NCBI RefSeq assembly: GCF_014200435.1
Contig: NZ_JACHBR010000002.1
Coordinates: forward strand, 300,501 to 364,500
Reading direction: 5' to 3'
DNA length: 64,000 nt
From: Sphaerisporangium krabiense
Lineage (GTDB): Bacteria > Actinomycetota > Actinomycetes > Streptosporangiales > Streptosporangiaceae
Made by a program: the position numbers and the translations under genes. Below are positions 1 to 64,000 of this stretch, piece by piece. The number at the start of each line of letters is the position of its first letter. Positions within the stretch are counted from its first letter, which is position 1. Under the pieces are notes generated by a model. It made no database searches. It was not told the DNA's origin and was given only the letters and a program-made list of their open reading frames with translations.

Positions 1-1
1 C

Positions 2-649
2 ATCGCCTCGACGCGGGAGGAGTCCGACCACCGCGTCGGGCGGCAGCGCATGCGCGACGAGCTCGTCACGCTGCTGCTGGCCGGGCACGAGACCACGGCG
101 AGCACGCTGTCGTGGACGTTCCACCTCATCGACGGGCACCCGGAGGTGCGCGAGCGGCTGCACGCCGAGGCCGTCGAGGTGCTCGGCGACCGGCTCCCGG
201 TCTTCGAGGACCTGACCCGGCTGACGTACACCGCGATGGTGGTGGAGGAGGTCATGCGCCTCTACCCGCCGGTGTGGATGCTGCCCCGGGAGGCCCAGGG
301 CGACGACGAGGTGGGCGGCTACCACGTGCCCAAGGGCGCCGACGTGCTGATCAGCCCCTACACGCTGCACCGGCACCCGGCGTTCTGGGACAGGCCCGAG
401 GTGTTCGACCCCGAGCGGTTCGACCCGGGACGCCCCTCGGGACGCCCCCGATACGCCTACATCCCCTTCGGCGCGGGACCGCGGTTCTGCGTCGGCAACC
501 ACCTCGGCATGATGGAGGCCACGTTCGTGATCGCCATGGTGGCGCGCGACCTGCGGCTCGCCAAGGTGCCGGGGTACAAGGTGGTCCCCGAGCCCATGCT
601 GTCGCTGCGGGTGCGCGGCGGACTGCCCATGACGGTGCACCCCGCCTGA
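2..649 (+). CDS. Cytochrome P450, C-terminal part (5' end outside window)
   Basis: The reading frame is open from the window edge, so only the last 216 residues of a P450 are present. Visible marks are the I-helix AGHETT, the ExxR helix (EEVMRLYPP), the PERF-type motif FDPERFDPG and the heme-thiolate loop FGAGPRFCVG with its cysteine ligand. The style (long linker after ExxR, LYPPVW) resembles the CYP102/CYP4-like bacterial group more than the usual CYP105/107 tailoring enzymes. It is a heme monooxygenase needing external electron donors, and no ferredoxin gene is seen nearby. It probably oxidises a cluster intermediate; the substrate is unknown. It converges on the AraC gene and ends before a strong hairpin. 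Confidence 0.93.
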   Translation: MASTREESDHRVGRQRMRDELVTLLLAGHETTASTLSWTFHLIDGHPEVRERLHAEAVEVLGDRLPVFEDLTRLTYTAMVVEEVMRLYPPVWMLPREAQGDDEVGGYHVPKGADVLISPYTLHRHPAFWDRPEVFDPERFDPGRPSGRPRYAYIPFGAGPRFCVGNHLGMMEATFVIAMVARDLRLAKVPGYKVVPEPMLSLRVRGGLPMTVHPA

Positions 650-666
650 GCGGAGACCCTCTCCAC

Positions 667-705
667 CCGCCGCCGGCCCCGGGCGCGTCCCGGCGCCGGC
701 GGCGG
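667..705 (+). terminator. Hairpin after the P450
   Basis: CGCCGCCGGC near 668-677 pairs with GCCGGCGGCG near 695-704 around a GC-rich loop, 18 bases after the P450 stop. There is no T-run, as is usual in high-GC actinomycetes. Confidence 0.5.
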
Positions 706-1092
706 GGCCCTCGCGCGCGGGATCGTGGCCGGCTTTCCCACGCGCGACAGGGGTCACATTCGCCTGCCCCTTAAGGGACGCATTCCTTTTCCGTGGCACG
801 GCGGATTTCCGCGCCGGCCCTTTGGGGGCCGTGTCAGGGGGCGCGGGAGATGATCAGGGGTGGCGGCGGCATGCCGTCGTGAACGACGATGGTCACGTTC
901 CGGGGGGACTCATCGTCACGCCGTGTTCCGCCATTGCGCGGCGCGGCGTCGTTCTCATATTCCCGGAAATGACGCGTCCCGTGCGGTACGCCGGGGCGCC
1001 ATTCGCGCGTGCGATTCTTTTTCCGCGGGCCCGTGGCTGTTTCCGGGCGCGCGGCGCGCGTGCGCCCGGAGAACCGGGCCGCCAAAGGAAAA

Positions 1093-1117
1093 GGACGGGC
1101 CTGGCCGGGGCCCGTCC
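1093..1117 (-). terminator. Hairpin after the AraC gene
   Basis: GGACGGGCC at 1093-1101 pairs with GGCCCGTCC at 1109-1117. It lies 34 bases beyond the AraC stop on the minus strand and is a plausible terminator. Confidence 0.45.
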
Positions 1118-1150
1118 GTCGCCGTGCGCCGCGCGGGGTGCGGCGCAGGC

Positions 1151-1921
1151 TCAGTGGGTGAGCTGGGGAACGCCGTCCGAGAGCAGGTCGCGCAGGGCGA
1201 GCAGGACGGGCGGGTCTAGGGGGCGGATGGGGCGGAGCCGCAGGTGGGCGAGCCGCAGTTCGGCGCCGGGGCGGACCGTGATGGGCCCGTGGCGGCCGAT
1301 GCACAGGCCCTCGTCCCCGCCGGCGGGGTGGGGGACGGCGTCCTCCCTGCCAGGGGCGACGGACTGCGCCATCAGGTGCCACTCGCCCTGCGGCACGTCC
1401 TCCAGGACGAAGGGTCCCGGCCTGCGCAGGATCGTGTACCGGACGGGCTTTCCTTCGAGGATTCTGTCGGGGAACAGCCCGGCGAAGATGGGCTGGTCCT
1501 TGAGCGGGGACGAGATGTCGCCCCTGATGGTCGTCACCGGCCTGCCCCGCCCGTCGCCGGCCCCCGAGTCGGGCGGCATCTGCGGCGTGATGCTCTTGAG
1601 CTGCCGGTACTTCGTGGGGGAGAGTCCCACGCTCGCGGTGAACCGCGAGCTGAAGGTCCCCACGCTGGAATAGCCGACCCGGTGGCTGATGTCGGTGACC
1701 GTCAGCGAGGTGGTCGTGAGCAGGCGCTTGGCCTCCTGGATCCGCACCGCCGATAGGAACCGGCCCGGCGACAACCCGGTGACCCGCTGGAACACCCGGG
1801 AGAAGTGGAACTTGCTGAACATCGCGGTACGCGCCATGTCGTTGATGGTCAGCTGCTCACCGAGGTTCTCGTGCATGCTCTTGACGACCCGTAGGACGGC
1901 TTGCTCGATCGCGTTTTCCAT
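1151..1921 (-). CDS. AraC-family transcriptional regulator
   Basis: A 256-residue DNA-binding regulator. The two helix-turn-helix units of the AraC/XylS family lie in the first 110 residues (LTINDMARTAMFSKFHFSRV, then LTVTDISHRVGYSSVGTFSS followed by GLSPTKYRQ), and a C-terminal domain of about 130 residues follows. This order (DNA-binding domain first) is the reverse of classical AraC. The start is placed at 1921, where GGGAGGAG sits just upstream; an ATG at 1987 with its own GGAGG would add 22 residues. It is the only evident pathway-type regulator in the cluster part of the window, so it is the first candidate to read the repeated cluster motif, one copy of which (2212-2232) lies upstream of it. 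That link is inference. Confidence 0.9.
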   Translation of the reverse strand: MENAIEQAVLRVVKSMHENLGEQLTINDMARTAMFSKFHFSRVFQRVTGLSPGRFLSAVRIQEAKRLLTTTSLTVTDISHRVGYSSVGTFSSRFTASVGLSPTKYRQLKSITPQMPPDSGAGDGRGRPVTTIRGDISSPLKDQPIFAGLFPDRILEGKPVRYTILRRPGPFVLEDVPQGEWHLMAQSVAPGREDAVPHPAGGDEGLCIGRHGPITVRPGAELRLAHLRLRPIRPLDPPVLLALRDLLSDGVPQLTH

Positions 1922-2211
1922 GGCTCCTCCCGTGCGCTGGAGGCGCTGTGATAATTGACCCCGAATTGACACGGGAGGACTCGTCATCGTGAGCCTCCGT
2001 CATCTGCTCACACCCCGAAGTGGCGAATGGAGGCCACTCCGCTGCGGTGTGATTTCAGGAATGAACGACGCCCGACGACGACACATCGACGGCACTTGGC
2101 CATGGCATCAGAATTGGGTGCCGCACCTGCTGCGACAACCCCTAGTCGCCCCCTGCGTGCCCATATCCGGCAGACGCGGCGCGGGAATCCCCCCGATCCT
2201 TTGCGCCGAAT

Positions 2212-2232
2212 GACGCCCGTCCCCGGCATTGC
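2212..2232 (-). promoter_or_regulatory. Cluster motif copy 1 (AraC gene)
   Basis: Minus strand reads GCAATGCCGGGGACGGGCGT, a weaker copy of the cluster consensus GCAATYNNGGAGATGCGCCG. It points towards the AraC gene, about 290 bases from the chosen start. Apart from this and the next copy, the 1922-2396 gap shows nothing recognisable. Confidence 0.45.
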
Positions 2233-2314
2233 GCACGCGCGTTCACCGGCCAGAATCCACGTCCCGGTGGCACCGATGTCGGGGGTTAGGGGGGTGTTCG
2301 TCCGGAATGCGAAA

Positions 2315-2335
2315 GCAACTCAGGAGATGCACCTG
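2315..2335 (+). promoter_or_regulatory. Cluster motif copy 2 (DUF5987-GMC operon)
   Basis: Plus strand reads GCAACTCAGGAGATGCACCT, matching the cluster consensus, 62 bases upstream of the DUF5987 start and on the same strand. The embedded GGAGATG resembles a ribosome site with a start codon but has no spacing. Confidence 0.65.
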
Positions 2336-2396
2336 TGCAGGCGATGCCGTTCCATGAACTGGTCAGCAGCCGACCTGGACGAGCGAGGATACGCGT

Positions 2397-2966
2397 ATGC
2401 GACCGCCATCCACAGATGTAGACGAAACCAGGACGATGACGCTGGAGGCGTTCGCGGACACGATCGTCCCCGGCGAGAAGCGCTCACCGGACGACCGGGC
2501 CATCGCCGGCGCCACCACCGGGGGCGGCGCGGTGCAGGCCGGGGCCCTTGACCTGCTCGGATGGGACGCGACCGGGCTGACCGAGGGGCTGGACGGCTTC
2601 GTCACCGCCCTCACCGGCCACGCCACGGCGTACGCCCTCGAGCACGGCCTGGACCTGGACCCGGCCGTCCCGCCGTTCGTGTCCCTCACCTTCGAGCACC
2701 GCACCGCGCTGGTGCGGCGGCTCACCACGCCCGGCCACCCCGAGAAGGAGCTCTGGGTCAGCCTCGCCCTGTTCTGCAACATGGCCTTCGACTCCGCCGC
2801 GCACATGAGCACCGCCGACGCCATCGCCCAGGGACACCCGGGCCTGCTGGCCATGGGCATCGAGAAGCCCGACGCCGACGGGCGGTGGAGGTTCCCGAAC
2901 TTCTCCTACGGCCGGCCGCTGGCCCGCCTGCACCCGGACACGACCCCCACAGGGAGTCCCTCATGA
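2397..2966 (+). CDS. DUF5987-like small partner of the GMC oxidoreductase
   Basis: A 189-residue protein resembling the DUF5987 / gluconate-2-dehydrogenase small-subunit type. It opens with MTLEAFADTIVPGEKRS, like the 'FADTIVPG' opening of such small subunits, and is mostly helical, without a signal peptide or membrane segment. The start at 2397 has GAGGA seven bases upstream; a second ATG at 2436 lacks a good ribosome site. Its stop overlaps the next start (ATGA at 2963-2966), so it should be made in step with the GMC oxidoreductase and probably forms a complex with it. Its own activity is unknown. The family name is by recognition, not by a search. Confidence 0.8.
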   Translation: MRPPSTDVDETRTMTLEAFADTIVPGEKRSPDDRAIAGATTGGGAVQAGALDLLGWDATGLTEGLDGFVTALTGHATAYALEHGLDLDPAVPPFVSLTFEHRTALVRRLTTPGHPEKELWVSLALFCNMAFDSAAHMSTADAIAQGHPGLLAMGIEKPDADGRWRFPNFSYGRPLARLHPDTTPTGSPS

Positions 2967-4618
2967 CCAGCACGGAACGCACCGACGTCCTCGTGGTCGG
3001 CAGCGGCTTCGGCGGCGCGATCGCGGCCTACCACCTCGCGGCGGGCGGGGCCCGGGTCGTCGTGCTCGAACGCGGACCCTGGCTGACCGGCCAGGACTTC
3101 GACCACGACTTCAAGCTCGGCTCGTCCTACACCCGGGCCTTCGACTTCACCGTCGGCGACGGCATGAGCATCCTCGGCGGCAACTGCGTCGGCGGCGGCA
3201 GCGTCGTCTACTTCGCCGCGATGCCGCGCGCCCCCCGGTTCGTCTTCGAGCGGCACGGAAGCATCGGCCGCCGCATGTGGCCGGCCGCCGTCAACCGCGA
3301 CACCCTCGACCCCTGGTACGACCGGGTGGCGGAGTCCATCCCGATCACGCAGCAGAGCTGGGACGACGTCACCTACGCCGGCGGGCTGTGGGCCGCGGCC
3401 TGTGACCACGCGGGACGCACCGCCAACCCGGTCCCGGCCGCGATCGACCGGAGCAAGTGCACCAACTGCAACTGGATGATGGCCGGGTGCCACTTCGACG
3501 CCAAGCAGTCGCTGCTGCTCAACTACCTGCCCGCGGCCGTCGCGCACGGCGCCGAGATCCGCCCCCTGCACGAGGTGCAGCAGATCTCGCGCACCGACGA
3601 CGGCGGCTACCGCGTGCACTACGACGTCATGGACGACGAGGACTACCGCCTGCGCGGCGAGAGCGGCACGATCGACGCCAAGATCGTCATCCTCGCCGCG
3701 GGCGCCGGCGCCACCCCCGTCATCCTCCAGCGCAGCGAGGCCACGCTCGGCGCCATGCCGCACGCCGTCGGCCGGTACTTCTCCGGCAACGGCGAGCGCC
3801 TCAACACCGCGATCATCAACGAGGACAAGGCGCGCGAGGTGCTCGGCCTCGAACGCGAGAACGGCCTGGCGTACGCGGCGAACCAGATCGGCAAGGGCCC
3901 GGTCGTCGCCAACTGGGACCGGCTCGACGGCTCGCTGCCGGAGTTCGAGCGCTTCTCGCTGGAGCAGCTCTACTTCCCGCCCGGCCTCGGCACGATCCTC
4001 GCCGAGGTGCCCGGCGCGACCGGCCCGAGCTGGTTCGGCGTGGACAAGAAGGAGATCCTCAAGCGCTGGCAGTCCTGGCTCATCATCTTCCAGATGATCG
4101 AGGACAACAACGAGGGCGTCTTCGGCCCGCCGCCCGCCAAGGGCAACGCCGACCGGCTCTCCCAGCAGATGCTCGGCGTCGGCCGCCTCAAGTACGACCC
4201 GACCCCGCAGACCCTGCGCGCCTGGGCCATGGCGGACGCCGAGGTCAAGGACATCCTGGAGCGGGACGGCATCGCCGAGGTCGCCGCCTGGACCAACGAC
4301 GTGGTCGGCGCCTACACCGTCCACCCGCTGTCCTCCTGCCGCATCGGCGACGACCCGGCCACCTCCGCCCTGGACGACCGCAACGAGCTGCGCGGCCACC
4401 CGGGCATCTTCGTCACCGACGGCTCGGCCGTGCCGGGCGCGCTCACCGTCAACCCGGCGATGACCATCTCGGCCCTGGCCGAGCGGGCCATCCCCGGCAT
4501 CGTCGCCGCCGCACGCGAGCGCGGCGTCGAGGTCACCTACGGAGCCCCGGCCCCCGACGGCTCGACCAGCGGACGGCGCGGCGTCGCCCCGCTGATCCCG
4601 AGCCTCTCGCGCCGATAA
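2963..4618 (+). CDS. GMC-family flavoprotein oxidoreductase
   Basis: A 551-residue FAD enzyme of the glucose-methanol-choline family, close in style to cholesterol oxidase-like dehydrogenases. The N-terminal dinucleotide fold shows VVGSGFGGAIAAYHL and an acidic end to the second strand (LERGPW). A flavin-contacting segment GGNCVGGGSVVY follows. A cysteine-bearing loop (SKCTNCNWMMAGCHFDAK) lies near residues 165-185, and the C-terminal half has HPLSSCRIGDD with the likely catalytic histidine and VNPAMTISALAERA with the partner asparagine. It oxidises an alcohol or a related carbon centre; the substrate is unknown. The frame stays open upstream, but the start at 2963 is fixed by the ATGA overlap and the FAD fold. 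It is probably an oxidative tailoring enzyme with the DUF5987 protein. Confidence 0.92.
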   Translation: MTSTERTDVLVVGSGFGGAIAAYHLAAGGARVVVLERGPWLTGQDFDHDFKLGSSYTRAFDFTVGDGMSILGGNCVGGGSVVYFAAMPRAPRFVFERHGSIGRRMWPAAVNRDTLDPWYDRVAESIPITQQSWDDVTYAGGLWAAACDHAGRTANPVPAAIDRSKCTNCNWMMAGCHFDAKQSLLLNYLPAAVAHGAEIRPLHEVQQISRTDDGGYRVHYDVMDDEDYRLRGESGTIDAKIVILAAGAGATPVILQRSEATLGAMPHAVGRYFSGNGERLNTAIINEDKAREVLGLERENGLAYAANQIGKGPVVANWDRLDGSLPEFERFSLEQLYFPPGLGTILAEVPGATGPSWFGVDKKEILKRWQSWLIIFQMIEDNNEGVFGPPPAKGNADRLSQQMLGVGRLKYDPTPQTLRAWAMADAEVKDILERDGIAEVAAWTNDVVGAYTVHPLSSCRIGDDPATSALDDRNELRGHPGIFVTDGSAVPGALTVNPAMTISALAERAIPGIVAAARERGVEVTYGAPAPDGSTSGRRGVAPLIPSLSRR

Positions 4619-4632
4619 GGAGGGGGCGGGCG

Positions 4633-5736
4633 ATGGGCAGGATGCTCAGCCGTGCGACGCTGCCGGGGACGCTGTCCCACGTCCGGCACGTCACCCCGGT
4701 ACGACCCCGTACCGCGCCGGACCTGGTCGCGCGGGTCTACGCGCAGGTGGAGCGTGACTTCGGCATGCTGGCGCCGCCGATGCTCCTGCACTCGCCCGCT
4801 CCCGGCACCCTCGCGGCGTCCTGGGCGATGCTGCGGGAATCCCTCCTGGCCGCCGGGACCGCCGCCCGGCCGCTGAAGGAGGCGGTCGCGACCGCCGTGT
4901 CGCGCGGCAACGCCTGCCCCTACTGCGTCGACGTGCACCAGGCCACGATGGACGGCCTGGCGCGCGGCGGCCACGCCGCGCTGATCGCGGCCGGCCGGGA
5001 CGAGGAGATCGACGACCCCGGCGTGCGCCGGGTGGCGTCGTGGGCGCGGGCGATCGGGACGCGCGACGCGGCGGCGCGGCACGAGCCGCCCCTGCCGGCC
5101 GAGCCGCTGCGCGAGCTGACCGCGGTGGCGGTCACCTTCCACTACCTCAACCGCATGGTCAACGTGTTCCTCACCGAGTCGCCGCTGCCGCCCGAGGTGC
5201 CCACCGGCGCACGCGGCCGGCTGCTGCGGGTGTTCGGCCTGGTCATGCGGCGGTACGCCCGCCGCGCGGCCACGCCGGGCGACGCGCTCGCCCTGCTGCC
5301 GGACGCCCCGCCGCCCGCCGACCTCGGGTGGGCGCAGGGCTCGCCGGGCCTGACCGCCGCGTTCGCCCGCGCGGCCGCCGCCATCGACGAGGCCGGCGCC
5401 CGCTCGGTGCCCGGCCCGGTCCGCGACCTGGTGGCGGAGCGGCTGGCCGGGTGGGACGGCGCGCCCACCGGCATCAGCCGCGCCTGGGTGGCGCAGGCCG
5501 TGACCGCGCTGCCGCCGGACCTGCGCCCGGCCGGACGGCTGGCGCTGCTCACCGCGATGGCCTCCTACCAGGTCGACGACGGGCTCGTCGCCGACTTCCG
5601 CGAGGGGACGCCGGACGACCGCGCGCTGGTCGAACTCACCGCGTGGGCGAGCATGGCGGCGGCGCGCAGGATCGGCTCCTGGAGCACGGCGCGCCCCCAG
5701 ACCGCGCCCCCAGCTATTCGCATAAGCCGCCCTTGA
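4633..5736 (+). CDS. AhpD/carboxymuconolactone decarboxylase-like protein
   Basis: A 367-residue protein with the CxxC-His signature of the AhpD-like fold (NACPYCVDVHQATMDGLA, near residues 95-112) and the helical surroundings typical of the family. It is about twice the usual length; the second half (from about residue 190) may be a degenerate repeat of the fold without the CxxC. Family members are thiol-based peroxidases or lactone decarboxylases. The start has AAGGAGGGGG about nine bases upstream and lies 14 bases after the GMC stop, so it is the third gene of that operon. Reducing a peroxide or disulfide formed by the flavoenzyme is a possible role, but this is inference. Confidence 0.82.
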   Translation: MGRMLSRATLPGTLSHVRHVTPVRPRTAPDLVARVYAQVERDFGMLAPPMLLHSPAPGTLAASWAMLRESLLAAGTAARPLKEAVATAVSRGNACPYCVDVHQATMDGLARGGHAALIAAGRDEEIDDPGVRRVASWARAIGTRDAAARHEPPLPAEPLRELTAVAVTFHYLNRMVNVFLTESPLPPEVPTGARGRLLRVFGLVMRRYARRAATPGDALALLPDAPPPADLGWAQGSPGLTAAFARAAAAIDEAGARSVPGPVRDLVAERLAGWDGAPTGISRAWVAQAVTALPPDLRPAGRLALLTAMASYQVDDGLVADFREGTPDDRALVELTAWASMAAARRIGSWSTARPQTAPPAIRISRP

Positions 5737-5778
5737 TTTCCAGGGTCAACGGAATTGCAAATCGATAGTAAGACGAAG

Positions 5779-5800
5779 GCACTCACGGAGAAGACACCCG
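5779..5800 (+). promoter_or_regulatory. Cluster motif copy 3 (TIGR03084-prephenate dehydrogenase operon)
   Basis: Plus strand reads GCACTCACGGAGAAGACACC, 184 bases before the GTG start at 5984. It differs from the consensus in having AAG where most copies have ATG, as do copies 4 and 7. Confidence 0.5.
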
Positions 5801-5983
5801 AATTCGCCTGATGCATGCTTGGTTCGTGGCGGACGCGACGTGCTAATTCCGTCTCCGTCGAATCGACATTCATTTTCAGATGCCTCCTGAGCTGGGCGGC
5901 AGCGATCGATAAGGCGCGCGCACGCGGGCCGAAAACGGTTTTCATTCGTTCGACAAGGTTATTTCAGTGAGAGGACTGCAGGC

Positions 5984-6787
5984 GTGAGCGAGCTTGATGA
6001 GGTGCTGCGGGCGCTGACCGACGAAGGCGAGGAACTCGACCGCGTGGTCGCCGGCCTCGACCCTTCGCAGTGGAAACTGCCCACCCCCGCCCCCGGATGG
6101 ACGATCGCCGACCAGATCGCGCACCTGACCTTCATCTTCGGCCTCGCCAGGACCGCCGCCGAGGACGCCGAGGCGTTCAAGGCGCTGGTCGCGGGCGCCG
6201 AGAAGGACTTCAACGGCGCGGTCAACGCCGCGCTCGGCCTGTTCGCCGGCGACAGCCAGGAGACGCTGATCGCCAAGTGGCGCGGCGAGCGCGCCGACGT
6301 CGTGACCGCCCTCGCCGCCGTGCCGGCGGGCCAGGTCGTGCCGTGGCTGGTCAACCCGCTGCCGCCGGTCATCCTCGCCTGCGCCGGCATCATGGAGCAG
6401 TTCGCGCACGGCCAGGACATCTATGACGCGCTCGGCGTCCAGCGCCGGTACACCGACCACATCAAGCACCTGGTGGTCTTCGCCGTCCTGACCAAGGACT
6501 TCGGCTACCTGTCGCGCGGCCTCACCCCGCCCGCCACCGAGTTCCGCTTCGAGCTCACCGCCCCGTCCGGCGAGCTGTGGGCGTTCGGGCCCGAGGACGC
6601 CACGCAGCGGATCACCGGTCCGGCCGCGGACTTCTGCCTGCTCGCCACCCGCCGCCGGCACCGCGACGACCTCGCCGTCGTCGCCACCGGCGAGGAAGCC
6701 GACCACTGGCTGGACATCGCCCAGTGCTACCGGGGCCCCGCGGGCGAGGGCCGCAGGCCGGGCCAGTTCGCCGTCGCCCGGGTCTGA
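5984..6787 (+). CDS. TIGR03084/DinB-like metal-binding protein
   Basis: A 267-residue protein of the DinB / mycothiol-dependent maleylpyruvate isomerase superfamily (TIGR03084 type). The N-terminal four-helix bundle has PTPAPGWTIADQIAHL with the first metal-binding histidine and, later, EQFAHGQDIYDALG with the second. Members bind a divalent metal and often use mycothiol, the actinobacterial thiol. The start is a GTG with GAGGA upstream. It is followed after 51 bases by the prephenate dehydrogenase. Relatives occur in many actinomycete clusters with unclear roles; isomerisation, thiol conjugation or detoxification of the product are all possible. Confidence 0.82.
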   Translation: MSELDEVLRALTDEGEELDRVVAGLDPSQWKLPTPAPGWTIADQIAHLTFIFGLARTAAEDAEAFKALVAGAEKDFNGAVNAALGLFAGDSQETLIAKWRGERADVVTALAAVPAGQVVPWLVNPLPPVILACAGIMEQFAHGQDIYDALGVQRRYTDHIKHLVVFAVLTKDFGYLSRGLTPPATEFRFELTAPSGELWAFGPEDATQRITGPAADFCLLATRRRHRDDLAVVATGEEADHWLDIAQCYRGPAGEGRRPGQFAVARV

Positions 6788-6838
6788 CCGGGACACCGCG
6801 GAAAGAATGGCAACCGTCATGGTCCCGGGCGAGGTCTG

Positions 6839-7711
6839 ATGCATCCCGCCACGCTGCGCCGCGTCACGATCATGGGGAGCGGCCTGATCGGGACCTCCAT
6901 CGGGCTGGCGCTGCGGCGCTCCGGCGTCCTCGTCGCGCTGTCCGACCGCGACGAGGACGTCGTCGCCAAGGCCGAGATGATGGGCGCCGGCGTCGCGCTG
7001 ACGCCCGGCGACCCTCCCGCCGACGTCGTCCTCATCGCCACCCCGCCGTCCATCGTCGCCAAGGTCCTGCGCGACGCGCAGTCCCGCGGGCTCGGCGCCG
7101 CCTACACCGACGTCGCCAGCACCAAGGCCGGCATCGTCGCCGAGGCCGAGCGCGCGGGATGCGACCTTTCGACCTACGTCCCCGGGCATCCGATGGGGGG
7201 CCGCGAGCTGTCGGGGCCGTTCGCCGCGCGGGCGGACCTGTTCGCCGGACGGCCCTGGCTGCTGTGCCCGCACCCGTCCACGCCGCCCGCCCTGTTGTCC
7301 CTGGTCGCCGAGCTGGCCACCGCCTGCGGCGCGGCGCCCGAGGTGATCGAGGCCCGCAAGCACGACCAGATCGTGGCCACGGTCTCGCACGTGCCGCACC
7401 TGGTGTCGGCCGCGCTCGCCGCCCGGTTCTGCGCCGCGGACGACACCACCTTGTCGCTGGTCGGCAAGGGCCTGCAGGACACCACCCGGATCGCCACCGG
7501 CGACCCCGGTCTGTGGTCGGACATCCTCGCGCAGAACGCCGACGCCGTCGCCGCCGTGCTGGACCTGGTGGTGGACGACCTCGCCGACGCGGCCCGCGCG
7601 CTGCGCGGGCTGGAGCACGGCGGCCACGGCCGGCTGTCGGAGCTGCTGACCAGGGGAAACCGAGGACGCGAGCACATCGTCCGCGGCCATCGCGCCGCCT
7701 CTCGCGTCTGA
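6839..7711 (+). CDS. Prephenate dehydrogenase (TyrA family)
   Basis: A 290-residue NAD(P)-dependent enzyme that oxidatively decarboxylates prephenate to 4-hydroxyphenylpyruvate on the way to tyrosine. The Rossmann motif is MGSGLIGTSIGLAL near residues 11-24, and conserved segments include TDVASTKAGI, PGHPMGGRELSG and SHVPHLVSAALA with histidines expected in the active site. There is no ACT domain, so feedback control by tyrosine is not evident. The start has GAGG just upstream. A stand-alone copy inside a cluster usually raises precursor supply, suggesting that tyrosine or 4-hydroxyphenylpyruvate feeds the product. It ends immediately before a strong terminator. Confidence 0.92.
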   Translation: MHPATLRRVTIMGSGLIGTSIGLALRRSGVLVALSDRDEDVVAKAEMMGAGVALTPGDPPADVVLIATPPSIVAKVLRDAQSRGLGAAYTDVASTKAGIVAEAERAGCDLSTYVPGHPMGGRELSGPFAARADLFAGRPWLLCPHPSTPPALLSLVAELATACGAAPEVIEARKHDQIVATVSHVPHLVSAALAARFCAADDTTLSLVGKGLQDTTRIATGDPGLWSDILAQNADAVAAVLDLVVDDLADAARALRGLEHGGHGRLSELLTRGNRGREHIVRGHRAASRV

Positions 7712-7713
7712 CC

Positions 7714-7753
7714 GCCGCCCTCCTCCAACGCCACCCGGAGGAGGGCGGCTTTT
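7714..7753 (+). terminator. Intrinsic terminator after prephenate dehydrogenase
   Basis: GCCGCCCTCCTCC at 7714-7726 pairs with GGAGGAGGGCGGC at 7737-7749, a perfect 13-bp stem followed by TTTT. Confidence 0.85.
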
Positions 7754-7845
7754 CTCATGCCCGCCGTCAACGCCTCCCGCGCCGGGAGGCCACGTTCCCC
7801 CGGTGCGGAAAGGACGAGCCGCGGCGCCCGGGCGGGAACGCCGAA

Positions 7846-7885
7846 CGCCCGGCCGGACGAGGCGGGGGCCTGGTCCGGCCGGGCG
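7846..7885 (-). terminator. Hairpin after the second P450
   Basis: CGCCCGGCCGGAC at 7846-7858 pairs with GTCCGGCCGGGCG at 7873-7885. It lies just beyond the P450 stop on the minus strand. Confidence 0.65.
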
Positions 7886-7908
7886 CGAAAGTCACCCGGC
7901 GGGCGCGG

Positions 7909-9159
7909 TCAGTGCGCGCCGGCCCCGGCGGGGACCTGGGCGGTGAGCCGGACCGGAAGGGTGCGGTGGCCGTTCATGATGAACGTCGGCAGCGGCTGCA
8001 GCTCCCCGGGCGTGACGGCGAGGGACAGCTCGGGGTAGCGCTCGAACAGCGTCGACAGCCCGATCTCCGCGACCATCCGCGCGATGCCGGCGCCGAGGCA
8101 GAAGTGCGGGCCGTGGCCGAAGGACAGGTGCTCCTTGTCGGCGCGGGTGATGTCGAAGTCGGCGGCGGTGTCGCCGTGCAGCGCCGGGTCGCGGCCGACC
8201 GCGCTGTAGTTGATGAGGATCGGGTCGCCCTTGGGGATTGTGACGCCGTCCAGCTCGATGTCCTCGACGGCGTAGCGCAGCGGGAGCTGGGCGAGGGGCG
8301 ACTGCACGCGCAGGACCTCGTCGATGACGTCGTCCCAGGTGGCGCCGCCGTTCTTGACGAGCTCCAGCTGCTCGGGGTGGGTGAGCAGGGCGGTGATGGC
8401 GTTGTCGAAGAAGTTGATCGTCGTCTCCGAGCCGGCGCCGAGGATCGCGAAGATGGTGTCGGTCAGCTCGTCCTCGCTGAGCCGCGACCCGTCCTCCTCG
8501 CGGGCGGCGATGAGGTCGGTGGTGATGTCCTCGCCGGGGGTGGCGCGCTTGGAGGCGATCAGCTCGGCCATCGCCTGGCGCCAGCCGCCGAGGATCTCGG
8601 CCGCCTGCTCCGGGCTGACGGTCGTGTCGATCATCATCTCGATGACCTTCGCCGTCTTGGCCAGGGCCTCCTGCGACATCCCGATCAGGTCGGCGACGAT
8701 CAGGGCGGGCAGCGGGTAGGCGAAGCGCTCGCGCAGGTCGACGACCTCGCCGGGCGGGGTCGCGGCCAGCGCGTCGAGGAGCTGGCCGGTGAGCTCGACG
8801 ACGCGGGGGCGGATCGCCTCGGTGCGGCGGCGGGTGAACGCCTTGCCGACCAGCTTGCGCAGGCGGACGTGCTCCTTGCCGTAGGCGGTGACCATGTTGT
8901 CCATGGCGACCCAGCTGATCATCTCCCAGTCCGGGGGGATCTCGCCGTTGATGAAGGCCGGCCAGTGGTTGCGGGCGCTCTTGGTCACCCGCGGGTCGGT
9001 GAGCAGGTCCCTGATGACGGCGTGGCTGTTGATCGACCACGCCTCGACGCCGCCGGGCAGCTCCACCAGGGTCGCGGGGCCCGCCGCGCGCAGCCGGTCC
9101 GCCTCGGCGTGGATGTCTTTCCCTGTGGTGTCGAGGGCGACGGGGCAGCGTTCTACCAT
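7909..9159 (-). CDS. Cytochrome P450 (actinomycete tailoring type)
   Basis: A complete P450 of 416 residues, typical in length for soluble class I enzymes. It shows the C-helix region WVAMDNMVTAYGKEHVRLRKLV, I-helix GAGSETT, K-helix EVLRVQSPL and heme loop FGHGPHFCLGAGIAR with the cysteine ligand. The start is placed at an inner ATG (9159) with GGGAG eight bases upstream; an ATG at 9174 would add five residues. The sequence resembles CYP107-like hydroxylases and epoxidases of secondary metabolism. It is transcribed alone, with only a degenerate motif copy upstream. The substrate is unknown; the aromatic acid or the scaffold are candidates. Confidence 0.93.
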   Translation of the reverse strand: MVERCPVALDTTGKDIHAEADRLRAAGPATLVELPGGVEAWSINSHAVIRDLLTDPRVTKSARNHWPAFINGEIPPDWEMISWVAMDNMVTAYGKEHVRLRKLVGKAFTRRRTEAIRPRVVELTGQLLDALAATPPGEVVDLRERFAYPLPALIVADLIGMSQEALAKTAKVIEMMIDTTVSPEQAAEILGGWRQAMAELIASKRATPGEDITTDLIAAREEDGSRLSEDELTDTIFAILGAGSETTINFFDNAITALLTHPEQLELVKNGGATWDDVIDEVLRVQSPLAQLPLRYAVEDIELDGVTIPKGDPILINYSAVGRDPALHGDTAADFDITRADKEHLSFGHGPHFCLGAGIARMVAEIGLSTLFERYPELSLAVTPGELQPLPTFIMNGHRTLPVRLTAQVPAGAGAH

Positions 9160-9574
9160 CTGAAGTTCTCCCATGATCTCGTCGGAGAGATTGATCAGGA
9201 TGCCGGCCTGCCAATGCTGAAAAATTCAGGTGATTCGGCTCGCTCGCCGGAGGACGCCTGTCGGCCGCCGTATCGGTAATCGCCCGCGCATCCGTGACTG
9301 TATGCTGTAATAATACGTCGCCGCGGCCTGCCGCAATAGGGATGCGGGCGCCGCGGAAAGGTATTCAGCAATTCAGAAGAGGAATGGCGCGCCCGGCGCC
9401 GTGCCGCATTCTCGGAGAAAAAGAAGGCATAACGCGAGAAAGGCCGCGCATTTCCGGAGAAGACATTCTCCCGTGCGCGGCCTTCCGGGGCGGGGTCCCC
9501 GCAAACGCCGGGAGCCACCTCCGCCGGGTGGCGGGGGTGGCTCCCGGGTGGCGCGGGGCGTCGCGCCGGAGGGG
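9160..9574. other. Gap between P450 and MFS genes with several motif-like copies
   Basis: This gap holds a degenerate motif on the minus strand (9283-9305, containing CGGATGCGCGGG) that would serve the P450. It also holds three plus-strand variants beginning GCAATTCAGAAGA (9368), GCATTCTCGGAGA (9406) and GCATTTCCGGAGAAG (9448). No plus-strand gene follows these, so they may be remnants or may show that orientation is not absolute. The MFS terminator lies at 9510-9545. Confidence 0.4.
9510..9545 (-). terminator. Hairpin after the MFS exporter
   Basis: GGGAGCCACC at 9510-9519 pairs with GGTGGCTCCC at 9536-9545, a perfect 10-bp stem 30 bases past the MFS stop. Confidence 0.65.
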
Positions 9575-11206
9575 TCAGCCCGTGGTGACCTGGACGGCGG
9601 GCGGAGTGGGCTCGGACTCCGGTCCGGCCGCGGCCGCCGCCTCGCCGGACTCCTCGGCGCCGCCGCCGTGGCCGTGGTCGCCGCTCGGGTTCACGTGCCG
9701 CAGCGCGACCGCCGCGAGCACCGCGAGCAGGACGGCGAGGCCCGCGCTCACCGCGGCGCCCGAGTTGAGCGCCGAGGTGAACGCCTCGCGCGCCGCCGCC
9801 AGCAGGCCCGCCCCGGTGGCGCCGGGCAGGTCCGCGGCCACATGGACGGCGCTCGCGATGCTCTCGCTCGCGGTGGCCGCCGCCTGCGCGGGCACGCCCG
9901 CCGGGATCGCGTCGCTGATCTGGGCGCCGTAGACCGCGGTGCCGACGCTGCCGATGGCCGCGATGCCGAGCGCGATGCCGAGCTCGCCGCCGGTCTCCGA
10001 CAGCGACGCCGCCGACCCGGCCTTCTCCGGCGGCGCGGAGGCCATGATCAGCCCGGTGCCGAGGCCCGCCATCGGGCCCGCGCCGAGCGCGGAGACGTAG
10101 ATGCCGGCCACCAGCAGGCCGATGCCGGTGGAGTTGTCGACCTGGGTCACGAGCGCGTAGCCGATCGCCATGACCAGCAGGCCGCCCGCGATGGTGTAGG
10201 CGGGGCGGACCTTGCGGGCGATGATCGGGGCGACCTGCAGGCCGATGACCGTGGCCACGGTGCCGGGCACCAGCCACAGGCCCGCGCGCAGCGGCGAGAG
10301 CCCCTCGACCGTCTGCAGGTACAGGTTGATCAGCAGGAACGTGCCGCTCATGACGCCGCCGAAGACCATGATGATCAGCGCGGCGCTGAAGGAGCGGTTG
10401 CCGAACAGGCGCAGGTCGAGCAGCGGGTGCTCCAGGGTGCGCTGCCTGCGCACGAACAGCAGGCCGACGACCACGCCCACCGCGATGGCGACGAGCGAGG
10501 TGACCTGCACGCCGCTCTTGGCCAGTTCCTTGAGCCCGTAGATGAGGGGCAGGATCGTGGCCAGCGACATGATCACGCTGAGCACGTCGACCTTACCGGC
10601 GTTCGGGTCGCGGTACTCGGGCAGCAGCCGCGGCCCGGCCAGCAGGAGCAGGCCCATGACCGGAACGCTGAGCAGGAACACCGAGCCCCACCAGAAGTTC
10701 TCCAGCAGCACGCCGCCGACGACGGGGCCGATGGCCATGCCGCCCATGAAGCAGCTCATCCACACGGCGATGGCCGTGCCCATCTGCTTGGGGTCGCGGA
10801 ACATGTTGCTGAGCAGGGCGAGCGTGGAGGGCATGAGCGTGGCGCCGGTGATGCCCATGAGCGCGCGGGTGGCGATCAGCATCTCGGGGCCGGTGGAGTA
10901 GGCCGCCGCCACCGAGGCCAGCGCGAACAGGCCCGCGCCGATCATCAGCAGCCTGCGCCGGCCGATCCGGTCGCCGAGGGTGCCCATGGTGACCAGGCAA
11001 CCGGCGATCAGGAACCCGTAGATGTCGGTGATCCACAGCAGCTGGGTGCTGCCGGCGTCGAGGTCGGCGCTGAGCTGGGGCAGCGCCAGGTACAACACGC
11101 TCGAGTCCAAGGCGAGCAGCAGGGTGGGCAGGGCCAGTACCGCAAGCCCGATCCACTCGCGCCGTCCCGCCTTGACACCGGACCCGGCGTCGGCGATCGC
11201 ATCCAT
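9575..11206 (-). CDS. MFS drug exporter, DHA2 (QacA/EmrB) type, 14 segments
   Basis: A 543-residue membrane transporter. About 14 hydrophobic segments can be counted, the number expected for the DHA2 drug:proton antiporters. Motif A (LGDRIGRRRLLMIGA) sits in the loop after segment 2 and a motif C-like stretch (GMAIGPVVGGVLLE) in segment 5. The cytoplasmic tail is rich in His, Gly, Ala and Glu. The start is the ATG at 11206 with GGAAGGA upstream, one codon inside a TTG. It probably exports the cluster product, adding to the resistance expected from the UvrA-like protein. A cluster motif copy (11321-11341) lies 115 bases upstream on the same strand. Confidence 0.93.
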   Translation of the reverse strand: MDAIADAGSGVKAGRREWIGLAVLALPTLLLALDSSVLYLALPQLSADLDAGSTQLLWITDIYGFLIAGCLVTMGTLGDRIGRRRLLMIGAGLFALASVAAAYSTGPEMLIATRALMGITGATLMPSTLALLSNMFRDPKQMGTAIAVWMSCFMGGMAIGPVVGGVLLENFWWGSVFLLSVPVMGLLLLAGPRLLPEYRDPNAGKVDVLSVIMSLATILPLIYGLKELAKSGVQVTSLVAIAVGVVVGLLFVRRQRTLEHPLLDLRLFGNRSFSAALIIMVFGGVMSGTFLLINLYLQTVEGLSPLRAGLWLVPGTVATVIGLQVAPIIARKVRPAYTIAGGLLVMAIGYALVTQVDNSTGIGLLVAGIYVSALGAGPMAGLGTGLIMASAPPEKAGSAASLSETGGELGIALGIAAIGSVGTAVYGAQISDAIPAGVPAQAAATASESIASAVHVAADLPGATGAGLLAAAREAFTSALNSGAAVSAGLAVLLAVLAAVALRHVNPSGDHGHGGGAEESGEAAAAAGPESEPTPPAVQVTTG

Positions 11207-11320
11207 CAAAGATCCTTCCGTCTGTACTGTCCGGGCCGTTGTGACGACATCAGCTCGCTATCGCGACATTCTTTGTCAATACAAAAGGGTTCAGCTCAAG
11301 TCTTACCAGCCGAGATCTCG

Positions 11321-11341
11321 TTCGGGCTTCTCTCAGATTGC
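11321..11341 (-). promoter_or_regulatory. Cluster motif copy 4 (MFS exporter)
   Basis: Minus strand reads GCAATCTGAGAGAAGCCCGA, 115 bases upstream of the exporter start and pointing to it. The 11207-11616 gap is otherwise empty apart from copy 5. Confidence 0.55.
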
Positions 11342-11568
11342 GGAAATCGAACCGTGACCGGCGGCGGCCCGGTGCGAGGGGCATGGGTGTATCCGCAGGT
11401 CAACGGCCCTGTCGGGCCGCCGGGGCGGCGCGGGGAAAGAGGGTTTTCACGTGCCTCGTGGTAAGGATGGTCAAGTATCCTGTTTGGGAGGTCTGGCACC
11501 CTGGTTATTGACATCACAAATCAGGATTCCGGGCGACGAATCCGCATGTTTACCGGCGGCCATGACGC

Positions 11569-11590
11569 GCAATGCCGGAGATGCGCCGCC
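11569..11590 (+). promoter_or_regulatory. Cluster motif copy 5 (HAD remnant)
   Basis: Plus strand reads GCAATGCCGGAGATGCGCCG, an almost perfect consensus copy, 27 bases upstream of the HAD fragment at 11617. Confidence 0.65.
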
Positions 11591-11616
11591 CCGGCGCGCG
11601 GTGTGACGCTGACGGC

Positions 11617-11832
11617 ATGCCGATCCCTCACGACGCGGTCGTCTTCGACTGCGACGGCGCCTTGGCCGACACCGGGACCGCGTGGAACGACGCCTGCCGC
11701 GACCTCTTCGCGCGGTACGGCATGCCCCTCGACCCCGCCGCCCGCACGCGTCTCGCCGGCCCGCGACCGGCCGAGCCGGGAGAGGAGCCGGCCCGTCTGC
11801 TCGGCCGCCCCGCGCCGGACCCCGTCGTCTGA
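11617..11832 (+). pseudogene. Remnant of a HAD-superfamily phosphatase (N-terminal end only)
   Basis: A 71-codon frame begins MPIPHDAVVFDCDGALADT, the motif I region of HAD phosphatases (DxDG with the catalytic aspartate), and continues WNDACRDLFARYGMPLD as expected for the first helix after it. It then loses similarity and stops at 11830-11832. Intact family members are 200 or more residues long, and I see no continuation in other frames up to the next gene. It looks like a truncated gene that kept its upstream cluster motif. A short functional protein is possible but unlikely. Confidence 0.65.
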
Positions 11833-12008
11833 TAAAAGGGTATTTTTCCCGCAAATCAGGCATTAGCTCAGAAATATCCAATGGTCTCGATATACGGGAT
11901 GCGGTCCAGTAGATTCTGAGCCCTCAACGCGGGCGGAACGCGGTCCATGGGATCGCGTCGGGGGAGTGCTTTCGCCTCGGCGTTCCGACGTGGGGCGAGG
12001 AGCGGGCG

Positions 12009-14750
12009 ATGTGGGTCGATCATGCCGGGGGTCCGAAGGGCGCGCGCGTCCTTCCGAAAGGCGTTCACTATATTTTCCAGGTCATCGACGCCGCGGTGGC
12101 CGAACGGGCGGACGGCCGCCGTATTCCGATCGTTCTGATCACGCATGAGCACGGTCCCGGCGAGCCGGAGACGGCGGGTGAGGAAACGGCGCAGTCGTGG
12201 CTGGTCTCGGCGTACCGTGAACGCCTTTCCCGGCAGCGCGGGCCGGGCCGTGACGGCCTGGACAGCATCGTCCCGCACGCCTACGTCGACGACGCCGCGC
12301 TCGTGGCCTCGTACGAGCCGCACATCGCCCTGGTCGAGAGCGTCCGCGACCAGCTCAGACGCTCGATGCGGGGGAGCGGCGTGCTGCGGTTCCCCTGCCT
12401 CGACCCGTGCCTGACGATCCTGCGCACCGAGGCCGGCGTGGGCACGGCGAAGGACACCCTGCTGCGCGACACGCTGTACGCCGCCTACAAGGCCGAGCGC
12501 TCCTGGCTCGACTGGCTGCCCGAGCTCGCGAACGCCGTCGGCAAGCAGACCCCCTCGGGGGGATGGTTCGACGTGGTGCGGATACCCGCCTCCCGCCTGG
12601 TCCGGAGGGTGTACACCAACCGGCTCCGTCGCACGCACCGCTGGCTCGAAGGCGTGCTCCAGGCCCCCGGTGGCGACTTCCTCGGCACGGCGTTGGAGAT
12701 CGTCAAGGACGGTCCCCGGCGGGGCAACGAACCGCTCGTCCAGCGAATCCTGCTGATGGCGCTCATGCGCGACCTCGCCAAGGCCGTGCGCGGCCCATGG
12801 CCGGGGTGGCTGTGGGGCCGGCGCCGCCCGGGACGGCCCTGGCCGTTCGTCGTCCTGCTCGGCACGGTGGGCGATCCCGGCGCGCCGAGCCGCGCGTTCC
12901 TCGACCGGTACACCGACCTCGCGCGGACCGAGGACCCCGCCCCGCTGATGATCCTCGGAGCGCTCACCGGGGAGGTCCCGCCCTATGCCTTTCCCCTCAC
13001 GCCGGACGCCGGTCCCGGCGCGGCGCCGGCGCGCGGCCGTAGCGCGCCGATGCTCCTGGCGGACCGGCTCTCGGCGCTGTACGCCCGCGGCGACGACGAC
13101 GGCGCCGGCGTCCACCTGCTGCCGCTGTCCGCGGAGCCGGACGAGGGCATGGACGCCGACTGGCTCCAGGCCAATCCCAAGGTCGTGCCGCCACGGGTCC
13201 GGCGGCGCGCGAAGGTGCGCCCGTACCTGCCCGTCATCGTCGCGTCCGTGCTGCTCGCGGCGCTGACGCTCGTCCTGCGCCCTGGACCGGCCCCGTCGGC
13301 GGCCCCCGTGAAACCGTCCTCGTGCCGGAAGACCAAGAACACCGACGAGATCGTCGGGGTGACCGACGGCCTGCGGTGCACGCTGGCCGGGCCGCAGGAC
13401 ACCGTGCTGCGGGAGCTGGAGCGGATCGCCGGAGAGCAGAACAAGGCCCTCACGCCCGGCCGGGCCTACCGGTCGGTGGTCTTCCTCGCTCCCCTCACCA
13501 ACGCGAAGGAGAACGACAACGCGGTGCCGTCCGGCATCCCAGCCCTGCGCGGCGCGCTGCTCGCGCAGCGGCAGATCAACAAGGCGCAGGTCAGGCGGAT
13601 GCCGGTCCGGCTGCTCATCGCCAACGCCGGCGAGCAGTTCAGATACGGGTCGGACTGGTCGAGGGACCGCGAGGGCATCGACGTCGCCCAGATGATCATC
13701 GACGCGGCGGCGGAGGAGCACGTCGCGGGCGTCATCGGCATCACGCAGAGCCGGCAGGAGTCGCTGCGGGCCGCGCACGAGCTGGACCGGGCGCAGATCC
13801 CCGTCATCGCGACGGGCACCGTGGGCAGCAAGATGGTGGACTTCGACGCCCCACCGCGGTACTTCCAGGTGTCGCCGACCAACGACCGGATCTCCCGGGT
13901 GCTGGCCGATTTCGCGGTGAACTCCGAGGACCTGCGGAAGCTCACCGGGCCCGGGCCGGCCACCGCGGTCATCGTCCACGACCCGGCGGACGAGTTCTTC
14001 AGCGCGGACCTCACCGACAAGTTCGGCGAGCGGTACCTCGAGGCCGGCGGCGACGTCAGGAAGATCGCCTACCTGGAGAAGGGCAACGACAGGAACACGC
14101 GCGACGTCGCCGAGGAGATCTGCCGGACGGTCAAGGCCACGAACGGCTTCGTCCTGTACACGGGGCGCTCGGGCGTGATGCCCAACCTGTTCGGCGCCCT
14201 GCAGCACGAGCCCATGTGCGAGAAGAGCGAAGGCACGATCGCGGTCCTGGCCGAGAGCGTCGATCCGGATCTCATCACCGCGCCCGAGCGCATGGGGCGC
14301 GAGTACCCGTACCTGACGCTGTTCTACTCGGCCTCCAACCCCATCGACGACGGGGACCTCAAGCACGCCTCCACCAGGTTCTCCCGGGACTTCCGCGAGA
14401 CGTTCCACCGGGACGACCCCGACATCGAGGCCGCGGGCGGGTTCGACGCGCTGAACGTGCTCTCCGAGGTGATCAACGCGGTCTACACCGCTCACTCCGA
14501 CGGCGACGTCCGCCCGAGCGACGTGTACCAGCACCTGCTCAACACCGGGATCACCCATCTGGGCGCGACCGGCAGGCTGAGGCTGGACGGCCGCCACAAG
14601 TACCCGCCGGACAAGGCCGTCTACATCCGTGAGATCGACCCGCAGGGGCGAATTCTGCCGCGCCTGGCCTGCGGGATCCTCCACAACACCGACGTGGCCA
14701 CCACCTGGGGGCCCAAGGGCCGCCCGCACCCCTGCCCGCGCGACCCGTGA
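12009..14750 (+). CDS. Membrane protein with cytoplasmic N-terminal domain and extracellular type 1 periplasmic-binding domain
   Basis: A 913-residue protein in three parts. Residues 1-400 have no signal peptide and look cytoplasmic, with hydrophobic strand-like pieces such as IPIVLITHEHGPG and WPFVVLLGTVGD; I see no clear Walker A. One transmembrane segment follows near residues 402-420 (YLPVIVASVLLAALTLVL). Residues 425-913 resemble the type 1 periplasmic-binding fold of branched-chain amino-acid receptors (VAGVIGITQSRQES, IPVIATGTVGSKM, RYFQVSPTNDRISRVLADFA, FDALNVLSEVINAVY). The layout is that of a one-pass receptor: ligand outside, effector inside. The start at 12009 has GAGGAG seven bases upstream, and the frame stays open back to a stop near 11910. 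The function is unknown. It has no cluster motif directly upstream and converges on the sugar genes. Confidence 0.85.
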   Translation: MWVDHAGGPKGARVLPKGVHYIFQVIDAAVAERADGRRIPIVLITHEHGPGEPETAGEETAQSWLVSAYRERLSRQRGPGRDGLDSIVPHAYVDDAALVASYEPHIALVESVRDQLRRSMRGSGVLRFPCLDPCLTILRTEAGVGTAKDTLLRDTLYAAYKAERSWLDWLPELANAVGKQTPSGGWFDVVRIPASRLVRRVYTNRLRRTHRWLEGVLQAPGGDFLGTALEIVKDGPRRGNEPLVQRILLMALMRDLAKAVRGPWPGWLWGRRRPGRPWPFVVLLGTVGDPGAPSRAFLDRYTDLARTEDPAPLMILGALTGEVPPYAFPLTPDAGPGAAPARGRSAPMLLADRLSALYARGDDDGAGVHLLPLSAEPDEGMDADWLQANPKVVPPRVRRRAKVRPYLPVIVASVLLAALTLVLRPGPAPSAAPVKPSSCRKTKNTDEIVGVTDGLRCTLAGPQDTVLRELERIAGEQNKALTPGRAYRSVVFLAPLTNAKENDNAVPSGIPALRGALLAQRQINKAQVRRMPVRLLIANAGEQFRYGSDWSRDREGIDVAQMIIDAAAEEHVAGVIGITQSRQESLRAAHELDRAQIPVIATGTVGSKMVDFDAPPRYFQVSPTNDRISRVLADFAVNSEDLRKLTGPGPATAVIVHDPADEFFSADLTDKFGERYLEAGGDVRKIAYLEKGNDRNTRDVAEEICRTVKATNGFVLYTGRSGVMPNLFGALQHEPMCEKSEGTIAVLAESVDPDLITAPERMGREYPYLTLFYSASNPIDDGDLKHASTRFSRDFRETFHRDDPDIEAAGGFDALNVLSEVINAVYTAHSDGDVRPSDVYQHLLNTGITHLGATGRLRLDGRHKYPPDKAVYIREIDPQGRILPRLACGILHNTDVATTWGPKGRPHPCPRDP

Positions 14751-14778
14751 GCCCGTTCCGGCGTCCCGGGGAGGGCCG

Positions 14779-15915
14779 TCACCAGCCCGAGCGGATGGTC
14801 GCGACGACGTGGGCGCGATCCTCCTCCGACAGCCACCAGCCGACGGGGACGTGCACGACCCGGTCGTGCACGGCGTCCAGGTTGGGCAGGGCCTCGGCGG
14901 CGTCCGGCGGCAGACAGGTGTGGGTGTCGTTGCGCCGGACCACCGCGCTCGCCTGGATGCCGGCGTCCGCCAGCTTCCTGATGAAGTCGGCGCGCCGCTC
15001 CACCTTCACCGGGTACAGCCAGAACGACGACTCCTCGCCCTCGGGCCGCGCGGTCGGCTCCAGGCCCGGCACGCCCGCGAGGTGCTCGTCGAAGTGGGCG
15101 GCGTTGCGGCGGTGCAGCGCCACCCGGTCGGCGACGGTCTCCAGGTTGGCCAGGCCGATGGCCGCGGCGATCTCGCCGAGGTAGAAGTTGTAGCCCCATT
15201 CGGGCACGTCGTAGTCGCCGTTGACCCGGTCGGCGCGCCGGTCGATGCCGAAGAACCGCAGGCGCAGCGCACGGCGCAGCGACTCCTCGTCCGGGGTGAC
15301 GAGCATGCCGCCCGCGCCGCACGCCAGGTGCTTGGTGGCGTGGAAGCTGAACACGCAGTAGTTGCCGTGGTTGCCGAGCGGCGTGCCCCGCAACGTGGTG
15401 CCCCACGCCTGCGCGCAGTCCTCGATGACGGGCGGGCGGAACCCGTGGGCCGCCTCGGCGTCGTCGAGGACGCGCGCCAGCCGTTCGACGTCGACCGGGT
15501 GCCCGGCCCAGTGGACGACCATGATGGCGCGGGTGGCCGGCGAGATCTTCTTGGCCAGGTCGTCCAGGTCCATGTTGAGCGTGCCCGGGTCCACGTCCAC
15601 CCAGCGGACGCGGAAGCCGTTGGCGAGGATGGCCCAGTTGGTGGCCTCGAAGGTGAGGGCCGTGGTGAGCACCTCGCCGCGGTCGCCGTCCCCCGGCGGG
15701 TTCGAGCCGGGGGGACTGGTCGCGAGCCGCAGGGCCAGGTGCAGGCCGGAGGTCCCGTTGTTGACGGTCGCCAGGTGCGGGGTGCCGACGCGGGCGCGCA
15801 GGGCGTCCTCGAACTCCTCGACCCGCGGCCCGTGCCCGAGCACGGCGGTGCCGATGACCTCGCGCACCCGGTCGGCGGCGTCGGGCGCCAGCGCGACCTT
15901 GAACAGGGGGATCAT
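14779..15915 (-). CDS. NDP-4-keto-sugar aminotransferase (DegT/DnrJ/EryC1)
   Basis: A 378-residue PLP enzyme of the sugar aminotransferase family. Marks are NNGTSGLHLAL (phosphate-binding region), MVVHWAGHPVDVERL, VIEDCAQAWG with the aspartate that holds the pyridine nitrogen, and SFHATKHLACGAGGML with the Schiff-base lysine. It transfers an amino group to a keto sugar nucleotide, most likely C-4 of the NDP-4-ketopentose made by the decarboxylase at 19718. The start is taken as the ATG at 15915 with AGGGA upstream; a GTG at 15927 adds four residues. It follows the N-methyltransferase by about 30 bases in one operon, so the amine is probably methylated next. Confidence 0.92.
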   Translation of the reverse strand: MIPLFKVALAPDAADRVREVIGTAVLGHGPRVEEFEDALRARVGTPHLATVNNGTSGLHLALRLATSPPGSNPPGDGDRGEVLTTALTFEATNWAILANGFRVRWVDVDPGTLNMDLDDLAKKISPATRAIMVVHWAGHPVDVERLARVLDDAEAAHGFRPPVIEDCAQAWGTTLRGTPLGNHGNYCVFSFHATKHLACGAGGMLVTPDEESLRRALRLRFFGIDRRADRVNGDYDVPEWGYNFYLGEIAAAIGLANLETVADRVALHRRNAAHFDEHLAGVPGLEPTARPEGEESSFWLYPVKVERRADFIRKLADAGIQASAVVRRNDTHTCLPPDAAEALPNLDAVHDRVVHVPVGWWLSEEDRAHVVATIRSGW

Positions 15916-15945
15916 GCCGTCCCTCACCTCAGGATCACCGCCGGG

Positions 15946-16695
15946 TCAGTGCCGGATGCCGACGAACAGCCCGCGGCCGGCCAGGATGTCGCCGGGCTCG
16001 ACGTACTCCACGGTGCACCCGGCGCGCAGGAACGCCGACTCGTACTGCTCGGGCGAGAACAGGGTGAAGATCTGGACGTGCTCGAAGTGCCGCACGCCCG
16101 CGGAGTCGGCCACGACGTAGTGGGCCTGCTGGTGGACGGCGTCGCCGTGCCGCACCGACCGGGCGATGCGGGCGACCGTGCGGCCCTCGGTCCGGATCAC
16201 GTCGTCGCCGATGTGCCCGTCGATGAACGTGTGGGGGAAGTACCACGGCTCGACGATGAGCACGCCTCCGGGGGAGACGTGCCCGGCCATGGTGGACACC
16301 GCGGCGTCCAGCTCGGCGGTCGTGCGCATGTAGCCGACCGTGCTGTACATGCTGGTCACGGCGTCGAAGGTGCGGCCGAGGCGGAAGTCGCGGATGTCGC
16401 CGGGGTGGACGAGCACGCCGGGCAGCTTCTCGGCCGCCGCCGCGCGCATCGTGTCCGACAGCTCGACGCCCTCGACGTGGTCGAAGACGGTCCGCAGCGT
16501 GCGCAGGTGCTCGCCCGTGCCGCACGCGACGTCGACCAGCGAGTTCGCGTCGGCCTTGCGCGCGCGGATCAGGTCGACGAGGATCCGCGCCTCGCGCGCG
16601 TAGTCCTTGCCGCGCCCCTGGTAGAGGAGGTCGTAGACCTCGCTGACCTCCGGCGCGTAGACGTTGGTGTCTCGCACGGAGAAATCTGTGGTCAT
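15946..16695 (-). CDS. NDP-aminosugar N-methyltransferase (DesVI/TylM1 type)
   Basis: A 249-residue SAM-dependent methyltransferase. The SAM-binding motif is LVDVACGTGEHL near residues 47-58, preceded by the family opening VYDLLYQGRGKDYA. FDAVTSMYSTVGYM and VEPWYFPHTFIDG match the DesVI/TylM1 N-methyltransferases of amino deoxysugars. It should add one or two methyl groups to the 4-amino group installed by the neighbouring aminotransferase. The start is the ATG at 16695 with GGGGAGA upstream; the frame is open further up but without family content. It is the first gene of a two-gene operon with its own motif copy at 16768-16789. Confidence 0.92.
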   Translation of the reverse strand: MTTDFSVRDTNVYAPEVSEVYDLLYQGRGKDYAREARILVDLIRARKADANSLVDVACGTGEHLRTLRTVFDHVEGVELSDTMRAAAAEKLPGVLVHPGDIRDFRLGRTFDAVTSMYSTVGYMRTTAELDAAVSTMAGHVSPGGVLIVEPWYFPHTFIDGHIGDDVIRTEGRTVARIARSVRHGDAVHQQAHYVVADSAGVRHFEHVQIFTLFSPEQYESAFLRAGCTVEYVEPGDILAGRGLFVGIRH

Positions 16696-16767
16696 CGGCG
16701 TCTCCCCACGGGTCGGTAAGGAGGGCCCGGTCGCGGCCCCGCACCTGAGCCTCCCGCCCGGGCGCCG

Positions 16768-16789
16768 CGGCGCGCATCTTCTGTCGTGC
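16768..16789 (-). promoter_or_regulatory. Cluster motif copy 6 (N-methyltransferase operon)
   Basis: Minus strand reads GCACGACAGAAGATGCGCGC, 73 bases upstream of the N-methyltransferase. It faces away from copy 7, which serves the divergent gene. Confidence 0.6.
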
Positions 16790-16833
16790 GGATCTCCGGC
16801 GCGTGCGGGGCGGTGATCGCGCCGGGCACCACG

Positions 16834-16855
16834 GCATTTCCGGAGAAGGTTCGCG
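16834..16855 (+). promoter_or_regulatory. Cluster motif copy 7 (C-methyltransferase)
   Basis: Plus strand reads GCATTTCCGGAGAAGGTTCG, ending 27 bases before the ATG at 16882. That gene has no clear ribosome-binding site, so a very short or absent leader is possible. Confidence 0.55.
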
Positions 16856-16881
16856 GGGGCCCGGCGGTTAGCCTGAGCCTC

Positions 16882-18102
16882 ATGCAGAGTAGCTGTCGGA
16901 TTTGCGGCGGAGTGGTGCTGAAATCCATCGACCTCGGGCAGCAGCCCCGCGGCAACGGATTCCTGCTCCCGCGCGATGTCGAGAACGAGCTGACCTTCCA
17001 CCTGACGATGGGACTGTGCGGCTCGTGCACGATGGCCCAGCTACAGGGCGAGGTCCCCCAGGAGCTCAGGTACCACGACTCCTACCCCTACCATGCCTCG
17101 GTGTCGGCCGTGCACCGCGAGCATTTCGAGGGCAACGCGCGCTACTTCCTGGAGCACGAGCTGACGGGTCCCGACCCGTTCATCGTCGAGATCGGCAGCA
17201 ACGATGGGGTCATGCTCGCCACGATCGCGCAGGCCGGCGTCCGCCACCTCGGCGTCGAGCCGTCCAAGGAGGTCGCCGAGCTGTCCATGGCCCGGGGCGT
17301 GCGCGTCCTGTCGGAGTTCTTCGACGAGACGACGGCGACCAAGATCCGCCTGGAGCACGGGCCCGCCGACGTCATCTTCGGCGCCAACTGCATCGCCCAC
17401 ATCGCCCACCTGGCGTCGGTGTGCCGCGGGGTGGAGTCGCTGCTCGGGCCGGACGGGGTGTTCGTCTTCGAGGAGCCGTACTTCGGCGCCGTCGTCGACA
17501 ACACCGCCTTCGACATGATCTACGACGAGCACTCCTTCTACTTCGCCGTCCGCTCCATCAAGGCGATGGCCGAGCGGTTCGGCCTGGAGCTCGTCAACGC
17601 CGAGCCGCTCCCGCTGCACGGCGGCACGATGCGGTACACGCTCGGACGGCCCGGCATGCGCACGCCCGCCCCGGCGGTCGCGGAGTTCCTGGAGGAGGAG
17701 CGCGCCCGGGGCCTCGGCGAGCACGAGACGCTGCTGCGGTTCTCCGCCCGCGTGGAGCGCATCCGCGACGACCTGAACGCCCTGCTCGCGCGGATCCGCG
17801 CCGAGGGTCACCGGGTCGTCGGCTACGGCGCCCCCGCCAAGACCACCACGGTGACCAACTACTGCGGCATCGGGCCCGACCAGATCCCGTACGTGGTCGA
17901 CAACACCCCGGCCAAACAGGGCCGCCTGGTGCCCGGCACCCACATCCCGGTGCTGCCGCCTTCGGCGTTCCACGAGGACTACCCCGAGTACGCCCTCCTG
18001 TTCGCCTGGAACCACGCCGAAGAGATCATGGCCAAGGAGACCGCGTTCCGCGACCGCGGCGGCCGGTGGATCCTCTACGTGCCGGACGTCCACGTCCTGT
18101 GA
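16882..18102 (+). CDS. NDP-hexose/pentose C-methyltransferase (TylCIII/NovU family)
   Basis: A 406-residue SAM-dependent sugar C-methyltransferase. The N-terminal zinc-binding region has CRICGG near residues 5-10 and LCGSC further on. The SAM site is IVEIGSNDGVML, and the C-terminal domain has the family motif GYGAPAKTTTVTNYCGI near residues 315-331, then YVVDNTPAKQGRLVPGT. Relatives methylate C-3 or C-5 of 4-keto sugars in mycarose, noviose and enediyne sugars. The start at 16882 is chosen because the zinc motif begins there; an in-frame GTG at 16786 is possible, and no good ribosome site precedes either. It implies a branched-chain sugar. Confidence 0.93.
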   Translation: MQSSCRICGGVVLKSIDLGQQPRGNGFLLPRDVENELTFHLTMGLCGSCTMAQLQGEVPQELRYHDSYPYHASVSAVHREHFEGNARYFLEHELTGPDPFIVEIGSNDGVMLATIAQAGVRHLGVEPSKEVAELSMARGVRVLSEFFDETTATKIRLEHGPADVIFGANCIAHIAHLASVCRGVESLLGPDGVFVFEEPYFGAVVDNTAFDMIYDEHSFYFAVRSIKAMAERFGLELVNAEPLPLHGGTMRYTLGRPGMRTPAPAVAEFLEEERARGLGEHETLLRFSARVERIRDDLNALLARIRAEGHRVVGYGAPAKTTTVTNYCGIGPDQIPYVVDNTPAKQGRLVPGTHIPVLPPSAFHEDYPEYALLFAWNHAEEIMAKETAFRDRGGRWILYVPDVHVL

Positions 18103-18116
18103 CCCTTCCCACGCCG

Positions 18117-18142
18117 GCCGGCCGCCCCTGACGGCGGCCGGC
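18117..18142 (+). terminator. Hairpin after the C-methyltransferase
   Basis: GCCGGCCGCC at 18117-18126 pairs with GGCGGCCGGC at 18133-18142, directly after the stop at 18102. Confidence 0.6.
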
Positions 18143-18173
18143 CTCGTGTGGTCTCCGCCGCGGCGGTCAGTCA

Positions 18174-18195
18174 GCAATCGGGGAGATGCGGCGGG
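18174..18195 (+). promoter_or_regulatory. Cluster motif copy 8 (first acyltransferase)
   Basis: Plus strand reads GCAATCGGGGAGATGCGGCG, about 200 bases before the TTG start at 18397. The remaining 200 bases show no gene. Confidence 0.65.
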
Positions 18196-18396
18196 CACGG
18201 CGAGGCGCGAATCATACGCCTAGATAGTCCTATTTCTCGCGGGCCACAGAGCGGAAAGGCCGGGGCGGCCCCGGCGGCGGTGCGCGGTGAATAGGGGGCC
18301 GAGGAATCACGGTCGCGGCCGGTGAGCGGTTCTCCGCTCGAAGTCCGAGCACCGTAGGCCACCGGCCAGGATCATCTAGGAAAGAGGAGCCCTCAT

Positions 18397-19614
18397 TTGT
18401 CCGCGGAAACGTCTTCCATCGAGGTCAAGCCTCCCGAGGAGCGTCAGCGCGACCTGCCCGCGCTGACGGGGATGCGCATCATCGCCGCGCTTCTCGTCTT
18501 CCTCAGCCACGTCGTCTACCCGATGACCACGGGGAACCAGAACCCCACCACCCCGTTCAAGGACCCGGGCGTCACCGAGAACCTCGTCTGGTTCTTCTCG
18601 CCGGGCGGCTCGATCGGCGTCTCGTTCTTCTTCATCCTCAGCGGCTTCGTCATCACCTGGTCCTCGCGGCCGGGTAGCTCGACCGGCGCCTACTACCGCC
18701 GCCGCGTCGTGAAGATCCTGCCCAACCACGTGGTGACCTGGGGCCTGGCGATGCTGCTGTTCGCCGCCTCCTACACCCCCGCGTACGGGCTGCTGAACCT
18801 CATCCTGGTGAACTCGTTCTCGCCCGACCCGATGAACTGGGGCGGCGCGAACATGCCGGCCTGGTCGCTGAGCTCGGAGATGCTGTTCTACCTGCTGTTC
18901 CCGCTGCTGATCATCCCGATCAGGAAGATCCGCGACAGCCGGCTGTGGACGTGGGCGGCCATCGCCGTCGCCGCCATGGCCGCCGTCTGCGTCGTCACGC
19001 TGACGCTGGTGCCGGACGCGCCGGTCTTCCCCGGCGACGTGCTGTCGCTGAACCAGTTCTGGTTCGTCTACATGTTCCCGCCGGCCCGGCTGGTCGAGTT
19101 CGTCTTCGGCATGATCCTCGCCCGCATCGTCATGCGCGGCCGCTGGCCGAGGATCGGCTTCGTCCCCGTGACGGTGCTGCTGGTGCTCGGGTACGCGGCG
19201 GCGCTGTACCTGCCGCCGCCGTGGAACCTCACCCTGGCCACCTCGATCCCGTTCGGCCTGGCCATCGGCACGTTCGCCAAGGCCAACCTCGAGGGCAGGC
19301 GCACCGTCATGGGCACGCGCCCGATGGTGTGGCTCGGCAACGTGTCGTTCGGCTTCTACATGACCCAGGCCGTGGTGCTGTTCTGGCTCGTGCCGACGGT
19401 GCTCGGCACGTGGGCCTCGTTCGACGTCCTCGGCGGCACGCTGCTCGTCCTCGCCTACACCGGCGTCAACGTCGTCGCCGGCTGGCTGCTGTGGAAGTTC
19501 GTCGAGACGCCCGCGATGAAGTACCTGAGCCGGTCCAGGAAGCGGCCGGCGGACCGTCCCCCCGTCGCCCCCGCGCAGGAGCCGCAGGTCTCCGCCCAGA
19601 CCACCCCGGCCTGA
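18397..19614 (+). CDS. Membrane acyltransferase, acyltransferase-3 family (first copy)
   Basis: A 405-residue integral membrane protein of the acyltransferase-3 family with about ten hydrophobic segments. The N-terminal LPALTGMRIIAALLVFLSHVVY carries the family's conserved arginine and histidine, and SIGVSFFFILSGFVITWS and PAWSLSSEMLFYLLFPLL match the later conserved blocks. Members move acyl groups from CoA or similar donors onto sugars and antibiotics. The start is a TTG with GAGGAG nine bases upstream; no ATG fits as well. It probably attaches an acyl group (the activated aromatic acid or a short acyl) to the sugar or aglycone. A second member lies at 48032. Which does what cannot be told from sequence. 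Confidence 0.9.
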   Translation: MSAETSSIEVKPPEERQRDLPALTGMRIIAALLVFLSHVVYPMTTGNQNPTTPFKDPGVTENLVWFFSPGGSIGVSFFFILSGFVITWSSRPGSSTGAYYRRRVVKILPNHVVTWGLAMLLFAASYTPAYGLLNLILVNSFSPDPMNWGGANMPAWSLSSEMLFYLLFPLLIIPIRKIRDSRLWTWAAIAVAAMAAVCVVTLTLVPDAPVFPGDVLSLNQFWFVYMFPPARLVEFVFGMILARIVMRGRWPRIGFVPVTVLLVLGYAAALYLPPPWNLTLATSIPFGLAIGTFAKANLEGRRTVMGTRPMVWLGNVSFGFYMTQAVVLFWLVPTVLGTWASFDVLGGTLLVLAYTGVNVVAGWLLWKFVETPAMKYLSRSRKRPADRPPVAPAQEPQVSAQTTPA

Positions 19615-19650
19615 TCCCATCCGTGTCCGCGCACGGCGGTCACAGAGCAA

Positions 19651-19682
19651 GGGAGTGGCGTACCGAGAGGTACGCCACTCCC
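19651..19682. terminator. Strong bidirectional hairpin between convergent genes
   Basis: GGGAGTGGCGTACC at 19651-19664 pairs perfectly with GGTACGCCACTCCC at 19669-19682 around a GAGA loop. A pyrimidine-rich tract follows on the plus strand. It can stop both the acyltransferase and the decarboxylase transcripts. Confidence 0.85.
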
Positions 19683-19717
19683 TTCTTCTCTTCACCGCGA
19701 TCCGCCGCGGCGGTCCC

Positions 19718-20710
19718 TCAGGAGGCGCCGCTGTCGGGCAGGGCCAGCCACCACGGGTTGGCGCGGGCCCACTCGATGGCCTGGACGAGCCCGTCCTGCA
19801 GGCTCGTCCCCGGCTCCCAGCCCAGCACCCGGCGGGCCTTGGCGTTGTCGGGCACGCGCCGGGTCAGGTCCTCGTACGACGCTCCGTACGTCTGACGCGT
19901 GTCCACGGCCAGGGTCTCGACGTCGGCCTCGGTCAGCTTGGCGATCAGCGCGATCGCGTCGCCCACCGCGGTCTCCGTCATCGAGCCGAGGTTGAACGAC
20001 TCGCCCACCGCCTCGGGGCTCGCCGCCGCCAGCAGCGTGCCCTCCACGGCGTCGCCCACGTAGGTGAAGCACCGGGTCTGGCGTCCCTGGTCGTAGGTGA
20101 CCAGGGGCCGCCCGTTGAGGGCGCGGTGCACGTTGCGGCTCACGATGTAGGCGGGACGCTGGCCGGGGCCGTAGGCGTTGAAGTACCGCACGATCGTGAC
20201 GGGCAGGCCGTGCTGGCGGCCGAAGGCGTAGGTGAGGTGCTCGGTCAGCGCCTTGGCCGAGGAGTACGTCCAGCGGTCCACCGACGTCGGGCCGAGCACC
20301 CGGTCGCCGTCCTCGCTCCAGGGCACCACGGGGTTCTTGCCGAAGACCTCGCTGGTGCTGGCCACCACGACCCGGGCCCCCGCGCGCGCGGCGAGCTCCA
20401 GGACGTTGCGCGTGCCGCCGAAGTTGATGTCGATGACGTCGAGCGGCCGGGCCAGGTACTGGTCCACGCCGACGACGGCGGCCAGGTGGTAGACGACGTC
20501 CACGCCCGGCCTGATCGCCTCGGCGAGCCGGTCGAGGTCCCGGATGTCGCCCTGGACGTGCCGGACGTCCTCCCACGTCCGGCGCCGGTGTTCGGGGAGC
20601 GGGCCGGCGTCGAAGGTCGTCACCTCGTCGCCGCGGGCGAGGAGCCGGTCGACCAGGTGGCCGCCGATGAAGCCGGAGCCGCCGGTCACGACGGCGCGCG
20701 TGGCGCTCAT
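19718..20710 (-). CDS. NDP-glucuronate decarboxylase / 4-ketopentose synthase (SDR, UXS/ArnA-like)
   Basis: A 330-residue extended short-chain dehydrogenase. The NAD motif is VTGGSGFIGGHLVDRLL near residues 7-23. STSEVFG and DRWTYSSAKALTEHL carry the Ser-Glu pair and the YxxxK catalytic residues in the arrangement of UDP-glucuronate decarboxylases (ArnA C-terminal domain, UXS), rather than plain 4-epimerases. It should convert NDP-glucuronate to NDP-xylose or, if NADH is released, to the NDP-4-ketopentose needed by the aminotransferase. The start at 20710 overlaps the stop of the upstream dehydrogenase (ATGA), giving tight coupling. A 4-epimerase activity is the alternative. Confidence 0.9.
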   Translation of the reverse strand: MSATRAVVTGGSGFIGGHLVDRLLARGDEVTTFDAGPLPEHRRRTWEDVRHVQGDIRDLDRLAEAIRPGVDVVYHLAAVVGVDQYLARPLDVIDINFGGTRNVLELAARAGARVVVASTSEVFGKNPVVPWSEDGDRVLGPTSVDRWTYSSAKALTEHLTYAFGRQHGLPVTIVRYFNAYGPGQRPAYIVSRNVHRALNGRPLVTYDQGRQTRCFTYVGDAVEGTLLAAASPEAVGESFNLGSMTETAVGDAIALIAKLTEADVETLAVDTRQTYGASYEDLTRRVPDNAKARRVLGWEPGTSLQDGLVQAIEWARANPWWLALPDSGAS

Positions 20711-22053
20711 CGGCCGATCCCCCGGTAGACGTAGCCCAGCTCGCGCAGCGAGGTGATCTTCGCCTCGGGGTAGTACGCCCGGCCGTCCAGCACCAGGCAC
20801 GACGGCGAGACGGGCAGCGCGGCGAAGTCGATCTCGCGGAACTGCTGGTGCAGGGTCATCAGGGCCAGGCAGTCGGCGCCCTCGACGGCCTCGCGCAGGG
20901 TCGCGACCGGCTTGAGGTCGAACAGCTCCTCGGCCTGGACGGGGTCCACCAGCGGGTCGTAGAGACGCACCTTGGCCCCGGCCTTGCGCAGGGCGTTGAC
21001 GGCCGCCTCGACCGGGGTGGCGCGCAGGTCGCCGGTGTCGCTCTTGAACGCCAGGCCCAGCACGGCCACGGTGGACTTCGCCGGGTCCTTGCCGAGGCGC
21101 TGGAGCTCCTCGGCGATGAGCTGCGCGGTGTACTCGGGCATCCCGGCGTTGACCTCGCGGCCGATCGGCGCGGTGAGGATCTCAAGGCCGCGCTCGCGCG
21201 CCGAGCGCCAGACCATCCACGGGTCCTTGACCAGGCACGACCCGCCGACGCCGACGCTCGGCAGCAGGATGTTCACCTTGCCCGCGCCCTTCGGCACGGT
21301 GTTGGCGGCCCCGATGACGTCCAGGACGTCCACCTCGAACAGCGCGCAGAACTTGGCCAGCTCGTTGGCGAGCGCGATGTTGAGGTCGATCCACCAGTTG
21401 TCGGCGAGCTTGACGATCTCGGCGGACTCCGGGGACGGCAGCGGGACGACCTCCACCTCGAAGGTCCTGCGCCAGAACGCGGCGGCGGCCTCGGTGCTGT
21501 CGTCGTCCATGCCGCCGACCACGATGGGCAGCTTGCGCAGCTCGCGCAGCGCGGTGCCCTCGGCGAAGCGCTCGGGGGTGAAGGCCAGGCCGAAGTCGTC
21601 GCCCTGGACGAGTCCGCCGCGCTCCAGCAGCGGGAGCACCAGCTCGCGGGTGGTGCCCGGCGGCACCGTGCTCTTCAGCACGACGAGCTGGCCGGCGCGC
21701 AGGTGGCGGCTCACCTCGGTGCACGCGCCGCGGAGCTGGCCGTCCACGAGGGAGCCGTCCGCGCGGACCGGCGTGCCCACCGCGATGATGACCACGTCGG
21801 CGGCGGTCAGCGCGGCGTAGTCGGTGGTGACCCGGAGGCGGCCCGCCGCCATCGAGCTGAAGAGGAGGTCGGCGAGCCCCTCCTCGTGGTAACGGCAGTG
21901 GCGTGCGGTGAGCTCGTCGACCAGACGGGCATCATTGTCCACGCCGATGACCTCGCAGCCGTGGTCCGCCAGGATCGCGGCGAAGCAGGAGCCGACATAT
22001 CCAAGGCCGACAATGGCGACTTTAGGCTCCCGGTGCTCAGGTAGAAAACGCAT
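20707..22053 (-). CDS. NDP-glucose 6-dehydrogenase
   Basis: A 448-residue NAD-dependent enzyme that oxidises NDP-glucose twice to NDP-glucuronate. The Rossmann motif is VAIVGLGYVGSCFAAIL near residues 12-28; STVPPGTT and FTPERFAEGTAL follow. The catalytic cysteine is in VGVGGSCLVKDP (Cys273), and LADNWWIDLNIALANELA is the central helix with the conserved lysine just before it. Enzymes of this type in aminopentose pathways (for example CalS8 of calicheamicin) can use TDP-glucose, which would fit the nucleotidyltransferase at 25263. The start is the ATG at 22053 with GGGAG upstream; the frame extends 18 codons further without family content. It is translationally coupled to the decarboxylase. 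Confidence 0.93.
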   Translation of the reverse strand: MRFLPEHREPKVAIVGLGYVGSCFAAILADHGCEVIGVDNDARLVDELTARHCRYHEEGLADLLFSSMAAGRLRVTTDYAALTAADVVIIAVGTPVRADGSLVDGQLRGACTEVSRHLRAGQLVVLKSTVPPGTTRELVLPLLERGGLVQGDDFGLAFTPERFAEGTALRELRKLPIVVGGMDDDSTEAAAAFWRRTFEVEVVPLPSPESAEIVKLADNWWIDLNIALANELAKFCALFEVDVLDVIGAANTVPKGAGKVNILLPSVGVGGSCLVKDPWMVWRSARERGLEILTAPIGREVNAGMPEYTAQLIAEELQRLGKDPAKSTVAVLGLAFKSDTGDLRATPVEAAVNALRKAGAKVRLYDPLVDPVQAEELFDLKPVATLREAVEGADCLALMTLHQQFREIDFAALPVSPSCLVLDGRAYYPEAKITSLRELGYVYRGIGR

Positions 22054-22181
22054 GTACGCTCCCGTCGAGAGAATTGGGACTCCATCACGTGGGTCGAGGC
22101 GCGGCATGGCGACCCCGCATCCGGTCAGGAACGCCCCGAGGGTCGACCCCTCTCACCCCACATGGTCATCCGGCGTCGTTA

Positions 22182-22203
22182 CGCACGGCATCTCTTGAAA
22201 TGC
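22182..22203 (-). promoter_or_regulatory. Cluster motif copy 9 (NDP-glucose dehydrogenase operon)
   Basis: Minus strand reads GCATTTCAAGAGATGCCGTG, 129 bases upstream of the dehydrogenase. It forms a divergent pair with copy 10. Confidence 0.65.
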
Positions 22204-22285
22204 GAGGCGGTAACACGCGGCCCCGGCGCGCGGAAAACACGCGCGGTATTCCAAAGAAGGCGCCTCATTCGTGCTTTGCCGCACC

Positions 22286-22307
22286 GCAATCCAGGAGATG
22301 CGGCGGG
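22286..22307 (+). promoter_or_regulatory. Cluster motif copy 10 (E1 dehydratase operon)
   Basis: Plus strand reads GCAATCCAGGAGATGCGGCG, about 230 bases upstream of the E1 gene. The 22054-22537 gap holds these two oppositely facing copies and nothing else recognisable, except a weak half-copy at 22246 (GTATTCCAAAGAAGGCGCC). Confidence 0.7.
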
Positions 22308-22537
22308 TGAGGCGGGCCGCCGATCCTGTGGAGGTGAACGCCGGGCGGGTATTTCCCCCGCCCGTCCCCAGGTTTCCTCGCGGGAGAGCGGCTGTCGCGG
22401 CCCTCCTCGATTCGTCTCCGGCCGCCGCGGGCGAGCGCCCGAGGGCGGGGCGGCCGACAGCCGCCCGGCGGAGCGACCGCCCCGCACGTCCGCCGAGACC
22501 GTCCAGCACCGTCGATCCGAGGAGTAGAGGACCGGAG

Positions 22538-23842
22538 ATGAACGACCACAAGGCACTGATCCTCGACGAGGTCCGCAAGTTCCACCAGGACACCCAGACC
22601 GACAAGGGGTTCGTGCCGGGCGTCACCGAGATCTGGCCCACCGGCGCGGTGCACGACGTGGAGGACCGGGTCGCCCTGGTCGAGGCGGCGCTGGACCTGC
22701 GCGTCGCCGCCGGCACGCGGGCACGCAAGTTCGAGTCGCTGTTCGCGCGCAAGATGAAGCGGCGCAAGGCGCACCTGACCACCTCGGGCTCCTCGGCCAA
22801 CCTGCTGGCCGTCTCCGCCCTGACCTCGCCCAAGCTGCAGGAGATGCGGCTGCGCCCCGGCGACGAGATCATCACGGTCGCGGCGGCGTTCCCGACGACG
22901 GTCAGCCCGATCCTGCAGAACGGCCTCGTGCCGGTCTTCGTGGACGTCGAGCTCGGCACCTACAACCCGACGGTCGAGAAGGTCGCCGCGGCGATCGGGC
23001 CGAAGACCAAGGCCATCATGATCGCGCACGCGGTCGGCAACCCGTTCGACGTGGTGGACATGGCCGCCCTCGCCGACGAGCACGACATGTTCCTCATCGA
23101 GGACAACTGCGACGCCGTCGGCTCCTTCTACGACGGCGAGCCGACCGGCTCGTTCGGCGACCTGTCCACCGTGAGCTTCTATCCCGCCCACCACATGACG
23201 ATGGGCGAGGGCGGCTGCGTGCTGACCTCCAACCTCGCGCTGTCGCGCATCGTGGAGTCCCTGCGCGACTGGGGCCGCGACTGCTGGTGCGAGCCCGGCG
23301 AGAGCAACACCTGCCTCAAGCGCTTCAGCTACCAGATGGGCACGCTGCCCGCCGGCTACGACCACAAGTACATCTACTCGCACGTCGGCTACAACCTGAA
23401 GGCGACGGAGCTGCAGGCCGCCCTCGGCCTCAGCCAGCTCAACAAGGTGGACGACTTCTGCGCGGCCCGCCGCCGCAACTGGCGCCACCTGCGCGAGGGC
23501 CTGGAGGGCACCCGCCACCTGATCCTGCCCGTGGCCACCCCGCGCAGCGACCCGAGCTGGTACGGCTTCGTCATCACGGTCGACCCCGCGGCGCCGTTCC
23601 AGGCGTCCGAGCTGATCGCCTTCCTGGAGGACCGCAAGATCGGCACCCGGCGGCTGTTCGGCGGCAACCTGCTGCGCCACCCCGCCTACATGGAGCAGCC
23701 GCACCGTGTGGTCGGCGAGCTGACCAACACCGACATCATCACCACCCAGACCTTCCACGTCGGGGTCTACCCGGGCCTGACCGACGAGATGATCGAATAC
23801 GTCGTCTCCTCCATCAAGGAGTTCGTGGAGGCACGTGGATAG
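22538..23842 (+). CDS. NDP-4-keto-sugar 3-dehydratase, PMP and [2Fe-2S] type (E1/RfbH/SpnQ family)
   Basis: A 434-residue member of the aminotransferase-fold dehydratases that remove the C-3 hydroxyl of 4-keto sugar nucleotides. Two diagnostic features are seen. The Schiff-base lysine is replaced by histidine (SFYPAHHMTMGEGG, His219, equivalent to His220 of Yersinia E1). Four cysteines sit at 191, 249, 251 and 259 (CDAVG; CWCEPGESNTC), the spacing that binds the [2Fe-2S] cluster. It needs an E3-type reductase, which I do not see in the window. The start at 22538 has AGAGG upstream. It heads an operon with the glycosyltransferase and nucleotidyltransferase. It implies a 3-deoxy sugar; whether its substrate is the pentose or a separate hexose is open. 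Confidence 0.93.
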   Translation: MNDHKALILDEVRKFHQDTQTDKGFVPGVTEIWPTGAVHDVEDRVALVEAALDLRVAAGTRARKFESLFARKMKRRKAHLTTSGSSANLLAVSALTSPKLQEMRLRPGDEIITVAAAFPTTVSPILQNGLVPVFVDVELGTYNPTVEKVAAAIGPKTKAIMIAHAVGNPFDVVDMAALADEHDMFLIEDNCDAVGSFYDGEPTGSFGDLSTVSFYPAHHMTMGEGGCVLTSNLALSRIVESLRDWGRDCWCEPGESNTCLKRFSYQMGTLPAGYDHKYIYSHVGYNLKATELQAALGLSQLNKVDDFCAARRRNWRHLREGLEGTRHLILPVATPRSDPSWYGFVITVDPAAPFQASELIAFLEDRKIGTRRLFGGNLLRHPAYMEQPHRVVGELTNTDIITTQTFHVGVYPGLTDEMIEYVVSSIKEFVEARG

Positions 23843-23897
23843 GCGCGCCGCGTCCACCCCCGACCGACCGTGACGTCCTGACCCCAAGGAGACGAAT

Positions 23898-25232
23898 ATG
23901 CGCGTGATGCTCACCGTCTGGCCGCAGATGTGCCATTTGTACCCGGTGATCCCGTACGCCCAGGCGTTGCAGAACGCCGGGCACGAGGTGGTCGTCGCCG
24001 GCCCGCCCGGCGCCGTCGAGCACGTCGTGGCCGCCGGGCTGACGGCCGTCGTGACCCGCGGCGACGAGGCCCCCCAGTCCGCGCAGGACTGGTCGCGCGA
24101 CGACCTCGTGACCGACCACGCCGAGCTGGCCCGCCTCGCCGACGCGCTCGGGGTCGCGCCCGCCGACCGCGACAACTGGGATGTCTTCTACCAGTTCCTG
24201 CTGTTCGGCGTGAAGTTCCACCTGCCGCCGCGGCCCAGCGCCGACAACCTGAGCCTGGTCGAGTTCGCCCGCGCCTGGCAGCCCGACCTCGTCCTGTGGG
24301 ACCCGTGGTTCCCGGCCGGCGCCGTGGCCGCCCGCGCCAGCGGCGCCGCGCACGCCCGCATCCTGATGGCCCCCGACTACAGCGGGTGGGCCGTCCAGCG
24401 GTTCGCCGACGCCCGCGCCGCGGGCACGCACGAGGCCAACCCGCTCGCCGCGGCGATGGCGCCCCTCGCCGAGCGGTACGGCGTCGAGGTCGACGACGAG
24501 CTGCTGCTCGGGCAGTGGACGATCGACCCCATGCCCGAGGGCATGCGCCTGCCGGTCGACGCCTCCTCGCTGCCGGTCCGCTGGATCCCCTACAACGGCG
24601 GCGGCGAGAAGCCCGAGTGGCTGTACCGGCGGCCGGAGCGGCCCCGCGTGGCGCTGTCGGTCGGGGTGTCGACGCGGCTGTACTTCAAGGGCGAGTGGCG
24701 CACCCCCAAGATCTTCGACGCGGTGTCCGACCTGGACATCGAGCTGGTGGCGACGCTGAACAAGGACCAGCTCGAAGGCGTCACCCGGATCCCCGACAAC
24801 GTCCGCACGGTCGACTACGTGCCCCTCGTGCAGCTGCTGCCGACCTGCTCGGCGAGCATCAACCACGGCTCCAGCGGCACCTTCTGGACCTCGGTCGCGG
24901 CGAACCTGCCGCAGCTCGTCGCCGACACCGACGAGCGCCAGGGGCAGGCCATCACCGGCGAGGGCGAGGACGCCCAGTTCGTCATCCCCGAGCGGCACAT
25001 CCTGTCCAAGCTCGCCGCCAAGTACATCGTCGACAACGGCGCCGGCCTGCGCCTGGACCACCAGACGCAGTCGGTGGACGAGATCCGCACCTCGATCGTC
25101 AAGCTGCTGGAGGACCCCTCCTTCAAGGACGGCGCGAACTCCGTCCACGACGAGTGGCTGGCCAAGCCGACGCCCGCGGGCATCGTCGCGGACCTGGAGA
25201 AGCTGACCGCGCGGCACCGGCGGCGCGGCTAG
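23898..25232 (+). CDS. Family 1 glycosyltransferase
   Basis: A 444-residue GT-B fold glycosyltransferase of the antibiotic type (EryCIII/DesVII-like family). The N-terminal acceptor half opens MRVMLTVWPQMCHLYPVIPYAQALQ. The C-terminal nucleotide-sugar half has RVALSVGVSTR and the donor loop INHGSSGTFWTSVAANLPQL, in which the usual HHGGAG is altered to NHGSSG. Some enzymes of this class need a P450-like activator; no activator gene is seen beside it. The start has AAGGAG seven bases upstream. It is the only glycosyltransferase in the window and is the likely enzyme that attaches the sugar. The altered donor loop may reflect a pentose or an unusual sugar. Confidence 0.93.
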   Translation: MRVMLTVWPQMCHLYPVIPYAQALQNAGHEVVVAGPPGAVEHVVAAGLTAVVTRGDEAPQSAQDWSRDDLVTDHAELARLADALGVAPADRDNWDVFYQFLLFGVKFHLPPRPSADNLSLVEFARAWQPDLVLWDPWFPAGAVAARASGAAHARILMAPDYSGWAVQRFADARAAGTHEANPLAAAMAPLAERYGVEVDDELLLGQWTIDPMPEGMRLPVDASSLPVRWIPYNGGGEKPEWLYRRPERPRVALSVGVSTRLYFKGEWRTPKIFDAVSDLDIELVATLNKDQLEGVTRIPDNVRTVDYVPLVQLLPTCSASINHGSSGTFWTSVAANLPQLVADTDERQGQAITGEGEDAQFVIPERHILSKLAAKYIVDNGAGLRLDHQTQSVDEIRTSIVKLLEDPSFKDGANSVHDEWLAKPTPAGIVADLEKLTARHRRRG

Positions 25233-25262
25233 GCGCCAGAAGAGAGCCAGGAGAGACAGCCG

Positions 25263-26345
25263 ATGAAGGCTCTGGTGTTGGCGGGCGGGTCCGGCACCCG
25301 CCTGCGGCCCTTCAGCTACTCCATGCCCAAGCAGCTCATCCCGATCGCCGGCAAGCCCGTGCTGGAGTACGTGCTGGAGAACATCCGCGACCTCGGCGTC
25401 ACCGAGATCGGCGTGATCGTCGGTGAGCGCTCCCACGAGATCGCCGACGTCATCGGGGACGGCGCGCGCTTCGGCGCGCGGGTCACCTACATCCCGCAGG
25501 ACCGGCCGCTCGGGCTCGCGCACTGCGTCACGCTGGCGCGCGGCTTCCTCGGCGAGGACGACTTCGTCATGTACCTCGGCGACAACATGCTGCCCGACGG
25601 CGTCGCCGACGTCGCCGAGGACTTCCGGGCCGCGCGCCCGGCGGCGCAGGTGGTGGTGCGCCGGGTGGCCGACCCCCGGGCGTTCGGCGTCGTGGAGGTC
25701 GACTCCACCGGCGCCGTCCGGGGGCTGGCCGAGAAGCCGGAGCACCCGCGCAGCGACCTCGCCATGCTCGGCGTCTACTTCTTCACCCCGGCGATCCACG
25801 AGGCGGTCGCGGCCATCGGCCCGAGCGCCCGGGGCGAGCTGGAGATCACCGACGCCGTGCAGTGGCTGCTGAGCAACGGCGCCGAGGTCAAGGCCAGCGA
25901 GTACCACGGGTACTGGAAGGACACCGGCCAGATCGAGGACGTGCTGGCCTGCAACCGCAGGCTGCTCGGCGGCCTGACCCCCGCCGTCCACGGCGACGTG
26001 GACGAGGCCAGCGTCGTCCAGGGGCGGGTCGTGGTGGAGCCGGGGGCGCGCGTGGTGCGCTCCCGGCTCGTCGGTCCCGCCGTCATCGGCGCGGGCACCG
26101 TCGTGGAGGACAGCCACATCGGGCCCGGCACCTCGGTCGGCCGCGGCTGCGTGCTGCGCGGCACCCGCATGGCCGACTCCATCGTGATGGACGGCGCCTC
26201 GATCTCGCGGGTGTCCGGGCTCGCCGGCTCGCTGATCGGCCGCTCGGCCGTCGTCGGCCCCGCCGCCGCGGACCCGGCCGCCTACGGCGAGGCGCGCCAC
26301 GTCCTGGTCGTCGGCGACCACACCCGCGTCGAGATCGCCGCCTGA
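25263..26345 (+). CDS. Glucose-1-phosphate nucleotidyltransferase, long StrD-like form
   Basis: A 360-residue enzyme making NDP-glucose (most likely dTDP-glucose) from glucose-1-phosphate. The nucleotide motif is LVLAGGSGTRLRPFSYSMPKQLIPI near residues 4-28. FVMYLGDNMLPDG carries the metal-binding aspartate, and a left-handed beta-helix tail (VVEPGARVVRSRLVGPAVIG, SHIGPGTSVGRGCVL) makes it the long type found in antibiotic clusters. The start has AGGAGAGAC upstream, 30 bases after the glycosyltransferase stop. It provides the first step for the sugar genes. No 4,6-dehydratase is present in the window, which suggests NDP-glucose goes to the dehydrogenase at 20707. The stop lies 13 bases from the convergent next gene. 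Confidence 0.93.
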   Translation: MKALVLAGGSGTRLRPFSYSMPKQLIPIAGKPVLEYVLENIRDLGVTEIGVIVGERSHEIADVIGDGARFGARVTYIPQDRPLGLAHCVTLARGFLGEDDFVMYLGDNMLPDGVADVAEDFRAARPAAQVVVRRVADPRAFGVVEVDSTGAVRGLAEKPEHPRSDLAMLGVYFFTPAIHEAVAAIGPSARGELEITDAVQWLLSNGAEVKASEYHGYWKDTGQIEDVLACNRRLLGGLTPAVHGDVDEASVVQGRVVVEPGARVVRSRLVGPAVIGAGTVVEDSHIGPGTSVGRGCVLRGTRMADSIVMDGASISRVSGLAGSLIGRSAVVGPAAADPAAYGEARHVLVVGDHTRVEIAA

Positions 26346-26358
26346 CGCCCGCCCCGCG

Positions 26359-26928
26359 TCACGCGGGCGCGGGCGCCGGGCGGTAGGACAGGACGGCCAC
26401 GCCGGAGTCGAACGTGGTGGCCTCGGCCAGCTCCAGCAGGGACCTGGCGCCCTCGCGCACGATCTGCGTGCCGGGGGCGGTGGTCCCGACCAGGACGGGG
26501 TGGAACCAGATCTCCAGCTCGTCGAGCAGGCCGTGTTCGAGCAGGGTGTGGGCCAGCCGGCCGACGCCGTAGATGAGGATGCCGCCGCCCGGCTCCTCCT
26601 TCAGGGTGCGGATCCGCGCGATGACGTCGTCGCGGATGACGGTCACCGGGCCCCACTCGGTCTTCTCGATGGTCGCGGAGACGACGTACTTCGGCAGGGT
26701 GTTCATCCGGTGCGCGAAGCCCTCCAGGCCCGGCTGCTCGGGCATGGTGGGCCACGCCTGGGCGAAGCCCTCGTAGGTGAGCCTGCCGAGCAGCAGGGCG
26801 TCGCTGGCGAACAGCGTGTCGCGGGCCCGCTTGGCGGCCTGCTCGTTGAAGTAGGGCACCGACCATTCGGGGTTCTCGATGACGCCGTCCAGCGAGGCGT
26901 ACACGACGGCGGTGATCTTGCGGGACAA
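26359..26928 (-). CDS. Dihydrofolate reductase-like protein (RibD C-terminal domain family)
   Basis: A single-domain protein of 189 residues with the RibD-C/DHFR-like fold: ITAVVYASLDGVIENPEW at the start, LLLGRLTYEGFAQAWP, and GGGILIYGVGRLAHTLLEHGL for NADPH binding. Such small stand-alone proteins are common in actinobacteria, and their substrates are mostly unknown. The start is set at a TTG (26928) because GGAGG lies about five bases upstream of it; the first ATG (26940) would place that GGAGG inside the gene. No cluster motif precedes it, and it may not belong to the pathway. Confidence 0.85.
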   Translation of the reverse strand: MSRKITAVVYASLDGVIENPEWSVPYFNEQAAKRARDTLFASDALLLGRLTYEGFAQAWPTMPEQPGLEGFAHRMNTLPKYVVSATIEKTEWGPVTVIRDDVIARIRTLKEEPGGGILIYGVGRLAHTLLEHGLLDELEIWFHPVLVGTTAPGTQIVREGARSLLELAEATTFDSGVAVLSYRPAPAPA

Positions 26929-27006
26929 ACGGACCTCCATGAGTGGATCTGTCGTGTGATGGGGTGGCGCGCGGCCGTCGGGCCGGTCACGCGCGACGGC
27001 CGGCCC

Positions 27007-27042
27007 CGATCGCGCACCGCCGGACGCGGCGGTGCGCGATCG
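27007..27042 (-). terminator. Hairpin after the serine hydrolase
   Basis: CGATCGCGCACCGCC at 27007-27021 pairs perfectly with GGCGGTGCGCGATCG at 27028-27042, 38 bases past the serine hydrolase stop. Confidence 0.75.
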
Positions 27043-27079
27043 GTGACCGGCCGTCTGGGAGGACGGGGCCGTGGCCGCC

Positions 27080-28186
27080 TCAGGTGAGGTGCTTGGTGAC
27101 CAGGGCGGAGATCGGGGCGATGTTGGTGTAGTCGCCGGGGGTGAAGCGGGTCTTGGTGACGGCGAAGGCGATGTCGTTGGTCAGGTCGACGTCGGCGACG
27201 CTGCCGCCGGCGCCGGGCCAGCCGATGATGGTGGCCTCGGCGGGGGCGTCGGGGACGGGGCGGCCGATGGAGTAGCCCAGGGCGTATTGGGTGGGCATGC
27301 CGAAGATCTGGTCGGTGTCGGCGACGGCGACCTGGGAGATCTCCTTGAGGCGCTGGTCGGAGACCAGGGTGGTGCCTTCGATGTGGCCGGCCAGGGCGGC
27401 GTACACCTTGGCGACGCCGCGGGCGGTCATGGTGCCGCCGGCGGGGATGTCGGCGGCCAGGTAGTCGTCGCGGTTGCACAGTTCGGCCGACAGTTGGACG
27501 GCGGGGGGTGCGATCTTGAAGAAGGTGGGCATCATGGCGCGCAGTTGTTCGAGGTCCATCTGGGGGCCGACCTGCTCCAGGCGGGCGACGCGGGAGAGTT
27601 CTTCGGTGGGGACGCCGAGGTAGATCTCGCGCTGGAGGCCCAGGGGGGTGGCGATCTTGTCGTGCAGGACTTTGGAGATGGGGTCGCCGGTGGCGCGGCG
27701 GACGATCTCGCCGAGGATGTAGCCGAAGGTCTGGGGGTGGTAGCCGACCTTGGTGCCGGGTTCCCACCAGGGCTGGGTGTCGGCGATGGCGGCGGTGATC
27801 TTGTCCCAGTCGAGCAGGTCTTCGGCGGTGGAGTCCTCCGGGACGCCGGGGACGCCGACGGTGAAGGCCAGGGCGTGGCGGATGGTGGCGTCCTGCTTGC
27901 CGTGGGCGGCGAACTCGGGCCAGATCTGGGCGATGGGGGTGTCGTAGTCCAGGACGCCTTGTTCGGCCAGGACGTGGATGAGGGTGCTGGTGAGGGATTT
28001 GCCGGTGGAGGCGACGTAGACGGGGGTGTCGCTGGTGAGGGGGCGGTCGGTGGCGGGGTCGGTGCCGGCCACGGCGTCCACGACCAGGTCGCCGTCCTTG
28101 TACACGGCGACCTGCAGGCCCCGCTCGGCTCCGGACTCGACCAGCTCGTCGATGGTCTTCTGCACTTCCTGCTGAAGGTCGCTCAT
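27080..28186 (-). CDS. Beta-lactamase-fold serine hydrolase (class C / EstB-like)
   Basis: A 368-residue protein of the penicillin-binding/beta-lactamase fold. The catalytic SxxK is in PVYVASTGKSLTS near residues 60-72. Later conserved blocks are YHPQTFGYILGEIVRR, with the YxN-like tyrosine region, and GWPGAGGSVADV near the third motif. There is no signal peptide, so it acts in the cytoplasm, which suggests an esterase or transesterase rather than a true beta-lactamase. The start is the ATG at 28186 with AAGGA upstream. Relatives in clusters act as acyltransferases (LovD type) or hydrolases. Codons here are simpler and more repetitive (many ccagg and gcggcg runs) than in the neighbours. Confidence 0.88.
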   Translation of the reverse strand: MSDLQQEVQKTIDELVESGAERGLQVAVYKDGDLVVDAVAGTDPATDRPLTSDTPVYVASTGKSLTSTLIHVLAEQGVLDYDTPIAQIWPEFAAHGKQDATIRHALAFTVGVPGVPEDSTAEDLLDWDKITAAIADTQPWWEPGTKVGYHPQTFGYILGEIVRRATGDPISKVLHDKIATPLGLQREIYLGVPTEELSRVARLEQVGPQMDLEQLRAMMPTFFKIAPPAVQLSAELCNRDDYLAADIPAGGTMTARGVAKVYAALAGHIEGTTLVSDQRLKEISQVAVADTDQIFGMPTQYALGYSIGRPVPDAPAEATIIGWPGAGGSVADVDLTNDIAFAVTKTRFTPGDYTNIAPISALVTKHLT

Positions 28187-28336
28187 CACTGTCCTTCTGA
28201 TGGTGGATGTCGGGCAGCGCGTGCCGGCGCGGGCCGGCAGCGGGATCGTCGTACCGATCGAAAGGTCCAGCCTTGCCGGGACCTCTCACAATTTTCTACC
28301 GATGGCCGTCAACCGACAACGCGACGCCGATAGACA

Positions 28337-28356
28337 GCATTCTCGAAGAAGAATGC
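28337..28356. promoter_or_regulatory. Palindromic variant of the cluster motif
   Basis: GCATTCT at 28337-28343 and AGAATGC at 28350-28356 form a perfect 7-bp inverted repeat around CGAAGA. It begins like the cluster motif but carries three extra bases before ATGC. It may be a separate operator, for example for the serine hydrolase 150 bases away on the minus strand. Confidence 0.4.
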
Positions 28357-28656
28357 CGGAGGCCCGGCGTGAAGCTTTCCCTGGTCAGCATGACGCAATG
28401 TCCTCCGGCACGCCGTGCGGCCCCGCGGCGGTACCGGTGCGGTAGGGGTGACCCCTGAACCGTGCATAAGCCACATTCCTCCTCACCTATTCCGGTCCCG
28501 CGTTTTCCCGGCGCGCCGCCGTCCTTGACAGTCCCCGGCGGGCGATCTATAGGCCGTCCGGCCTGGCCCGAATCGCCGTCTTCCCGCGTGTGAACGCGCA
28601 GGAAACGCCTGCCTTCATACCCCCGGAACAGGCACGCGTCCCCGGAAGGGAACGCA

Positions 28657-28678
28657 GCATTCCAAAAGATGCACCGGG
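28657..28678 (+). promoter_or_regulatory. Cluster motif copy 11 (epoxide hydrolase operon)
   Basis: Plus strand reads GCATTCCAAAAGATGCACCG, about 214 bases upstream of the epoxide hydrolase start. Confidence 0.6.
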
Positions 28679-28891
28679 AAGTCCCGCGGCGTGACGATAA
28701 CGCGGTGAGGAATCGGCGAAACCCGCCATCCCGCGCGGTGAATCCCTTATTCGCATAAGCGGGCGCGCGGTGGGCGGCGGGCGCCGGTGCCGTGCTGAAC
28801 CGGACCGCCTCCCGGCCATTGGCCTCGGTAAGTCCAGCAGCCAGGCGTGCCGCCGGGCTGAAAACCGCCTATACACGAAATAGGTGCTCCA

Positions 28892-30061
28892 ATGCGTCCA
28901 TTCAAAATCGAGATCCCTCAGGCCGACCTCGACGACCTCAAGCGGAGAATCGCCGGCACGCGCTGGCCCGACGAATTGCCGGGCGTCGGCTGGGAGCGCG
29001 GTGTTCCCGTCGCCTACCTCAAGGAACTGGCCGAATACTGGCGCTCGGGCTACGACTGGCGCGCGGCCGAGGAGAAGCTGAACCGCTTCCCGCAGTACAT
29101 CACCGAGATCGACGGCGCCGACGTGCACTTCCTGCACGTCCGCTCGCCCGAGCCCGGCGCGACCCCGCTGATCATCACGCACGGCTGGCCCGGCTCGTTC
29201 GTCGAGTTCATCGACGTCATCGGCCCGCTCACCGACCCGCGCGCCCACGGCGGCGACCCGGCCGACGCCTTCCACGTGGTCATCCCGTCGATCCCCGGCC
29301 ACGGCTTCTCGTCCCTCACCCAGACCGGCTGGGACGTCCCCCGCGTCGCGCGGGCGTGGGCCGAGCTCATGAGCCGCCTCGGCTACGACCGCTACATCGC
29401 CCAGGGCGGCGACTGGGGCAAGGTCATCTCGCTGCGGCTCGGCCTGGAGGACCCCGAGCACGTCGCGGGCGTCCACATCAACATGCTGGTCACCTTCCCG
29501 CCGAGCGAGGCGGCCATCGCCGAGCTGAACGCCGAGGACATGAGCCGGCTCCAGCACGGCGGCCACTTCCAGCAGGACGGCACCGGCTGGCAGAAGATCC
29601 AGTCCACCCGCCCGCAGACCCTGGCCTACGCGCTCACCGACTCCCCGGTCGGCCAGCTCGCCTGGATCACCGAGAAGTTCTACGAGTGGACCGCCTCGGA
29701 GAACTCCCCGGAGGAGGCGGTGGACCGCGACGAGCTGCTGACCAACGTCACGCTCTACTGGCTGACCGCGACCGCGGGCTCCTCGGCGCAGTTCTACCGC
29801 GAGTCCTCCTACGGCGACGCCGCCTTCGCCCAGACCTGGGGCGGCCCCTGGCCGCTCACCATGCCGGCCGCCGTCGCGGTCTTCCCCGGCGACGCCACCC
29901 GGCCGATCCGGTCGTGGGGCGAGAAGGTCATCCCGACCATCACCCGGTGGACGGAGTTCGAGAAGGGCGGCCACTTCGCCGCCATGGAGCAGCCCGAGCT
30001 GCTCGTCGGTGACGTCCGCGCCTTCGCCCGCTCGCTGGTCCGCGAGCCGGCCCGGGCCTGA
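28892..30061 (+). CDS. Epoxide hydrolase, alpha/beta-hydrolase fold
   Basis: A 389-residue enzyme with the N-terminal epoxide-hydrolase cap ([20 protein letters not shown]) and the hydrolase core. The oxyanion motif is HGWPGS near residue 97, the nucleophile is Asp174 in QGGDWGK, and the base is the histidine in [11 protein letters not shown] (about residue 361). It opens epoxides with water to vicinal diols. This family includes the enediyne enzymes of the SgcF type, but similar proteins are widespread. It is followed after about 40 bases by a flavin monooxygenase that could form the epoxide, so an epoxidation-opening sequence is likely. The ribosome site is weak. Confidence 0.92.
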
Positions 30062-30099
30062 ACAGGCGACGTGAGCAGGAGAAAGGTGAGGTGACGGTC

Positions 30100-31509
30100 A
30101 TGGCCGACCTTGCAGGAAACCCAGTAGGAAACCGCGCGGTCGTTCTCGGCGGGAGCATGGCGGGCCTGCTGGCGGCGCGCGTGCTGTCGGAGTCGTACGC
30201 CGAGGTGCTGATCGTCGACCGTGACAAGCTGATCGGGGTGACCACCGCGCGCCGCGGGGTGCCCCAGGGCCGTCACGTGCACGGACTGCTCGCCCGCGGG
30301 CAGCAGATCCTCGAGGAGCTGTTCCCCGGCTTCACCCAGCGCACCATCGCCGCGGGCGTCCCCACCGGCGACCTCGGCACGCTGCGCTGGTACTTCAACG
30401 GCGTGCGCCTCAAGCCGCGCGCGACCGGCCTGCTGTGCGTGTCGGCGGCTCGCCCGGTGCTGGAGGCCCACGTCCGCGAGGGCGTGCAGGCCCTGCCGAA
30501 CGTCCGCTTCATCGAGGAGACCGACATCGCCGGTCTCGTCGCCACGCCCGAGGGCGACCGGGTCACCGGCGTGCGCGTGCAGCGGCACGGCGGCGGCGCG
30601 GCCGAGGAGATCATCGAGGCCGACCTGGTGGTCGACGCCACCGGCCGCGGCTCGCGCACGCCCGTCTGGCTGGAGGAGCTCGGCTACGAGCGTCCGGAAG
30701 AGTCGCAGATCAAGGTCAACCTGACGTACACGAGCGGGCAGTTCCGGCTGCGCGACGAGAGCATCCTCAACGGCGACCTCTCGATCAACCCGGTGTCCTC
30801 GCCGTCGCACCCGCGCGGCGCGTTCTTCTCCCGGATCGAGAACGGCAAGTCCGCGCTGTCGCTGACCGGCGTCCTCGGCGACGCCGCGCCGACCGACCGC
30901 GAGGGCTTCATGGACTTCGTCAAGTCGCTGCCGGTGCCGGACATCTACGACGTCATCAAGGACGCCGAGCCGCTGGACGACCTGGTCGCCTTCAAGTACC
31001 CGGCGAGCGTCCGGCGCCACTACGAGCGGCTGGAGCGCTTCCCCGAGCGCCTGCTCGTGCTCGGCGACGCCGCGTGCAGCTTCAACCCGGTGTACGGCCA
31101 GGGCATGACCGTCGCCGCGCTCGAATCCCTCACGCTGCGCGACCACCTGCGGCGCGGCGTGCCCGACCCCAAGACGTTCCTCCAGGACATCTCCAACGTC
31201 ATCGAGGTGCCGTGGGGCGTCTCGGCCGGCGGCGACCTCGCCTACGAGGAGGTGGAGGCGCCCCGCCCGCCGATGGTGCGCATCATGAACAACTACATGG
31301 CGATGCTGCAGGCGTCCGCGACCCGGGACGGCGCCATCACCAGGACGTTCATGCGCGTCGCCGGGCTCGTCGACTCGCCGCAGGACCTGATGAGCCCGGA
31401 CATGATGTTCCGGGTCATCTGGAACGCCAAGCCCGATCCGCAGCCCAGCGCGCCGAACTGGCAGGTCTCCCGGCCGGAGCTGGCGGACCGGGTTCCCGTT
31501 CCCGCCTGA
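30100..31509 (+). CDS. FAD-dependent monooxygenase (epoxidase/hydroxylase type)
   Basis: A 469-residue single-component flavoprotein. The FAD fold is seen at AVVLGGSMAGLLAARVL with acidic VDRD ending strand two, then DLVVDATGRGSRTPVWL (the DG-like motif) and RLLVLGDAACSFNPVYGQGM (the GD motif binding the ribityl chain). This pattern fits the LasC/MonCI-like epoxidases and related hydroxylases. The start is the ATG at 30100 with GAGGTG six bases upstream; a GTG at 30091 is possible. It forms an operon with the epoxide hydrolase and ends at a strong hairpin. Its substrate is probably an alkene of the scaffold, by inference. Confidence 0.9.
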   Translation: MADLAGNPVGNRAVVLGGSMAGLLAARVLSESYAEVLIVDRDKLIGVTTARRGVPQGRHVHGLLARGQQILEELFPGFTQRTIAAGVPTGDLGTLRWYFNGVRLKPRATGLLCVSAARPVLEAHVREGVQALPNVRFIEETDIAGLVATPEGDRVTGVRVQRHGGGAAEEIIEADLVVDATGRGSRTPVWLEELGYERPEESQIKVNLTYTSGQFRLRDESILNGDLSINPVSSPSHPRGAFFSRIENGKSALSLTGVLGDAAPTDREGFMDFVKSLPVPDIYDVIKDAEPLDDLVAFKYPASVRRHYERLERFPERLLVLGDAACSFNPVYGQGMTVAALESLTLRDHLRRGVPDPKTFLQDISNVIEVPWGVSAGGDLAYEEVEAPRPPMVRIMNNYMAMLQASATRDGAITRTFMRVAGLVDSPQDLMSPDMMFRVIWNAKPDPQPSAPNWQVSRPELADRVPVPA

Positions 31510-31528
31510 TCGAAACGGGACCCCGGAC

Positions 31529-31567
31529 GGTCCGGCGGGCGGGACGGACGCTCCCGCCCGCCGGACC
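31529..31567 (+). terminator. Intrinsic terminator after the flavin monooxygenase
   Basis: GGTCCGGCGGGCGGGA at 31529-31544 pairs perfectly with TCCCGCCCGCCGGACC at 31552-31567 and is followed by TCTTCGCGTCTTCC. Confidence 0.8.
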
Positions 31568-31610
31568 TCTTCGCGTCTTCCGGGAGCCCCTCGGCGTCCC
31601 GGGAAAGACC

Positions 31611-31632
31611 GCACGCAGGAAGATGCGCGCGC
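31611..31632 (+). promoter_or_regulatory. Cluster motif copy 12 (UvrA-like resistance gene)
   Basis: Plus strand reads GCACGCAGGAAGATGCGCGC, 131 bases upstream of the UvrA-like start. The resistance gene is thus tied to the same signal as the pathway genes. Confidence 0.6.
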
Positions 31633-31762
31633 GACACGGGGCTGCCAGGCTGGTCGGCCCAGCCGCGTCCGCGCGCACCGGGCGCCGGCATGGGCTCCGG
31701 CGGCGACGCCGGGTGAGCGGAACGTCACGCGACCAGGGAAACGACCAGGAAAAGGGGAGTCC

Positions 31763-34090
31763 ATGAGCGTCACCGTGGAGAGGCCGGGGCCGGCACGGGC
31801 GGCCGTGGAGGCGGCGGACGGCATCCGCGTCGTCGGAGCTCGGGAGAACAACCTCAAGGACGTGTCCCTGACCATCCCCAAGAACAAGATCACCGTGTTC
31901 ACCGGGGTGTCGGGGTCCGGCAAGTCGTCCATCGTCTTCGACACGATCGGCGTCGAGGCGCAGCGCCAGCTCAACGGCACGTTCCCCGCGTTCATCCGCA
32001 ACCAGCTCCCCAAGTACGAGCGGCCGCAGGCGGACGCGATCGAGAACCTGACCGCGCCGGTCGTCGTGGACCAGAAGCCGGTCGGCGGCAACGCGCGCTC
32101 CACCGTCGGCACGATGACCGACATCTACTCGGTCATCCGCGCGCTGTTCGCCCGCCACGGCTCGCCGACCGACGGCCTGGTCTCCACGTACTCGTTCAAC
32201 GACCCCAAGGGCATGTGCCCCGAGTGCGACGGGCTCGGCCAGGCCGTCCGCGCCGACCCGGACCTGATGTTCGACAAGGCCAAGTCGCTCAACGAGGGCG
32301 CGATCCTGCTGCCCAACTACGGCGTGGGCAGCGCCGACTGGCAGCTCTACGCCAACTCCGGCCGGCTCGACCCCGACAAGCCGCTGAAGGACTACACCGC
32401 CGAGGAGTGGGAGCTGTTCACCCGCGGCAGCGGCTTCAAGGTGCAGCTCAACGTGAAGAGCGGCTCCTACAAGACCAACTACGAGGGCGTGATCGACCGC
32501 TTCACCCGCCTCGGCGTCAAGCGCGACCTGAGCACGGTCAGCGAGCGCACCCGCGAGCAGATCCAGCGCTTCATCAGCGAGGGCACCTGCGCCGCCTGCG
32601 ACGGCGCCCGGCTCAACCCCGCCGCGCTCGCCACGAAGATCGACGGGCGGAACATCGCCGACTGGTCGCGCATGCAGATCTCCGACCTGATCCAGGTGCT
32701 CGGCGAGATCGACGACCCGGTGGCCACGCCCATCGCGCAGGCCGCCCGCACCGCCCTGGCCCGGGTGGAGGCCATCGGCCTCGGCTACCTCAGCCTGGAC
32801 CGCGCGACCGCCACGCTGTCCGGCGGCGAGAGCCAGCGGCTCAAGCTCGTCCGGCACCTCGGCAGCACGCTGACCGGCATGACGTACATCTTCGACGAGC
32901 CCAGCGTCGGCCTGCACCCGCGCGACGTCGGACGCCTCAACACCCTGCTGCGCGCGCTGCGCGACCAGGGCAACACCGTGATCGTCGTCGAGCACGACCC
33001 CGACGTCATCCAGATCGCCGACCACGTCGTGGACGTCGGCCCCAAGGCGGGCGCGCACGGTGGCGAGATCGTCTTCGAGGGCGACGTCGCCGGGCTGCGC
33101 GCCGCGGCGACGCTGACCGGGGAGGGGCTGCGCCGGGCCGTGCGCGGCAAGGAGACCTACCGCGAGCCGACCGGCGCGCTCGCCATCACCGGCGCCACCC
33201 TGCACAACCTGAAGAACGTGTCGGTGGACGTGCCCACCGGCGTGCTCACCGCGGTGACCGGCGTCGCCGGGTCCGGCAAGAGCAGCCTGATCGCGGAGGT
33301 CTTCGTCAAGGCCCACCCCGACACCATCTTCGTGGACCAGTCGGCGATCGCCGCGTCCTCCCGCTCCACGCCGGCCACCTACCTCGGCCTGATGGACCCC
33401 ATCCGCAACCTGTTCGCCAAGGCCACCGGCGCCGCGGCCGGGCTGTTCAGCTTCAACTCCGAGGGCGCCTGCGAGGAGTGCCAGGGCCGCGGCGTGATCA
33501 TCACCGAGCTGGCCTACATGGACCCGGTGACCACGCACTGCGACGTCTGCGACGGGCGGCGCTTCAAGGACGCGGTGCTGGAGCACAAGCTGCGCGGCAA
33601 GTCGATCGCCGACGTGCTGGAGCTGTCCGCCGAGGACGCCGTCGAATTCTTCACCGAGGCCGCGCTGCGCCGCAAGCTGCGCCCGCTCGTCGAGGTCGGC
33701 CTGGACTACCTCAGCCTCGGCCAGCCGCTCAGCACGCTGTCCGGCGGCGAGCGCCAGCGCATCAAGCTCGCCACGCAGCTCGGCCGCACCGGCGGCGTGT
33801 ACGTGCTGGACGAGCCCACCACCGGCCTGCACATGTCCGACATCGACACGTTGCTCGCCCTGCTCGACGGCCTGGTCGACAAGGGCAACACCGTCGTGCT
33901 CATCGAGCACAACCTGGACGTCGTCCAGCAGGCCGACTGGGTCATCGACCTCGGCCCCGACGGCGGCAAGTCCGGCGGCGAGATCGTCTTCACCGGCACC
34001 CCGCGCGACCTGCTGAACTCCGCCGAGTCGCTGACCGGCGAGCACCTGCGCCTCTACCGCGCGACGCACGCCGTGGGCGACCCCGCCTGA
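31763..34090 (+). CDS. UvrA-like ABC ATPase, probable self-resistance protein (DrrC/UvrA2 type)
   Basis: A 775-residue paralogue of excinuclease subunit UvrA (about 950 residues). Both ATPase halves are intact: Walker A sites TGVSGSGKSS (near 47-56) and TGVAGSGKSS, signatures LSGGESQRLKL and LSGGERQRIKL, and zinc-binding pairs CPECDG, CAACDG, CEECQG and CDVCDG. Between the first Walker A and the first zinc module the chain runs directly from LFARHG to CPECDG, so the UvrB-binding domain is missing, as in UvrA2/DrrC proteins. DrrC of the daunorubicin cluster protects its producer from a DNA-binding drug, and the same role is inferred here. The start has AAAGGGGAG upstream. A strong terminator follows. 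Confidence 0.95.
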   Translation: MSVTVERPGPARAAVEAADGIRVVGARENNLKDVSLTIPKNKITVFTGVSGSGKSSIVFDTIGVEAQRQLNGTFPAFIRNQLPKYERPQADAIENLTAPVVVDQKPVGGNARSTVGTMTDIYSVIRALFARHGSPTDGLVSTYSFNDPKGMCPECDGLGQAVRADPDLMFDKAKSLNEGAILLPNYGVGSADWQLYANSGRLDPDKPLKDYTAEEWELFTRGSGFKVQLNVKSGSYKTNYEGVIDRFTRLGVKRDLSTVSERTREQIQRFISEGTCAACDGARLNPAALATKIDGRNIADWSRMQISDLIQVLGEIDDPVATPIAQAARTALARVEAIGLGYLSLDRATATLSGGESQRLKLVRHLGSTLTGMTYIFDEPSVGLHPRDVGRLNTLLRALRDQGNTVIVVEHDPDVIQIADHVVDVGPKAGAHGGEIVFEGDVAGLRAAATLTGEGLRRAVRGKETYREPTGALAITGATLHNLKNVSVDVPTGVLTAVTGVAGSGKSSLIAEVFVKAHPDTIFVDQSAIAASSRSTPATYLGLMDPIRNLFAKATGAAAGLFSFNSEGACEECQGRGVIITELAYMDPVTTHCDVCDGRRFKDAVLEHKLRGKSIADVLELSAEDAVEFFTEAALRRKLRPLVEVGLDYLSLGQPLSTLSGGERQRIKLATQLGRTGGVYVLDEPTTGLHMSDIDTLLALLDGLVDKGNTVVLIEHNLDVVQQADWVIDLGPDGGKSGGEIVFTGTPRDLLNSAESLTGEHLRLYRATHAVGDPA

Positions 34091-34157
34091 CGGCTCGCGG
34101 AGCCGGAGGTCACCGACCGGATCCCTGGGAGACGAGAGGTGCCGGTCATCAGAGACG

Positions 34158-34190
34158 AGGCTTCCCCGGTCCGCGGACCGGGGAAGCCTC
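34158..34190. terminator. Strong bidirectional terminator between UvrA-like and Rhs genes
   Basis: GAGGCTTCCCCGGTCC near 34157-34172 pairs with GGACCGGGGAAGCCTC near 34175-34190, a near-perfect 16-bp stem with a two-base loop followed by TTGT. It separates the convergent UvrA-like and Rhs genes. Confidence 0.85.
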
Positions 34191-34269
34191 TTGTCAGTGC
34201 GTCATCGGCCATGAGGTCGTCAGCCGGGACTCCGTCGTCCGTCTCGGCGTCGCGGCCCGAACGCGTTGC

Positions 34270-37200
34270 TCATCTGCACACTTCTGTCGTGTACGTCTTT
34301 GAGATGTGTGAGGTGATCTTTCGGGTCGTCCATTTCGTGCACTGACCCTTCTTGTTGCGCTTCGCGCAAACACGACTGGACGTGGTCACCTTCGAGGTCA
34401 CGGTCTTGTTCTGTGTGCAGCAGGTCTCCCGTGAGCTCAGCCAGCACGCGGCGATCAACGCGGTGGCCACGGCGACCACGGCGATGAAGCACACGCAGGC
34501 GAGGCCCAGAGTCGCCCCACAGGCGGTGGCACACGCGGCCGTGGCGACTTCGATGGCGATCGCCGCCGCCGCGAGGCAGGACTGGAGTTTGTCGTGGTTC
34601 AACCTCTTCCGGCACGCCCGCCCATCGAGATCCAGCCCATTGACGGGATCCTGCATCGCGTAGTCCTGACGGTTGGCGCAGCCGCCGGTGACCGGGTCGG
34701 ACTGGAGCATGCGCCCGGTTCCCGGGTTGTAGAGGCGTACCCCCATGAGGACCAGCCCGCCCAGGGGGTCGGCCGAGCGCTCTTTGGCGCCGAGCCAGCC
34801 GAAGCGTTTGCCCGCGCCCGTGTCGTCGCGCGCGGCCCCGAACTCCGTGAACTCGAAGTAGGCGTCCAGGCCGGCCGACGCGGTGGTGCCGGTGGTGCCC
34901 ACGACATCGTCGTGCAGGTTGGTCAGTTGCAGCTTGACCGTGCCGTCGCTCGCCTGCACGGCGGCCAGACGGTCGAACGCCAAGACGTACCGCGTCCAGG
35001 CCCCGTTCGTCTCGGAGATCCAGGCGGGGCTGTCGGAGCCGGAGGAGTAGTGATCGGTGATCGTCCCATCGGCGTCGCCCATGGTCCGGATCCGGCCGAT
35101 CGGATCGATGGTGAACGTCTGCGACCGTCCTCCCTGGTCCAGGCCGGCGACCACGTCGTTGGCGAAGTACGCGCTGGTCACGTTTCCGCCGTCGGCTACG
35201 TGAGCGGCCGGCGTGGTCAGCACTCTTCCGAGATCGTCGTAGGTGTATCCGGGATCGGCGATACGGTCGGCGGCGTCGTAGGCGTGGGTGACCACCGCGG
35301 GCGCGGTGTTCGTCGAGCAGGCGCCCCCCGGCGCGGACGGGTAGGTGCTCAGACCGGTCCTGTTGGTGTCGGCGTCGTACGCGTAGACACGGGTGACGCA
35401 TGACCGCGCCCACGTGTCCTCCGCTTTCGTGAGCCGTCCGGCCGCGTCGTACGCGTACCGCTGATCGCCGGCGGGACCGGTGGCGCGCACCGTGCGGGAC
35501 AGGACGTCGGAGGTCGCGGTGAAACTCATCCAGGTGGCGCCGTTCTTGGCGTAGGTCAGCGAGGCCGGGGCGCCCGTGTTGTCGAACCTGTACGTGGCGG
35601 TGAGGCCGCCCGGCAGGCCGTATCCGGTCTGGCGGCCGTCGGCGTCGTAGGCCGCCGTGAACGCCCCCACACCGCTGACGTCGATCTTCGTCACCTGGCC
35701 GCGTCGCTCCTGCTTGCCGGCGGCGTCGGTGCCGTCGTAGGTGTGCGTGGCGGTTCCCTTGCCGTCGCTGACGGTGGCGGTCCTGCCGAACTCGTCATAG
35801 GTGTAGCTCGCGGTGTTGCCCGGCTCCGAGTAGGAGATGACCCGGCCCAGCGAGTCGTATCCGGTCGTGATGGTGCTTCCTCCGGCGCTGACCGTCGCCG
35901 GCAGGCCGGTGTCCGGGTCATGGGCGTAGGTGATGTCGGGCACGGGGGTGCCGCCGGCGGCGGCCGGTGTCACCGCGACCGTGGTCGACGTGAGACGCCC
36001 CGCGGCGTCGTAGCCGGAGGTCGACGTGCGCGTGGTGCTCCCGGAGCGATCCGTTCTGGAGGTGATCTGCTCCAGGTATCCATAGGTCAGCGTGGTGGCC
36101 GGTATCGGCCGGCCGGACGGCTGCGCGGCGGGTGCCGTGCGGCACGAAAGGCCCGACCACTGAGGCTTGTTCCCACATTCTGGAACGCCGGGCTGCGGGT
36201 CCGCGGTGTAGTAGTGGCTCACGGTGGTGCCGGCGTCGGCGCCGCCGGACCTGGGCATGCGCGACTCGATCTCGCGCCCGGCCGCGTCGTAGCGCGTGCG
36301 CTGGACGATATCGGCCTGCCCTGGCATGACGGTCGTGGCGCTCGTCGCCATCCGCAGCGTCCACCCGGACGTGTCGCCCGCCATGACCGGGTCATAGCCG
36401 GTCCTGGTCGTGCGAACGTCGCCGGCGTCCGGCGCCGCGGTGCCGTCCAGGACGAGCGGTTCGACCTTGGTGGTGGTGATCAGGTGGTATCGGATGGAAC
36501 TGCTGGGCTTCCCTTCGTCGTAGGCGTACGTCGTGCGCTGCCGTGCCGAGACCACCGCGCCGGAGACGAGCACCACGGGACGCGCGGGCGTCAGCCGGGA
36601 CAGGACGTCGCTGTCCTCGTTGTACACGTCGATTCCGGCGAGCAGGTCGGCGCGCTCGGCGGAGTCCCTGCGGCCGGCCACATAGGGATCGGTCTCCCCG
36701 TTCGGCGTCAGGGCGTGGGCACGGTTGCGGGGGGACAGATTCCAGACGACGTTCCCCTTGTCGTCGAAGCGGCTGGTGCCCACCTGCCAGGCGCCCGCCC
36801 CGTAGTCGGCCATGTTGACCGGCCGGCCGTTGACGTCCATGTAGGTGATCCGGCCGTACTCCCAGTCGCCGCCGCCCGGCCGGTAGGCGCCGTCGGTGCC
36901 CCGGGCGGGAACACGCGTCGCGGGAAAGACGGCGGTCCCCACCACGGGAAGATCGCTCGTCTGGCCCCACTTCGCCGTCTGTGTCACGGTGAGGTCGACC
37001 GGGGCGCCGGCGCCGCCGATCGGGACGTCGTAGGCGACCGCCTGGGTGAGGTCCGTGTCGCCGTTCTCGCGCTGGACATGGGAGATCCGGCCGCGTGTGT
37101 CGTACTCCATCCGCCATGGCGCCAGACCCGGCGGAGTGATCTGGGAGACGCGCCCTTCACCGTTGTAGTAGTACACCGTCGACAGGCCGAGGCGCGGGTC

Positions 37201-40200
37201 GGTGACCTGGCGCAGGTGCCCGGTCGTGTCGTACCGGTACGACGCGATCACGCTGGTCCTCATCGCGTTGGCCGCCGGGTCGAACGCGGTGAACGAGACG
37301 GTCCTGGCCTGGCCCGCGAAGTCGCCCCATCCGGACGCGACCCCCGTCGCCGTCGTGGCCGCGGCGTACGAGAGCTCCAGCGCCCGGCAACCGGCGGTCA
37401 GGGTGGCGCCACAGGTGACGCCCGCCGACACCGGCGCGAGCACACGGGTGATCCGTCCCTGCGCGTCGCGGAAGTAGGTGACCGCGGACTCGGTCGCCGA
37501 CGACTCGGTCCGCGCGACGACCCAGCGGCCGAGGACCTCGGTGTAGGTGGTCTTGGCGCCGACCGGGTCGGTGAAGACCAGTTGATCCCCGGAGGGGGTG
37601 ATCCGGGAGCCGTCGGCCGCGTCGCCGACTCCGGCGAACCCGGCGCCGTCCTTGACGTAGGACAGGGTCGAGCCGTCCGAGCCCAGCATCTGCAGGGACC
37701 CCGACTCTCCTTCGCCCACGAGGGCGTAATCGTTCGCGCTCAGACCGGCGGGGAAGCCGGCGCGCCAGCCAGGCCCGAAGATCTTGTTTTCGGCGAGTTG
37801 CTCGTCGGCGCGTTCGGCTTCGGGGACCAGCGTGGTGAGCGACCGGCGCACTTGCACGCCGAACAGGTCGGCGTCGGTGAGGCTGACGAGGTAGTCGCCG
37901 GACTGGAGGGCGACCTTGCCCGGGCCGACGTTCGCCGTGGCGTAGGAGCCGCCGAACGCGGACCGGTCGAGCGTCACCCTGGCCGGGTCGGTGCACTCCT
38001 CGCCGGTGGCACCGCCGGACAGGCAGGCCCGTACCTCGATCGTGCCGTCGGCGACGGACGCGTCATGGAGGGACTTGGCCAGGTCCCATGACAGCGGGCC
38101 GAAGTCTTCCGCGGTGTTCGTGCGGTTCTGCGGCCACGCCGCCAAAGGCCGGCCGGAACCCGGGACGGTAACGTCGGCCGAGGGCACCGTGACCCAATCG
38201 TCGAGGTCGTAGAGGCTCGCCCGGTACTCGTACCGGACGTCGGTACGGCCCGGCGGTGCCGCGGCGGCCAGGGTGACCGAGCCCTGGGTACGAGCGCCCG
38301 GCTTGAGACCGGTCAGGCCGCCGGCGCCGACCCCGAAGGTGTACGTGGCGAGCGTGGAGGTGTTGTGCCCCTTGTCGCGGACCTTGGCATAGAGCGTGTG
38401 CCGGCCGCTCGTGGCCTCGATCGGGAACCAGATCGCCTTCTGGTCACCGGTCCACCCCCAGCCGTCCTTCCGCAACTCGGGAAGGCCGGGATCATCCAGC
38501 CCCCACCAGATCTCGGTGGGCTCGGGATCCTCCGCGTCGGTGCCCTCGGTGTACACCCCGCACTCGGCGTCCGTGATCGGCGCGCGCCACTGGCCGGAGG
38601 GGTAGGTGCAGTGGATCTCGGCCGTGGGCGGTGTCGCGTCCACGGTGACGACCTGCCACTCCGACCAGGCCGAGACGGAGGAGCCGTCGCTCGCGCGGGC
38701 CCGCCAGCGCAGCTTCCAGCCGTCGCTCAGGTACCCGGACGGGATCGTGATCCTGGCCTCCGTGCCCGCGGGCACGTCGTCGACCGCCCCGGACCAGGCC
38801 AGGCCGGTGCCCTGCTGGGGGACGGACGGGTCATGCTCGACCTGGTACTCGGCGCGCAGCAGGCCGCCGTCGATGTCGCGGACGCCCGCGAAGAGCGTGG
38901 GCGTGAGGGTGTTGGTGTAGTACTTGTGGTCGCCGGCCGCCACCGGCTGCAGCCGCGCCTGGCCGTCGATCCAGGGCGTCGTTCCGAAGGTCACCACCAG
39001 CTTGGGCGCGGTGGCCCCGCCGTCGTCGAAGTACCAGCCGAAGCTCTCGGCGCGGTTCTGCTCGTCGCCGGGGGCCAGGACCAGGCCGCGGCCCGCCGCG
39101 CCGCCGGCCCAGGCCTTGGCGATCGCGGTCACCGGTATCGACCAGGGGGTGTCCTCGGTGTACGAGGTGGGGCCGCACACCGCGGGGGGCGCCGAGAGGA
39201 CCTCACCGTCGGCGGTGGAGGCCGGCTGGCCGGACCACGTGACCGAGTTGGGGTTCCAGGTACCGGTGAGGCGGCGCACCCGGAGGCGCTGACCCGCGGG
39301 GCAGTGGAGCAGGTCGCCGACGAGCTCCAGCCTGGCGTCGACCACGTCCTGCCCGGCCAGGCTCGCGGTGTCGAACCGGATCAGCCCTCGGCTCACCCGT
39401 GAGCCGTTCGCCGCGTACCCGCACTCGTAGTCGTCGTTGCCGCTGATCGCCGGGCTGAGCTCCCAGCTCGTCGCCTCGCCGGCGTGCCCGTTCGTGCAGG
39501 GGGAGTTGAGGGTCCGCGCCGCGAGCGAGGTGAGGGTGGTGGTGGGATCGACCGTCACCGGGTAGCGCGTCCGAGGGTCGGCCAGGAACTTGGCGTCGGG
39601 TTCGAGGACGAGCGTCCGCCGTGCCTTCCCGCCCGTCACGCGGGCGGCGATCGGAGCGCGTGCCCCTGTCGCCCGTGCGGGCCGAGGGCCGTCGCCCGGG
39701 GGAGACTCGTACACGACCGGCGCGGGAGCGGAGGCGACGACCTCGCCTTTGCCCGTGCTGAGCTTCAGGCCGCCGTCTTCGGTGACGCCGAGCGTGACGC
39801 CCTCGGTCTGCACGGGAAGCTCGAATCTCACCGGTGCGGTGGGGCGCTGACGCAGGACCACATCGTGGCGGAAACCCGCGGGAAGGGCGGTCACCACGAG
39901 ATCGGCGTTTCGGCCGGCGGCGTCGGCGTACGTGGCGACGGCGCCCTTCACGGTGGGCCTGGGCAACGCGGTCGGCCACGACAACGCGATGAACCGTCCG
40001 TCACCGTAGGACATCTTCGCCAGCGGACGGTCGCCGCCGCCGGCGGAGAATTCCACGTCGGCCTTGGTCGCGCGCGGGCGCAGCACACCGCCGGCCTCGG
40101 CCAGCGCCGGGTCCACCGGGACCCACGCCTCGCCCCGCTTGACCCGGGCGATCCCGCCCGCCGCCTCGATGGTGAAGGTGGAGTCGGCATTGGCGTAGGT

Positions 40201-40461
40201 GAGGTTCGACTCCGTCGTCTCGCCGGTGACGAGGACACGGCTGCCCTGGGAGCGCGCCGCCAGCGATGCCGACACGCGATCCGGGCGCTCGGTCACCGGG
40301 ACCGTCCGCTCCGGCGACCGCGAGGGAGGGTCCTGTGCGGACGTCCGGTCGGCGGTGACCGGAGTCAGGGCCAGAGCAGGGGTGAGGATCAGCACCGCGG
40401 CGCGCCGTGTGAAGCGCCGGTGGCGCACCGTGGCGAAAAAGCTTGTAGGTAATCGGGACAT
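34270..40461 (-). CDS. Secreted Rhs/YD-repeat protein with DNRLRE domain and variable tip
   Basis: A 2063-residue exported protein. A signal peptide with twin basic residues and a hydrophobic core lies in residues 1-45 (RRAAVLILTPALALTPVTA). A DNRLRE-type domain follows near residues 300-490 (SRGLIRFDTASLAGQDVVDARLEL is its typical heart), then many YD repeats (YDAAGRLT, YTYDEFGRT, AYDADGRQTGY). The Rhs core ends YNPGTGRMLQSDPVTGG...DPVNGLDLDG near residue 1955. The last 105 residues are a variable tip: a 45-residue Ala/Cys-rich hydrophobic stretch, then a Lys/Thr/Cys-rich end. Such tips are usually toxins, but I do not recognise this one and no immunity gene follows on the same strand. No cluster motif precedes it. 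It appears inserted between cluster genes. Confidence 0.93.
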   Translation of the reverse strand: MSRLPTSFFATVRHRRFTRRAAVLILTPALALTPVTADRTSAQDPPSRSPERTVPVTERPDRVSASLAARSQGSRVLVTGETTESNLTYANADSTFTIEAAGGIARVKRGEAWVPVDPALAEAGGVLRPRATKADVEFSAGGGDRPLAKMSYGDGRFIALSWPTALPRPTVKGAVATYADAAGRNADLVVTALPAGFRHDVVLRQRPTAPVRFELPVQTEGVTLGVTEDGGLKLSTGKGEVVASAPAPVVYESPPGDGPRPARATGARAPIAARVTGGKARRTLVLEPDAKFLADPRTRYPVTVDPTTTLTSLAARTLNSPCTNGHAGEATSWELSPAISGNDDYECGYAANGSRVSRGLIRFDTASLAGQDVVDARLELVGDLLHCPAGQRLRVRRLTGTWNPNSVTWSGQPASTADGEVLSAPPAVCGPTSYTEDTPWSIPVTAIAKAWAGGAAGRGLVLAPGDEQNRAESFGWYFDDGGATAPKLVVTFGTTPWIDGQARLQPVAAGDHKYYTNTLTPTLFAGVRDIDGGLLRAEYQVEHDPSVPQQGTGLAWSGAVDDVPAGTEARITIPSGYLSDGWKLRWRARASDGSSVSAWSEWQVVTVDATPPTAEIHCTYPSGQWRAPITDAECGVYTEGTDAEDPEPTEIWWGLDDPGLPELRKDGWGWTGDQKAIWFPIEATSGRHTLYAKVRDKGHNTSTLATYTFGVGAGGLTGLKPGARTQGSVTLAAAAPPGRTDVRYEYRASLYDLDDWVTVPSADVTVPGSGRPLAAWPQNRTNTAEDFGPLSWDLAKSLHDASVADGTIEVRACLSGGATGEECTDPARVTLDRSAFGGSYATANVGPGKVALQSGDYLVSLTDADLFGVQVRRSLTTLVPEAERADEQLAENKIFGPGWRAGFPAGLSANDYALVGEGESGSLQMLGSDGSTLSYVKDGAGFAGVGDAADGSRITPSGDQLVFTDPVGAKTTYTEVLGRWVVARTESSATESAVTYFRDAQGRITRVLAPVSAGVTCGATLTAGCRALELSYAAATTATGVASGWGDFAGQARTVSFTAFDPAANAMRTSVIASYRYDTTGHLRQVTDPRLGLSTVYYYNGEGRVSQITPPGLAPWRMEYDTRGRISHVQRENGDTDLTQAVAYDVPIGGAGAPVDLTVTQTAKWGQTSDLPVVGTAVFPATRVPARGTDGAYRPGGGDWEYGRITYMDVNGRPVNMADYGAGAWQVGTSRFDDKGNVVWNLSPRNRAHALTPNGETDPYVAGRRDSAERADLLAGIDVYNEDSDVLSRLTPARPVVLVSGAVVSARQRTTYAYDEGKPSSSIRYHLITTTKVEPLVLDGTAAPDAGDVRTTRTGYDPVMAGDTSGWTLRMATSATTVMPGQADIVQRTRYDAAGREIESRMPRSGGADAGTTVSHYYTADPQPGVPECGNKPQWSGLSCRTAPAAQPSGRPIPATTLTYGYLEQITSRTDRSGSTTRTSTSGYDAAGRLTSTTVAVTPAAAGGTPVPDITYAHDPDTGLPATVSAGGSTITTGYDSLGRVISYSEPGNTASYTYDEFGRTATVSDGKGTATHTYDGTDAAGKQERRGQVTKIDVSGVGAFTAAYDADGRQTGYGLPGGLTATYRFDNTGAPASLTYAKNGATWMSFTATSDVLSRTVRATGPAGDQRYAYDAAGRLTKAEDTWARSCVTRVYAYDADTNRTGLSTYPSAPGGACSTNTAPAVVTHAYDAADRIADPGYTYDDLGRVLTTPAAHVADGGNVTSAYFANDVVAGLDQGGRSQTFTIDPIGRIRTMGDADGTITDHYSSGSDSPAWISETNGAWTRYVLAFDRLAAVQASDGTVKLQLTNLHDDVVGTTGTTASAGLDAYFEFTEFGAARDDTGAGKRFGWLGAKERSADPLGGLVLMGVRLYNPGTGRMLQSDPVTGGCANRQDYAMQDPVNGLDLDGRACRKRLNHDKLQSCLAAAAIAIEVATAACATACGATLGLACVCFIAVVAVATALIAACWLSSRETCCTQNKTVTSKVTTSSRVCAKRNKKGQCTKWTTRKITSHISKTYTTEVCR

Positions 40462-40627
40462 CGGGCTCCGATCTTCGAAATGGGGTGAGGGAGAGGTGTC
40501 TTCGCGTGGTTCTTCCGCGCGCCGTTCTGAACGTCCGGCGGCCGGACCGGTCAGGATGAATGCCGCCGTGAAGAATCCGCGGACGAGGAATTCCTGTCAT
40601 CTGTGCCCGCGGTGAAGGGGGTGGCGA

Positions 40628-40957
40628 TCAATCGCCTTGGGTCTGCACCCATGCCACCCTCGGCGTCTCGTTGCCGGCGCAGGGCGCGAACGATTCCTTC
40701 GAGGTTCCGACCCACGGGCCGTATCGAATGACGTCGGTCGTGTATCGACGATCGCAGGAGACCTTGACCCGGTGGCTCCCGGAACCACCCGCGCACGTCG
40801 ACACCCCGGAACCGCCGGTGAAGTCCGGTGTGTCCGGGAGGACGATGGCCGAGCAGCCGACCGGTCCCGCGTGGGCCGGAGCGGCCGTGACGAGGCTTGT
40901 GCCGACGAGCGATACGCAGGCCGCAGCCGATATCGCACACTTGTCGATGAATCGCAT
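40628..40957 (-). CDS. Small secreted cysteine-containing protein
   Basis: A 109-residue protein with a clear Sec signal peptide (MRFIDKCAISAAACVSLVG, cleavage probably after APAHA) and a mature part of about 78 residues with four cysteines, likely two disulfides. The start at 40957 has AAGGAG upstream; the longer frame adds twelve residues with no signal character. It lies 166 bases upstream of the Rhs gene on the same strand and may be its partner, but no family is recognised. Confidence 0.7.
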   Translation of the reverse strand: MRFIDKCAISAAACVSLVGTSLVTAAPAHAGPVGCSAIVLPDTPDFTGGSGVSTCAGGSGSHRVKVSCDRRYTTDVIRYGPWVGTSKESFAPCAGNETPRVAWVQTQGD

Positions 40958-41453
40958 CCATGCTCCTTTTCGAGAATTGATGCCGCCCGACACGCCGGCG
41001 CGGTCGTGCGGCAGGTGGAGATCTCGGCCATGTCCGGGCGGCGTAAGACGCTACGCGCCGTGCGAAGCGCGCGACCTTGCATAGGATGCCGGAGGGTTCG
41101 AGCGGCGTTCTGGCGCCGTACTTGCGGCGCCCTTTTCCTTGTCGGCGGTGCGGCATTCCGAATATGGGATTTCGTCTCCGGTGACTCTCGGAACATTCAT
41201 TCGCGGCCGGTCGAAATGAATGGGTGTCCGAGGGGACGGCGCTCCGGGAACGTCGCCGGCGTGCCAGGCCGGCCGGGCGCCCGGCCGGATGCGGAGGGAG
41301 GGGAAACGGCCCCAGACGCGCCCCAGGTGGCGGACGCCGCAATCTGGAAGGTGCGGGGAAGCCCGTGGGCCCTCAGCATTGACGTGCCCGTACCCGCCGC
41401 CGAGGACGTCCGCCGCGCGGGTGCGGTGACCGCAGCCTGGGGTGGAGGAGGAC
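40958..41453. other. Intergenic region at the return to cluster genes
   Basis: This 496-base gap between the small secreted protein and the O-methyltransferase holds cluster motif copy 13 near its right end and a weak motif-like GCATTCCGAATATGGGATTT at 41153. No gene is seen. The Rhs insertion edge may lie here, but no direct repeat or transposon end is visible. Confidence 0.4.
41339..41360 (+). promoter_or_regulatory. Cluster motif copy 13 (O-methyltransferase-P450 operon)
   Basis: Plus strand reads GCAATCTGGAAGGTGCGGGG, about 95 bases upstream of the O-methyltransferase. Confidence 0.55.
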
Positions 41454-42455
41454 GTGGTGGTTGCTGGGAGCGGGGCCGAGCTGTGGGCGATGGCCCATCT
41501 GGGGACGCCCATGGCCGTGCGCGTCGCGGCGACGCTGAGGATCGCCGACCACATCGCCCGCGGCGTGGACACCGCCGCCGCGCTGGCCCCGGTGGTGAAC
41601 GCCGACGCCGACGCGCTGGAACGGCTCATGCGCTACCTGGCCGCCAGGGGAGTGCTCGCCCGCGACGCCGAGGGCCGGTACGCGCTGACCGCCACGGGCG
41701 ACCCGCTGCGCGACGACCACCCCGACGGCATGCGCGCCCAGCTCGACATCGAGGCGTGGGTCGGCCGCGCCGAGCTGGCGTTCGCCCACCTGCTGCACAG
41801 CGTCCGCACCGGCGAGCCGGCGTTCCCGCTGCTGTTCGGCCACACCTTCTGGGACGACCTGGCGCTGAACCCGGCGCTCGGCGAGGCGTTCGACGCCGCG
41901 ATGGCCAAGGACATGCCGGTGCGCGCGCCCGCCATCGCCGGGGCGTACGACTGGGGGGCGCTCGGGCACGTCGTGGACGTCGGCGGCGGGGACGGCTCGC
42001 TGCTGATCGCCCTGCTGGAGCGGCACCCCGCCCTGCGCGGCACGGTCGTCGACCAGCCGGAGACCGCCGAGGCCGCGCGCAAGGCGCTGGCCGCCGCGGG
42101 CCTTGCCGACCGCGCGGACGCGGTGGCGGGCAGCTTCTTCGACCCGCTGCCGCCGGGCGCGGGCGGGTACGTGCTGTCGCTCATCGTCCACAACTGGAAC
42201 GACGAGGCGGTGCGCGCGATCCTGGGCCGCTGCGCGGACGCGGCGGGCCGTGACGGGCGCGTGTTCATCGTCGAGAACATCGGCGACGACGGGGAGTCGC
42301 CGCACACCGGGATGGACCTGCGGATGCTCGTCTACTACGGCGGCAAGGAGCGCGGGCTCACCGACCTCGCCGCCCTGGCGGCGGACCGCGGGCTGGCCAT
42401 CACCGGGGTCCACCGGGCGGGCAGGTTGTCCGTCGTCGAGCTCGCCGCTCGCTGA
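41454..42455 (+). CDS. SAM-dependent O-methyltransferase (small-molecule OMT family)
   Basis: A 333-residue enzyme of the plant-COMT-like bacterial O-methyltransferases (DnrK/TcmN-type). An N-terminal winged-helix dimerisation domain (TLRIADHIARGVDTAAALA; LMRYLAARGVLARDAEGRYALT) comes before the SAM domain VVDVGGGDGSLLIALL. GTVVDQPETAEAA, LSLIVHNWNDEAVRAILGRC with the catalytic histidine region, and FIVENIGDD follow. It methylates a phenolic or enolic oxygen. The start is probably the GTG at 41454, spaced five bases from GGAGG; a GTG at 41442 overlaps that site. It is coupled in an operon with the next P450, suggesting hydroxylation then methylation of the aromatic acid. Confidence 0.92.
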   Translation: MVVAGSGAELWAMAHLGTPMAVRVAATLRIADHIARGVDTAAALAPVVNADADALERLMRYLAARGVLARDAEGRYALTATGDPLRDDHPDGMRAQLDIEAWVGRAELAFAHLLHSVRTGEPAFPLLFGHTFWDDLALNPALGEAFDAAMAKDMPVRAPAIAGAYDWGALGHVVDVGGGDGSLLIALLERHPALRGTVVDQPETAEAARKALAAAGLADRADAVAGSFFDPLPPGAGGYVLSLIVHNWNDEAVRAILGRCADAAGRDGRVFIVENIGDDGESPHTGMDLRMLVYYGGKERGLTDLAALAADRGLAITGVHRAGRLSVVELAAR

Positions 42456-42481
42456 GCGGCGGGACGGGGAAAGGAAGCCGA

Positions 42482-43723
42482 GTGGCGGAGCAGGTGCTGG
42501 AGCAGGTCCTCGGACCTGCGGAGATCATCGCGGCCATGGTCGCCCCCGAGGGGCGCCAGAACCCGTACCCCTTCTACGAGGCGCTGCGGGCCCACGGGAA
42601 CCTGCTGCACGTCAAACCCGGGCTCGTGGTCGTCGTCGGCTACGCCGAGTGCACGCGGGTGCTGCGGGACGGCCGCCTTGAGGTGCAGGACGACAAGAAC
42701 TACGACCAGATCTACCCGGACTGGCGCTCGCACTCCTCGCTGCGCGGGTTCACCAACTCCATGCTCTACACCAACCCGCCCGACCACGGCCGGATGCGGC
42801 GCCTGGTGACCAGCGCGCTCACCCCGCGCCAGGTCAGCGGGCTGCGGCCCACGGTCGAGCGCATGAGCGACAAGCTGCTCGACCGCCTGGCCGAGCTCGG
42901 CGCGGGCGGCGCGCCCGTCGACCTGATGGCGGAGTTCGCCTTCCGGCTGCCCGTCGCGGTGATCAGCGAGCTGCTCGGCGTCCCCGAGGACAAGCAGGTG
43001 TGGTTCCGCCAGGTGGCGGCCGACGTGATGATCGCGCTGGAGGGGCTGACCAAGCCCGAGGAGCTGGCCATCGCCGACCGCGCGATGGACGACCTGGCGG
43101 CCTACCTCAACGAGCTCATCGAGCGCCGCAGCGCCGAGCCGTCCGACGACCTGCTGAGCAGGCTCGTCCAGGCCCGCGACGACGACGGCGACCGGCTCAC
43201 GCACGACGAGCTGATGGGCAACCTGATGCTGCTGCTCAACGCCGGGTTCGACACCACCACCCACCTCATCGGGCACGGCGTGCTCCAGGCGCTGGAGCGG
43301 CCGGACTTCGCCGACCGGCTGCGCGACGAGCCCGGCTTCCCCGTCGGGTACGTCGAGGAGACGCTGCGCTTCGAGCCGCCGGTGCAGGCCACCAGCCGCT
43401 GGGCCCCGGCGGACGTCACCATCATGGACATGGAGATCCCCGCCGACACCAAGCTCGTCGTCATCATGGGCGCCGGCAACCGGGACCCGCTCCGCTTCCC
43501 TGAGCCGGACCGCTTCGACCCCGACCGGCCCGACATCCAGCCGCTGACCTTCGCCGCGGGCATCCACTACTGCGTCGGCGCGCCGCTGGCCCGCATGGAG
43601 GCGCAGATCGCCCTCCCCAAGCTGCTGCGCCGCTTCCCCCACCTGGCCGTCGCCGGCGAGCCCAGCTTCCGGGACCGCTGGCTCGTCCGCGGCCACGACT
43701 ACGTTCCCGTCACGCTCGGATAG
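42482..43723 (+). CDS. Cytochrome P450 hydroxylase
   Basis: A 413-residue soluble P450. The marks are LYTNPPDHGRMRRLVTSAL (C helix), I-helix NAGFDTTTHLIGHG (Asp-Thr in place of Glu-Thr), K-helix ETLRFEPPVQ, and heme loop FAAGIHYCVGAPLARMEAQ. In the heme loop Ala and Ile replace the usual Gly and His positions before the cysteine. The start is a GTG at 42482 with AAGGAAG upstream, 26 bases after the O-methyltransferase stop. Position next to the O-methyltransferase and kynurenine genes suggests that it hydroxylates the anthranilate-type ring. It needs external electron donors. Confidence 0.93.
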   Translation: MAEQVLEQVLGPAEIIAAMVAPEGRQNPYPFYEALRAHGNLLHVKPGLVVVVGYAECTRVLRDGRLEVQDDKNYDQIYPDWRSHSSLRGFTNSMLYTNPPDHGRMRRLVTSALTPRQVSGLRPTVERMSDKLLDRLAELGAGGAPVDLMAEFAFRLPVAVISELLGVPEDKQVWFRQVAADVMIALEGLTKPEELAIADRAMDDLAAYLNELIERRSAEPSDDLLSRLVQARDDDGDRLTHDELMGNLMLLLNAGFDTTTHLIGHGVLQALERPDFADRLRDEPGFPVGYVEETLRFEPPVQATSRWAPADVTIMDMEIPADTKLVVIMGAGNRDPLRFPEPDRFDPDRPDIQPLTFAAGIHYCVGAPLARMEAQIALPKLLRRFPHLAVAGEPSFRDRWLVRGHDYVPVTLG

Positions 43724-43744
43724 CCCGCCTCGCCGCTCCACCGC

Positions 43745-43775
43745 CGCCGCCCCCTGCCCGCCGCACGGGGCGGCG
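43745..43775. terminator. Hairpin between convergent P450 and kynureninase genes
   Basis: CGCCGCCCC near 43745-43753 pairs with GGGGCGGCG at 43767-43775, between the two stops. Confidence 0.5.
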
Positions 43776-43801
43776 TCGTCATGGAGCCGTCATGGCGGGC
43801 G

Positions 43802-45052
43802 TCACGCGGCCGTGCGCGACAGCGCGGTCGCGAGCTCGGCGTCCAGGGCCTCGACCGCCGACAGGAGCTGCGCGTCGGACAGGTAGGGGGCCGGGCCGAG
43901 GCGCAGGCGCCCGGCACGGGCGTCGGTGCGGACGCCGCGCGCGGCCAGGCCCGCCTGCAGGCGGTCGGCGTGCGGGGTGCGCAGGGACAGGAACCCGCCG
44001 AAGTCCTCCGGGGCGCCCGAGCGGTCCCGGGTGATGACGTCGTCGGGCGCGCCGAGCGCGTCGAAGGCGGCGGTCAGCAGGCCGACCTGGCGCAACGACA
44101 CCGCGCGCAGGAACGCGGGCGTCAGCCCCTGCTCCTCGAAGAAGCCGAAGACGTGCGCGGCGCGGTAGTGGCTCGTCGGGTCGTAGGTGGAGCCCGCGTA
44201 CCGGGCGGCGCCGGTGGGGTAGGCGACCGCGCCGGGACGGTGCGCCGCGGACAGCTCGGCGAACTCCGCGAACCAGCCGGTGATCACCGGGCGCAGCGCG
44301 TCGGCGTGCGCGGGCAGGCGCAGGAAGCAGTTGCCCTCGCCGAGCTGCAGATACTTGTAACCGCCCCCGACCACCCAGGCGTTCTGGATGCCGTCCACCG
44401 AGAACGGGACGGCGCCGAGCGCGTGGTAGGCGTCCACGAGCAGCTCGGCCCCCCGCCGCGCGCACGCGCCCGCCAGCGCGTCCAGGCCGGGGACGACGCG
44501 GGCGCTCTCGAACAGCACCGCGGAGACCAGCACGGCGGCCGTGCGGTCGTCCACCGCGGCGGCCATCCGCGCCGCCAGCGTGTCCGCCGGAGTGGCCGGG
44601 ACCCGCACCACCTCGACGCCCTCCTCGGCGAGGCGGGCGAGCTGCCGCCGCAGCGTGTGGAACTCGCCGTCCGAGGTGACCAGCCGGGGACGCGCCCGCA
44701 GGTCGAGCGCGGACAGGAACCGCAGGACGAGGTCGTGGGTGTTCGCGCCGAGGGCCAGCTCGGCGCGCGGGTCGCCGAGGAACAGGCGGAAGCCCTCGCG
44801 CACCCGCTCGGCCTTGGCGAACGCCGCCCCCCATTTCTCGTCCACCTCCAGCGCGGCGTCGCGGAACGCCTCGACCTGCCCGGTCAGCGCCACGTCCGGC
44901 CACGCCTGGTGGGAGTGCCCGGTCAGCAGCGGCCGCCGCGACACCTGGAAGGCGGAGTAGTGCGGCGCGAGCCGCCCCGACACGTCGCCGGGCGTCTCCG
45001 GCGCGAAGGGCGGCGTCCCGGTGAGGAGGACGCCGGTCGCGGTGGCCGTCAC
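43802..45052 (-). CDS. kynU: Kynureninase
   Basis: A 416-residue PLP enzyme that cleaves kynurenine (or 3-hydroxykynurenine) to anthranilate (or 3-hydroxyanthranilate) and alanine. It shows LTGHSHQAWPD, LGANTHDLVLRFLSAL, LLVDAYHALGAVPF with the aspartate that binds the pyridine ring, GGGYKYLQLGEGNCF with the Schiff-base lysine (Lys233), and SHYRAAHVFGFFEEQG. The start is a GTG at 45052 inside ATGTGA, overlapping the stop of tryptophan dioxygenase, so the two enzymes are translationally coupled. No kynurenine 3-monooxygenase is in the window; ring hydroxylation may be done by a P450. No formamidase gene is seen. Confidence 0.92.
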   Translation of the reverse strand: MTATATGVLLTGTPPFAPETPGDVSGRLAPHYSAFQVSRRPLLTGHSHQAWPDVALTGQVEAFRDAALEVDEKWGAAFAKAERVREGFRLFLGDPRAELALGANTHDLVLRFLSALDLRARPRLVTSDGEFHTLRRQLARLAEEGVEVVRVPATPADTLAARMAAAVDDRTAAVLVSAVLFESARVVPGLDALAGACARRGAELLVDAYHALGAVPFSVDGIQNAWVVGGGYKYLQLGEGNCFLRLPAHADALRPVITGWFAEFAELSAAHRPGAVAYPTGAARYAGSTYDPTSHYRAAHVFGFFEEQGLTPAFLRAVSLRQVGLLTAAFDALGAPDDVITRDRSGAPEDFGGFLSLRTPHADRLQAGLAARGVRTDARAGRLRLGPAPYLSDAQLLSAVEALDAELATALSRTAA

Positions 45053-45843
45053 ATCAACCCCCGCGCCGCCCACAGGTCGGGGAACAAGGGGGTGAACAGC
45101 GTGCCGCGCAGGTAGGCCGCGCCGGAGGAGCCGCCCGTGCCGTGCCGCACGCCGATGATCCGCTCGACCATCTTCACGTGCCGGTAGCGCCACTCCTGCA
45201 CGGCCTCGTCGATGTCCACCAGCCGCTCGCAGATGTGCGCGGCGCCGCTGTCGTCCTCGTACACCTTCGCCAGCACGGCCTGCACCTCCTCCGACGGCTC
45301 CCACGGCGTGGAGAGGTCCCGGTTCAGCGCCGCGTGCGGCACGCCGTACCCGCGGATGAACAGGTAGGTGAGCAGCGAGTCGAACACGGAGGGACGGTTC
45401 ATCGCCCGCTCGACGCGGTCGCGCTCCCGGCTGCCCGCGGGGTAGTGCGAGTACATCTTGGCGTCGCGGCGCCCGAGCGTCGCCTCGATCTCGCGGAACT
45501 GCGCCGACTGGAACCCGCTGCCGCTGCCGAGGCCGTCGCGGAAGGCGGTGAACTGGCGCGGGGTCATGGTCTCCAGGATGTCGACCTGCGAGATCGCCAC
45601 CTTGAGTATCTTCACCGCCCGCGTGGCCGCCTGCATGGCGTTGGCCGTGTGCCCCTCGGTCAGGTCCTGCTGGAACTTGGCGAACTCGTGCAGGAGCTGC
45701 TTGAACCACAGTTCGTAGACCTGGTGGACGACGATGAACAGCATCTCGTCGTGCTGCTCGGAGTTCGGGTGCTGGGCGTCCAGCACGTCGTCGAGCGCCA
45801 GGTAGGAGGAGTAGGTCAGCACGGCGGGCGGGTCGACGATCAT
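45049..45843 (-). CDS. Tryptophan 2,3-dioxygenase
   Basis: A 264-residue heme dioxygenase that opens the indole ring of tryptophan to N-formylkynurenine. Active-site histidine His40 is in FIVVHQVYELWFKQLLHE, substrate-binding Arg117 in GFQSAQFREIE, the heme-ligand His222 in WRYRHVKMVERIIG, and the closing loop is GTGGSSG. The length and all key residues fit the bacterial family. It is the first gene of the coupled pair with kynureninase, which places tryptophan breakdown inside the cluster as a precursor route. Similar pairs occur in anthramycin-type and other anthranilate-using clusters. Confidence 0.95.
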   Translation of the reverse strand: MIVDPPAVLTYSSYLALDDVLDAQHPNSEQHDEMLFIVVHQVYELWFKQLLHEFAKFQQDLTEGHTANAMQAATRAVKILKVAISQVDILETMTPRQFTAFRDGLGSGSGFQSAQFREIEATLGRRDAKMYSHYPAGSRERDRVERAMNRPSVFDSLLTYLFIRGYGVPHAALNRDLSTPWEPSEEVQAVLAKVYEDDSGAAHICERLVDIDEAVQEWRYRHVKMVERIIGVRHGTGGSSGAAYLRGTLFTPLFPDLWAARGLM

Positions 45844-45942
45844 GGCGTCACCATCCGGCCCTGCGCGCGTGGACGGCGGCCTGCGGCGTGTCGCCGGCGC
45901 CGAGCGGCGCCGGTAATGACTGCGGCATTTCTCTGTCCTTTC

Positions 45943-45964
45943 CCCGGGCTGCTTTTCTGATTAC
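45943..45964 (-). promoter_or_regulatory. Cluster motif copy 14, weak (dioxygenase-kynureninase operon)
   Basis: Minus strand reads GTAATCAGAAAAGCAGCCCG, 100 bases upstream of the dioxygenase start. It is the poorest of the 18 copies, but strand and distance fit. The 45844-46323 gap holds this, copy 15 facing the other way, and nothing else seen. Confidence 0.4.
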
Positions 45965-46143
45965 GTGGTCCAATGCTGTGCCGCCCGCCGGGGCCGGGCC
46001 ACACGAAGGAAAGTCAGTTAGTTGCCCGCCGATAGCAGCTTCCTGCCAGGGGAAAGCTGGACAGAATCTTCCTCCGGTGGATCGGGGCGCACCCGTCCCC
46101 ACCGGCGGGGACGGCCGTGTCCGGCGGGCGGGCCGCGAACACA

Positions 46144-46165
46144 GCAATTTGAAAGATGCCGGGCG
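46144..46165 (+). promoter_or_regulatory. Cluster motif copy 15 (aryl acid ligase)
   Basis: Plus strand reads GCAATTTGAAAGATGCCGGG, 159 bases upstream of the ligase start. Confidence 0.6.
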
Positions 46166-46323
46166 GCCGATTCCGAGGTCACCATGTCGGGTGACGGCCA
46201 CTCATGCCCGGGCGTGGCGGCTCGCCCCGGCCGTCGGTTCCCGCGGCGTTCCCGAGTTCGTGCGCGGGTTTTCACGAACCGGTCCCGCCGCAGGCCGCAA
46301 AATCGCTTGTTCCCGGAGGTCCG

Positions 46324-47844
46324 ATGCGGTACGAAGACGTGCCCCGCGAATTCAACATCGCGTCACACTTCCTCGATCGCAACGATCCCGGCCGCACCGC
46401 GCTGATCACCCCGGAGGGCGCCGCCACCTACGGCGAGCTGTCCGCGCGGGCCAACCGGATCGGCCACGCCCTGCGCGCCCTCGGCGTCGGCAGGGGAGAC
46501 CGCGTCCTGATCGCGCTCGCCGACGGCGTCGACTTCGTCGCCACCTGGTACGGCGTCCAGAAGATCGGCGCGATCACGGCCGAGGTCTACACCTACCTCC
46601 AGCCCAAGGACTACCGCTACTACGCCGACTACGCCGAGCCCAGGATCGTCGTCGCCGACGCGGTCACCCTGGAGCGGCTGCGCGTCGCGGGCGTCGGGAA
46701 CCTGCTGGTCTCCGGCGTGCCCGAGGACCTGCTGCGGCCCGGCGAGCACCACTTCGAGTCCCTCGTCGCCGCCCAGCCCGCCGAACTGGAGCCCGCCCCC
46801 ACCCGCAGCGACGACGTCGCGATCTGGAAGTTCACCACCGGCAGCACCGGCGCGCCCAAGGCGTGCGTGCTGCCCGCGCGCAGCCCGCTGCTGGCCTGCG
46901 AGTGGTACGCCCGCGGCGTGCTCGACATGGGCCCCGACGACGTCGTCCTGCCGGTGCCCAAGCTGTTCTTCGGCTACTCCCGCGACATGACCGCGCTGTA
47001 CCCGTTCGGCGCCGGCGGCGCGGGCATCGCCTTCCCCGAACGCAGCACGGCCGAGCGGATCTTCGAGCTGATCGCCGCCCACCGTCCGACGATCCTCGTC
47101 AACGTGCCCACCATGATGAGCGCCATGGTCTCCCACCCCGAGGCCGCCGCCCAGGACCTGAGCAGCCTGCGCCTGTGCACCTCGGCGGGGGAGGCCCTGC
47201 CCGCGGACCTGCACCGCAGGTGGATGGACACCTTCGGCGTCGAGGTGCTCGACGTCATCGGCTCCTCCGAGGTCTACCACGCCTACATCTCCAACCGGCC
47301 CGGACGCACCCGCCAGGGCAGCCTCGGCGAGGTGGTCCCCGGCTACCGCGCCCGCGTGATCGACGCCGACGGCGACACGCTGCCGGACGGCGAGGTCGGC
47401 CGGCTGGAGATCGTCGGCGAGACGGCCGCGCTGGAGTACTGGCGCGCGCCCGAGAAGTCCGCGGAGACCTTCCCCGCTCCGCACACCGTACGGTCGGGCG
47501 ACCTGTTCACCCGGGACGCCGACGGCTACTTCTACTACAAGGGCCGCGCCGACGACCTGCTCAAGGTCAGCGGCGTCTGGGTCGCGCCCTCCGAGATCGA
47601 GAACTGCCTCCGCTCGCACCCGGCCGTCGCCGAGGCCGCCGTGGTCGGGTACGAGGTGGACGGCCTGACGCTGCCCCGCGCGTTCGTGGTGACCTCAGGC
47701 GAGGTGTCCGCCGCGGAGCTGCAGACCTTCGTGAAGACGACGCTGGCGCCGCACAAATACCCCCGTGACGTCAGATTCGTCGACCGTCTCCCCGAGACCG
47801 CCAACGGCAAACTCGACCGCAGAGCGCTCAAAGAAGTGGGGTGA
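46324..47844 (+). CDS. Aryl acid AMP/CoA ligase (benzoate-CoA ligase-like)
   Basis: A 506-residue adenylate-forming enzyme. The phosphate loop is FTTGSTGAPKA near residue 176. LFFGYSRDM and IGSSEVYHAYISNRPG are typical of benzoate-CoA ligases, the hinge is KGRADDLLKVSGVWVAPSEIE, and the catalytic lysine is in ETANGKLDRRAL at the end. It activates an aromatic acid with ATP and passes it to CoA or a carrier protein. The start at 46324 has GGAGG four bases upstream. It lies next to the dioxygenase/kynureninase genes, so an anthranilate derivative is the best guess for its substrate. NcsB2-type ligases of enediyne clusters play the same part for other aromatic acids. Confidence 0.93.
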   Translation: MRYEDVPREFNIASHFLDRNDPGRTALITPEGAATYGELSARANRIGHALRALGVGRGDRVLIALADGVDFVATWYGVQKIGAITAEVYTYLQPKDYRYYADYAEPRIVVADAVTLERLRVAGVGNLLVSGVPEDLLRPGEHHFESLVAAQPAELEPAPTRSDDVAIWKFTTGSTGAPKACVLPARSPLLACEWYARGVLDMGPDDVVLPVPKLFFGYSRDMTALYPFGAGGAGIAFPERSTAERIFELIAAHRPTILVNVPTMMSAMVSHPEAAAQDLSSLRLCTSAGEALPADLHRRWMDTFGVEVLDVIGSSEVYHAYISNRPGRTRQGSLGEVVPGYRARVIDADGDTLPDGEVGRLEIVGETAALEYWRAPEKSAETFPAPHTVRSGDLFTRDADGYFYYKGRADDLLKVSGVWVAPSEIENCLRSHPAVAEAAVVGYEVDGLTLPRAFVVTSGEVSAAELQTFVKTTLAPHKYPRDVRFVDRLPETANGKLDRRALKEVG

Positions 47845-47913
47845 TCCGAGCGCGCCACCCCGGCGCGATGGACGTTTCCCGCCGCCGCCACCGCGCGGCA
47901 TCCGTCGAATTCA

Positions 47914-47935
47914 GCATTTCAGAAGATGTGCCGTG
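47914..47935 (+). promoter_or_regulatory. Cluster motif copy 16 (second acyltransferase)
   Basis: Plus strand reads GCATTTCAGAAGATGTGCCG, 97 bases upstream of the acyltransferase start. Confidence 0.6.
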
Positions 47936-48031
47936 CGGTGGCGGAGCGCGACGATGTCGTCCCCAGTACACCGTCCACAACGGTACGCAAGAACTTGAGC
48001 AGGGGAAACGCCCCTGAGGGGAGGAACGCTA

Positions 48032-49336
48032 ATGGCGGCAACCACTCGTCTGAGCGACGTGGAGATCGGCAGTAACAAACGAATTCCCAAGCTCGAGGGC
48101 GTGCGCGGCGTCCTCGCGATGGGCGTTCTCGTCTTCCACGTCGCGTGGCAGGCGGGCGCCACCAACTACGCGGACAAGGTGGGCAACGGGATATGGGGGC
48201 ATCTGGCTGACGGCCTTACCGTCATGCTGCCGCCGTTCTTCCTGCTGTCCGGCCTTTTCCTGTACCGCCCGTTCGCACGGGCCGTCATGACGCAGGACGC
48301 CAGGCCCGGCGCGGGAACGTTCCTGTTCCGCCGCGGCCTGCGCATCCTGCCGGCCTACTGGCTGCTCATCGCCGTCGTGCTGCTCGGCATCAACCTGCGC
48401 GGCATCGACAGCGTCTGGGACGTGATCCGCCCGGTCTTCGCGCTGCACTTCTACCTGCCCGACGGGCAGCCGAACATCGGCCTCGGCCACAGCTGGACGG
48501 TGCCGACCGAGCTCACCTTCTACCTGCTGCTGCCGGTGCTCGCCTGGCTGGCCGCCGTGTTCGCCGGACGCGGCGGCGACGTGGCCAAGCGGGCGCGCGC
48601 GGCGCTGTGGCCGGCCGTCCTGCTGTTCGCGGTGGGCATCGCCTGGGTCACCTACACCAACCTGCCCTCGTTCAAGGGCCCCTTCGAGTTCTGGTTCTGG
48701 CCGTTCTACTACGTCAGCGCCTTCGCCTGCGGCATGGCCCTGGCGGTCTTCTCGTCCAAGTCCGAGCTCACCGGCGTCACGCCGGCGATCTACCGCGCGG
48801 CGGCCAAGCACCCCAACCTGTTCTGGCTCGCCGCCCTCGTCATCTACGTCGTCAACATCCCCAAGCCGTTCGGCGAGCCGGGCATGGGCACGATCGGGTC
48901 GCTCACCCAGGAGCTGGTCGGCCACATCCTGATCCTCGTCTTCGCCGTGCTGTTCCTGCTGCCGCTGCTCGTGCCCGAGGCCCGGTCCCGGCTCATGGAC
49001 GTGACGCTGGCCAACAAGCCGATGCGCTACCTCGGCCGCATCTCCTACGGCATCTACCTCTGGCACATCCCCTTCCAGAACTTCTACGTCGGCAACGGCA
49101 ACATGTTCGGCAAGACGCCGGTCATGGACGCCGAGCTGCGCGGCACCTCGGGGTTCTGGGAGCTGTTCGCGTTCGTGGCCGTCGGCAGCGTGCTGGCCGC
49201 GACGCTCAGCTACTTCCTGCTGGAACGCCCGCTGGTCAACTACTTCACCCGGCGCGCCAAGCGGAAGCTCCAGTCCCGCATCCCGGTGGCGCCCGCCGAC
49301 GACACGCCGGTTCCGTCCGAGCGCATCGTCAAGTAG
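48032..49336 (+). CDS. Membrane acyltransferase, acyltransferase-3 family (second copy)
   Basis: A 434-residue membrane protein with about ten hydrophobic segments and the family blocks KLEGVRGVLAMGVLVFHVAW (Arg and His of the active site), LPPFFLLSGLFLYRPF, HSWTVPTELTFYLLLPVLAW and YLGRISYGIYLWHIPF. It transfers acyl groups to sugars or natural products at the membrane. The start has GAGGGGAGGAA upstream. Position right after the aryl acid ligase makes it the better candidate for transfer of the activated aromatic acid, with the 18397 copy free for another acyl group. That assignment is inference. Confidence 0.9.
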   Translation: MAATTRLSDVEIGSNKRIPKLEGVRGVLAMGVLVFHVAWQAGATNYADKVGNGIWGHLADGLTVMLPPFFLLSGLFLYRPFARAVMTQDARPGAGTFLFRRGLRILPAYWLLIAVVLLGINLRGIDSVWDVIRPVFALHFYLPDGQPNIGLGHSWTVPTELTFYLLLPVLAWLAAVFAGRGGDVAKRARAALWPAVLLFAVGIAWVTYTNLPSFKGPFEFWFWPFYYVSAFACGMALAVFSSKSELTGVTPAIYRAAAKHPNLFWLAALVIYVVNIPKPFGEPGMGTIGSLTQELVGHILILVFAVLFLLPLLVPEARSRLMDVTLANKPMRYLGRISYGIYLWHIPFQNFYVGNGNMFGKTPVMDAELRGTSGFWELFAFVAVGSVLAATLSYFLLERPLVNYFTRRAKRKLQSRIPVAPADDTPVPSERIVK

Positions 49337-49351
49337 AGCCCTTTCCGCACG

Positions 49352-49385
49352 GGCCGGGCCGGTGGATCCCTCCACCGGCCCGGCC
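49352..49385. terminator. Bidirectional hairpin between acyltransferase and BBE oxidase
   Basis: GGCCGGGCCGGTGGA at 49352-49366 pairs perfectly with TCCACCGGCCCGGCC at 49371-49385 around TCCC, midway between the two convergent stops. Confidence 0.8.
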
Positions 49386-49406
49386 TTCGCACGTGCGACC
49401 GGCATC

Positions 49407-50786
49407 TCAGCGGGCCGTCGCACCCGGGCTGACGTCGCCCCGGAACAGCCCGCCGGGGTCCACGCGGTCGCGCACCCGGTCGGCGCGCTCGGCCTGGGCG
49501 GCGCTCAGGTGCCCCTGCGGCTGGGCGAAGTTCTCCACGAACGACGGCGCCGTCCGCCCGGTGTCCCAGGGGGACAGCGCCGCGCGGACCTTCGCGCAGT
49601 GCTCCTCGATGGCCGCCGTCACCGCGGCGTCCTCGGCCACGCCCGCGCCCGAGTAGGCGTAGTGCGCGTCCAGGTGGTCCAGCGCGCCGCCGCCGGGGGA
49701 GGGCCGCCCGTAGGCGCCGCCGAGCTGGCGCAGCCCCGCCACGACGAACGGCGAACCCGAGCCCGCGCCGAGCAGCCGCAGGAACGCGGCGGCGCCGTCG
49801 TCGCCGATCTCGCGCAGCAGCATGTGGTCGCCGACGATCGCGATCGGGTCGTCCGGCTCCATGTGCGCGCGCAGCACCGCCGACGGCTCGGTGAGCTGCC
49901 AGTCGTCCATCACGGGCTCGGCCACCGCGCGCAGCGGCCCGAGCAGGTCCTCCGCCTGCCGCGTGGCCGCGGTCACGTCGTCGTCCAGGCTCAGCACCGC
50001 CCCGTCCACGCAGATCACCGGCCCGGCGGCCAGCGCGGGCGGCACCCCGGGCACCGGCGGCAGGTTCATCACCCGCAGCGACGTGGTCACCTCGTCCGGC
50101 GCGTCCAGCGTCCACCGTCGCCAGGCCGCCAGCAGGCCCTCGGCGTGCGCGGCCGGCCAGTACGTCGCCCCGGTGATCACCTTGGCGGCCGGGAACAGGG
50201 CCACCTCGACGGCGGTCACCACGCCGAAGCCGCCGCCACCGCCGCGCACCGCCCAGAACAGCTCCGGGTCGGTCTCGGCGTCCACGCGGCGCTGCTCGCC
50301 GTCCGCGGTGACCAGCTCGACCGCGCGGACGCTGTTGATCGCGAGCCCGATGTGCCGGCCGTAGAAGCTCAGACCGCCGCGCAGCAGGTAGCCGACGACG
50401 CCCACGGTGGGGGAGGAGCCGTGCGGCGCGGTCAGCCCGTACGGGGCCGCGGCGTCCACGACGTCGCCCCACAGCGTCCCGGCCGGGACCCTCGCCACCC
50501 GGCGCGCGGCGTCCACCTCGACGCCGCCCTCCAGGTTCGTCCGGATCAGCAGCGCGCCGTCCATGGGGCGCGCGGTGCCGGAGGCGTGCCCGGTCGTGTG
50601 CACGCGCACCGGCAGCCCTTCCGCCCGCGCGTGCCCGATCGCCGCACGGATCTGGTCGATGGTGCGCGCGGTCACGGCCGCCGCCGGCCGGGCCGGCGTG
50701 GCCAGGTTGAACACCCGCGTCGCGGCCTCGAACGCCGGGTCGCCGGGACGGGCGACTCCGGTGTCCCGCTCGTCGATCGTGGTCAT
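49407..50786 (-). CDS. FAD-linked oxidase, berberine-bridge-enzyme (BBE) type
   Basis: A 459-residue flavoprotein of the FAD_binding_4/BBE family. The PP-loop region has VHTTGHASG, with the histidine in the place that binds FAD covalently in relatives. AGTLWGDVVDAAAPYGL and GVVGYLLRGGLSFYGRHIGL complete the FAD domain, and a BBE tail VRDRVDPGGLFRGD ends it. The cysteine that bicovalent members use (GxCxxVG-like) is replaced in GSSPTVGVVG, so a single covalent link or none is expected. Such enzymes oxidise alcohols or close rings. The start is the ATG at 50786. The frame is open back to the motif at 50897-50918, but the family content starts here. Confidence 0.9.
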   Translation of the reverse strand: MTTIDERDTGVARPGDPAFEAATRVFNLATPARPAAAVTARTIDQIRAAIGHARAEGLPVRVHTTGHASGTARPMDGALLIRTNLEGGVEVDAARRVARVPAGTLWGDVVDAAAPYGLTAPHGSSPTVGVVGYLLRGGLSFYGRHIGLAINSVRAVELVTADGEQRRVDAETDPELFWAVRGGGGGFGVVTAVEVALFPAAKVITGATYWPAAHAEGLLAAWRRWTLDAPDEVTTSLRVMNLPPVPGVPPALAAGPVICVDGAVLSLDDDVTAATRQAEDLLGPLRAVAEPVMDDWQLTEPSAVLRAHMEPDDPIAIVGDHMLLREIGDDGAAAFLRLLGAGSGSPFVVAGLRQLGGAYGRPSPGGGALDHLDAHYAYSGAGVAEDAAVTAAIEEHCAKVRAALSPWDTGRTAPSFVENFAQPQGHLSAAQAERADRVRDRVDPGGLFRGDVSPGATAR

Positions 50787-50896
50787 GAGTGACACGCCTT
50801 CCGGAAACACCCCCGGAGAAGAGGGTGAGGGAAATGTGATTACACGCCGAACGCCGTCGAGTCCGGCGGTGCGGTCAGATTCACACGCGCGCGCCC

Positions 50897-50918
50897 GCCC
50901 GCGCATCTCCGTGATTGC
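50897..50918 (-). promoter_or_regulatory. Cluster motif copy 17 (BBE oxidase)
   Basis: Minus strand reads GCAATCACGGAGATGCGCGG, 111 bases upstream of the BBE start. It forms a close divergent pair with copy 18. Confidence 0.7.
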
Positions 50919-50950
50919 GCTGTGATCCCGGCCGGGCCCAGGTCAGGACG

Positions 50951-50972
50951 GCACTCTCGGAGATGTCGCCGC
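50951..50972 (+). promoter_or_regulatory. Cluster motif copy 18 (methyltransferase operon)
   Basis: Plus strand reads GCACTCTCGGAGATGTCGCC, 120 bases upstream of the methyltransferase at 51092. Confidence 0.6.
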
Positions 50973-51091
50973 GCCCGCGGCCCGCACACCATTAGTGCAG
51001 ATCATTCTGTCAATCGCTGTCTTCCCCGGGTCCGGCCATCCCGGTCGGCAGCACCGAGGTCATGGGGCCGCTCGACGGGAGCGACGTATTC

Positions 51092-51922
51092 ATGGGTAAC
51101 GAAGTCATCGACACGGCCGTCATCGGCAGGCACTACGACGAGCGCTCCCCGATCGGGGACGAGCTCCGCGACGGCCAGATTCATATGTGGTACTGGTATG
51201 ACGACGATGACGACGCCCCGCTGACCGAGGCCGTCCATCGCGTCAGCCGCAAGGTGACCGACACGCTCGGCCTGCGCGCCGGCGAGCACGTCCTGGACGC
51301 GGGATGCGGGCCCGGCGCCACCGCCGTCTACCTCGCGCAGGCCTACGGCGTGCGGGTCACCGGCGTCACGGTCAGCGCCTTCGAGATCGACAAGGCCCGC
51401 GCCAGGGCCGCCGCCGGCGGCGTCGCCGGCCTGGTCGGCGTCGAGTACGGCGACTACGCCGCGCTCTCCTACGCCGACGGCGCCTTCGACGCCGTCCTCG
51501 CCCTGGAGTCGCTGCAGAACGCCGCCGACCTCGGCCAGGTACTGCGCGAGCTGTACCGCGTGCTGCGGCCCGGGGGCAGGCTCACCTTCTCCGACTTCAG
51601 CCTGGAGTCGGACTCCGAGCCCGCCCGGGTGGCGAAGTTCATGGACAGCCTCAAACTCCACCGGCTCCCCACCATGGCCGAGTGGCTCGGCCACCTGCGG
51701 GACGCCGGATTCCAGATCGAGGAATACACCCAGTGCGGACCGCGGGTGTTCGGCAGGAAGTCGAAGTACCTGAAGTCGGCGATGGGCCGCAGGGACGAGG
51801 TCGCCGAGAAGTTCGGCGAGGACGCGGTCGCGCAGTTCTCCCAGAGGCACCTGGGCTTCTTCGCGCCCCGGAAGGAACAGATCGGGTACGTGATCGTCTC
51901 GGCCCGCAAGCCCCGGACCTGA
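51092..51922 (+). CDS. SAM-dependent methyltransferase, sterol/RebM-like class
   Basis: A 276-residue class I methyltransferase. The SAM site is VLDAGCGPGATAVYLAQ near residues 61-77, followed by the family's VTGVTVSAFEIDKA, FDAVLALESLQNAA and LRPGGRLTFSDF. The opening IHMWYW...LTEAVHR is typical of the sterol 24-C / RebM / geranyl diphosphate methyltransferase group, which methylates carbon or oxygen of small molecules and sugars. The start at 51092 is chosen by family length; an ATG at 51062 would add ten residues. It is the first of three methyltransferase genes in a row. Confidence 0.88.
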   Translation: MGNEVIDTAVIGRHYDERSPIGDELRDGQIHMWYWYDDDDDAPLTEAVHRVSRKVTDTLGLRAGEHVLDAGCGPGATAVYLAQAYGVRVTGVTVSAFEIDKARARAAAGGVAGLVGVEYGDYAALSYADGAFDAVLALESLQNAADLGQVLRELYRVLRPGGRLTFSDFSLESDSEPARVAKFMDSLKLHRLPTMAEWLGHLRDAGFQIEEYTQCGPRVFGRKSKYLKSAMGRRDEVAEKFGEDAVAQFSQRHLGFFAPRKEQIGYVIVSARKPRT

Positions 51923-52060
51923 GACCGCCAGCCATAGGAACGCCGCCGAACGCCCGCAAGCCGCCGAAAGCCGCCGCAGAGCCGGCACCCGGCGTGTCGC
52001 GAGCGGGCGAACGCCCCACAGGCCGGTCGACACGGCCATCCATCAGGAAAGGACCCGCAC

Positions 52061-53596
52061 ATGAGTGTTTCCACGGCCCACTCGACCGCCACCGAGGTGG
52101 TCGACGCCTTCACCGGCGCCGGCCGCGACCGCCTCGCGCCGGAGTTCCACCGGCTCGTCGCCGCCCTCTGGGACGACGGAACCCTGACCGACCTCGCCGT
52201 GCCCGCCGTCCCCGTCCTCGTCGAGCGGCTCGGCCAGGTCGACGACGAGCGCAAGGGCTTCATCGCCGTCCTGCTCGGCATCCTCATCGAGGCCGAGTAC
52301 CCCGACACCGAGGGCCCGATCACCACGGCCGCCCGGCAGGGCGTCGACCTGTACCTCGACCTGTGGCGCACCGCCCCCAACGGGCAGTCCCTCTCGGTGG
52401 CCCTGACGTACCTGGTCGCGCACTTCCCCTCCCACCGCGACCGCGTGCTCGCCGCCGCCGACCACCGCGACCTGCACATCGAGGACTACACCCGCCTCGA
52501 GCGCGGCGTGCAGGAGCTCGACCCGGCCAACCCCGTCCTCGGCCGCGTCTTCCCCTCCCCGGCCGTCTGGGCGCTCATGGACGACGACGAGAAGTCGTTC
52601 GACCAGACCTGGATCCGGCAGATGACCGCCGAGCAGATCGCCGCGAACTGGGAGAAGGACACCCGCACCGTCTGGGGCCACGCCGGCGCCAAGGCGTACT
52701 GGGCCGTGCTCAACGGCACCCCCGCGCCCGTCGTGCTCGGCACCGTCCCGCCCCGCGACCAGGTGCCCCAGCTCCGCGAGCAGAGCGCGGACATCTTCGC
52801 CCCGCACGCCGAGGCCCTGCGCTGCCCGAACTGCGGCGGCGGCATCGAGGTCTCCGGCGAGACCGTCCGCTGCGTGAGCTGCTCCACCGCCTTCCCCGCC
52901 GCCCACGGCATCCTCAACCTCTCCGAGGGCGCCCAGAACAACCCCGGCGACTTCCTCTACAAGCTCGCCGAGCTGCCGAGCATGGGCCTGTTCTACGAGG
53001 CGTACGCCCGCCCGAACTTCCTGCGCATCGCCGGCACCAACTGGGGCGCCCAAGTCACCCCCGAGGACGAGCGCCGCTACATCATCGACCACGTCGTCCC
53101 CGTCGAGGGCCCCGTGCTCGACCTCGCCTGCGGCGCGGGAACCTGGACCGAGATGCTGGTGGAGGCCGTCGGCGCCGAGCGCATCATCGCCCTGGACGCC
53201 TACGCCCCCATGCTCACCGCCACCCGCAACAAGCTGCCCGAGCTGCCCGCCGTCATGGCCAGCGCCAAGGCCCTGCCCTTCCACGACGCCAGCGTCGGCG
53301 CCGTCCTGTGCTGGAACGCCCTCCAGGCGTTCCCCGACGACGCGGCCGCCGCCATCGCCGAGGTCGGCAGGATCCTGCGCCCCGGCGGCACGTTCTCGCT
53401 GCTCACCTTCCGCATGCACGACGACCGGCTCGCCCGGTACTTCCAGGCCTCGCACTACTTCCCCGGCCACCAGGAGGGGATGCAGCTCTTCGAGCTCGAC
53501 GACGTCAAGCGGTGGCTGGCGGACGCGGGGCTCACCATCCGCGACGAGTCCGGACCCGGCACCTTCATCATCATCACCGCCGAGCGCCCGCGCTGA
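52061..53596 (+). CDS. Three-part methyltransferase: helical N-terminus, zinc knuckle, SAM domain
   Basis: A 511-residue protein. Residues 1-245 are helical and repetitive in feel (LAPEFHRLVAALWDDG; VERLGQVDDERKGFIAVLLG; LSVALTYLVAHFPSHRDRVLAAA), perhaps HEAT-like, with no family that I recognise. Residues 250-285 form a Trm112-like zinc knuckle (CPNCGGG and CVSCSTAFPAAHGILNL). Residues 340-511 are a class I SAM domain (VLDLACGAGTWTEML; LDAYAPML; VLCWNALQAFPD; LRPGGTFSLLTF). The knuckle followed by a SAM domain is known in UbiE/rRNA-type methyltransferases of secondary metabolism; the N-terminal part is unusual. The start has AGGAAAGGA upstream. The target is unknown. Confidence 0.85.
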   Translation: MSVSTAHSTATEVVDAFTGAGRDRLAPEFHRLVAALWDDGTLTDLAVPAVPVLVERLGQVDDERKGFIAVLLGILIEAEYPDTEGPITTAARQGVDLYLDLWRTAPNGQSLSVALTYLVAHFPSHRDRVLAAADHRDLHIEDYTRLERGVQELDPANPVLGRVFPSPAVWALMDDDEKSFDQTWIRQMTAEQIAANWEKDTRTVWGHAGAKAYWAVLNGTPAPVVLGTVPPRDQVPQLREQSADIFAPHAEALRCPNCGGGIEVSGETVRCVSCSTAFPAAHGILNLSEGAQNNPGDFLYKLAELPSMGLFYEAYARPNFLRIAGTNWGAQVTPEDERRYIIDHVVPVEGPVLDLACGAGTWTEMLVEAVGAERIIALDAYAPMLTATRNKLPELPAVMASAKALPFHDASVGAVLCWNALQAFPDDAAAAIAEVGRILRPGGTFSLLTFRMHDDRLARYFQASHYFPGHQEGMQLFELDDVKRWLADAGLTIRDESGPGTFIIITAERPR

Positions 53597-53675
53597 CCAC
53601 CCGCGCCGGTCGCGCCGCGCCACCGGAGCACGCAGCCACCGAGTCACCGAGCACGAGACATATGGGAGAGCCCAC

Positions 53676-54521
53676 ATGACCACCGACCAAGTCGCCGCGC
53701 CCTCCGCGCCTTCCTCCGAGGGGACGGCCGAGTTCTACGACGTCTTCAACCTCCTCCTCATCGACGTCTGGGACGAGAACTTCCACCAGGGCTACTGGGA
53801 GGACGAGAACGACGAGAGCTCCAACCGGCGCGCCGCCGAGCGGATGACCCAGCTCCTCATCGACCACTCCGGTCTGGAGAACGGCGGCCGCGTGCTCGAC
53901 GTCGGCTGCGGCATCGGCCTGTCGGCGTTCCAGCTCGCCGGCGCCACCCCCGCCGAGATCGTCGGCATCTCCAACAACCAGGCCCAGATCGACGAGGCCA
54001 ACCGCCGCTCCCGCGCCCAGGGCCTCGCCGACCGCGTCACCTTCGAGTACGCCGACGTCTACGCCCTGCCCTACCCCGAGGGCTCCTTCGACGTCGTCTG
54101 GGTCTTCGACGCGCTCCTGCACATGGACCGCCTGCGCACCCTGCGCGAGCTGCGCCGCGTCCTGCGCCCGGGCGGCCGTGTCGTCGTCACCGACAAGCTG
54201 CAGACCGGCCCCATGAGCCCCGAGGACGAGCGCGCCGTCAGCGAGTTCATGACCGACCTGCAGGCCAGCCCCATCCTGTGGGAGAACGAGTACCGCGCCC
54301 TGGTCGCCGAGGCGGACCTGGAGGTGGCCGAGCTGCTGGACATCAGCAAGCACACCTACAAGTCCTCCACCCGCACCATCGAGGCCGTCAACGCCAAGTA
54401 CGACGCCCTCATCGACCGCTACGGCGAGCAGGTCATCCCCATGCTGGAGCTCCTCCGCAACCCGGTCGGCCTGGTGAAGGAACTCGGCTACTTGCTCTGC
54501 GTGGCCAAGAAGCCCGCCTGA
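53676..54521 (+). CDS. SAM-dependent methyltransferase, RebM-like class
   Basis: A 281-residue class I methyltransferase. FHQGYWEDENDESSNRRAAERMTQ is the lid region of RebM/AtM-type sugar and small-molecule methyltransferases. The SAM site is VLDVGCGIGLSAFQL, followed by IVGISNNQAQIDEA, YADVYALPYPEGSFDVVW and LRPGGRVVVTDKL. It is the last gene of the cluster by motif and terminator evidence. Its 3' half, from codon 153 on, is duplicated with the downstream DNA at 58012-58548. The role could be O-methylation of the sugar or aromatic part. Confidence 0.9.
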   Translation: MTTDQVAAPSAPSSEGTAEFYDVFNLLLIDVWDENFHQGYWEDENDESSNRRAAERMTQLLIDHSGLENGGRVLDVGCGIGLSAFQLAGATPAEIVGISNNQAQIDEANRRSRAQGLADRVTFEYADVYALPYPEGSFDVVWVFDALLHMDRLRTLRELRRVLRPGGRVVVTDKLQTGPMSPEDERAVSEFMTDLQASPILWENEYRALVAEADLEVAELLDISKHTYKSSTRTIEAVNAKYDALIDRYGEQVIPMLELLRNPVGLVKELGYLLCVAKKPA

Positions 54522-54668
54522 CCACCACCCCCGAACGGGCGACCTCCCCGAGGAGGTCGCCCGTTCCCGTATGAACCAGGCCGCGCCCCGGAAATGGGCC
54601 TCGCCTCCGGCTCGGACTGTGCTTTCCAGTGGCCTCCGGCCCCGAGGGAGCCCCCTCGGACTCCCCAT
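54132..54668 (+). repeat. Segmental duplication, copy A (537 bp)
   Basis: Covers codons 153-281 of the methyltransferase, its terminator and an 80-bp repeat. It matches 58012-58548 over the full length without gaps and with only about three differences that I can see, so the duplication is recent. Confidence 0.92.
54533..54566 (+). terminator. Terminator at the right end of the cluster
   Basis: GAACGGGCGACCTCC at 54533-54547 pairs perfectly with GGAGGTCGCCCGTTC at 54552-54566 around a CCGA loop. A copy with 14 pairs lies at 58413-58446 in the duplicated segment. Confidence 0.8.
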
Positions 54669-54669
54669 C
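54590..54669. repeat. 80-bp dispersed repeat, copy 1
   Basis: Begins GGAAATGGGCCTCGCCTCCG and ends GACTCCCCATC. Copies also lie at 54773-54852 (three differences seen) and 58470-58548. It contains short GC-rich inverted pieces but no coding content. Confidence 0.85.
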
Positions 54670-54772
54670 AGAGTGACGGCTTCAGCCGCGCCCAGGGATC
54701 GCCCACCCACACTGCACGGATGGGCTGGTGGGAGACGCAGGACTCCAGACGGCTAAGAGATTGGCCCGTCCT

Positions 54773-54852
54773 GGAAATGGGCCTCGCCTCCGGCTCGGGC
54801 TGTGCCTTCCAGTGGCCTCCGGCCCCGAGGGAGGCCCCTCGGACTCCCCATC
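54773..54852. repeat. 80-bp dispersed repeat, copy 2
   Basis: Direct repeat of 54590-54669, starting 183 bases further on. Sequence outside the 80 bases is unrelated, so this copy arose independently of the 537-bp duplication. Confidence 0.85.
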
Positions 54853-54977
54853 TACCAGGGCAGGTGTCGGCGGTGATCGTCAGTCGCTGCACCGACATCC
54901 ACGATGCCGTTCCAGCGTGGACGCCTCCACGTCGCCATGGACATGGGACGTTCGTATGGGAGTGCCTATCCCTTGCG

Positions 54978-55403
54978 CTACTTGAGGCTCGTCCCCGAGA
55001 TCTCGAACCACACCACGCGGCTCGGGCCGTCCTGCCGCCATCCCCACCCGGACGACAGCTCGCGAACCAGCCACAGCCCGCGCCCGCCCTCGCTCAGCGG
55101 GTCCACCTGTGCGGGAATCTGGGGAACGGTCTCTTCTGAGCCCTCGTCCACCACCTCGACGCGTACGGTCCTGCCGTCGTCGTGGACCAAGAGTCCGACC
55201 ACGCCGCCCCGCCTGTGCCCTGACGCCGAGTGCTTCACCGCGTTGGCGACGACCTCACCCGACAGAAGCACGATGTCGTCCACGGTGCTGCCCGGTATCC
55301 GACGCTCGGCCTTCTGCAGCACCTCGCGCATGTACATTCGCGCGAGCCCGATCGAGCATGTGGCGCCAAGAAGGTCGATCTTTCCGAGGAGCACGGGCGT
55401 CAC
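54978..55403 (-). CDS. RsbW-like ATP-binding protein (anti-sigma kinase fold)
   Basis: A 141-residue histidine-kinase-like ATPase domain. The N box is LLSGEVVANAVKHS, and the G boxes are VVDEGSE and SEGGRGLWLVRELSSGWGW. Such stand-alone domains are abundant in actinomycetes and usually act as anti-sigma factors or partners of anti-sigma antagonists. The start is a GTG at 55403 that overlaps the stop of the small gene upstream (GTGA), indicating coupled translation. It lies outside the biosynthetic cluster. Confidence 0.85.
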   Translation of the reverse strand: MTPVLLGKIDLLGATCSIGLARMYMREVLQKAERRIPGSTVDDIVLLSGEVVANAVKHSASGHRRGGVVGLLVHDDGRTVRVEVVDEGSEETVPQIPAQVDPLSEGGRGLWLVRELSSGWGWRQDGPSRVVWFEISGTSLK

Positions 55404-55726
55404 CGCGCGACCTCCCAGATACGCTCGGCCGCGTCGTCCGCCACCACCGGCACTCGCTGCGCTCTTCCTCGCCCCCAGGTGTAGAGCCATGCCCCCTTAT
55501 GGGCGAACGCCATGATGCGAAGTACGCCGGGCTCGCGAGGCACCATCAGTACCGGCTCTCCCTTCGACGGCAGATCCACCACCGCTCGCACCCCGCGCTT
55601 GTTCAGCTCCCATCCCAGCCGGACGAGGTGGCGGTACTGCTGTTCTTTGGCCGCTTGGGGACCTTGCCGCGCACGGGACGGTGGGGGGTTCTCGCTGCGA
55701 GGTCGAGGACGGTCGATGCCTGTCAT
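55400..55726 (-). CDS. Small protein coupled to the RsbW-like ATPase
   Basis: A 108-residue protein without membrane segments; no family is recognised with certainty. The centre is QQYRHLVRLGWELNKRGVRAVVDLP and the end IMAFAHKGAWLYTWGRGR. The start is the ATG at 55726, six bases after GGAG. Its stop overlaps the RsbW-like start, a pairing seen often in actinomycetes, so the two probably work together in regulation. Confidence 0.7.
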   Translation of the reverse strand: MTGIDRPRPRSENPPPSRARQGPQAAKEQQYRHLVRLGWELNKRGVRAVVDLPSKGEPVLMVPREPGVLRIMAFAHKGAWLYTWGRGRAQRVPVVADDAAERIWEVAR

Positions 55727-55939
55727 CTTGGGCTCCATCGACGTGGGGAGATTGTCGGATAAGTGTCGTGATCTCTCTTGGCGGCGCGTTTGACACGCCC
55801 AGAATGCATGCCGGGGGAGCGAATTGAAGTAGCGAAATGCGCGACAGTCCTCGACCATTAACCCCACGCCTTGTAGTGGTTGTCACTATCCTGTCGATGA
55901 AGTCCACATGGGATTAGTGCCACTGTGGAGGTGGGTGTG

Positions 55940-56773
55940 GTGACTGATCTTGAATCACGCATGACCCCTGTCGAGCGTTTCGGTCGTGAGCTGGCCAGAT
56001 CCCGAAAGGGAAAAGGCTTGTCGCAGGCCAGGCTCGCCGAACGACTCGGCTGTTCGCCTTCGCTTATCGGGCATATCGAGACAGGTAATCGCAGACCGCA
56101 GCTAGACTTCGCAGAAGGGTGTGATCGTGTCTTCGATCAGTCCGAAAGCAAGCGATTTGTTAGGTTGTACCGGAGAATCGTGGATTCTCCGTCGGGACCG
56201 GAATGGTTCGTCCGCTGGCAGGATGAGATCGAGCCTCAAGCCGTGACCGTGCGTACGTGGGACCCGCTCTTGATCCCCGGCCTACTCCAGACGGAGGCGT
56301 ACGCACGAGCCGTCTTCCGTGGCCATCTCGCGACCTCGGAGGCGGAGGTGGAGGAGCAGGTCAGATCTCGTATGCAGCGAAGCCTCATTCTGGGCAGGGA
56401 TGACCCACCGGTCCTTTGGGTTCTCATAGACGAGTGGGTACTGCGCCGGCCGATAGGTGGACCTGAGACGATGCGGGAACAGTTGGGGCACCTGGTCGCC
56501 ATGGCGAGCCGCCGTCATGTCACGGTGCAGTTCGTCCCTTTCGACAACCCGTGCACTGACGGCCTGATGTCCGGATTCGCGATTGCGGAACTTGCTGACG
56601 CGCCCGTTACTGTGTCCGTAGAGTCCGCAGGGACGGGTGAAGTCGTGACTGATCCCGTGGTCGTCTCCGTCATCTTAGGGCGGTATGACGCGATACGAGC
56701 ACAGGCGTATCGTCCAGGTGAATCGCTCGAAATCATCAAGGAGGCGGAGGCTCTATGGGCGCAAAAGACCTGA
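55940..56773 (+). CDS. Scr1-family XRE regulator (HTH plus DUF5753)
   Basis: A 277-residue regulator with an N-terminal XRE helix-turn-helix (GLSQARLAERLGCSPSLIGHIETGNRRP near residues 29-56) and a DUF5753 domain after it (QAVTVRTWDPLLIPGLLQTEAYARAVF). The start is a GTG near 55940, eight bases after GGAGG; a GTG at 55925 would include that site. The gene overlaps the DUF397 gene by 19 bases. Scr1/DUF397 pairs are typical of Streptomyces and Streptosporangiales. Base composition here is clearly less GC-rich than in the cluster. Confidence 0.92.
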   Translation: MTDLESRMTPVERFGRELARSRKGKGLSQARLAERLGCSPSLIGHIETGNRRPQLDFAEGCDRVFDQSESKRFVRLYRRIVDSPSGPEWFVRWQDEIEPQAVTVRTWDPLLIPGLLQTEAYARAVFRGHLATSEAEVEEQVRSRMQRSLILGRDDPPVLWVLIDEWVLRRPIGGPETMREQLGHLVAMASRRHVTVQFVPFDNPCTDGLMSGFAIAELADAPVTVSVESAGTGEVVTDPVVVSVILGRYDAIRAQAYRPGESLEIIKEAEALWAQKT

Positions 56774-56979
56774 TTCCAGCGGAGCTTGCTGGGGTTGAAT
56801 GGAAGAAGAGTTCTCGCAGTGGCAACAGTGGCGGCAACTGTGTGGAGGTCGCAGGCGATCTTCGCGGCGCCGTAGGAGTTAGGGACAGTAAGAATCTGGC
56901 CGGACCGGTGCTCGTCGTACGCCCTGCCGCCTGGTCGGCCTTCCTGACCGGCATCAAGGACGGCATGCTCGACGGTTGA
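56755..56979 (+). CDS. DUF397 small protein
   Basis: A 74-residue protein with the full DUF397 signature: WKKSSRSGNSGGNCVEVA, then VGVRDSKN and WSAFLTGIKDG. It overlaps the Scr1-type regulator, its usual partner. It probably acts as a small regulatory partner or antitoxin-like element. Confidence 0.93.
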   Translation: MGAKDLIPAELAGVEWKKSSRSGNSGGNCVEVAGDLRGAVGVRDSKNLAGPVLVVRPAAWSAFLTGIKDGMLDG

Positions 56980-57005
56980 TCCCGTTATGGCCGAAAGCAG
57001 AGGCG

Positions 57006-57039
57006 ACAGAGAGCTCTCGCCGATACGAGGGCTCTCTGT
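57006..57039 (+). terminator. Hairpin after the DUF397 gene
   Basis: ACAGAGAGCTCTCG at 57006-57019 pairs with CGAGGGCTCTCTGT at 57026-57039, with one mismatch. Confidence 0.7.
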
Positions 57040-57105
57040 GTGGGCTCCTGTACCGCGAACCTGGAGGCGGCCAGGCTCAGTTGAGTGCTCGGTGTGGAGC
57101 GTGGC

Positions 57106-57432
57106 TTATGGCAGGACGGACGGCGTCGTCGACAGGCCGATCATGACGAAGCGGATCAGTGGATAGATCAGCGCGACAAGGAGCCACCAGGAGCGGATGC
57201 GCCACCCCATGATCCATCGGGAGGAGGCGACGGCGATCAGACCGGCGGCCAGGGAGAGTAACAAGCCGGGGATACCTGCTACGGCCTGTGGCCAGCCTGG
57301 ACGTGCGAGGGAGTAGCCCGTCCAGGCGGAATAGAAGACGTGCCAGAAACCAAAGAACAGCAGGCTCCCCGTGGCACCGGCGGCTCTTAACACCGTGATC
57401 ACGCGGCCGTCCTCCGACGTGCGATTACGCAT
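57106..57432 (-). CDS. Small integral membrane protein
   Basis: A 108-residue protein with three or four hydrophobic segments (TGSLLFFGFWHVFYSAWTG; IPGLLLSLAAGLIAVAS; WWLLVALIYPLIRFVMIGL). The start at 57432 has AAGGGG upstream. No family is recognised. Confidence 0.65.
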   Translation of the reverse strand: MRNRTSEDGRVITVLRAAGATGSLLFFGFWHVFYSAWTGYSLARPGWPQAVAGIPGLLLSLAAGLIAVASSRWIMGWRIRSWWLLVALIYPLIRFVMIGLSTTPSVLP

Positions 57433-57597
57433 GAAATCGCCCCTTCCTCGACCGAGGGCAGGTCGGTCGACGTGCCTCCGGCGTATCACCATCACATCGA
57501 TGATCTACTCGCCGACGGCCCTACCGCCTGTTTTCGGGAAAGGTGGAGAACGACTTGGGGGCAGGCTCCCTGCCAACTACAAAGTGCTCATGTCAGT

Positions 57598-58012
57598 TCA
57601 GTCGCGGTCAACAGCCTGGACGGTGATCAGGCAGGCGAACGCGGCGAGCGCGAGTGCGGTACGGACGAGGTGCAGGTTCAGCCACCGCCGTCGGGTCTCC
57701 TGCCAGTCGGCGGGTAAGGGGTCGGGGTTCCAGGCGTCCACCGCCCGGTTGAGGGGCTCCAGGCCCGTCAGGGTGAGGACCACGGTGAGGATCACCATGA
57801 TCAGGGCGGCCGCGCTGACGCCCAGAGCGAACCATCCACGGCGCCACGACAGGGCGGTCACGACGATCAGCGCCGCGATGCCCGTCAGCAGCAGCGGCGG
57901 CATGGCGCGGCCGTAGTCGACGTTGAGCGCCTGCCAGTACCGGACGTACGCGGGCCCCCACAGGCGAACCACGGACGGGGCGAGCACCGTGAAGACGACG
58001 CTGCCCGCGTAC
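57598..58012 (-). pseudogene. DUF1772 (anthrone oxygenase-like) membrane protein, N-terminus replaced
   Basis: The minus-strand frame encodes YAGSVVFTVLAPSVVRLWGP, YWQALNVDYGRAMPPLLLTG, two hydrophobic segments and WQETRRRWLNLHLVRT, the pattern of DUF1772 proteins, which include anthrone oxygenase-like enzymes. The expected first 15-20 residues and the start codon are missing: exactly at 58012 the sequence changes to the duplicated methyltransferase DNA. The frame stays open into that DNA, but antisense to the methyltransferase, so it is not a natural start. The gene is probably dead. Confidence 0.75.
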
Positions 58013-58401
58013 TGCGCACCCTGCGCGAGCTGCGCCGCGTCCTGCGCCCGGGCGGACGTGTCGTCGTCACCGACAAGCTGCAGACCGGCCCCATGAGCCC
58101 CGAGGACGAGCGCGCCGTCAGCGAGTTCATGACCGACCTGCAGGCCAGCCCCATCCTGTGGGAGAACGAGTACCGCGCCCTGGTCGCCGAGGCGGACCTG
58201 GAGGTCGCCGAGCTGCTGGACATCAGCAAGCACACCTACAAGTCCTCCACCCGCACCATCGAGGCCGTCAACGCCAAGTACGACGCCCTCATCGACCGCT
58301 ACGGCGAGCAGGTCATCCCCATGCTGGAGCTCCTCCGCAACCCGGTCGGCCTGGTGAAGGAACTCGGCTACTTGCTCTGCGTGGCCAAGAAGCCCGCCTG
58401 A
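58012..58401 (+). pseudogene. 3' fragment of the RebM-like methyltransferase
   Basis: A copy of codons 153-281 of the gene at 53676, including its stop. The SAM-binding half is absent, so the fragment cannot be active. Confidence 0.9.
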
Positions 58402-58469
58402 CCACCACCCCCGAACGGGCGACCTCCCCGAGGAGGTCGCCCGTTTCCGTATGAACCAGGCCGCGCCCC

Positions 58470-58548
58470 GGAAATGGGCCTCGCCTCCGGCTCGGACTGT
58501 GCTTTCCAGTGGCCTCCGGCCCCGAGGGAGCCCCCTCGGACTCCCCAT
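58470..58548. repeat. 80-bp dispersed repeat, copy 3
   Basis: Identical to copy 1 as far as I can see and carried within the duplicated segment. The duplication ends with it. Confidence 0.85.
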
Positions 58549-58588
58549 TTGCCATGCCGAGTTCACCGGATCGGCTCGGCAGAAGATC

Positions 58589-58864
58589 TCAGCCGAAATC
58601 TCGGCGGATGAAGTCATCCTTCGTCGCCGACTCCTCCCACTCGCCGTCGCTGAGGGGATCGAACCCTAGAAACACGGCCATCGCATCCACCTCCGCACGG
58701 GACATATGCCTGTCGGCCAGGAGCGCCTTCGCCCGCCGCCACGCCTCTTCCGCCTCGCGTGACAGGCGTACCGTCTCGACCGCCATGCGGATCGTGCCCT
58801 TGCCGACGAGGTGACGCTGATCCTCAGGCGGCCGGCTCCGGTCCCAGAGGAAGAACGACATCAT
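58589..58864 (-). CDS. Small protein coupled to an RsbW-like ATPase
   Basis: A 91-residue, mostly helical protein (TVRLSREAEEAWRRAKALLA; HMSRAEVDAMAVFLGFDPLSDGEW) without a recognised family. Its ATG overlaps the stop of the ATPase upstream (ATGA at 58861-58864), which fixes the start despite a weak ribosome site. The coupling suggests a regulatory partner. Confidence 0.7.
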   Translation of the reverse strand: MMSFFLWDRSRPPEDQRHLVGKGTIRMAVETVRLSREAEEAWRRAKALLADRHMSRAEVDAMAVFLGFDPLSDGEWEESATKDDFIRRDFG

Positions 58865-59367
58865 TGCTGATCGACCGGATGGACTGGATCGGCCGGTCGC
58901 CGCTGCCGGGGAAACCACGCCGCCACGTCGTGGCCTTCGCACGCGTACGGCACCTCGAACCACAACGTCCGGCCGGCCTCGTGTTCCTCGACACCCCATC
59001 GCCGGGCGATCGCGTCCACCAGCACCATCCCACGTCCGCCCTCGGCCACTGGGCTCCTGGGGACACGCGGAGCCGTCCGTCCGCCCGCGTCGGCGATCTC
59101 CGCGTAGATGAATGCGCCACAGTCGGCCAACGCCAGCCTGACGCGGCCACCGTTCGTGGAATCGGAGTGCAGCACCGAGTTCGTGACGGCCTCCGACACC
59201 AGAAGCGTCACGTCGTCCCGAACCGGGTGGTCCATGCCGAGAATCCGCCGTACGAAAGCACGCGCTTCGTGTACCGATTCGGGAGCACCGAGCAAATCGA
59301 TAGCGCCCAGTTGGATGCCTTTCGCCCCGCTTATATAGGTGGATGTCTGGCCCTTGGTCCGTGCCAC
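58861..59367 (-). CDS. RsbW-like ATP-binding protein (second copy)
   Basis: A 168-residue histidine-kinase-like ATPase domain: N box LLVSEAVTNSVLHS, G boxes EIADAGGRT and AEGGRGMVLVDAIARRWGV. The start is placed at a GTG (59367), eight bases after GGAGG; an ATG at 59436 is possible. It is translationally coupled to the next small gene and divergent from an HTH/TPR regulator. It is an anti-sigma-like protein by family. Confidence 0.85.
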   Translation of the reverse strand: MARTKGQTSTYISGAKGIQLGAIDLLGAPESVHEARAFVRRILGMDHPVRDDVTLLVSEAVTNSVLHSDSTNGGRVRLALADCGAFIYAEIADAGGRTAPRVPRSPVAEGGRGMVLVDAIARRWGVEEHEAGRTLWFEVPYACEGHDVAAWFPRQRRPADPVHPVDQQ

Positions 59368-59545
59368 GGATCGCACCTCCAGAATGCGCTCCAGGGACCC
59401 GGTGTACGACGAGAAGCGTGGTGCGGGTCCGGTCATTCACGCTGTGGGCTTTCATCACATCGCTCTGTGCGCATGCGGTGACAGTGTGCGTAGGGGAGAC
59501 TGGGGGAGACAGCCGGATTCCGCCGTTTCCCCCGAGGAGCTTGCG

Positions 59546-60778
59546 ATGAGCGATATCCCGGCCTGGGCCTCGCGCCTCCGAGCGCTGCGGCGTCATAACC
59601 TGTGGACGCAGCGAGAGATGGCGAAGCGGCTCGCCGACGCCGCCGACGAGCACACCCGCGCGCGCCTGCCCGAACGTGACTCTCTCATTCGCATGATCAA
59701 GTATTGGGAGGCGGGCACGCACCGCCCCAAAGACCCCTATCCGGTGCTGTACTCGCGAGCTTTCGGCATGGACGAAGAGGAATTGTTCGGTACTACAGCG
59801 GCGCTGGCACGCCATGATTCCACGGATGCTCTGTCGCAGATCCTTCGCGAAGAAAATCCCCTTACTCCGTACGCCCGCCGCAAAGGCTCACGTATCGGTG
59901 CGGAAACCCTCGCCGATATGTCGGCGCGAGTCCATGGTCTGCGGCTCGCCGACGATGTCCTCGCCGGACTCGATCTCATCCAGCCCGCCTTCCGCGAACT
60001 CGGCACGGCCGTCCGGATGTTCAGAGACTCGGCGCACACCGAGGAGGCAGGCCGGGACCTGTTGGTCATCATCGGGGAGTTCGCCCAGATCGCCGGCTGG
60101 GTGGCAGGTGACGCGGGACGGGCCGACCAGGCGGCGCGCACGTACAAGCTGGGCATAGGCGCGGCCCAGGACGCCGGTGACGGCACCCTCGCCTCGTACC
60201 TGATCGGATCGCTGGCCTATCAGGTTTCCGGAGGCGACGACCCTGGCGAGAGCGTGGCCCTCGCGCAGGCGGCGCTGGACGCGGCCGGGACCTCCGCGCC
60301 TCCCCGGGCACGCGCCCTCTGCTGGGATCGGCTGGCGTGGGCGAACGCGCGGGCGGGTGACGCGCAGGCGACCATACGAGCCCTCGGCGAGGCGGACGAG
60401 GCCCTCGTCCGTGACTTCGGCGGTACGGAGCCCGCTTACCTGTACTGGGTGGACGAGAACGAGCTCCAGATCATGAAGGCACGCGCGTACACCGAACTAC
60501 GACGACCGCTGCGCGCCGTCCCACTCCTGACCGATGTGCTCAGCCGATACAACCCCGCACATTCACGAGAACTCGCCTTGTACCTGTCATGGCTGGCCGT
60601 CGCACTGGCGGACGCCAACGAACCCGAAGAGTCGGCACGAGTGGCCGCCAGAATGCTGGAGCTCTCAGCAGACGTGGCCAGCGACCGCACCGCCCAACGC
60701 GCCCGCGTCGTTCTGCATCGCCTCCAGCGCTATCGGGACGTGCCACAAGTACGAGAACTGCTCATGGCGTACGGCTGA
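59546..60778 (+). CDS. HTH regulator with TPR-like C-terminal domain
   Basis: A 410-residue protein. The N-terminal 75 residues are an XRE-like helix-turn-helix (LRALRRHNLWTQREMAKRLADAA...YWEAGTHRPKDPY); residues 170-410 are repeated helical pairs of TPR type (GWVAGDAGRADQAARTYKLGIGAA; DRLAWANARAGDAQATIRALGEA; LSWLAVALADANEPEESARVAARML). The start at 59546 has GAGGAG seven bases upstream. This type is common in Streptosporangiales near RsbW-like genes and is probably a regulator responding to a peptide or protein. Confidence 0.88.
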   Translation: MSDIPAWASRLRALRRHNLWTQREMAKRLADAADEHTRARLPERDSLIRMIKYWEAGTHRPKDPYPVLYSRAFGMDEEELFGTTAALARHDSTDALSQILREENPLTPYARRKGSRIGAETLADMSARVHGLRLADDVLAGLDLIQPAFRELGTAVRMFRDSAHTEEAGRDLLVIIGEFAQIAGWVAGDAGRADQAARTYKLGIGAAQDAGDGTLASYLIGSLAYQVSGGDDPGESVALAQAALDAAGTSAPPRARALCWDRLAWANARAGDAQATIRALGEADEALVRDFGGTEPAYLYWVDENELQIMKARAYTELRRPLRAVPLLTDVLSRYNPAHSRELALYLSWLAVALADANEPEESARVAARMLELSADVASDRTAQRARVVLHRLQRYRDVPQVRELLMAYG

Positions 60779-60869
60779 AGTCCGCGGCGGTGGAGTGTGG
60801 CTTGTGGCAGGGCGCTGGTCTGCGCTGCTCGCCCGGCGGTGCGGACGAGCCCTGCCCCGAAGGCGGGAA

Positions 60870-61979
60870 CTACGCGTCCTTCTCGTCGCGCCAGCCGCCG
60901 GGTTCGGGATGGTAGCCGTAAGCGGCGGCCCGCACCGTTTCCTCGTCCTCCAGCCCGGAGCCGATCGTGCCGCCGACGGTGGCGAGCGAGCTGATGATCC
61001 AGGCCAGTATCAGGTAGTCGGTGAAATCGACCGACCGGTGCAGGGTCTGTTTCAGCACGGATGTGTCGATCAGCAGCGCTGCGGCGAGTGTCGTTCCGGC
61101 GAACAGCACCAGATAGGACACCGCGGTGGCCAGGGTGAGGGTGAGGATCGTGCCCAGGTTGAACAGCCGGGCCAGCTCAGCCGGTGTCTCCCGGTCCGGT
61201 TTCTTCCACAGGTCGTGCGCGACGATCAGCCAGGTCACCAGCGCGGTCAGCCCGAGAATCATGATCACGGCGAGGCGGAGTCCGCCGAGCGCGTCGCCCA
61301 TCTGCCAGATGGTGTCGGTGGTGAGCGCGAACGCGGCCGTGCCGAAGGCGCCGACCAGCAGTTTGGACAGGCCCAGCAGGGCGCGCCCCGGGCGGTTGGC
61401 CCGGACCATTCCGGTCACCAGCCGCAGCCGGCCGATCAGCCGCGAGGCGACGTAGCCCAGTTCCCCGGCGTCAGCCCCGCCGACCACCCGGTGAATGGCG
61501 GCGACCTGGCCGGTCAGCTCGGGCGGTGCCCAGCCGGCCAGCAGCACCCGCTCCTCGGTGGCGTCGGTGAGCAGCCGGCCCACGAGATTCGGCACGGCTG
61601 CGCGGACCGCTCGCAGCTGGCGCAGCCCCAGCGCGGGCAAGGAAACCAACGCGACTCGGCGCCGGGCGGACATCTGCGCGACCAGCGGCACCCGCTCGGT
61701 GTGCAGCGGCAGGTCGGTCAGGCAGATCGCGACGTCCCACCCGGCGTCGGCGCGCCGGCGGGCAAGATCGTCGAGCAGCCCCTCGACGCCGCCGTCGCGG
61801 CGCGGAGCCACTTCACCCCAGCCTTCGCGGACGATCCACCGCACGTCCGCGTCCACCTGCTCGGCGAGCCGGTCGGCCAGCTCGGCGGTGAGCCGCGCCA
61901 CCACCAGGGCCGGGTAGTCCGGCGGGGTCGCCACGAGTCCGACGACGATCTCCGGCCGACGCTGATCACTGGTGGCCAT
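60870..61979 (-). CDS. Uncharacterised membrane protein with soluble N-terminal domain
   Basis: A 369-residue protein. Residues 1-190 look like a soluble alpha/beta domain (IVVGLVATPPDYPALVVARL; WDVAICLTDLPLH; RVALVSLPALG). Residues 195-335 hold about four membrane segments (LLVGAFGTAAFALTTDTIW; LAVIMILGLTALVTWLIVA; LTLTLATAVSYLVLFAGTTLAAALL; YLILAWIISSLATVGGTIGSG). The start is the ATG at 61979. No function can be assigned. Confidence 0.8.
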   Translation of the reverse strand: MATSDQRRPEIVVGLVATPPDYPALVVARLTAELADRLAEQVDADVRWIVREGWGEVAPRRDGGVEGLLDDLARRRADAGWDVAICLTDLPLHTERVPLVAQMSARRRVALVSLPALGLRQLRAVRAAVPNLVGRLLTDATEERVLLAGWAPPELTGQVAAIHRVVGGADAGELGYVASRLIGRLRLVTGMVRANRPGRALLGLSKLLVGAFGTAAFALTTDTIWQMGDALGGLRLAVIMILGLTALVTWLIVAHDLWKKPDRETPAELARLFNLGTILTLTLATAVSYLVLFAGTTLAAALLIDTSVLKQTLHRSVDFTDYLILAWIISSLATVGGTIGSGLEDEETVRAAAYGYHPEPGGWRDEKDA

Positions 61980-62030
61980 TGGCGCTCCTCGCCGGTAGCC
62001 GGGCGACGGCCGTCCCTCGCCTGCGGATGA

Positions 62031-62462
62031 TCAGTGATCGTCGAAGACGAGTTCGCCACCAAGCTGGCTGTACAGTTCGAGTTGGTCGTAGTAGATCCGA
62101 TGAGTAATGATCTTGTTGTTGCCAACGGAGCAGGCGCTGGTGCCGCGAACGGCGACATGACGGCCGGTTCCGTCCAGCACACCTCCGCTGGGCAGCACCA
62201 AAGGCCCGTTATGCGTGCCGGTGAGCATCCATTCGGTCACCGCGGGATCGGTGCAGAACACGGTGTGCCAGATCGTCATGCACAGGTCGGGAAACCCTGC
62301 GAAGATCTCCTCGTAGAACGAAGCGATCTGGTCGTGTCCTTCCGCGACGCCCCCGGGGGTCACCAGGACCGCGTCCCGGCTGTGGCACTGAAGAACAAGA
62401 TCCAGATCGTGGGCGTTGAAGGCCTCGAGCAGCTTGTCCTTGAGCGCGCGAGCGTCGCCCAT
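62031..62462 (-). CDS. NTF2/SnoaL-like protein
   Basis: A 143-residue cone-shaped NTF2-like fold protein. The opening LKDKLLEAFNAHDLDLVLQCHSRDAVLVTPGG and FYEEIFAGFPDL are typical of the SnoaL-like/nuclear transport factor 2 superfamily, which includes polyketide cyclases and many proteins of unknown role. The start is set at the ATG at 62462, spaced eight bases from AGGGGG; an ATG at 62468 is possible. It is outside the motif-bearing region and need not belong to the cluster. Confidence 0.85.
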   Translation of the reverse strand: MGDARALKDKLLEAFNAHDLDLVLQCHSRDAVLVTPGGVAEGHDQIASFYEEIFAGFPDLCMTIWHTVFCTDPAVTEWMLTGTHNGPLVLPSGGVLDGTGRHVAVRGTSACSVGNNKIITHRIYYDQLELYSQLGGELVFDDH

Positions 62463-62582
62463 GGTCATCACCCCCTCGGTAGGGCCCTTCCAGCGATGGA
62501 CGCGCCATCACGGCGGCCGGCCCTCGCCCGGGGCCGGCCGCTGTTGGCGTGCGCACTGGCGGCGGTGGCCGGGCACCGCGTG

Positions 62583-63734
62583 TCAGCTGAGCCGGTCGGG
62601 ATGGATGACGACCTTGGTCCAGCCGGGATCCCGCCGGTCGAAGTGCTCGTAGCCACCCGGTGCGTCGTCCAGCTCCAGTTCATGCGAGACGACCCAGGAC
62701 GGCCGGGCCTTCCCTTCGTGGATGAGTGACATGAGCGCCCGGTTGTAGTTCTTCACGTTGCACTGGCCGTTGCCGATCGTCTGGCCCTTGAACCAGAGCA
62801 TCCCGTAGTCGAAGGCGATCTCGCCCTGCTTGTAGAGATCGTCCGGGCTGCCGGGGTCGGTGGGAATGAAGACGCCGACGACGCCGATGGTCCCGGTGAA
62901 CTTGACCGATTTGACGAGGTTGTTGAGCGTCATGTTGGGGTGCTCGTGCCCCTGCGGGTCGTGCGCCTGGTAGCCCACGCATTCGCAGCCCCGGTCGGCG
63001 CCCAGGCCCTTGGTGAGCTCCATGACCTGATCGACCGGCGGCGACTTGGAGTCGTCGATCGCGATCGCGCCGATCTCCTCGGCCTTGGCGAGCCGGTCGG
63101 GATGACGGTCGACGACCATCACCTTGCTCGCGCTCTTGAGCGTGGCGGAGTAGGCGGCCATCAGCCCGACGGGCCCGGCCCCGTAGATCACGACGGTCTC
63201 GCCCGCCTGCACGCAGGCGAGCTGCGTCGCGTGCCAGCCGGTGGGCCAGATGTCGGCGAGCATCACGTAGTCGTTCTGCTTCTCCTTCGCGTCGTCCGGA
63301 AGGACGAGGCAGTTGACGTCGCCGTACGGCACGCGCAACAACTCGGCCTGGCCGCCGTTGTAGGGCCCCATGTCCGCGAAGCCGTACGCCGCCCCGGCCA
63401 TGCCCGGCTCAGGATTGGTGGTGAGGCAGTAGGCCGTCAGGCCCCTCTCGCAGTTCGCGCAGAAGCCGCAGGAGATGTTGAACGGCATGCAGACCACGTC
63501 GCCGACGCGGACGTGGTCGACGGCCGATCCGACCTCGACCACTTCGCCGAGGTTCTCGTGGCCGAGGACCCGGCCTGTCTCGAAGTCGGTCCGGCCTTCG
63601 TACATGTGCAGGTCCGACCCACAGATGTTGGTCGTGGTGACGCGGACCAGGACATCGGTGGGCCGCTCTATGCGCGCGTCGGGGACACTCTCGACCTCGA
63701 CCTGCCGAGGTCCCTTGTACACGACTGCTCTCAT
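62583..63734 (-). CDS. Zinc-dependent alcohol dehydrogenase, glutathione-independent formaldehyde dehydrogenase type
   Basis: A 383-residue medium-chain dehydrogenase. The catalytic zinc site is CGSDLHMYEG and GHENLGEVVEVG, and structural zinc cysteines are in CGFCANCERGLTAYC. The NAD site is VVIYGAGPVGLMAAYSA, with aspartate in VVDRHPDRL. GCECVGYQAHDPQGHE is characteristic of the FdhA-like formaldehyde dismutase/dehydrogenase group. It oxidises formaldehyde or other aldehydes. It is housekeeping or detoxification in character and lies outside the cluster. Confidence 0.92.
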   Translation of the reverse strand: MRAVVYKGPRQVEVESVPDARIERPTDVLVRVTTTNICGSDLHMYEGRTDFETGRVLGHENLGEVVEVGSAVDHVRVGDVVCMPFNISCGFCANCERGLTAYCLTTNPEPGMAGAAYGFADMGPYNGGQAELLRVPYGDVNCLVLPDDAKEKQNDYVMLADIWPTGWHATQLACVQAGETVVIYGAGPVGLMAAYSATLKSASKVMVVDRHPDRLAKAEEIGAIAIDDSKSPPVDQVMELTKGLGADRGCECVGYQAHDPQGHEHPNMTLNNLVKSVKFTGTIGVVGVFIPTDPGSPDDLYKQGEIAFDYGMLWFKGQTIGNGQCNVKNYNRALMSLIHEGKARPSWVVSHELELDDAPGGYEHFDRRDPGWTKVVIHPDRLS

Positions 63735-63924
63735 GCTTTCCTCCCCATGCGGTTGATCGCGAAGGATCGCCTTACCCGTCGACGACAGGACGAGAAGTCC
63801 CCCGCCGTACAGCAGTCAACGGTTCGTTCCTCCTTCCTCGCTCGCCATGACCGCGCCCCTGGGAGGACGCGGCTCCGAGTTCGCCGGACGTTCGGAGCTG
63901 ATCGCCGAGGCAGTCCCGATCGCC

Positions 63925-64000
63925 TCAGAGCAGCAGGTCGAAGACATCTATCGCGCGCTCCCACTGCTCGGTCGCGGGGTTCTTCACGTCCGGATCCACG
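63925..64000 (-). CDS. Possible C-terminal end of a gene cut by the window edge
   Basis: The minus strand reads DPDVKNPATEQWERAIDVFDLLL and stops at 63925-63927. The codon pattern looks coding, but 24 codons are too few to name a family. Confidence 0.35.
   Translation of the reverse strand, partial: VDPDVKNPATEQWERAIDVFDLLL

Follow-up and report, generated by a model that had tools for sequence, protein, structure and literature searches.

For many enediyne clusters, nothing beyond the genome sequence is known. The closest described regulatory system is that of C-1027. According to the accessible text of PMC2657911, SgcR3 bound the sgcR1R2 promoter, and neither the sgcR3 promoter nor the structural-gene promoters tested, and it acts above SgcR1 and SgcR2; that text shows no binding site for SgcR2. 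The tiancimycin enediyne cluster also has an AraC-family positive regulator, TnmR7, which in the accessible part of PMC9464397 was insoluble, so no gel shift was made with it. A binding site of an enediyne AraC regulator is announced nowhere in the literature searched, in which coverage of subscription journals is thin. PimM-type PAS-LuxR proteins use a 16-bp element that overlaps the -35 region and is a clear palindrome. Marboxes are directional sites in the class II position. The proteins that bind them, MarA, SoxS, Rob and RamA, have a double helix-turn-helix (accessible text of PMC8811837 and PMC8279559). RamA is described there (PMC8811837) as a class II activator acting through sigma region 4.

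We compared these systems with an element from Sphaerisporangium krabiense. It resembles the PimM-type sites in its length of 16 bp and in its promoter position, and differs from them in having no clear palindrome and in the protein family. It shares with the marbox system the double helix-turn-helix of the putative binding protein, a directional site and a class II position; unlike that system, the host regulon is cluster-specific, the consensus is different and the host belongs to another group. As to C-1027, the AraC genes are homologous and the element stands at C-1027 promoters. Judging from sequence, we consider it likely that the element is bound by the regulator encoded at 1151-1987, an AraC-family activator of the SgcR2 type, and that it lies at about -40 in promoters whose -10 hexamer resembles GACGAT.

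The enediyne cluster and its AraC-family regulator

The window, the whole stretch of 64,000 nucleotides that was analysed, is C2:300501-364500 of a four-contig, 8.53-Mb genome, and it lies in a C-1027-like enediyne cluster. A 50-kb C-1027 stretch has 40 annotated features, and the proteins of 38 were compared with the 164-kb region around the window (tblastn, E<=1e-6); 27 of 38 matched, a few of them weakly (for example, the acyl carrier protein at 35%). Identity was 64% for the PKSE, 68% and 58% for UnbU and UnbV, 80% for the E10 thioesterase, 78% for tyrosine aminomutase, 77% for the hydroxylase and 80% for the GMC oxidoreductase. The genes of the PKSE, UnbU, UnbV, two DUF1702 proteins and the E10 thioesterase are just upstream of the window (C2:287.8-299.2 kb). 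Genes for tyrosine aminomutase, an adenylation/condensation protein, a carrier protein and the hydroxylase, together with an acyl-CoA dehydrogenase-like gene, form a second patch (C2:386-402 kb).

The regulator gene (1151-1987, minus strand) encodes 278 aa with an N-terminal double helix-turn-helix at about residues 38-129 (Pfam HTH_18, 3.4e-22; HTH_AraC is also above the cut-off). Its C-terminal part has no Pfam match; Rob likewise has an additional C-terminal domain. Its sequence matches in the PDB include RamA, Rob, SoxS and MarA. SgcR2 is 55% identical to the protein over 245 aa. Within the host genome, its best further match reaches 40% and covers the helix-turn-helix part only. When four C-1027 regulators were used as queries, only SgcR2 matched the 164-kb region. 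In best segments, its identity is 89% to a Sphaerisporangium album gene and 75-83% to the genes in seven other Sphaerisporangium records. A genome scan gave 80 loci with AraC relatives. We read 11 of them, naming genes by eye, and found PKSE, E10, P450, flavin reductase or GMC oxidoreductase nearby, although not every gene in each. The protein is thus of the SgcR2 type both by sequence similarity and by its place beside the enediyne PKS cassette. The recognition helices MFSKFHF and SVGTFSxRF are nearly invariant among 40 aligned homologues, as expected if the site is conserved.

The element and its place at promoters

An earlier note had listed 18 copies of a 22-bp asymmetric motif in the window. 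Its length was not borne out: the core is 16 bp, GCAWTYNNRRAGATGC. We scored the copies with a matrix of 84 sites from other clusters outside the host region, a set that is not fully independent, being first found via a host-cluster matrix. It turned out that 16 of the 18 copies score at least 13, and those given as 2212- (score 1.7) and 45943- (score -5.1) are no sites by this matrix. The minus-strand starts had been shifted by 5-6 bp because they were fitted to the low end of the 22-bp stretch. Our first matrices, built with lax thresholds, drifted and were dropped.

The 164-kb region holds 25 matches scoring at least 15, and 10 first-order Markov resamplings gave a mean of 0.4 and a maximum of 3. 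When a -10 score of 2 or more was required as well, 21 matches were left, versus 0 in the resamplings. In the host genome, the strict pattern GCAHTYNNRRAGATGC has 12 matches, 10 of them within C2:318-400 kb, and for the looser pattern GCAWYNNNRRAGATGC 13 of 16 matches fall within C2:302.8-399.8 kb; the reversed controls gave 0 in both cases. Because the matches concentrate in the cluster, the genome scan favours the finding; equal matches spread through the genome, which the earlier note had named as counter-evidence, were not seen. The match at C1:4392938 overlaps an ORF start, and it was assigned to no target, as were the external-matrix matches C2:268803- and C2:409248+.

To describe the promoters, we used 103 unique sites from the 80 AraC-bearing loci, five plasmid loci and the host region; nothing but the 16 core positions served to choose them. 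In 87 of 103 sites, the core is followed at 19-20 bp by a -10-like hexamer that resembles GACGAT (57 at 20 and 30 at 19; range searched 12-29). Should this hexamer be the -10, the centre of the core would lie at about -40 and the core would span the -35 region, where class II activators bind. The layout, an activator-type site overlapping the -35 at a near-fixed distance from the -10, is of class II by sequence. The earlier note left the choice between operator and promoter element; in its position at about -40, the element has the look of an activator site and not of an operator for a repressor.

In the window, 19 sites score at least 13, and three of them (9368+, 9448+ and 28337+) are tied to no transcription-unit head. 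We assigned 21 heads by hand, with starts that are uncertain, and 16 have a same-strand site. The statement that the motif precedes nearly every unit holds in that measure, since five heads in the window are without a same-strand site: the AraC gene, the P450 at 7909, the beta-lactamase at 27080, the RHS gene at 34270 and the tryptophan dioxygenase at 45049. For two heads we placed the start by hand, at 22400 and 50880, as the called ORFs extended across the site. The copies do lie on the strand of the gene that they precede; relative to the start used, they range from 48 bp within the gene to 440 bp upstream, instead of 27-290 bases upstream.

The first site, 2315-2330+ (score 23.8), precedes the DUF5987-like/GMC oxidoreductase genes, and similar sites stand opposite the AraC gene in most Sphaerisporangium loci read. 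A weak one (5779-5794+, 13.7) lies before a TIGR03084/MDMPI-like gene and prephenate dehydrogenase. The MFS transporter gene 9575-11209 has 11326-11341- (21.1), and 11569-11584+ (22.5) is 440 bp before the gene of a 913-aa protein with no Pfam match, whose start is uncertain. The site 16774-16789- (16.1), 48 bp inside the start used, heads the unit of 15946-16837, which has no Pfam match, and the aminotransferase 14779-15927, and 16834-16849+ (17.4) precedes the gene of a 400-aa protein with no Pfam match. The acyltransferases at 18397 and 48032 have 18174-18189+ (21.4) and 47914-47929+ (27.1; hexamer GACGAT), respectively. The hexamers named here all follow a gap of 20. UDP-glucose dehydrogenase/epimerase is preceded by 22188-22203- (25.6; GACCAT), and an aminotransferase, a glycosyltransferase and a nucleotidyltransferase by 22286-22301+ (26.2; GATCCT). 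Epoxide hydrolase and FAD monooxygenase genes follow 28657-28672+ (26.2; GACGAT). The probable resistance gene, UvrA-like and located at 31763-34090, does have a site (31611-31626+), as the earlier note proposed, but a weak one (15.4). The remaining sites precede the O-methyltransferase and P450 pair (41339-41354+, 19.9; the C-1027 homologue also has a site), the AMP-dependent ligase (46144-46159+, 26.7; CACCAT), the FAD-linked oxidase (50903-50918-, 22.4) and three methyltransferases (50951-50966+, 18.8; CACCAT). Outside the window, one site (C2:287735+) precedes the PKSE operon at its DUF1702 head, and the second patch has others (C2:387949-, 387974+, 389535+, 399700- and 399747+). The downstream hexamer is absent from the earlier note, and copies outside the window were beyond its view.

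The two blocks of the core, GCAAT and AGATGC, have centres about ten base pairs apart, which is about one helical turn; this spacing would suit a pair of helix-turn-helix motifs bound to the same face of the DNA. On the model of MarA, SoxS, Rob and RamA, a single AraC monomer may place its two motifs on these blocks and contact sigma region 4, and most enediyne transcription units would then be switched on together. The promoters of sgcR1R2 in C-1027 and of the AraC gene in the window were scanned, and no site was found before either, so a site at the regulator's own promoter was rejected. The AraC gene is therefore probably controlled from above. Together with the binding of SgcR3 at the sgcR1R2 promoter, this suggests a cascade with SgcR2-type proteins at the structural genes.

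Motif and regulator across genomes

The element is not limited to the host cluster or species. In the C-1027 cluster, a matrix built from the host cluster only gave 10 matches (resampling mean 0.43). Nine of these are intergenic and stand 80-229 bp before a gene on the same strand (binomial P 7.6e-11). Three other Streptomyces plasmids have 3/3, 2/3 and 3/4 matches upstream of genes, and one unannotated plasmid has 5 matches. Of two comparison stretches, one has 1 match and the 50-kb L153 has 5 (resampling mean 0.27); L153 adjoins the C-1027 cluster on the same plasmid and is therefore not a clean control. C-1027 and the host share sites at homologous targets, namely the DUF1702 head of the PKSE operon, the methyltransferase/P450 pair, the acyl-CoA dehydrogenase and the large adenylation protein. 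We also read 11 short stretches around matches in other genomes, with genes named by eye. The matches in genomes G540, G454 and G522 are at UDP-glucose dehydrogenase genes, and those in G414 are at acyl-CoA dehydrogenase-like and carboxymuconolactone-type genes; these four are probably cluster pieces on other contigs. Apart from an AfsA pair in G151, described below, the matches in the other stretches were assigned to no target.

E10 is present in 130 of 297 sampled genomes of the host's family. We chose 80 genomes: the host, 41 with E10 identity above 65%, 25 with lower identity and 13 with no E10 match. The 30 AraC-positive genomes (E<1e-50) have 253 pattern matches versus 35 in the reversed control, and the other 50 have 27 versus 34; six of these 50 have weaker AraC matches (1e-35 to 1e-50). 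Among the 30 genomes with at least three matches, 29 are AraC-positive, and the remaining one, G581, has an AraC match at 1.3e-46. The contrast between AraC-positive and AraC-negative genomes holds within the five genera that have both states (permutation P 0.0015). Outside the host's family, as judged from record titles, 33 genomes bearing an AraC relative, a sample in which all are AraC-positive, have 112 matches versus 11. The exceptions are G143 among the 30, which is AraC-positive with 1 match (control 1), and G650, G669 and G673 among the 33, with 0. Eight genomes with E10 identity above 65% and no AraC match have 0-1 pattern matches, which suggests that the motif follows the regulator and not the enediyne genes; as the eight come from a single genus group (g3), they count as one evolutionary case. 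The proposal that an AraC-type regulator suits the element has thus gained ground, since AraC presence tracks the motif counts in 80 genomes and SgcR2, alone among the four C-1027 regulators queried, matches the host region. The sequence evidence supports a dedicated cluster-wide promoter element that would be matched to this regulator.

We weighed other binders of the element. A TrmB-LuxR-type regulator (C2:404690-405703; the TrmB label is ours, from the N-terminal sequence, and a GerE match is just under the Pfam cut-off) is encoded near the second patch and could bind as a dimer at an imperfect inverted repeat. A close relative (E<1e-90) is present in 23 of the 30 genomes with at least three matches, and a weak pseudo-palindrome, a correlation of 0.32 with the element's own reverse complement that is reached by 3.8% of column permutations, would suit a dimer. 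However, the sites are strongly directional: as the earlier note held of the asymmetry, none of the 103 scores better reversed. Moreover, at this threshold the protein is absent from G398, G414, G430, G016 (one at 1e-43), G487 and G504, and each of these keeps 6-11 matches. G143, AraC-positive without TrmB-LuxR and with its single match, is an exception to that range. We rejected TrmB-LuxR as the general binder because AraC-positive genomes without it keep their matches, and we regard its binding here as very unlikely. A little less likely still is that an alternative (ECF) sigma factor reads the two blocks as its -35 and -10. The near-fixed spacing and the unusual GACGAT hexamer speak for this, as does the fact that some relatives have, next to AraC, what is probably an ECF sigma gene (named by eye), but the usual -35 element is shorter than the 16-bp two-block core. 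The factor seen in relatives, the sole query used, has 0 matches in the host genome at E<=1e-25, and on this ground it was rejected as the general binder.

Co-occurrence cannot separate genes that always travel together, and AraC marks one enediyne cluster subtype. An unrecognised factor encoded elsewhere might therefore bind the element and merely co-occur with this subtype. Such a factor would have to be common to Streptosporangiaceae and Streptomyces, and the three C-1027 regulators queried besides SgcR2 are without a match in the host region; we give this explanation hardly any credence. Binding by a StrR-type (SgcR1-type) regulator, which adjoins AraC in C-1027 and three other Streptomyces clusters and occurs (E<1e-30) in 15 of the 30 genomes with at least three matches, is the least probable of all and largely refuted, and it was rejected as general binder because StrR has no match in the host 164-kb region (its sole match in the genome at E<=1e-10 is on C1) and because of the counts in the 80 genomes, where 15 AraC-positive genomes without StrR have 3-15 matches, 17 AraC-negative ones with it have 0-3, and G487, with neither StrR nor TrmB-LuxR, has 11.

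The breadth of the element and an unlinked AfsA locus

A cluster-situated activator with its sites is a familiar kind of system; as far as the literature searched shows, this particular code seems not to have been described, nor its spread among enediyne producers. A shared activator site would mark cluster membership, including that of pieces tens of kilobases away or elsewhere in the genome, and it names the regulator to test. A direct test is possible on C-1027, where the literature found leaves unsettled what SgcR1 and SgcR2 each do at the structural genes. We suggest, tentatively and with slightly less than even confidence, that one code and one orthologous AraC activator govern a large part of actinobacterial enediyne clusters across several families, that the layer above this activator is replaceable, with StrR in Streptomyces and either TrmB-LuxR or an ECF sigma factor in Streptosporangiaceae, and that the activator also reaches AfsA and ketosynthase III (KSIII) genes, driving the synthesis of a butyrolactone-like signal. 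A conserved activator under exchangeable upstream regulators would bear on the evolution of regulatory circuits.

The AfsA part of this proposal comes from an unlinked locus. At C1:468.5 kb, the genes of an AfsA-type protein and a ketosynthase III form a divergent pair with one site per side. Close AfsA homologues were found in 5 of the 60 genomes searched, the host included; all five are AraC-positive and they represent three genus groups. One of them, G548, is very near the host genome (AraC 99%, AfsA 93%). The match read in G151 is at the AfsA pair. All five loci have two sites, with scores of 21.9-28.2, and a distant sixth homologue (38%) has none. It is possible that the enediyne activator is linked in this way to signal synthesis. 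ScbA/ScbR-type genes also lie beside the enediyne clusters on two Streptomyces plasmids.

The motif at an unlinked locus and away from gene heads

In the 8.53-Mb S. krabiense assembly, an AfsA-type gene and a ketosynthase III gene lie divergently at C1:468499-468748 (positions 10499-10748 of locus L150), distant from the enediyne cluster, with one site of the 16-bp promoter motif on each side. Both sites are conserved in all five genomes that have a close AfsA homologue. Within the window, core-like sequences occur at 9368-9463 and 28337-28356, and none of them is positioned before a gene head. The downstream hexamer (GACGAT-like) is absent at both the 9368 and the 9448 sequences, and the sequence at 28337 is the start of a short perfect inverted repeat.

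Cluster ORFs without a Pfam match, and an RHS-repeat protein

Four ORFs of the cluster have no Pfam match. Those at window positions 12009-14750, 15946-16837 and 16902-18102 carry a site at or before the head; the fourth, at 43779-44903, may not be a gene. The cluster also contains an RHS-repeat protein of 2063 aa (34270-40461) without a site.

Regulators and related clusters

Judged by eye, a probable ECF sigma factor gene adjoins the gene of the SgcR2-type AraC regulator in several genera; at four loci of relatives (L025, L028, L029 and L039) it lies between the AraC and GMC oxidoreductase genes. This sigma factor had no match in the S. krabiense genome at E<=1e-25. A TrmB-LuxR-type regulator encoded at C2:404690-405703 of this genome, which frequently co-occurs with AraC-bearing clusters, is a possible upstream regulator.

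The enediyne thioesterase E10 had a match in 130 of the 297 sampled Streptosporangiaceae genomes (E<=0.001). The matches split into two identity classes, and a few weak ones are probably not true E10. On a plasmid of Streptomyces sp. ADI95-16 (L154), the gene set resembles that of the S. krabiense cluster, sharing prephenate dehydrogenase, epoxide hydrolase, acyltransferases and an FAD-binding protein; perhaps the products are related. The plasmid also encodes a tryptophan dioxygenase.
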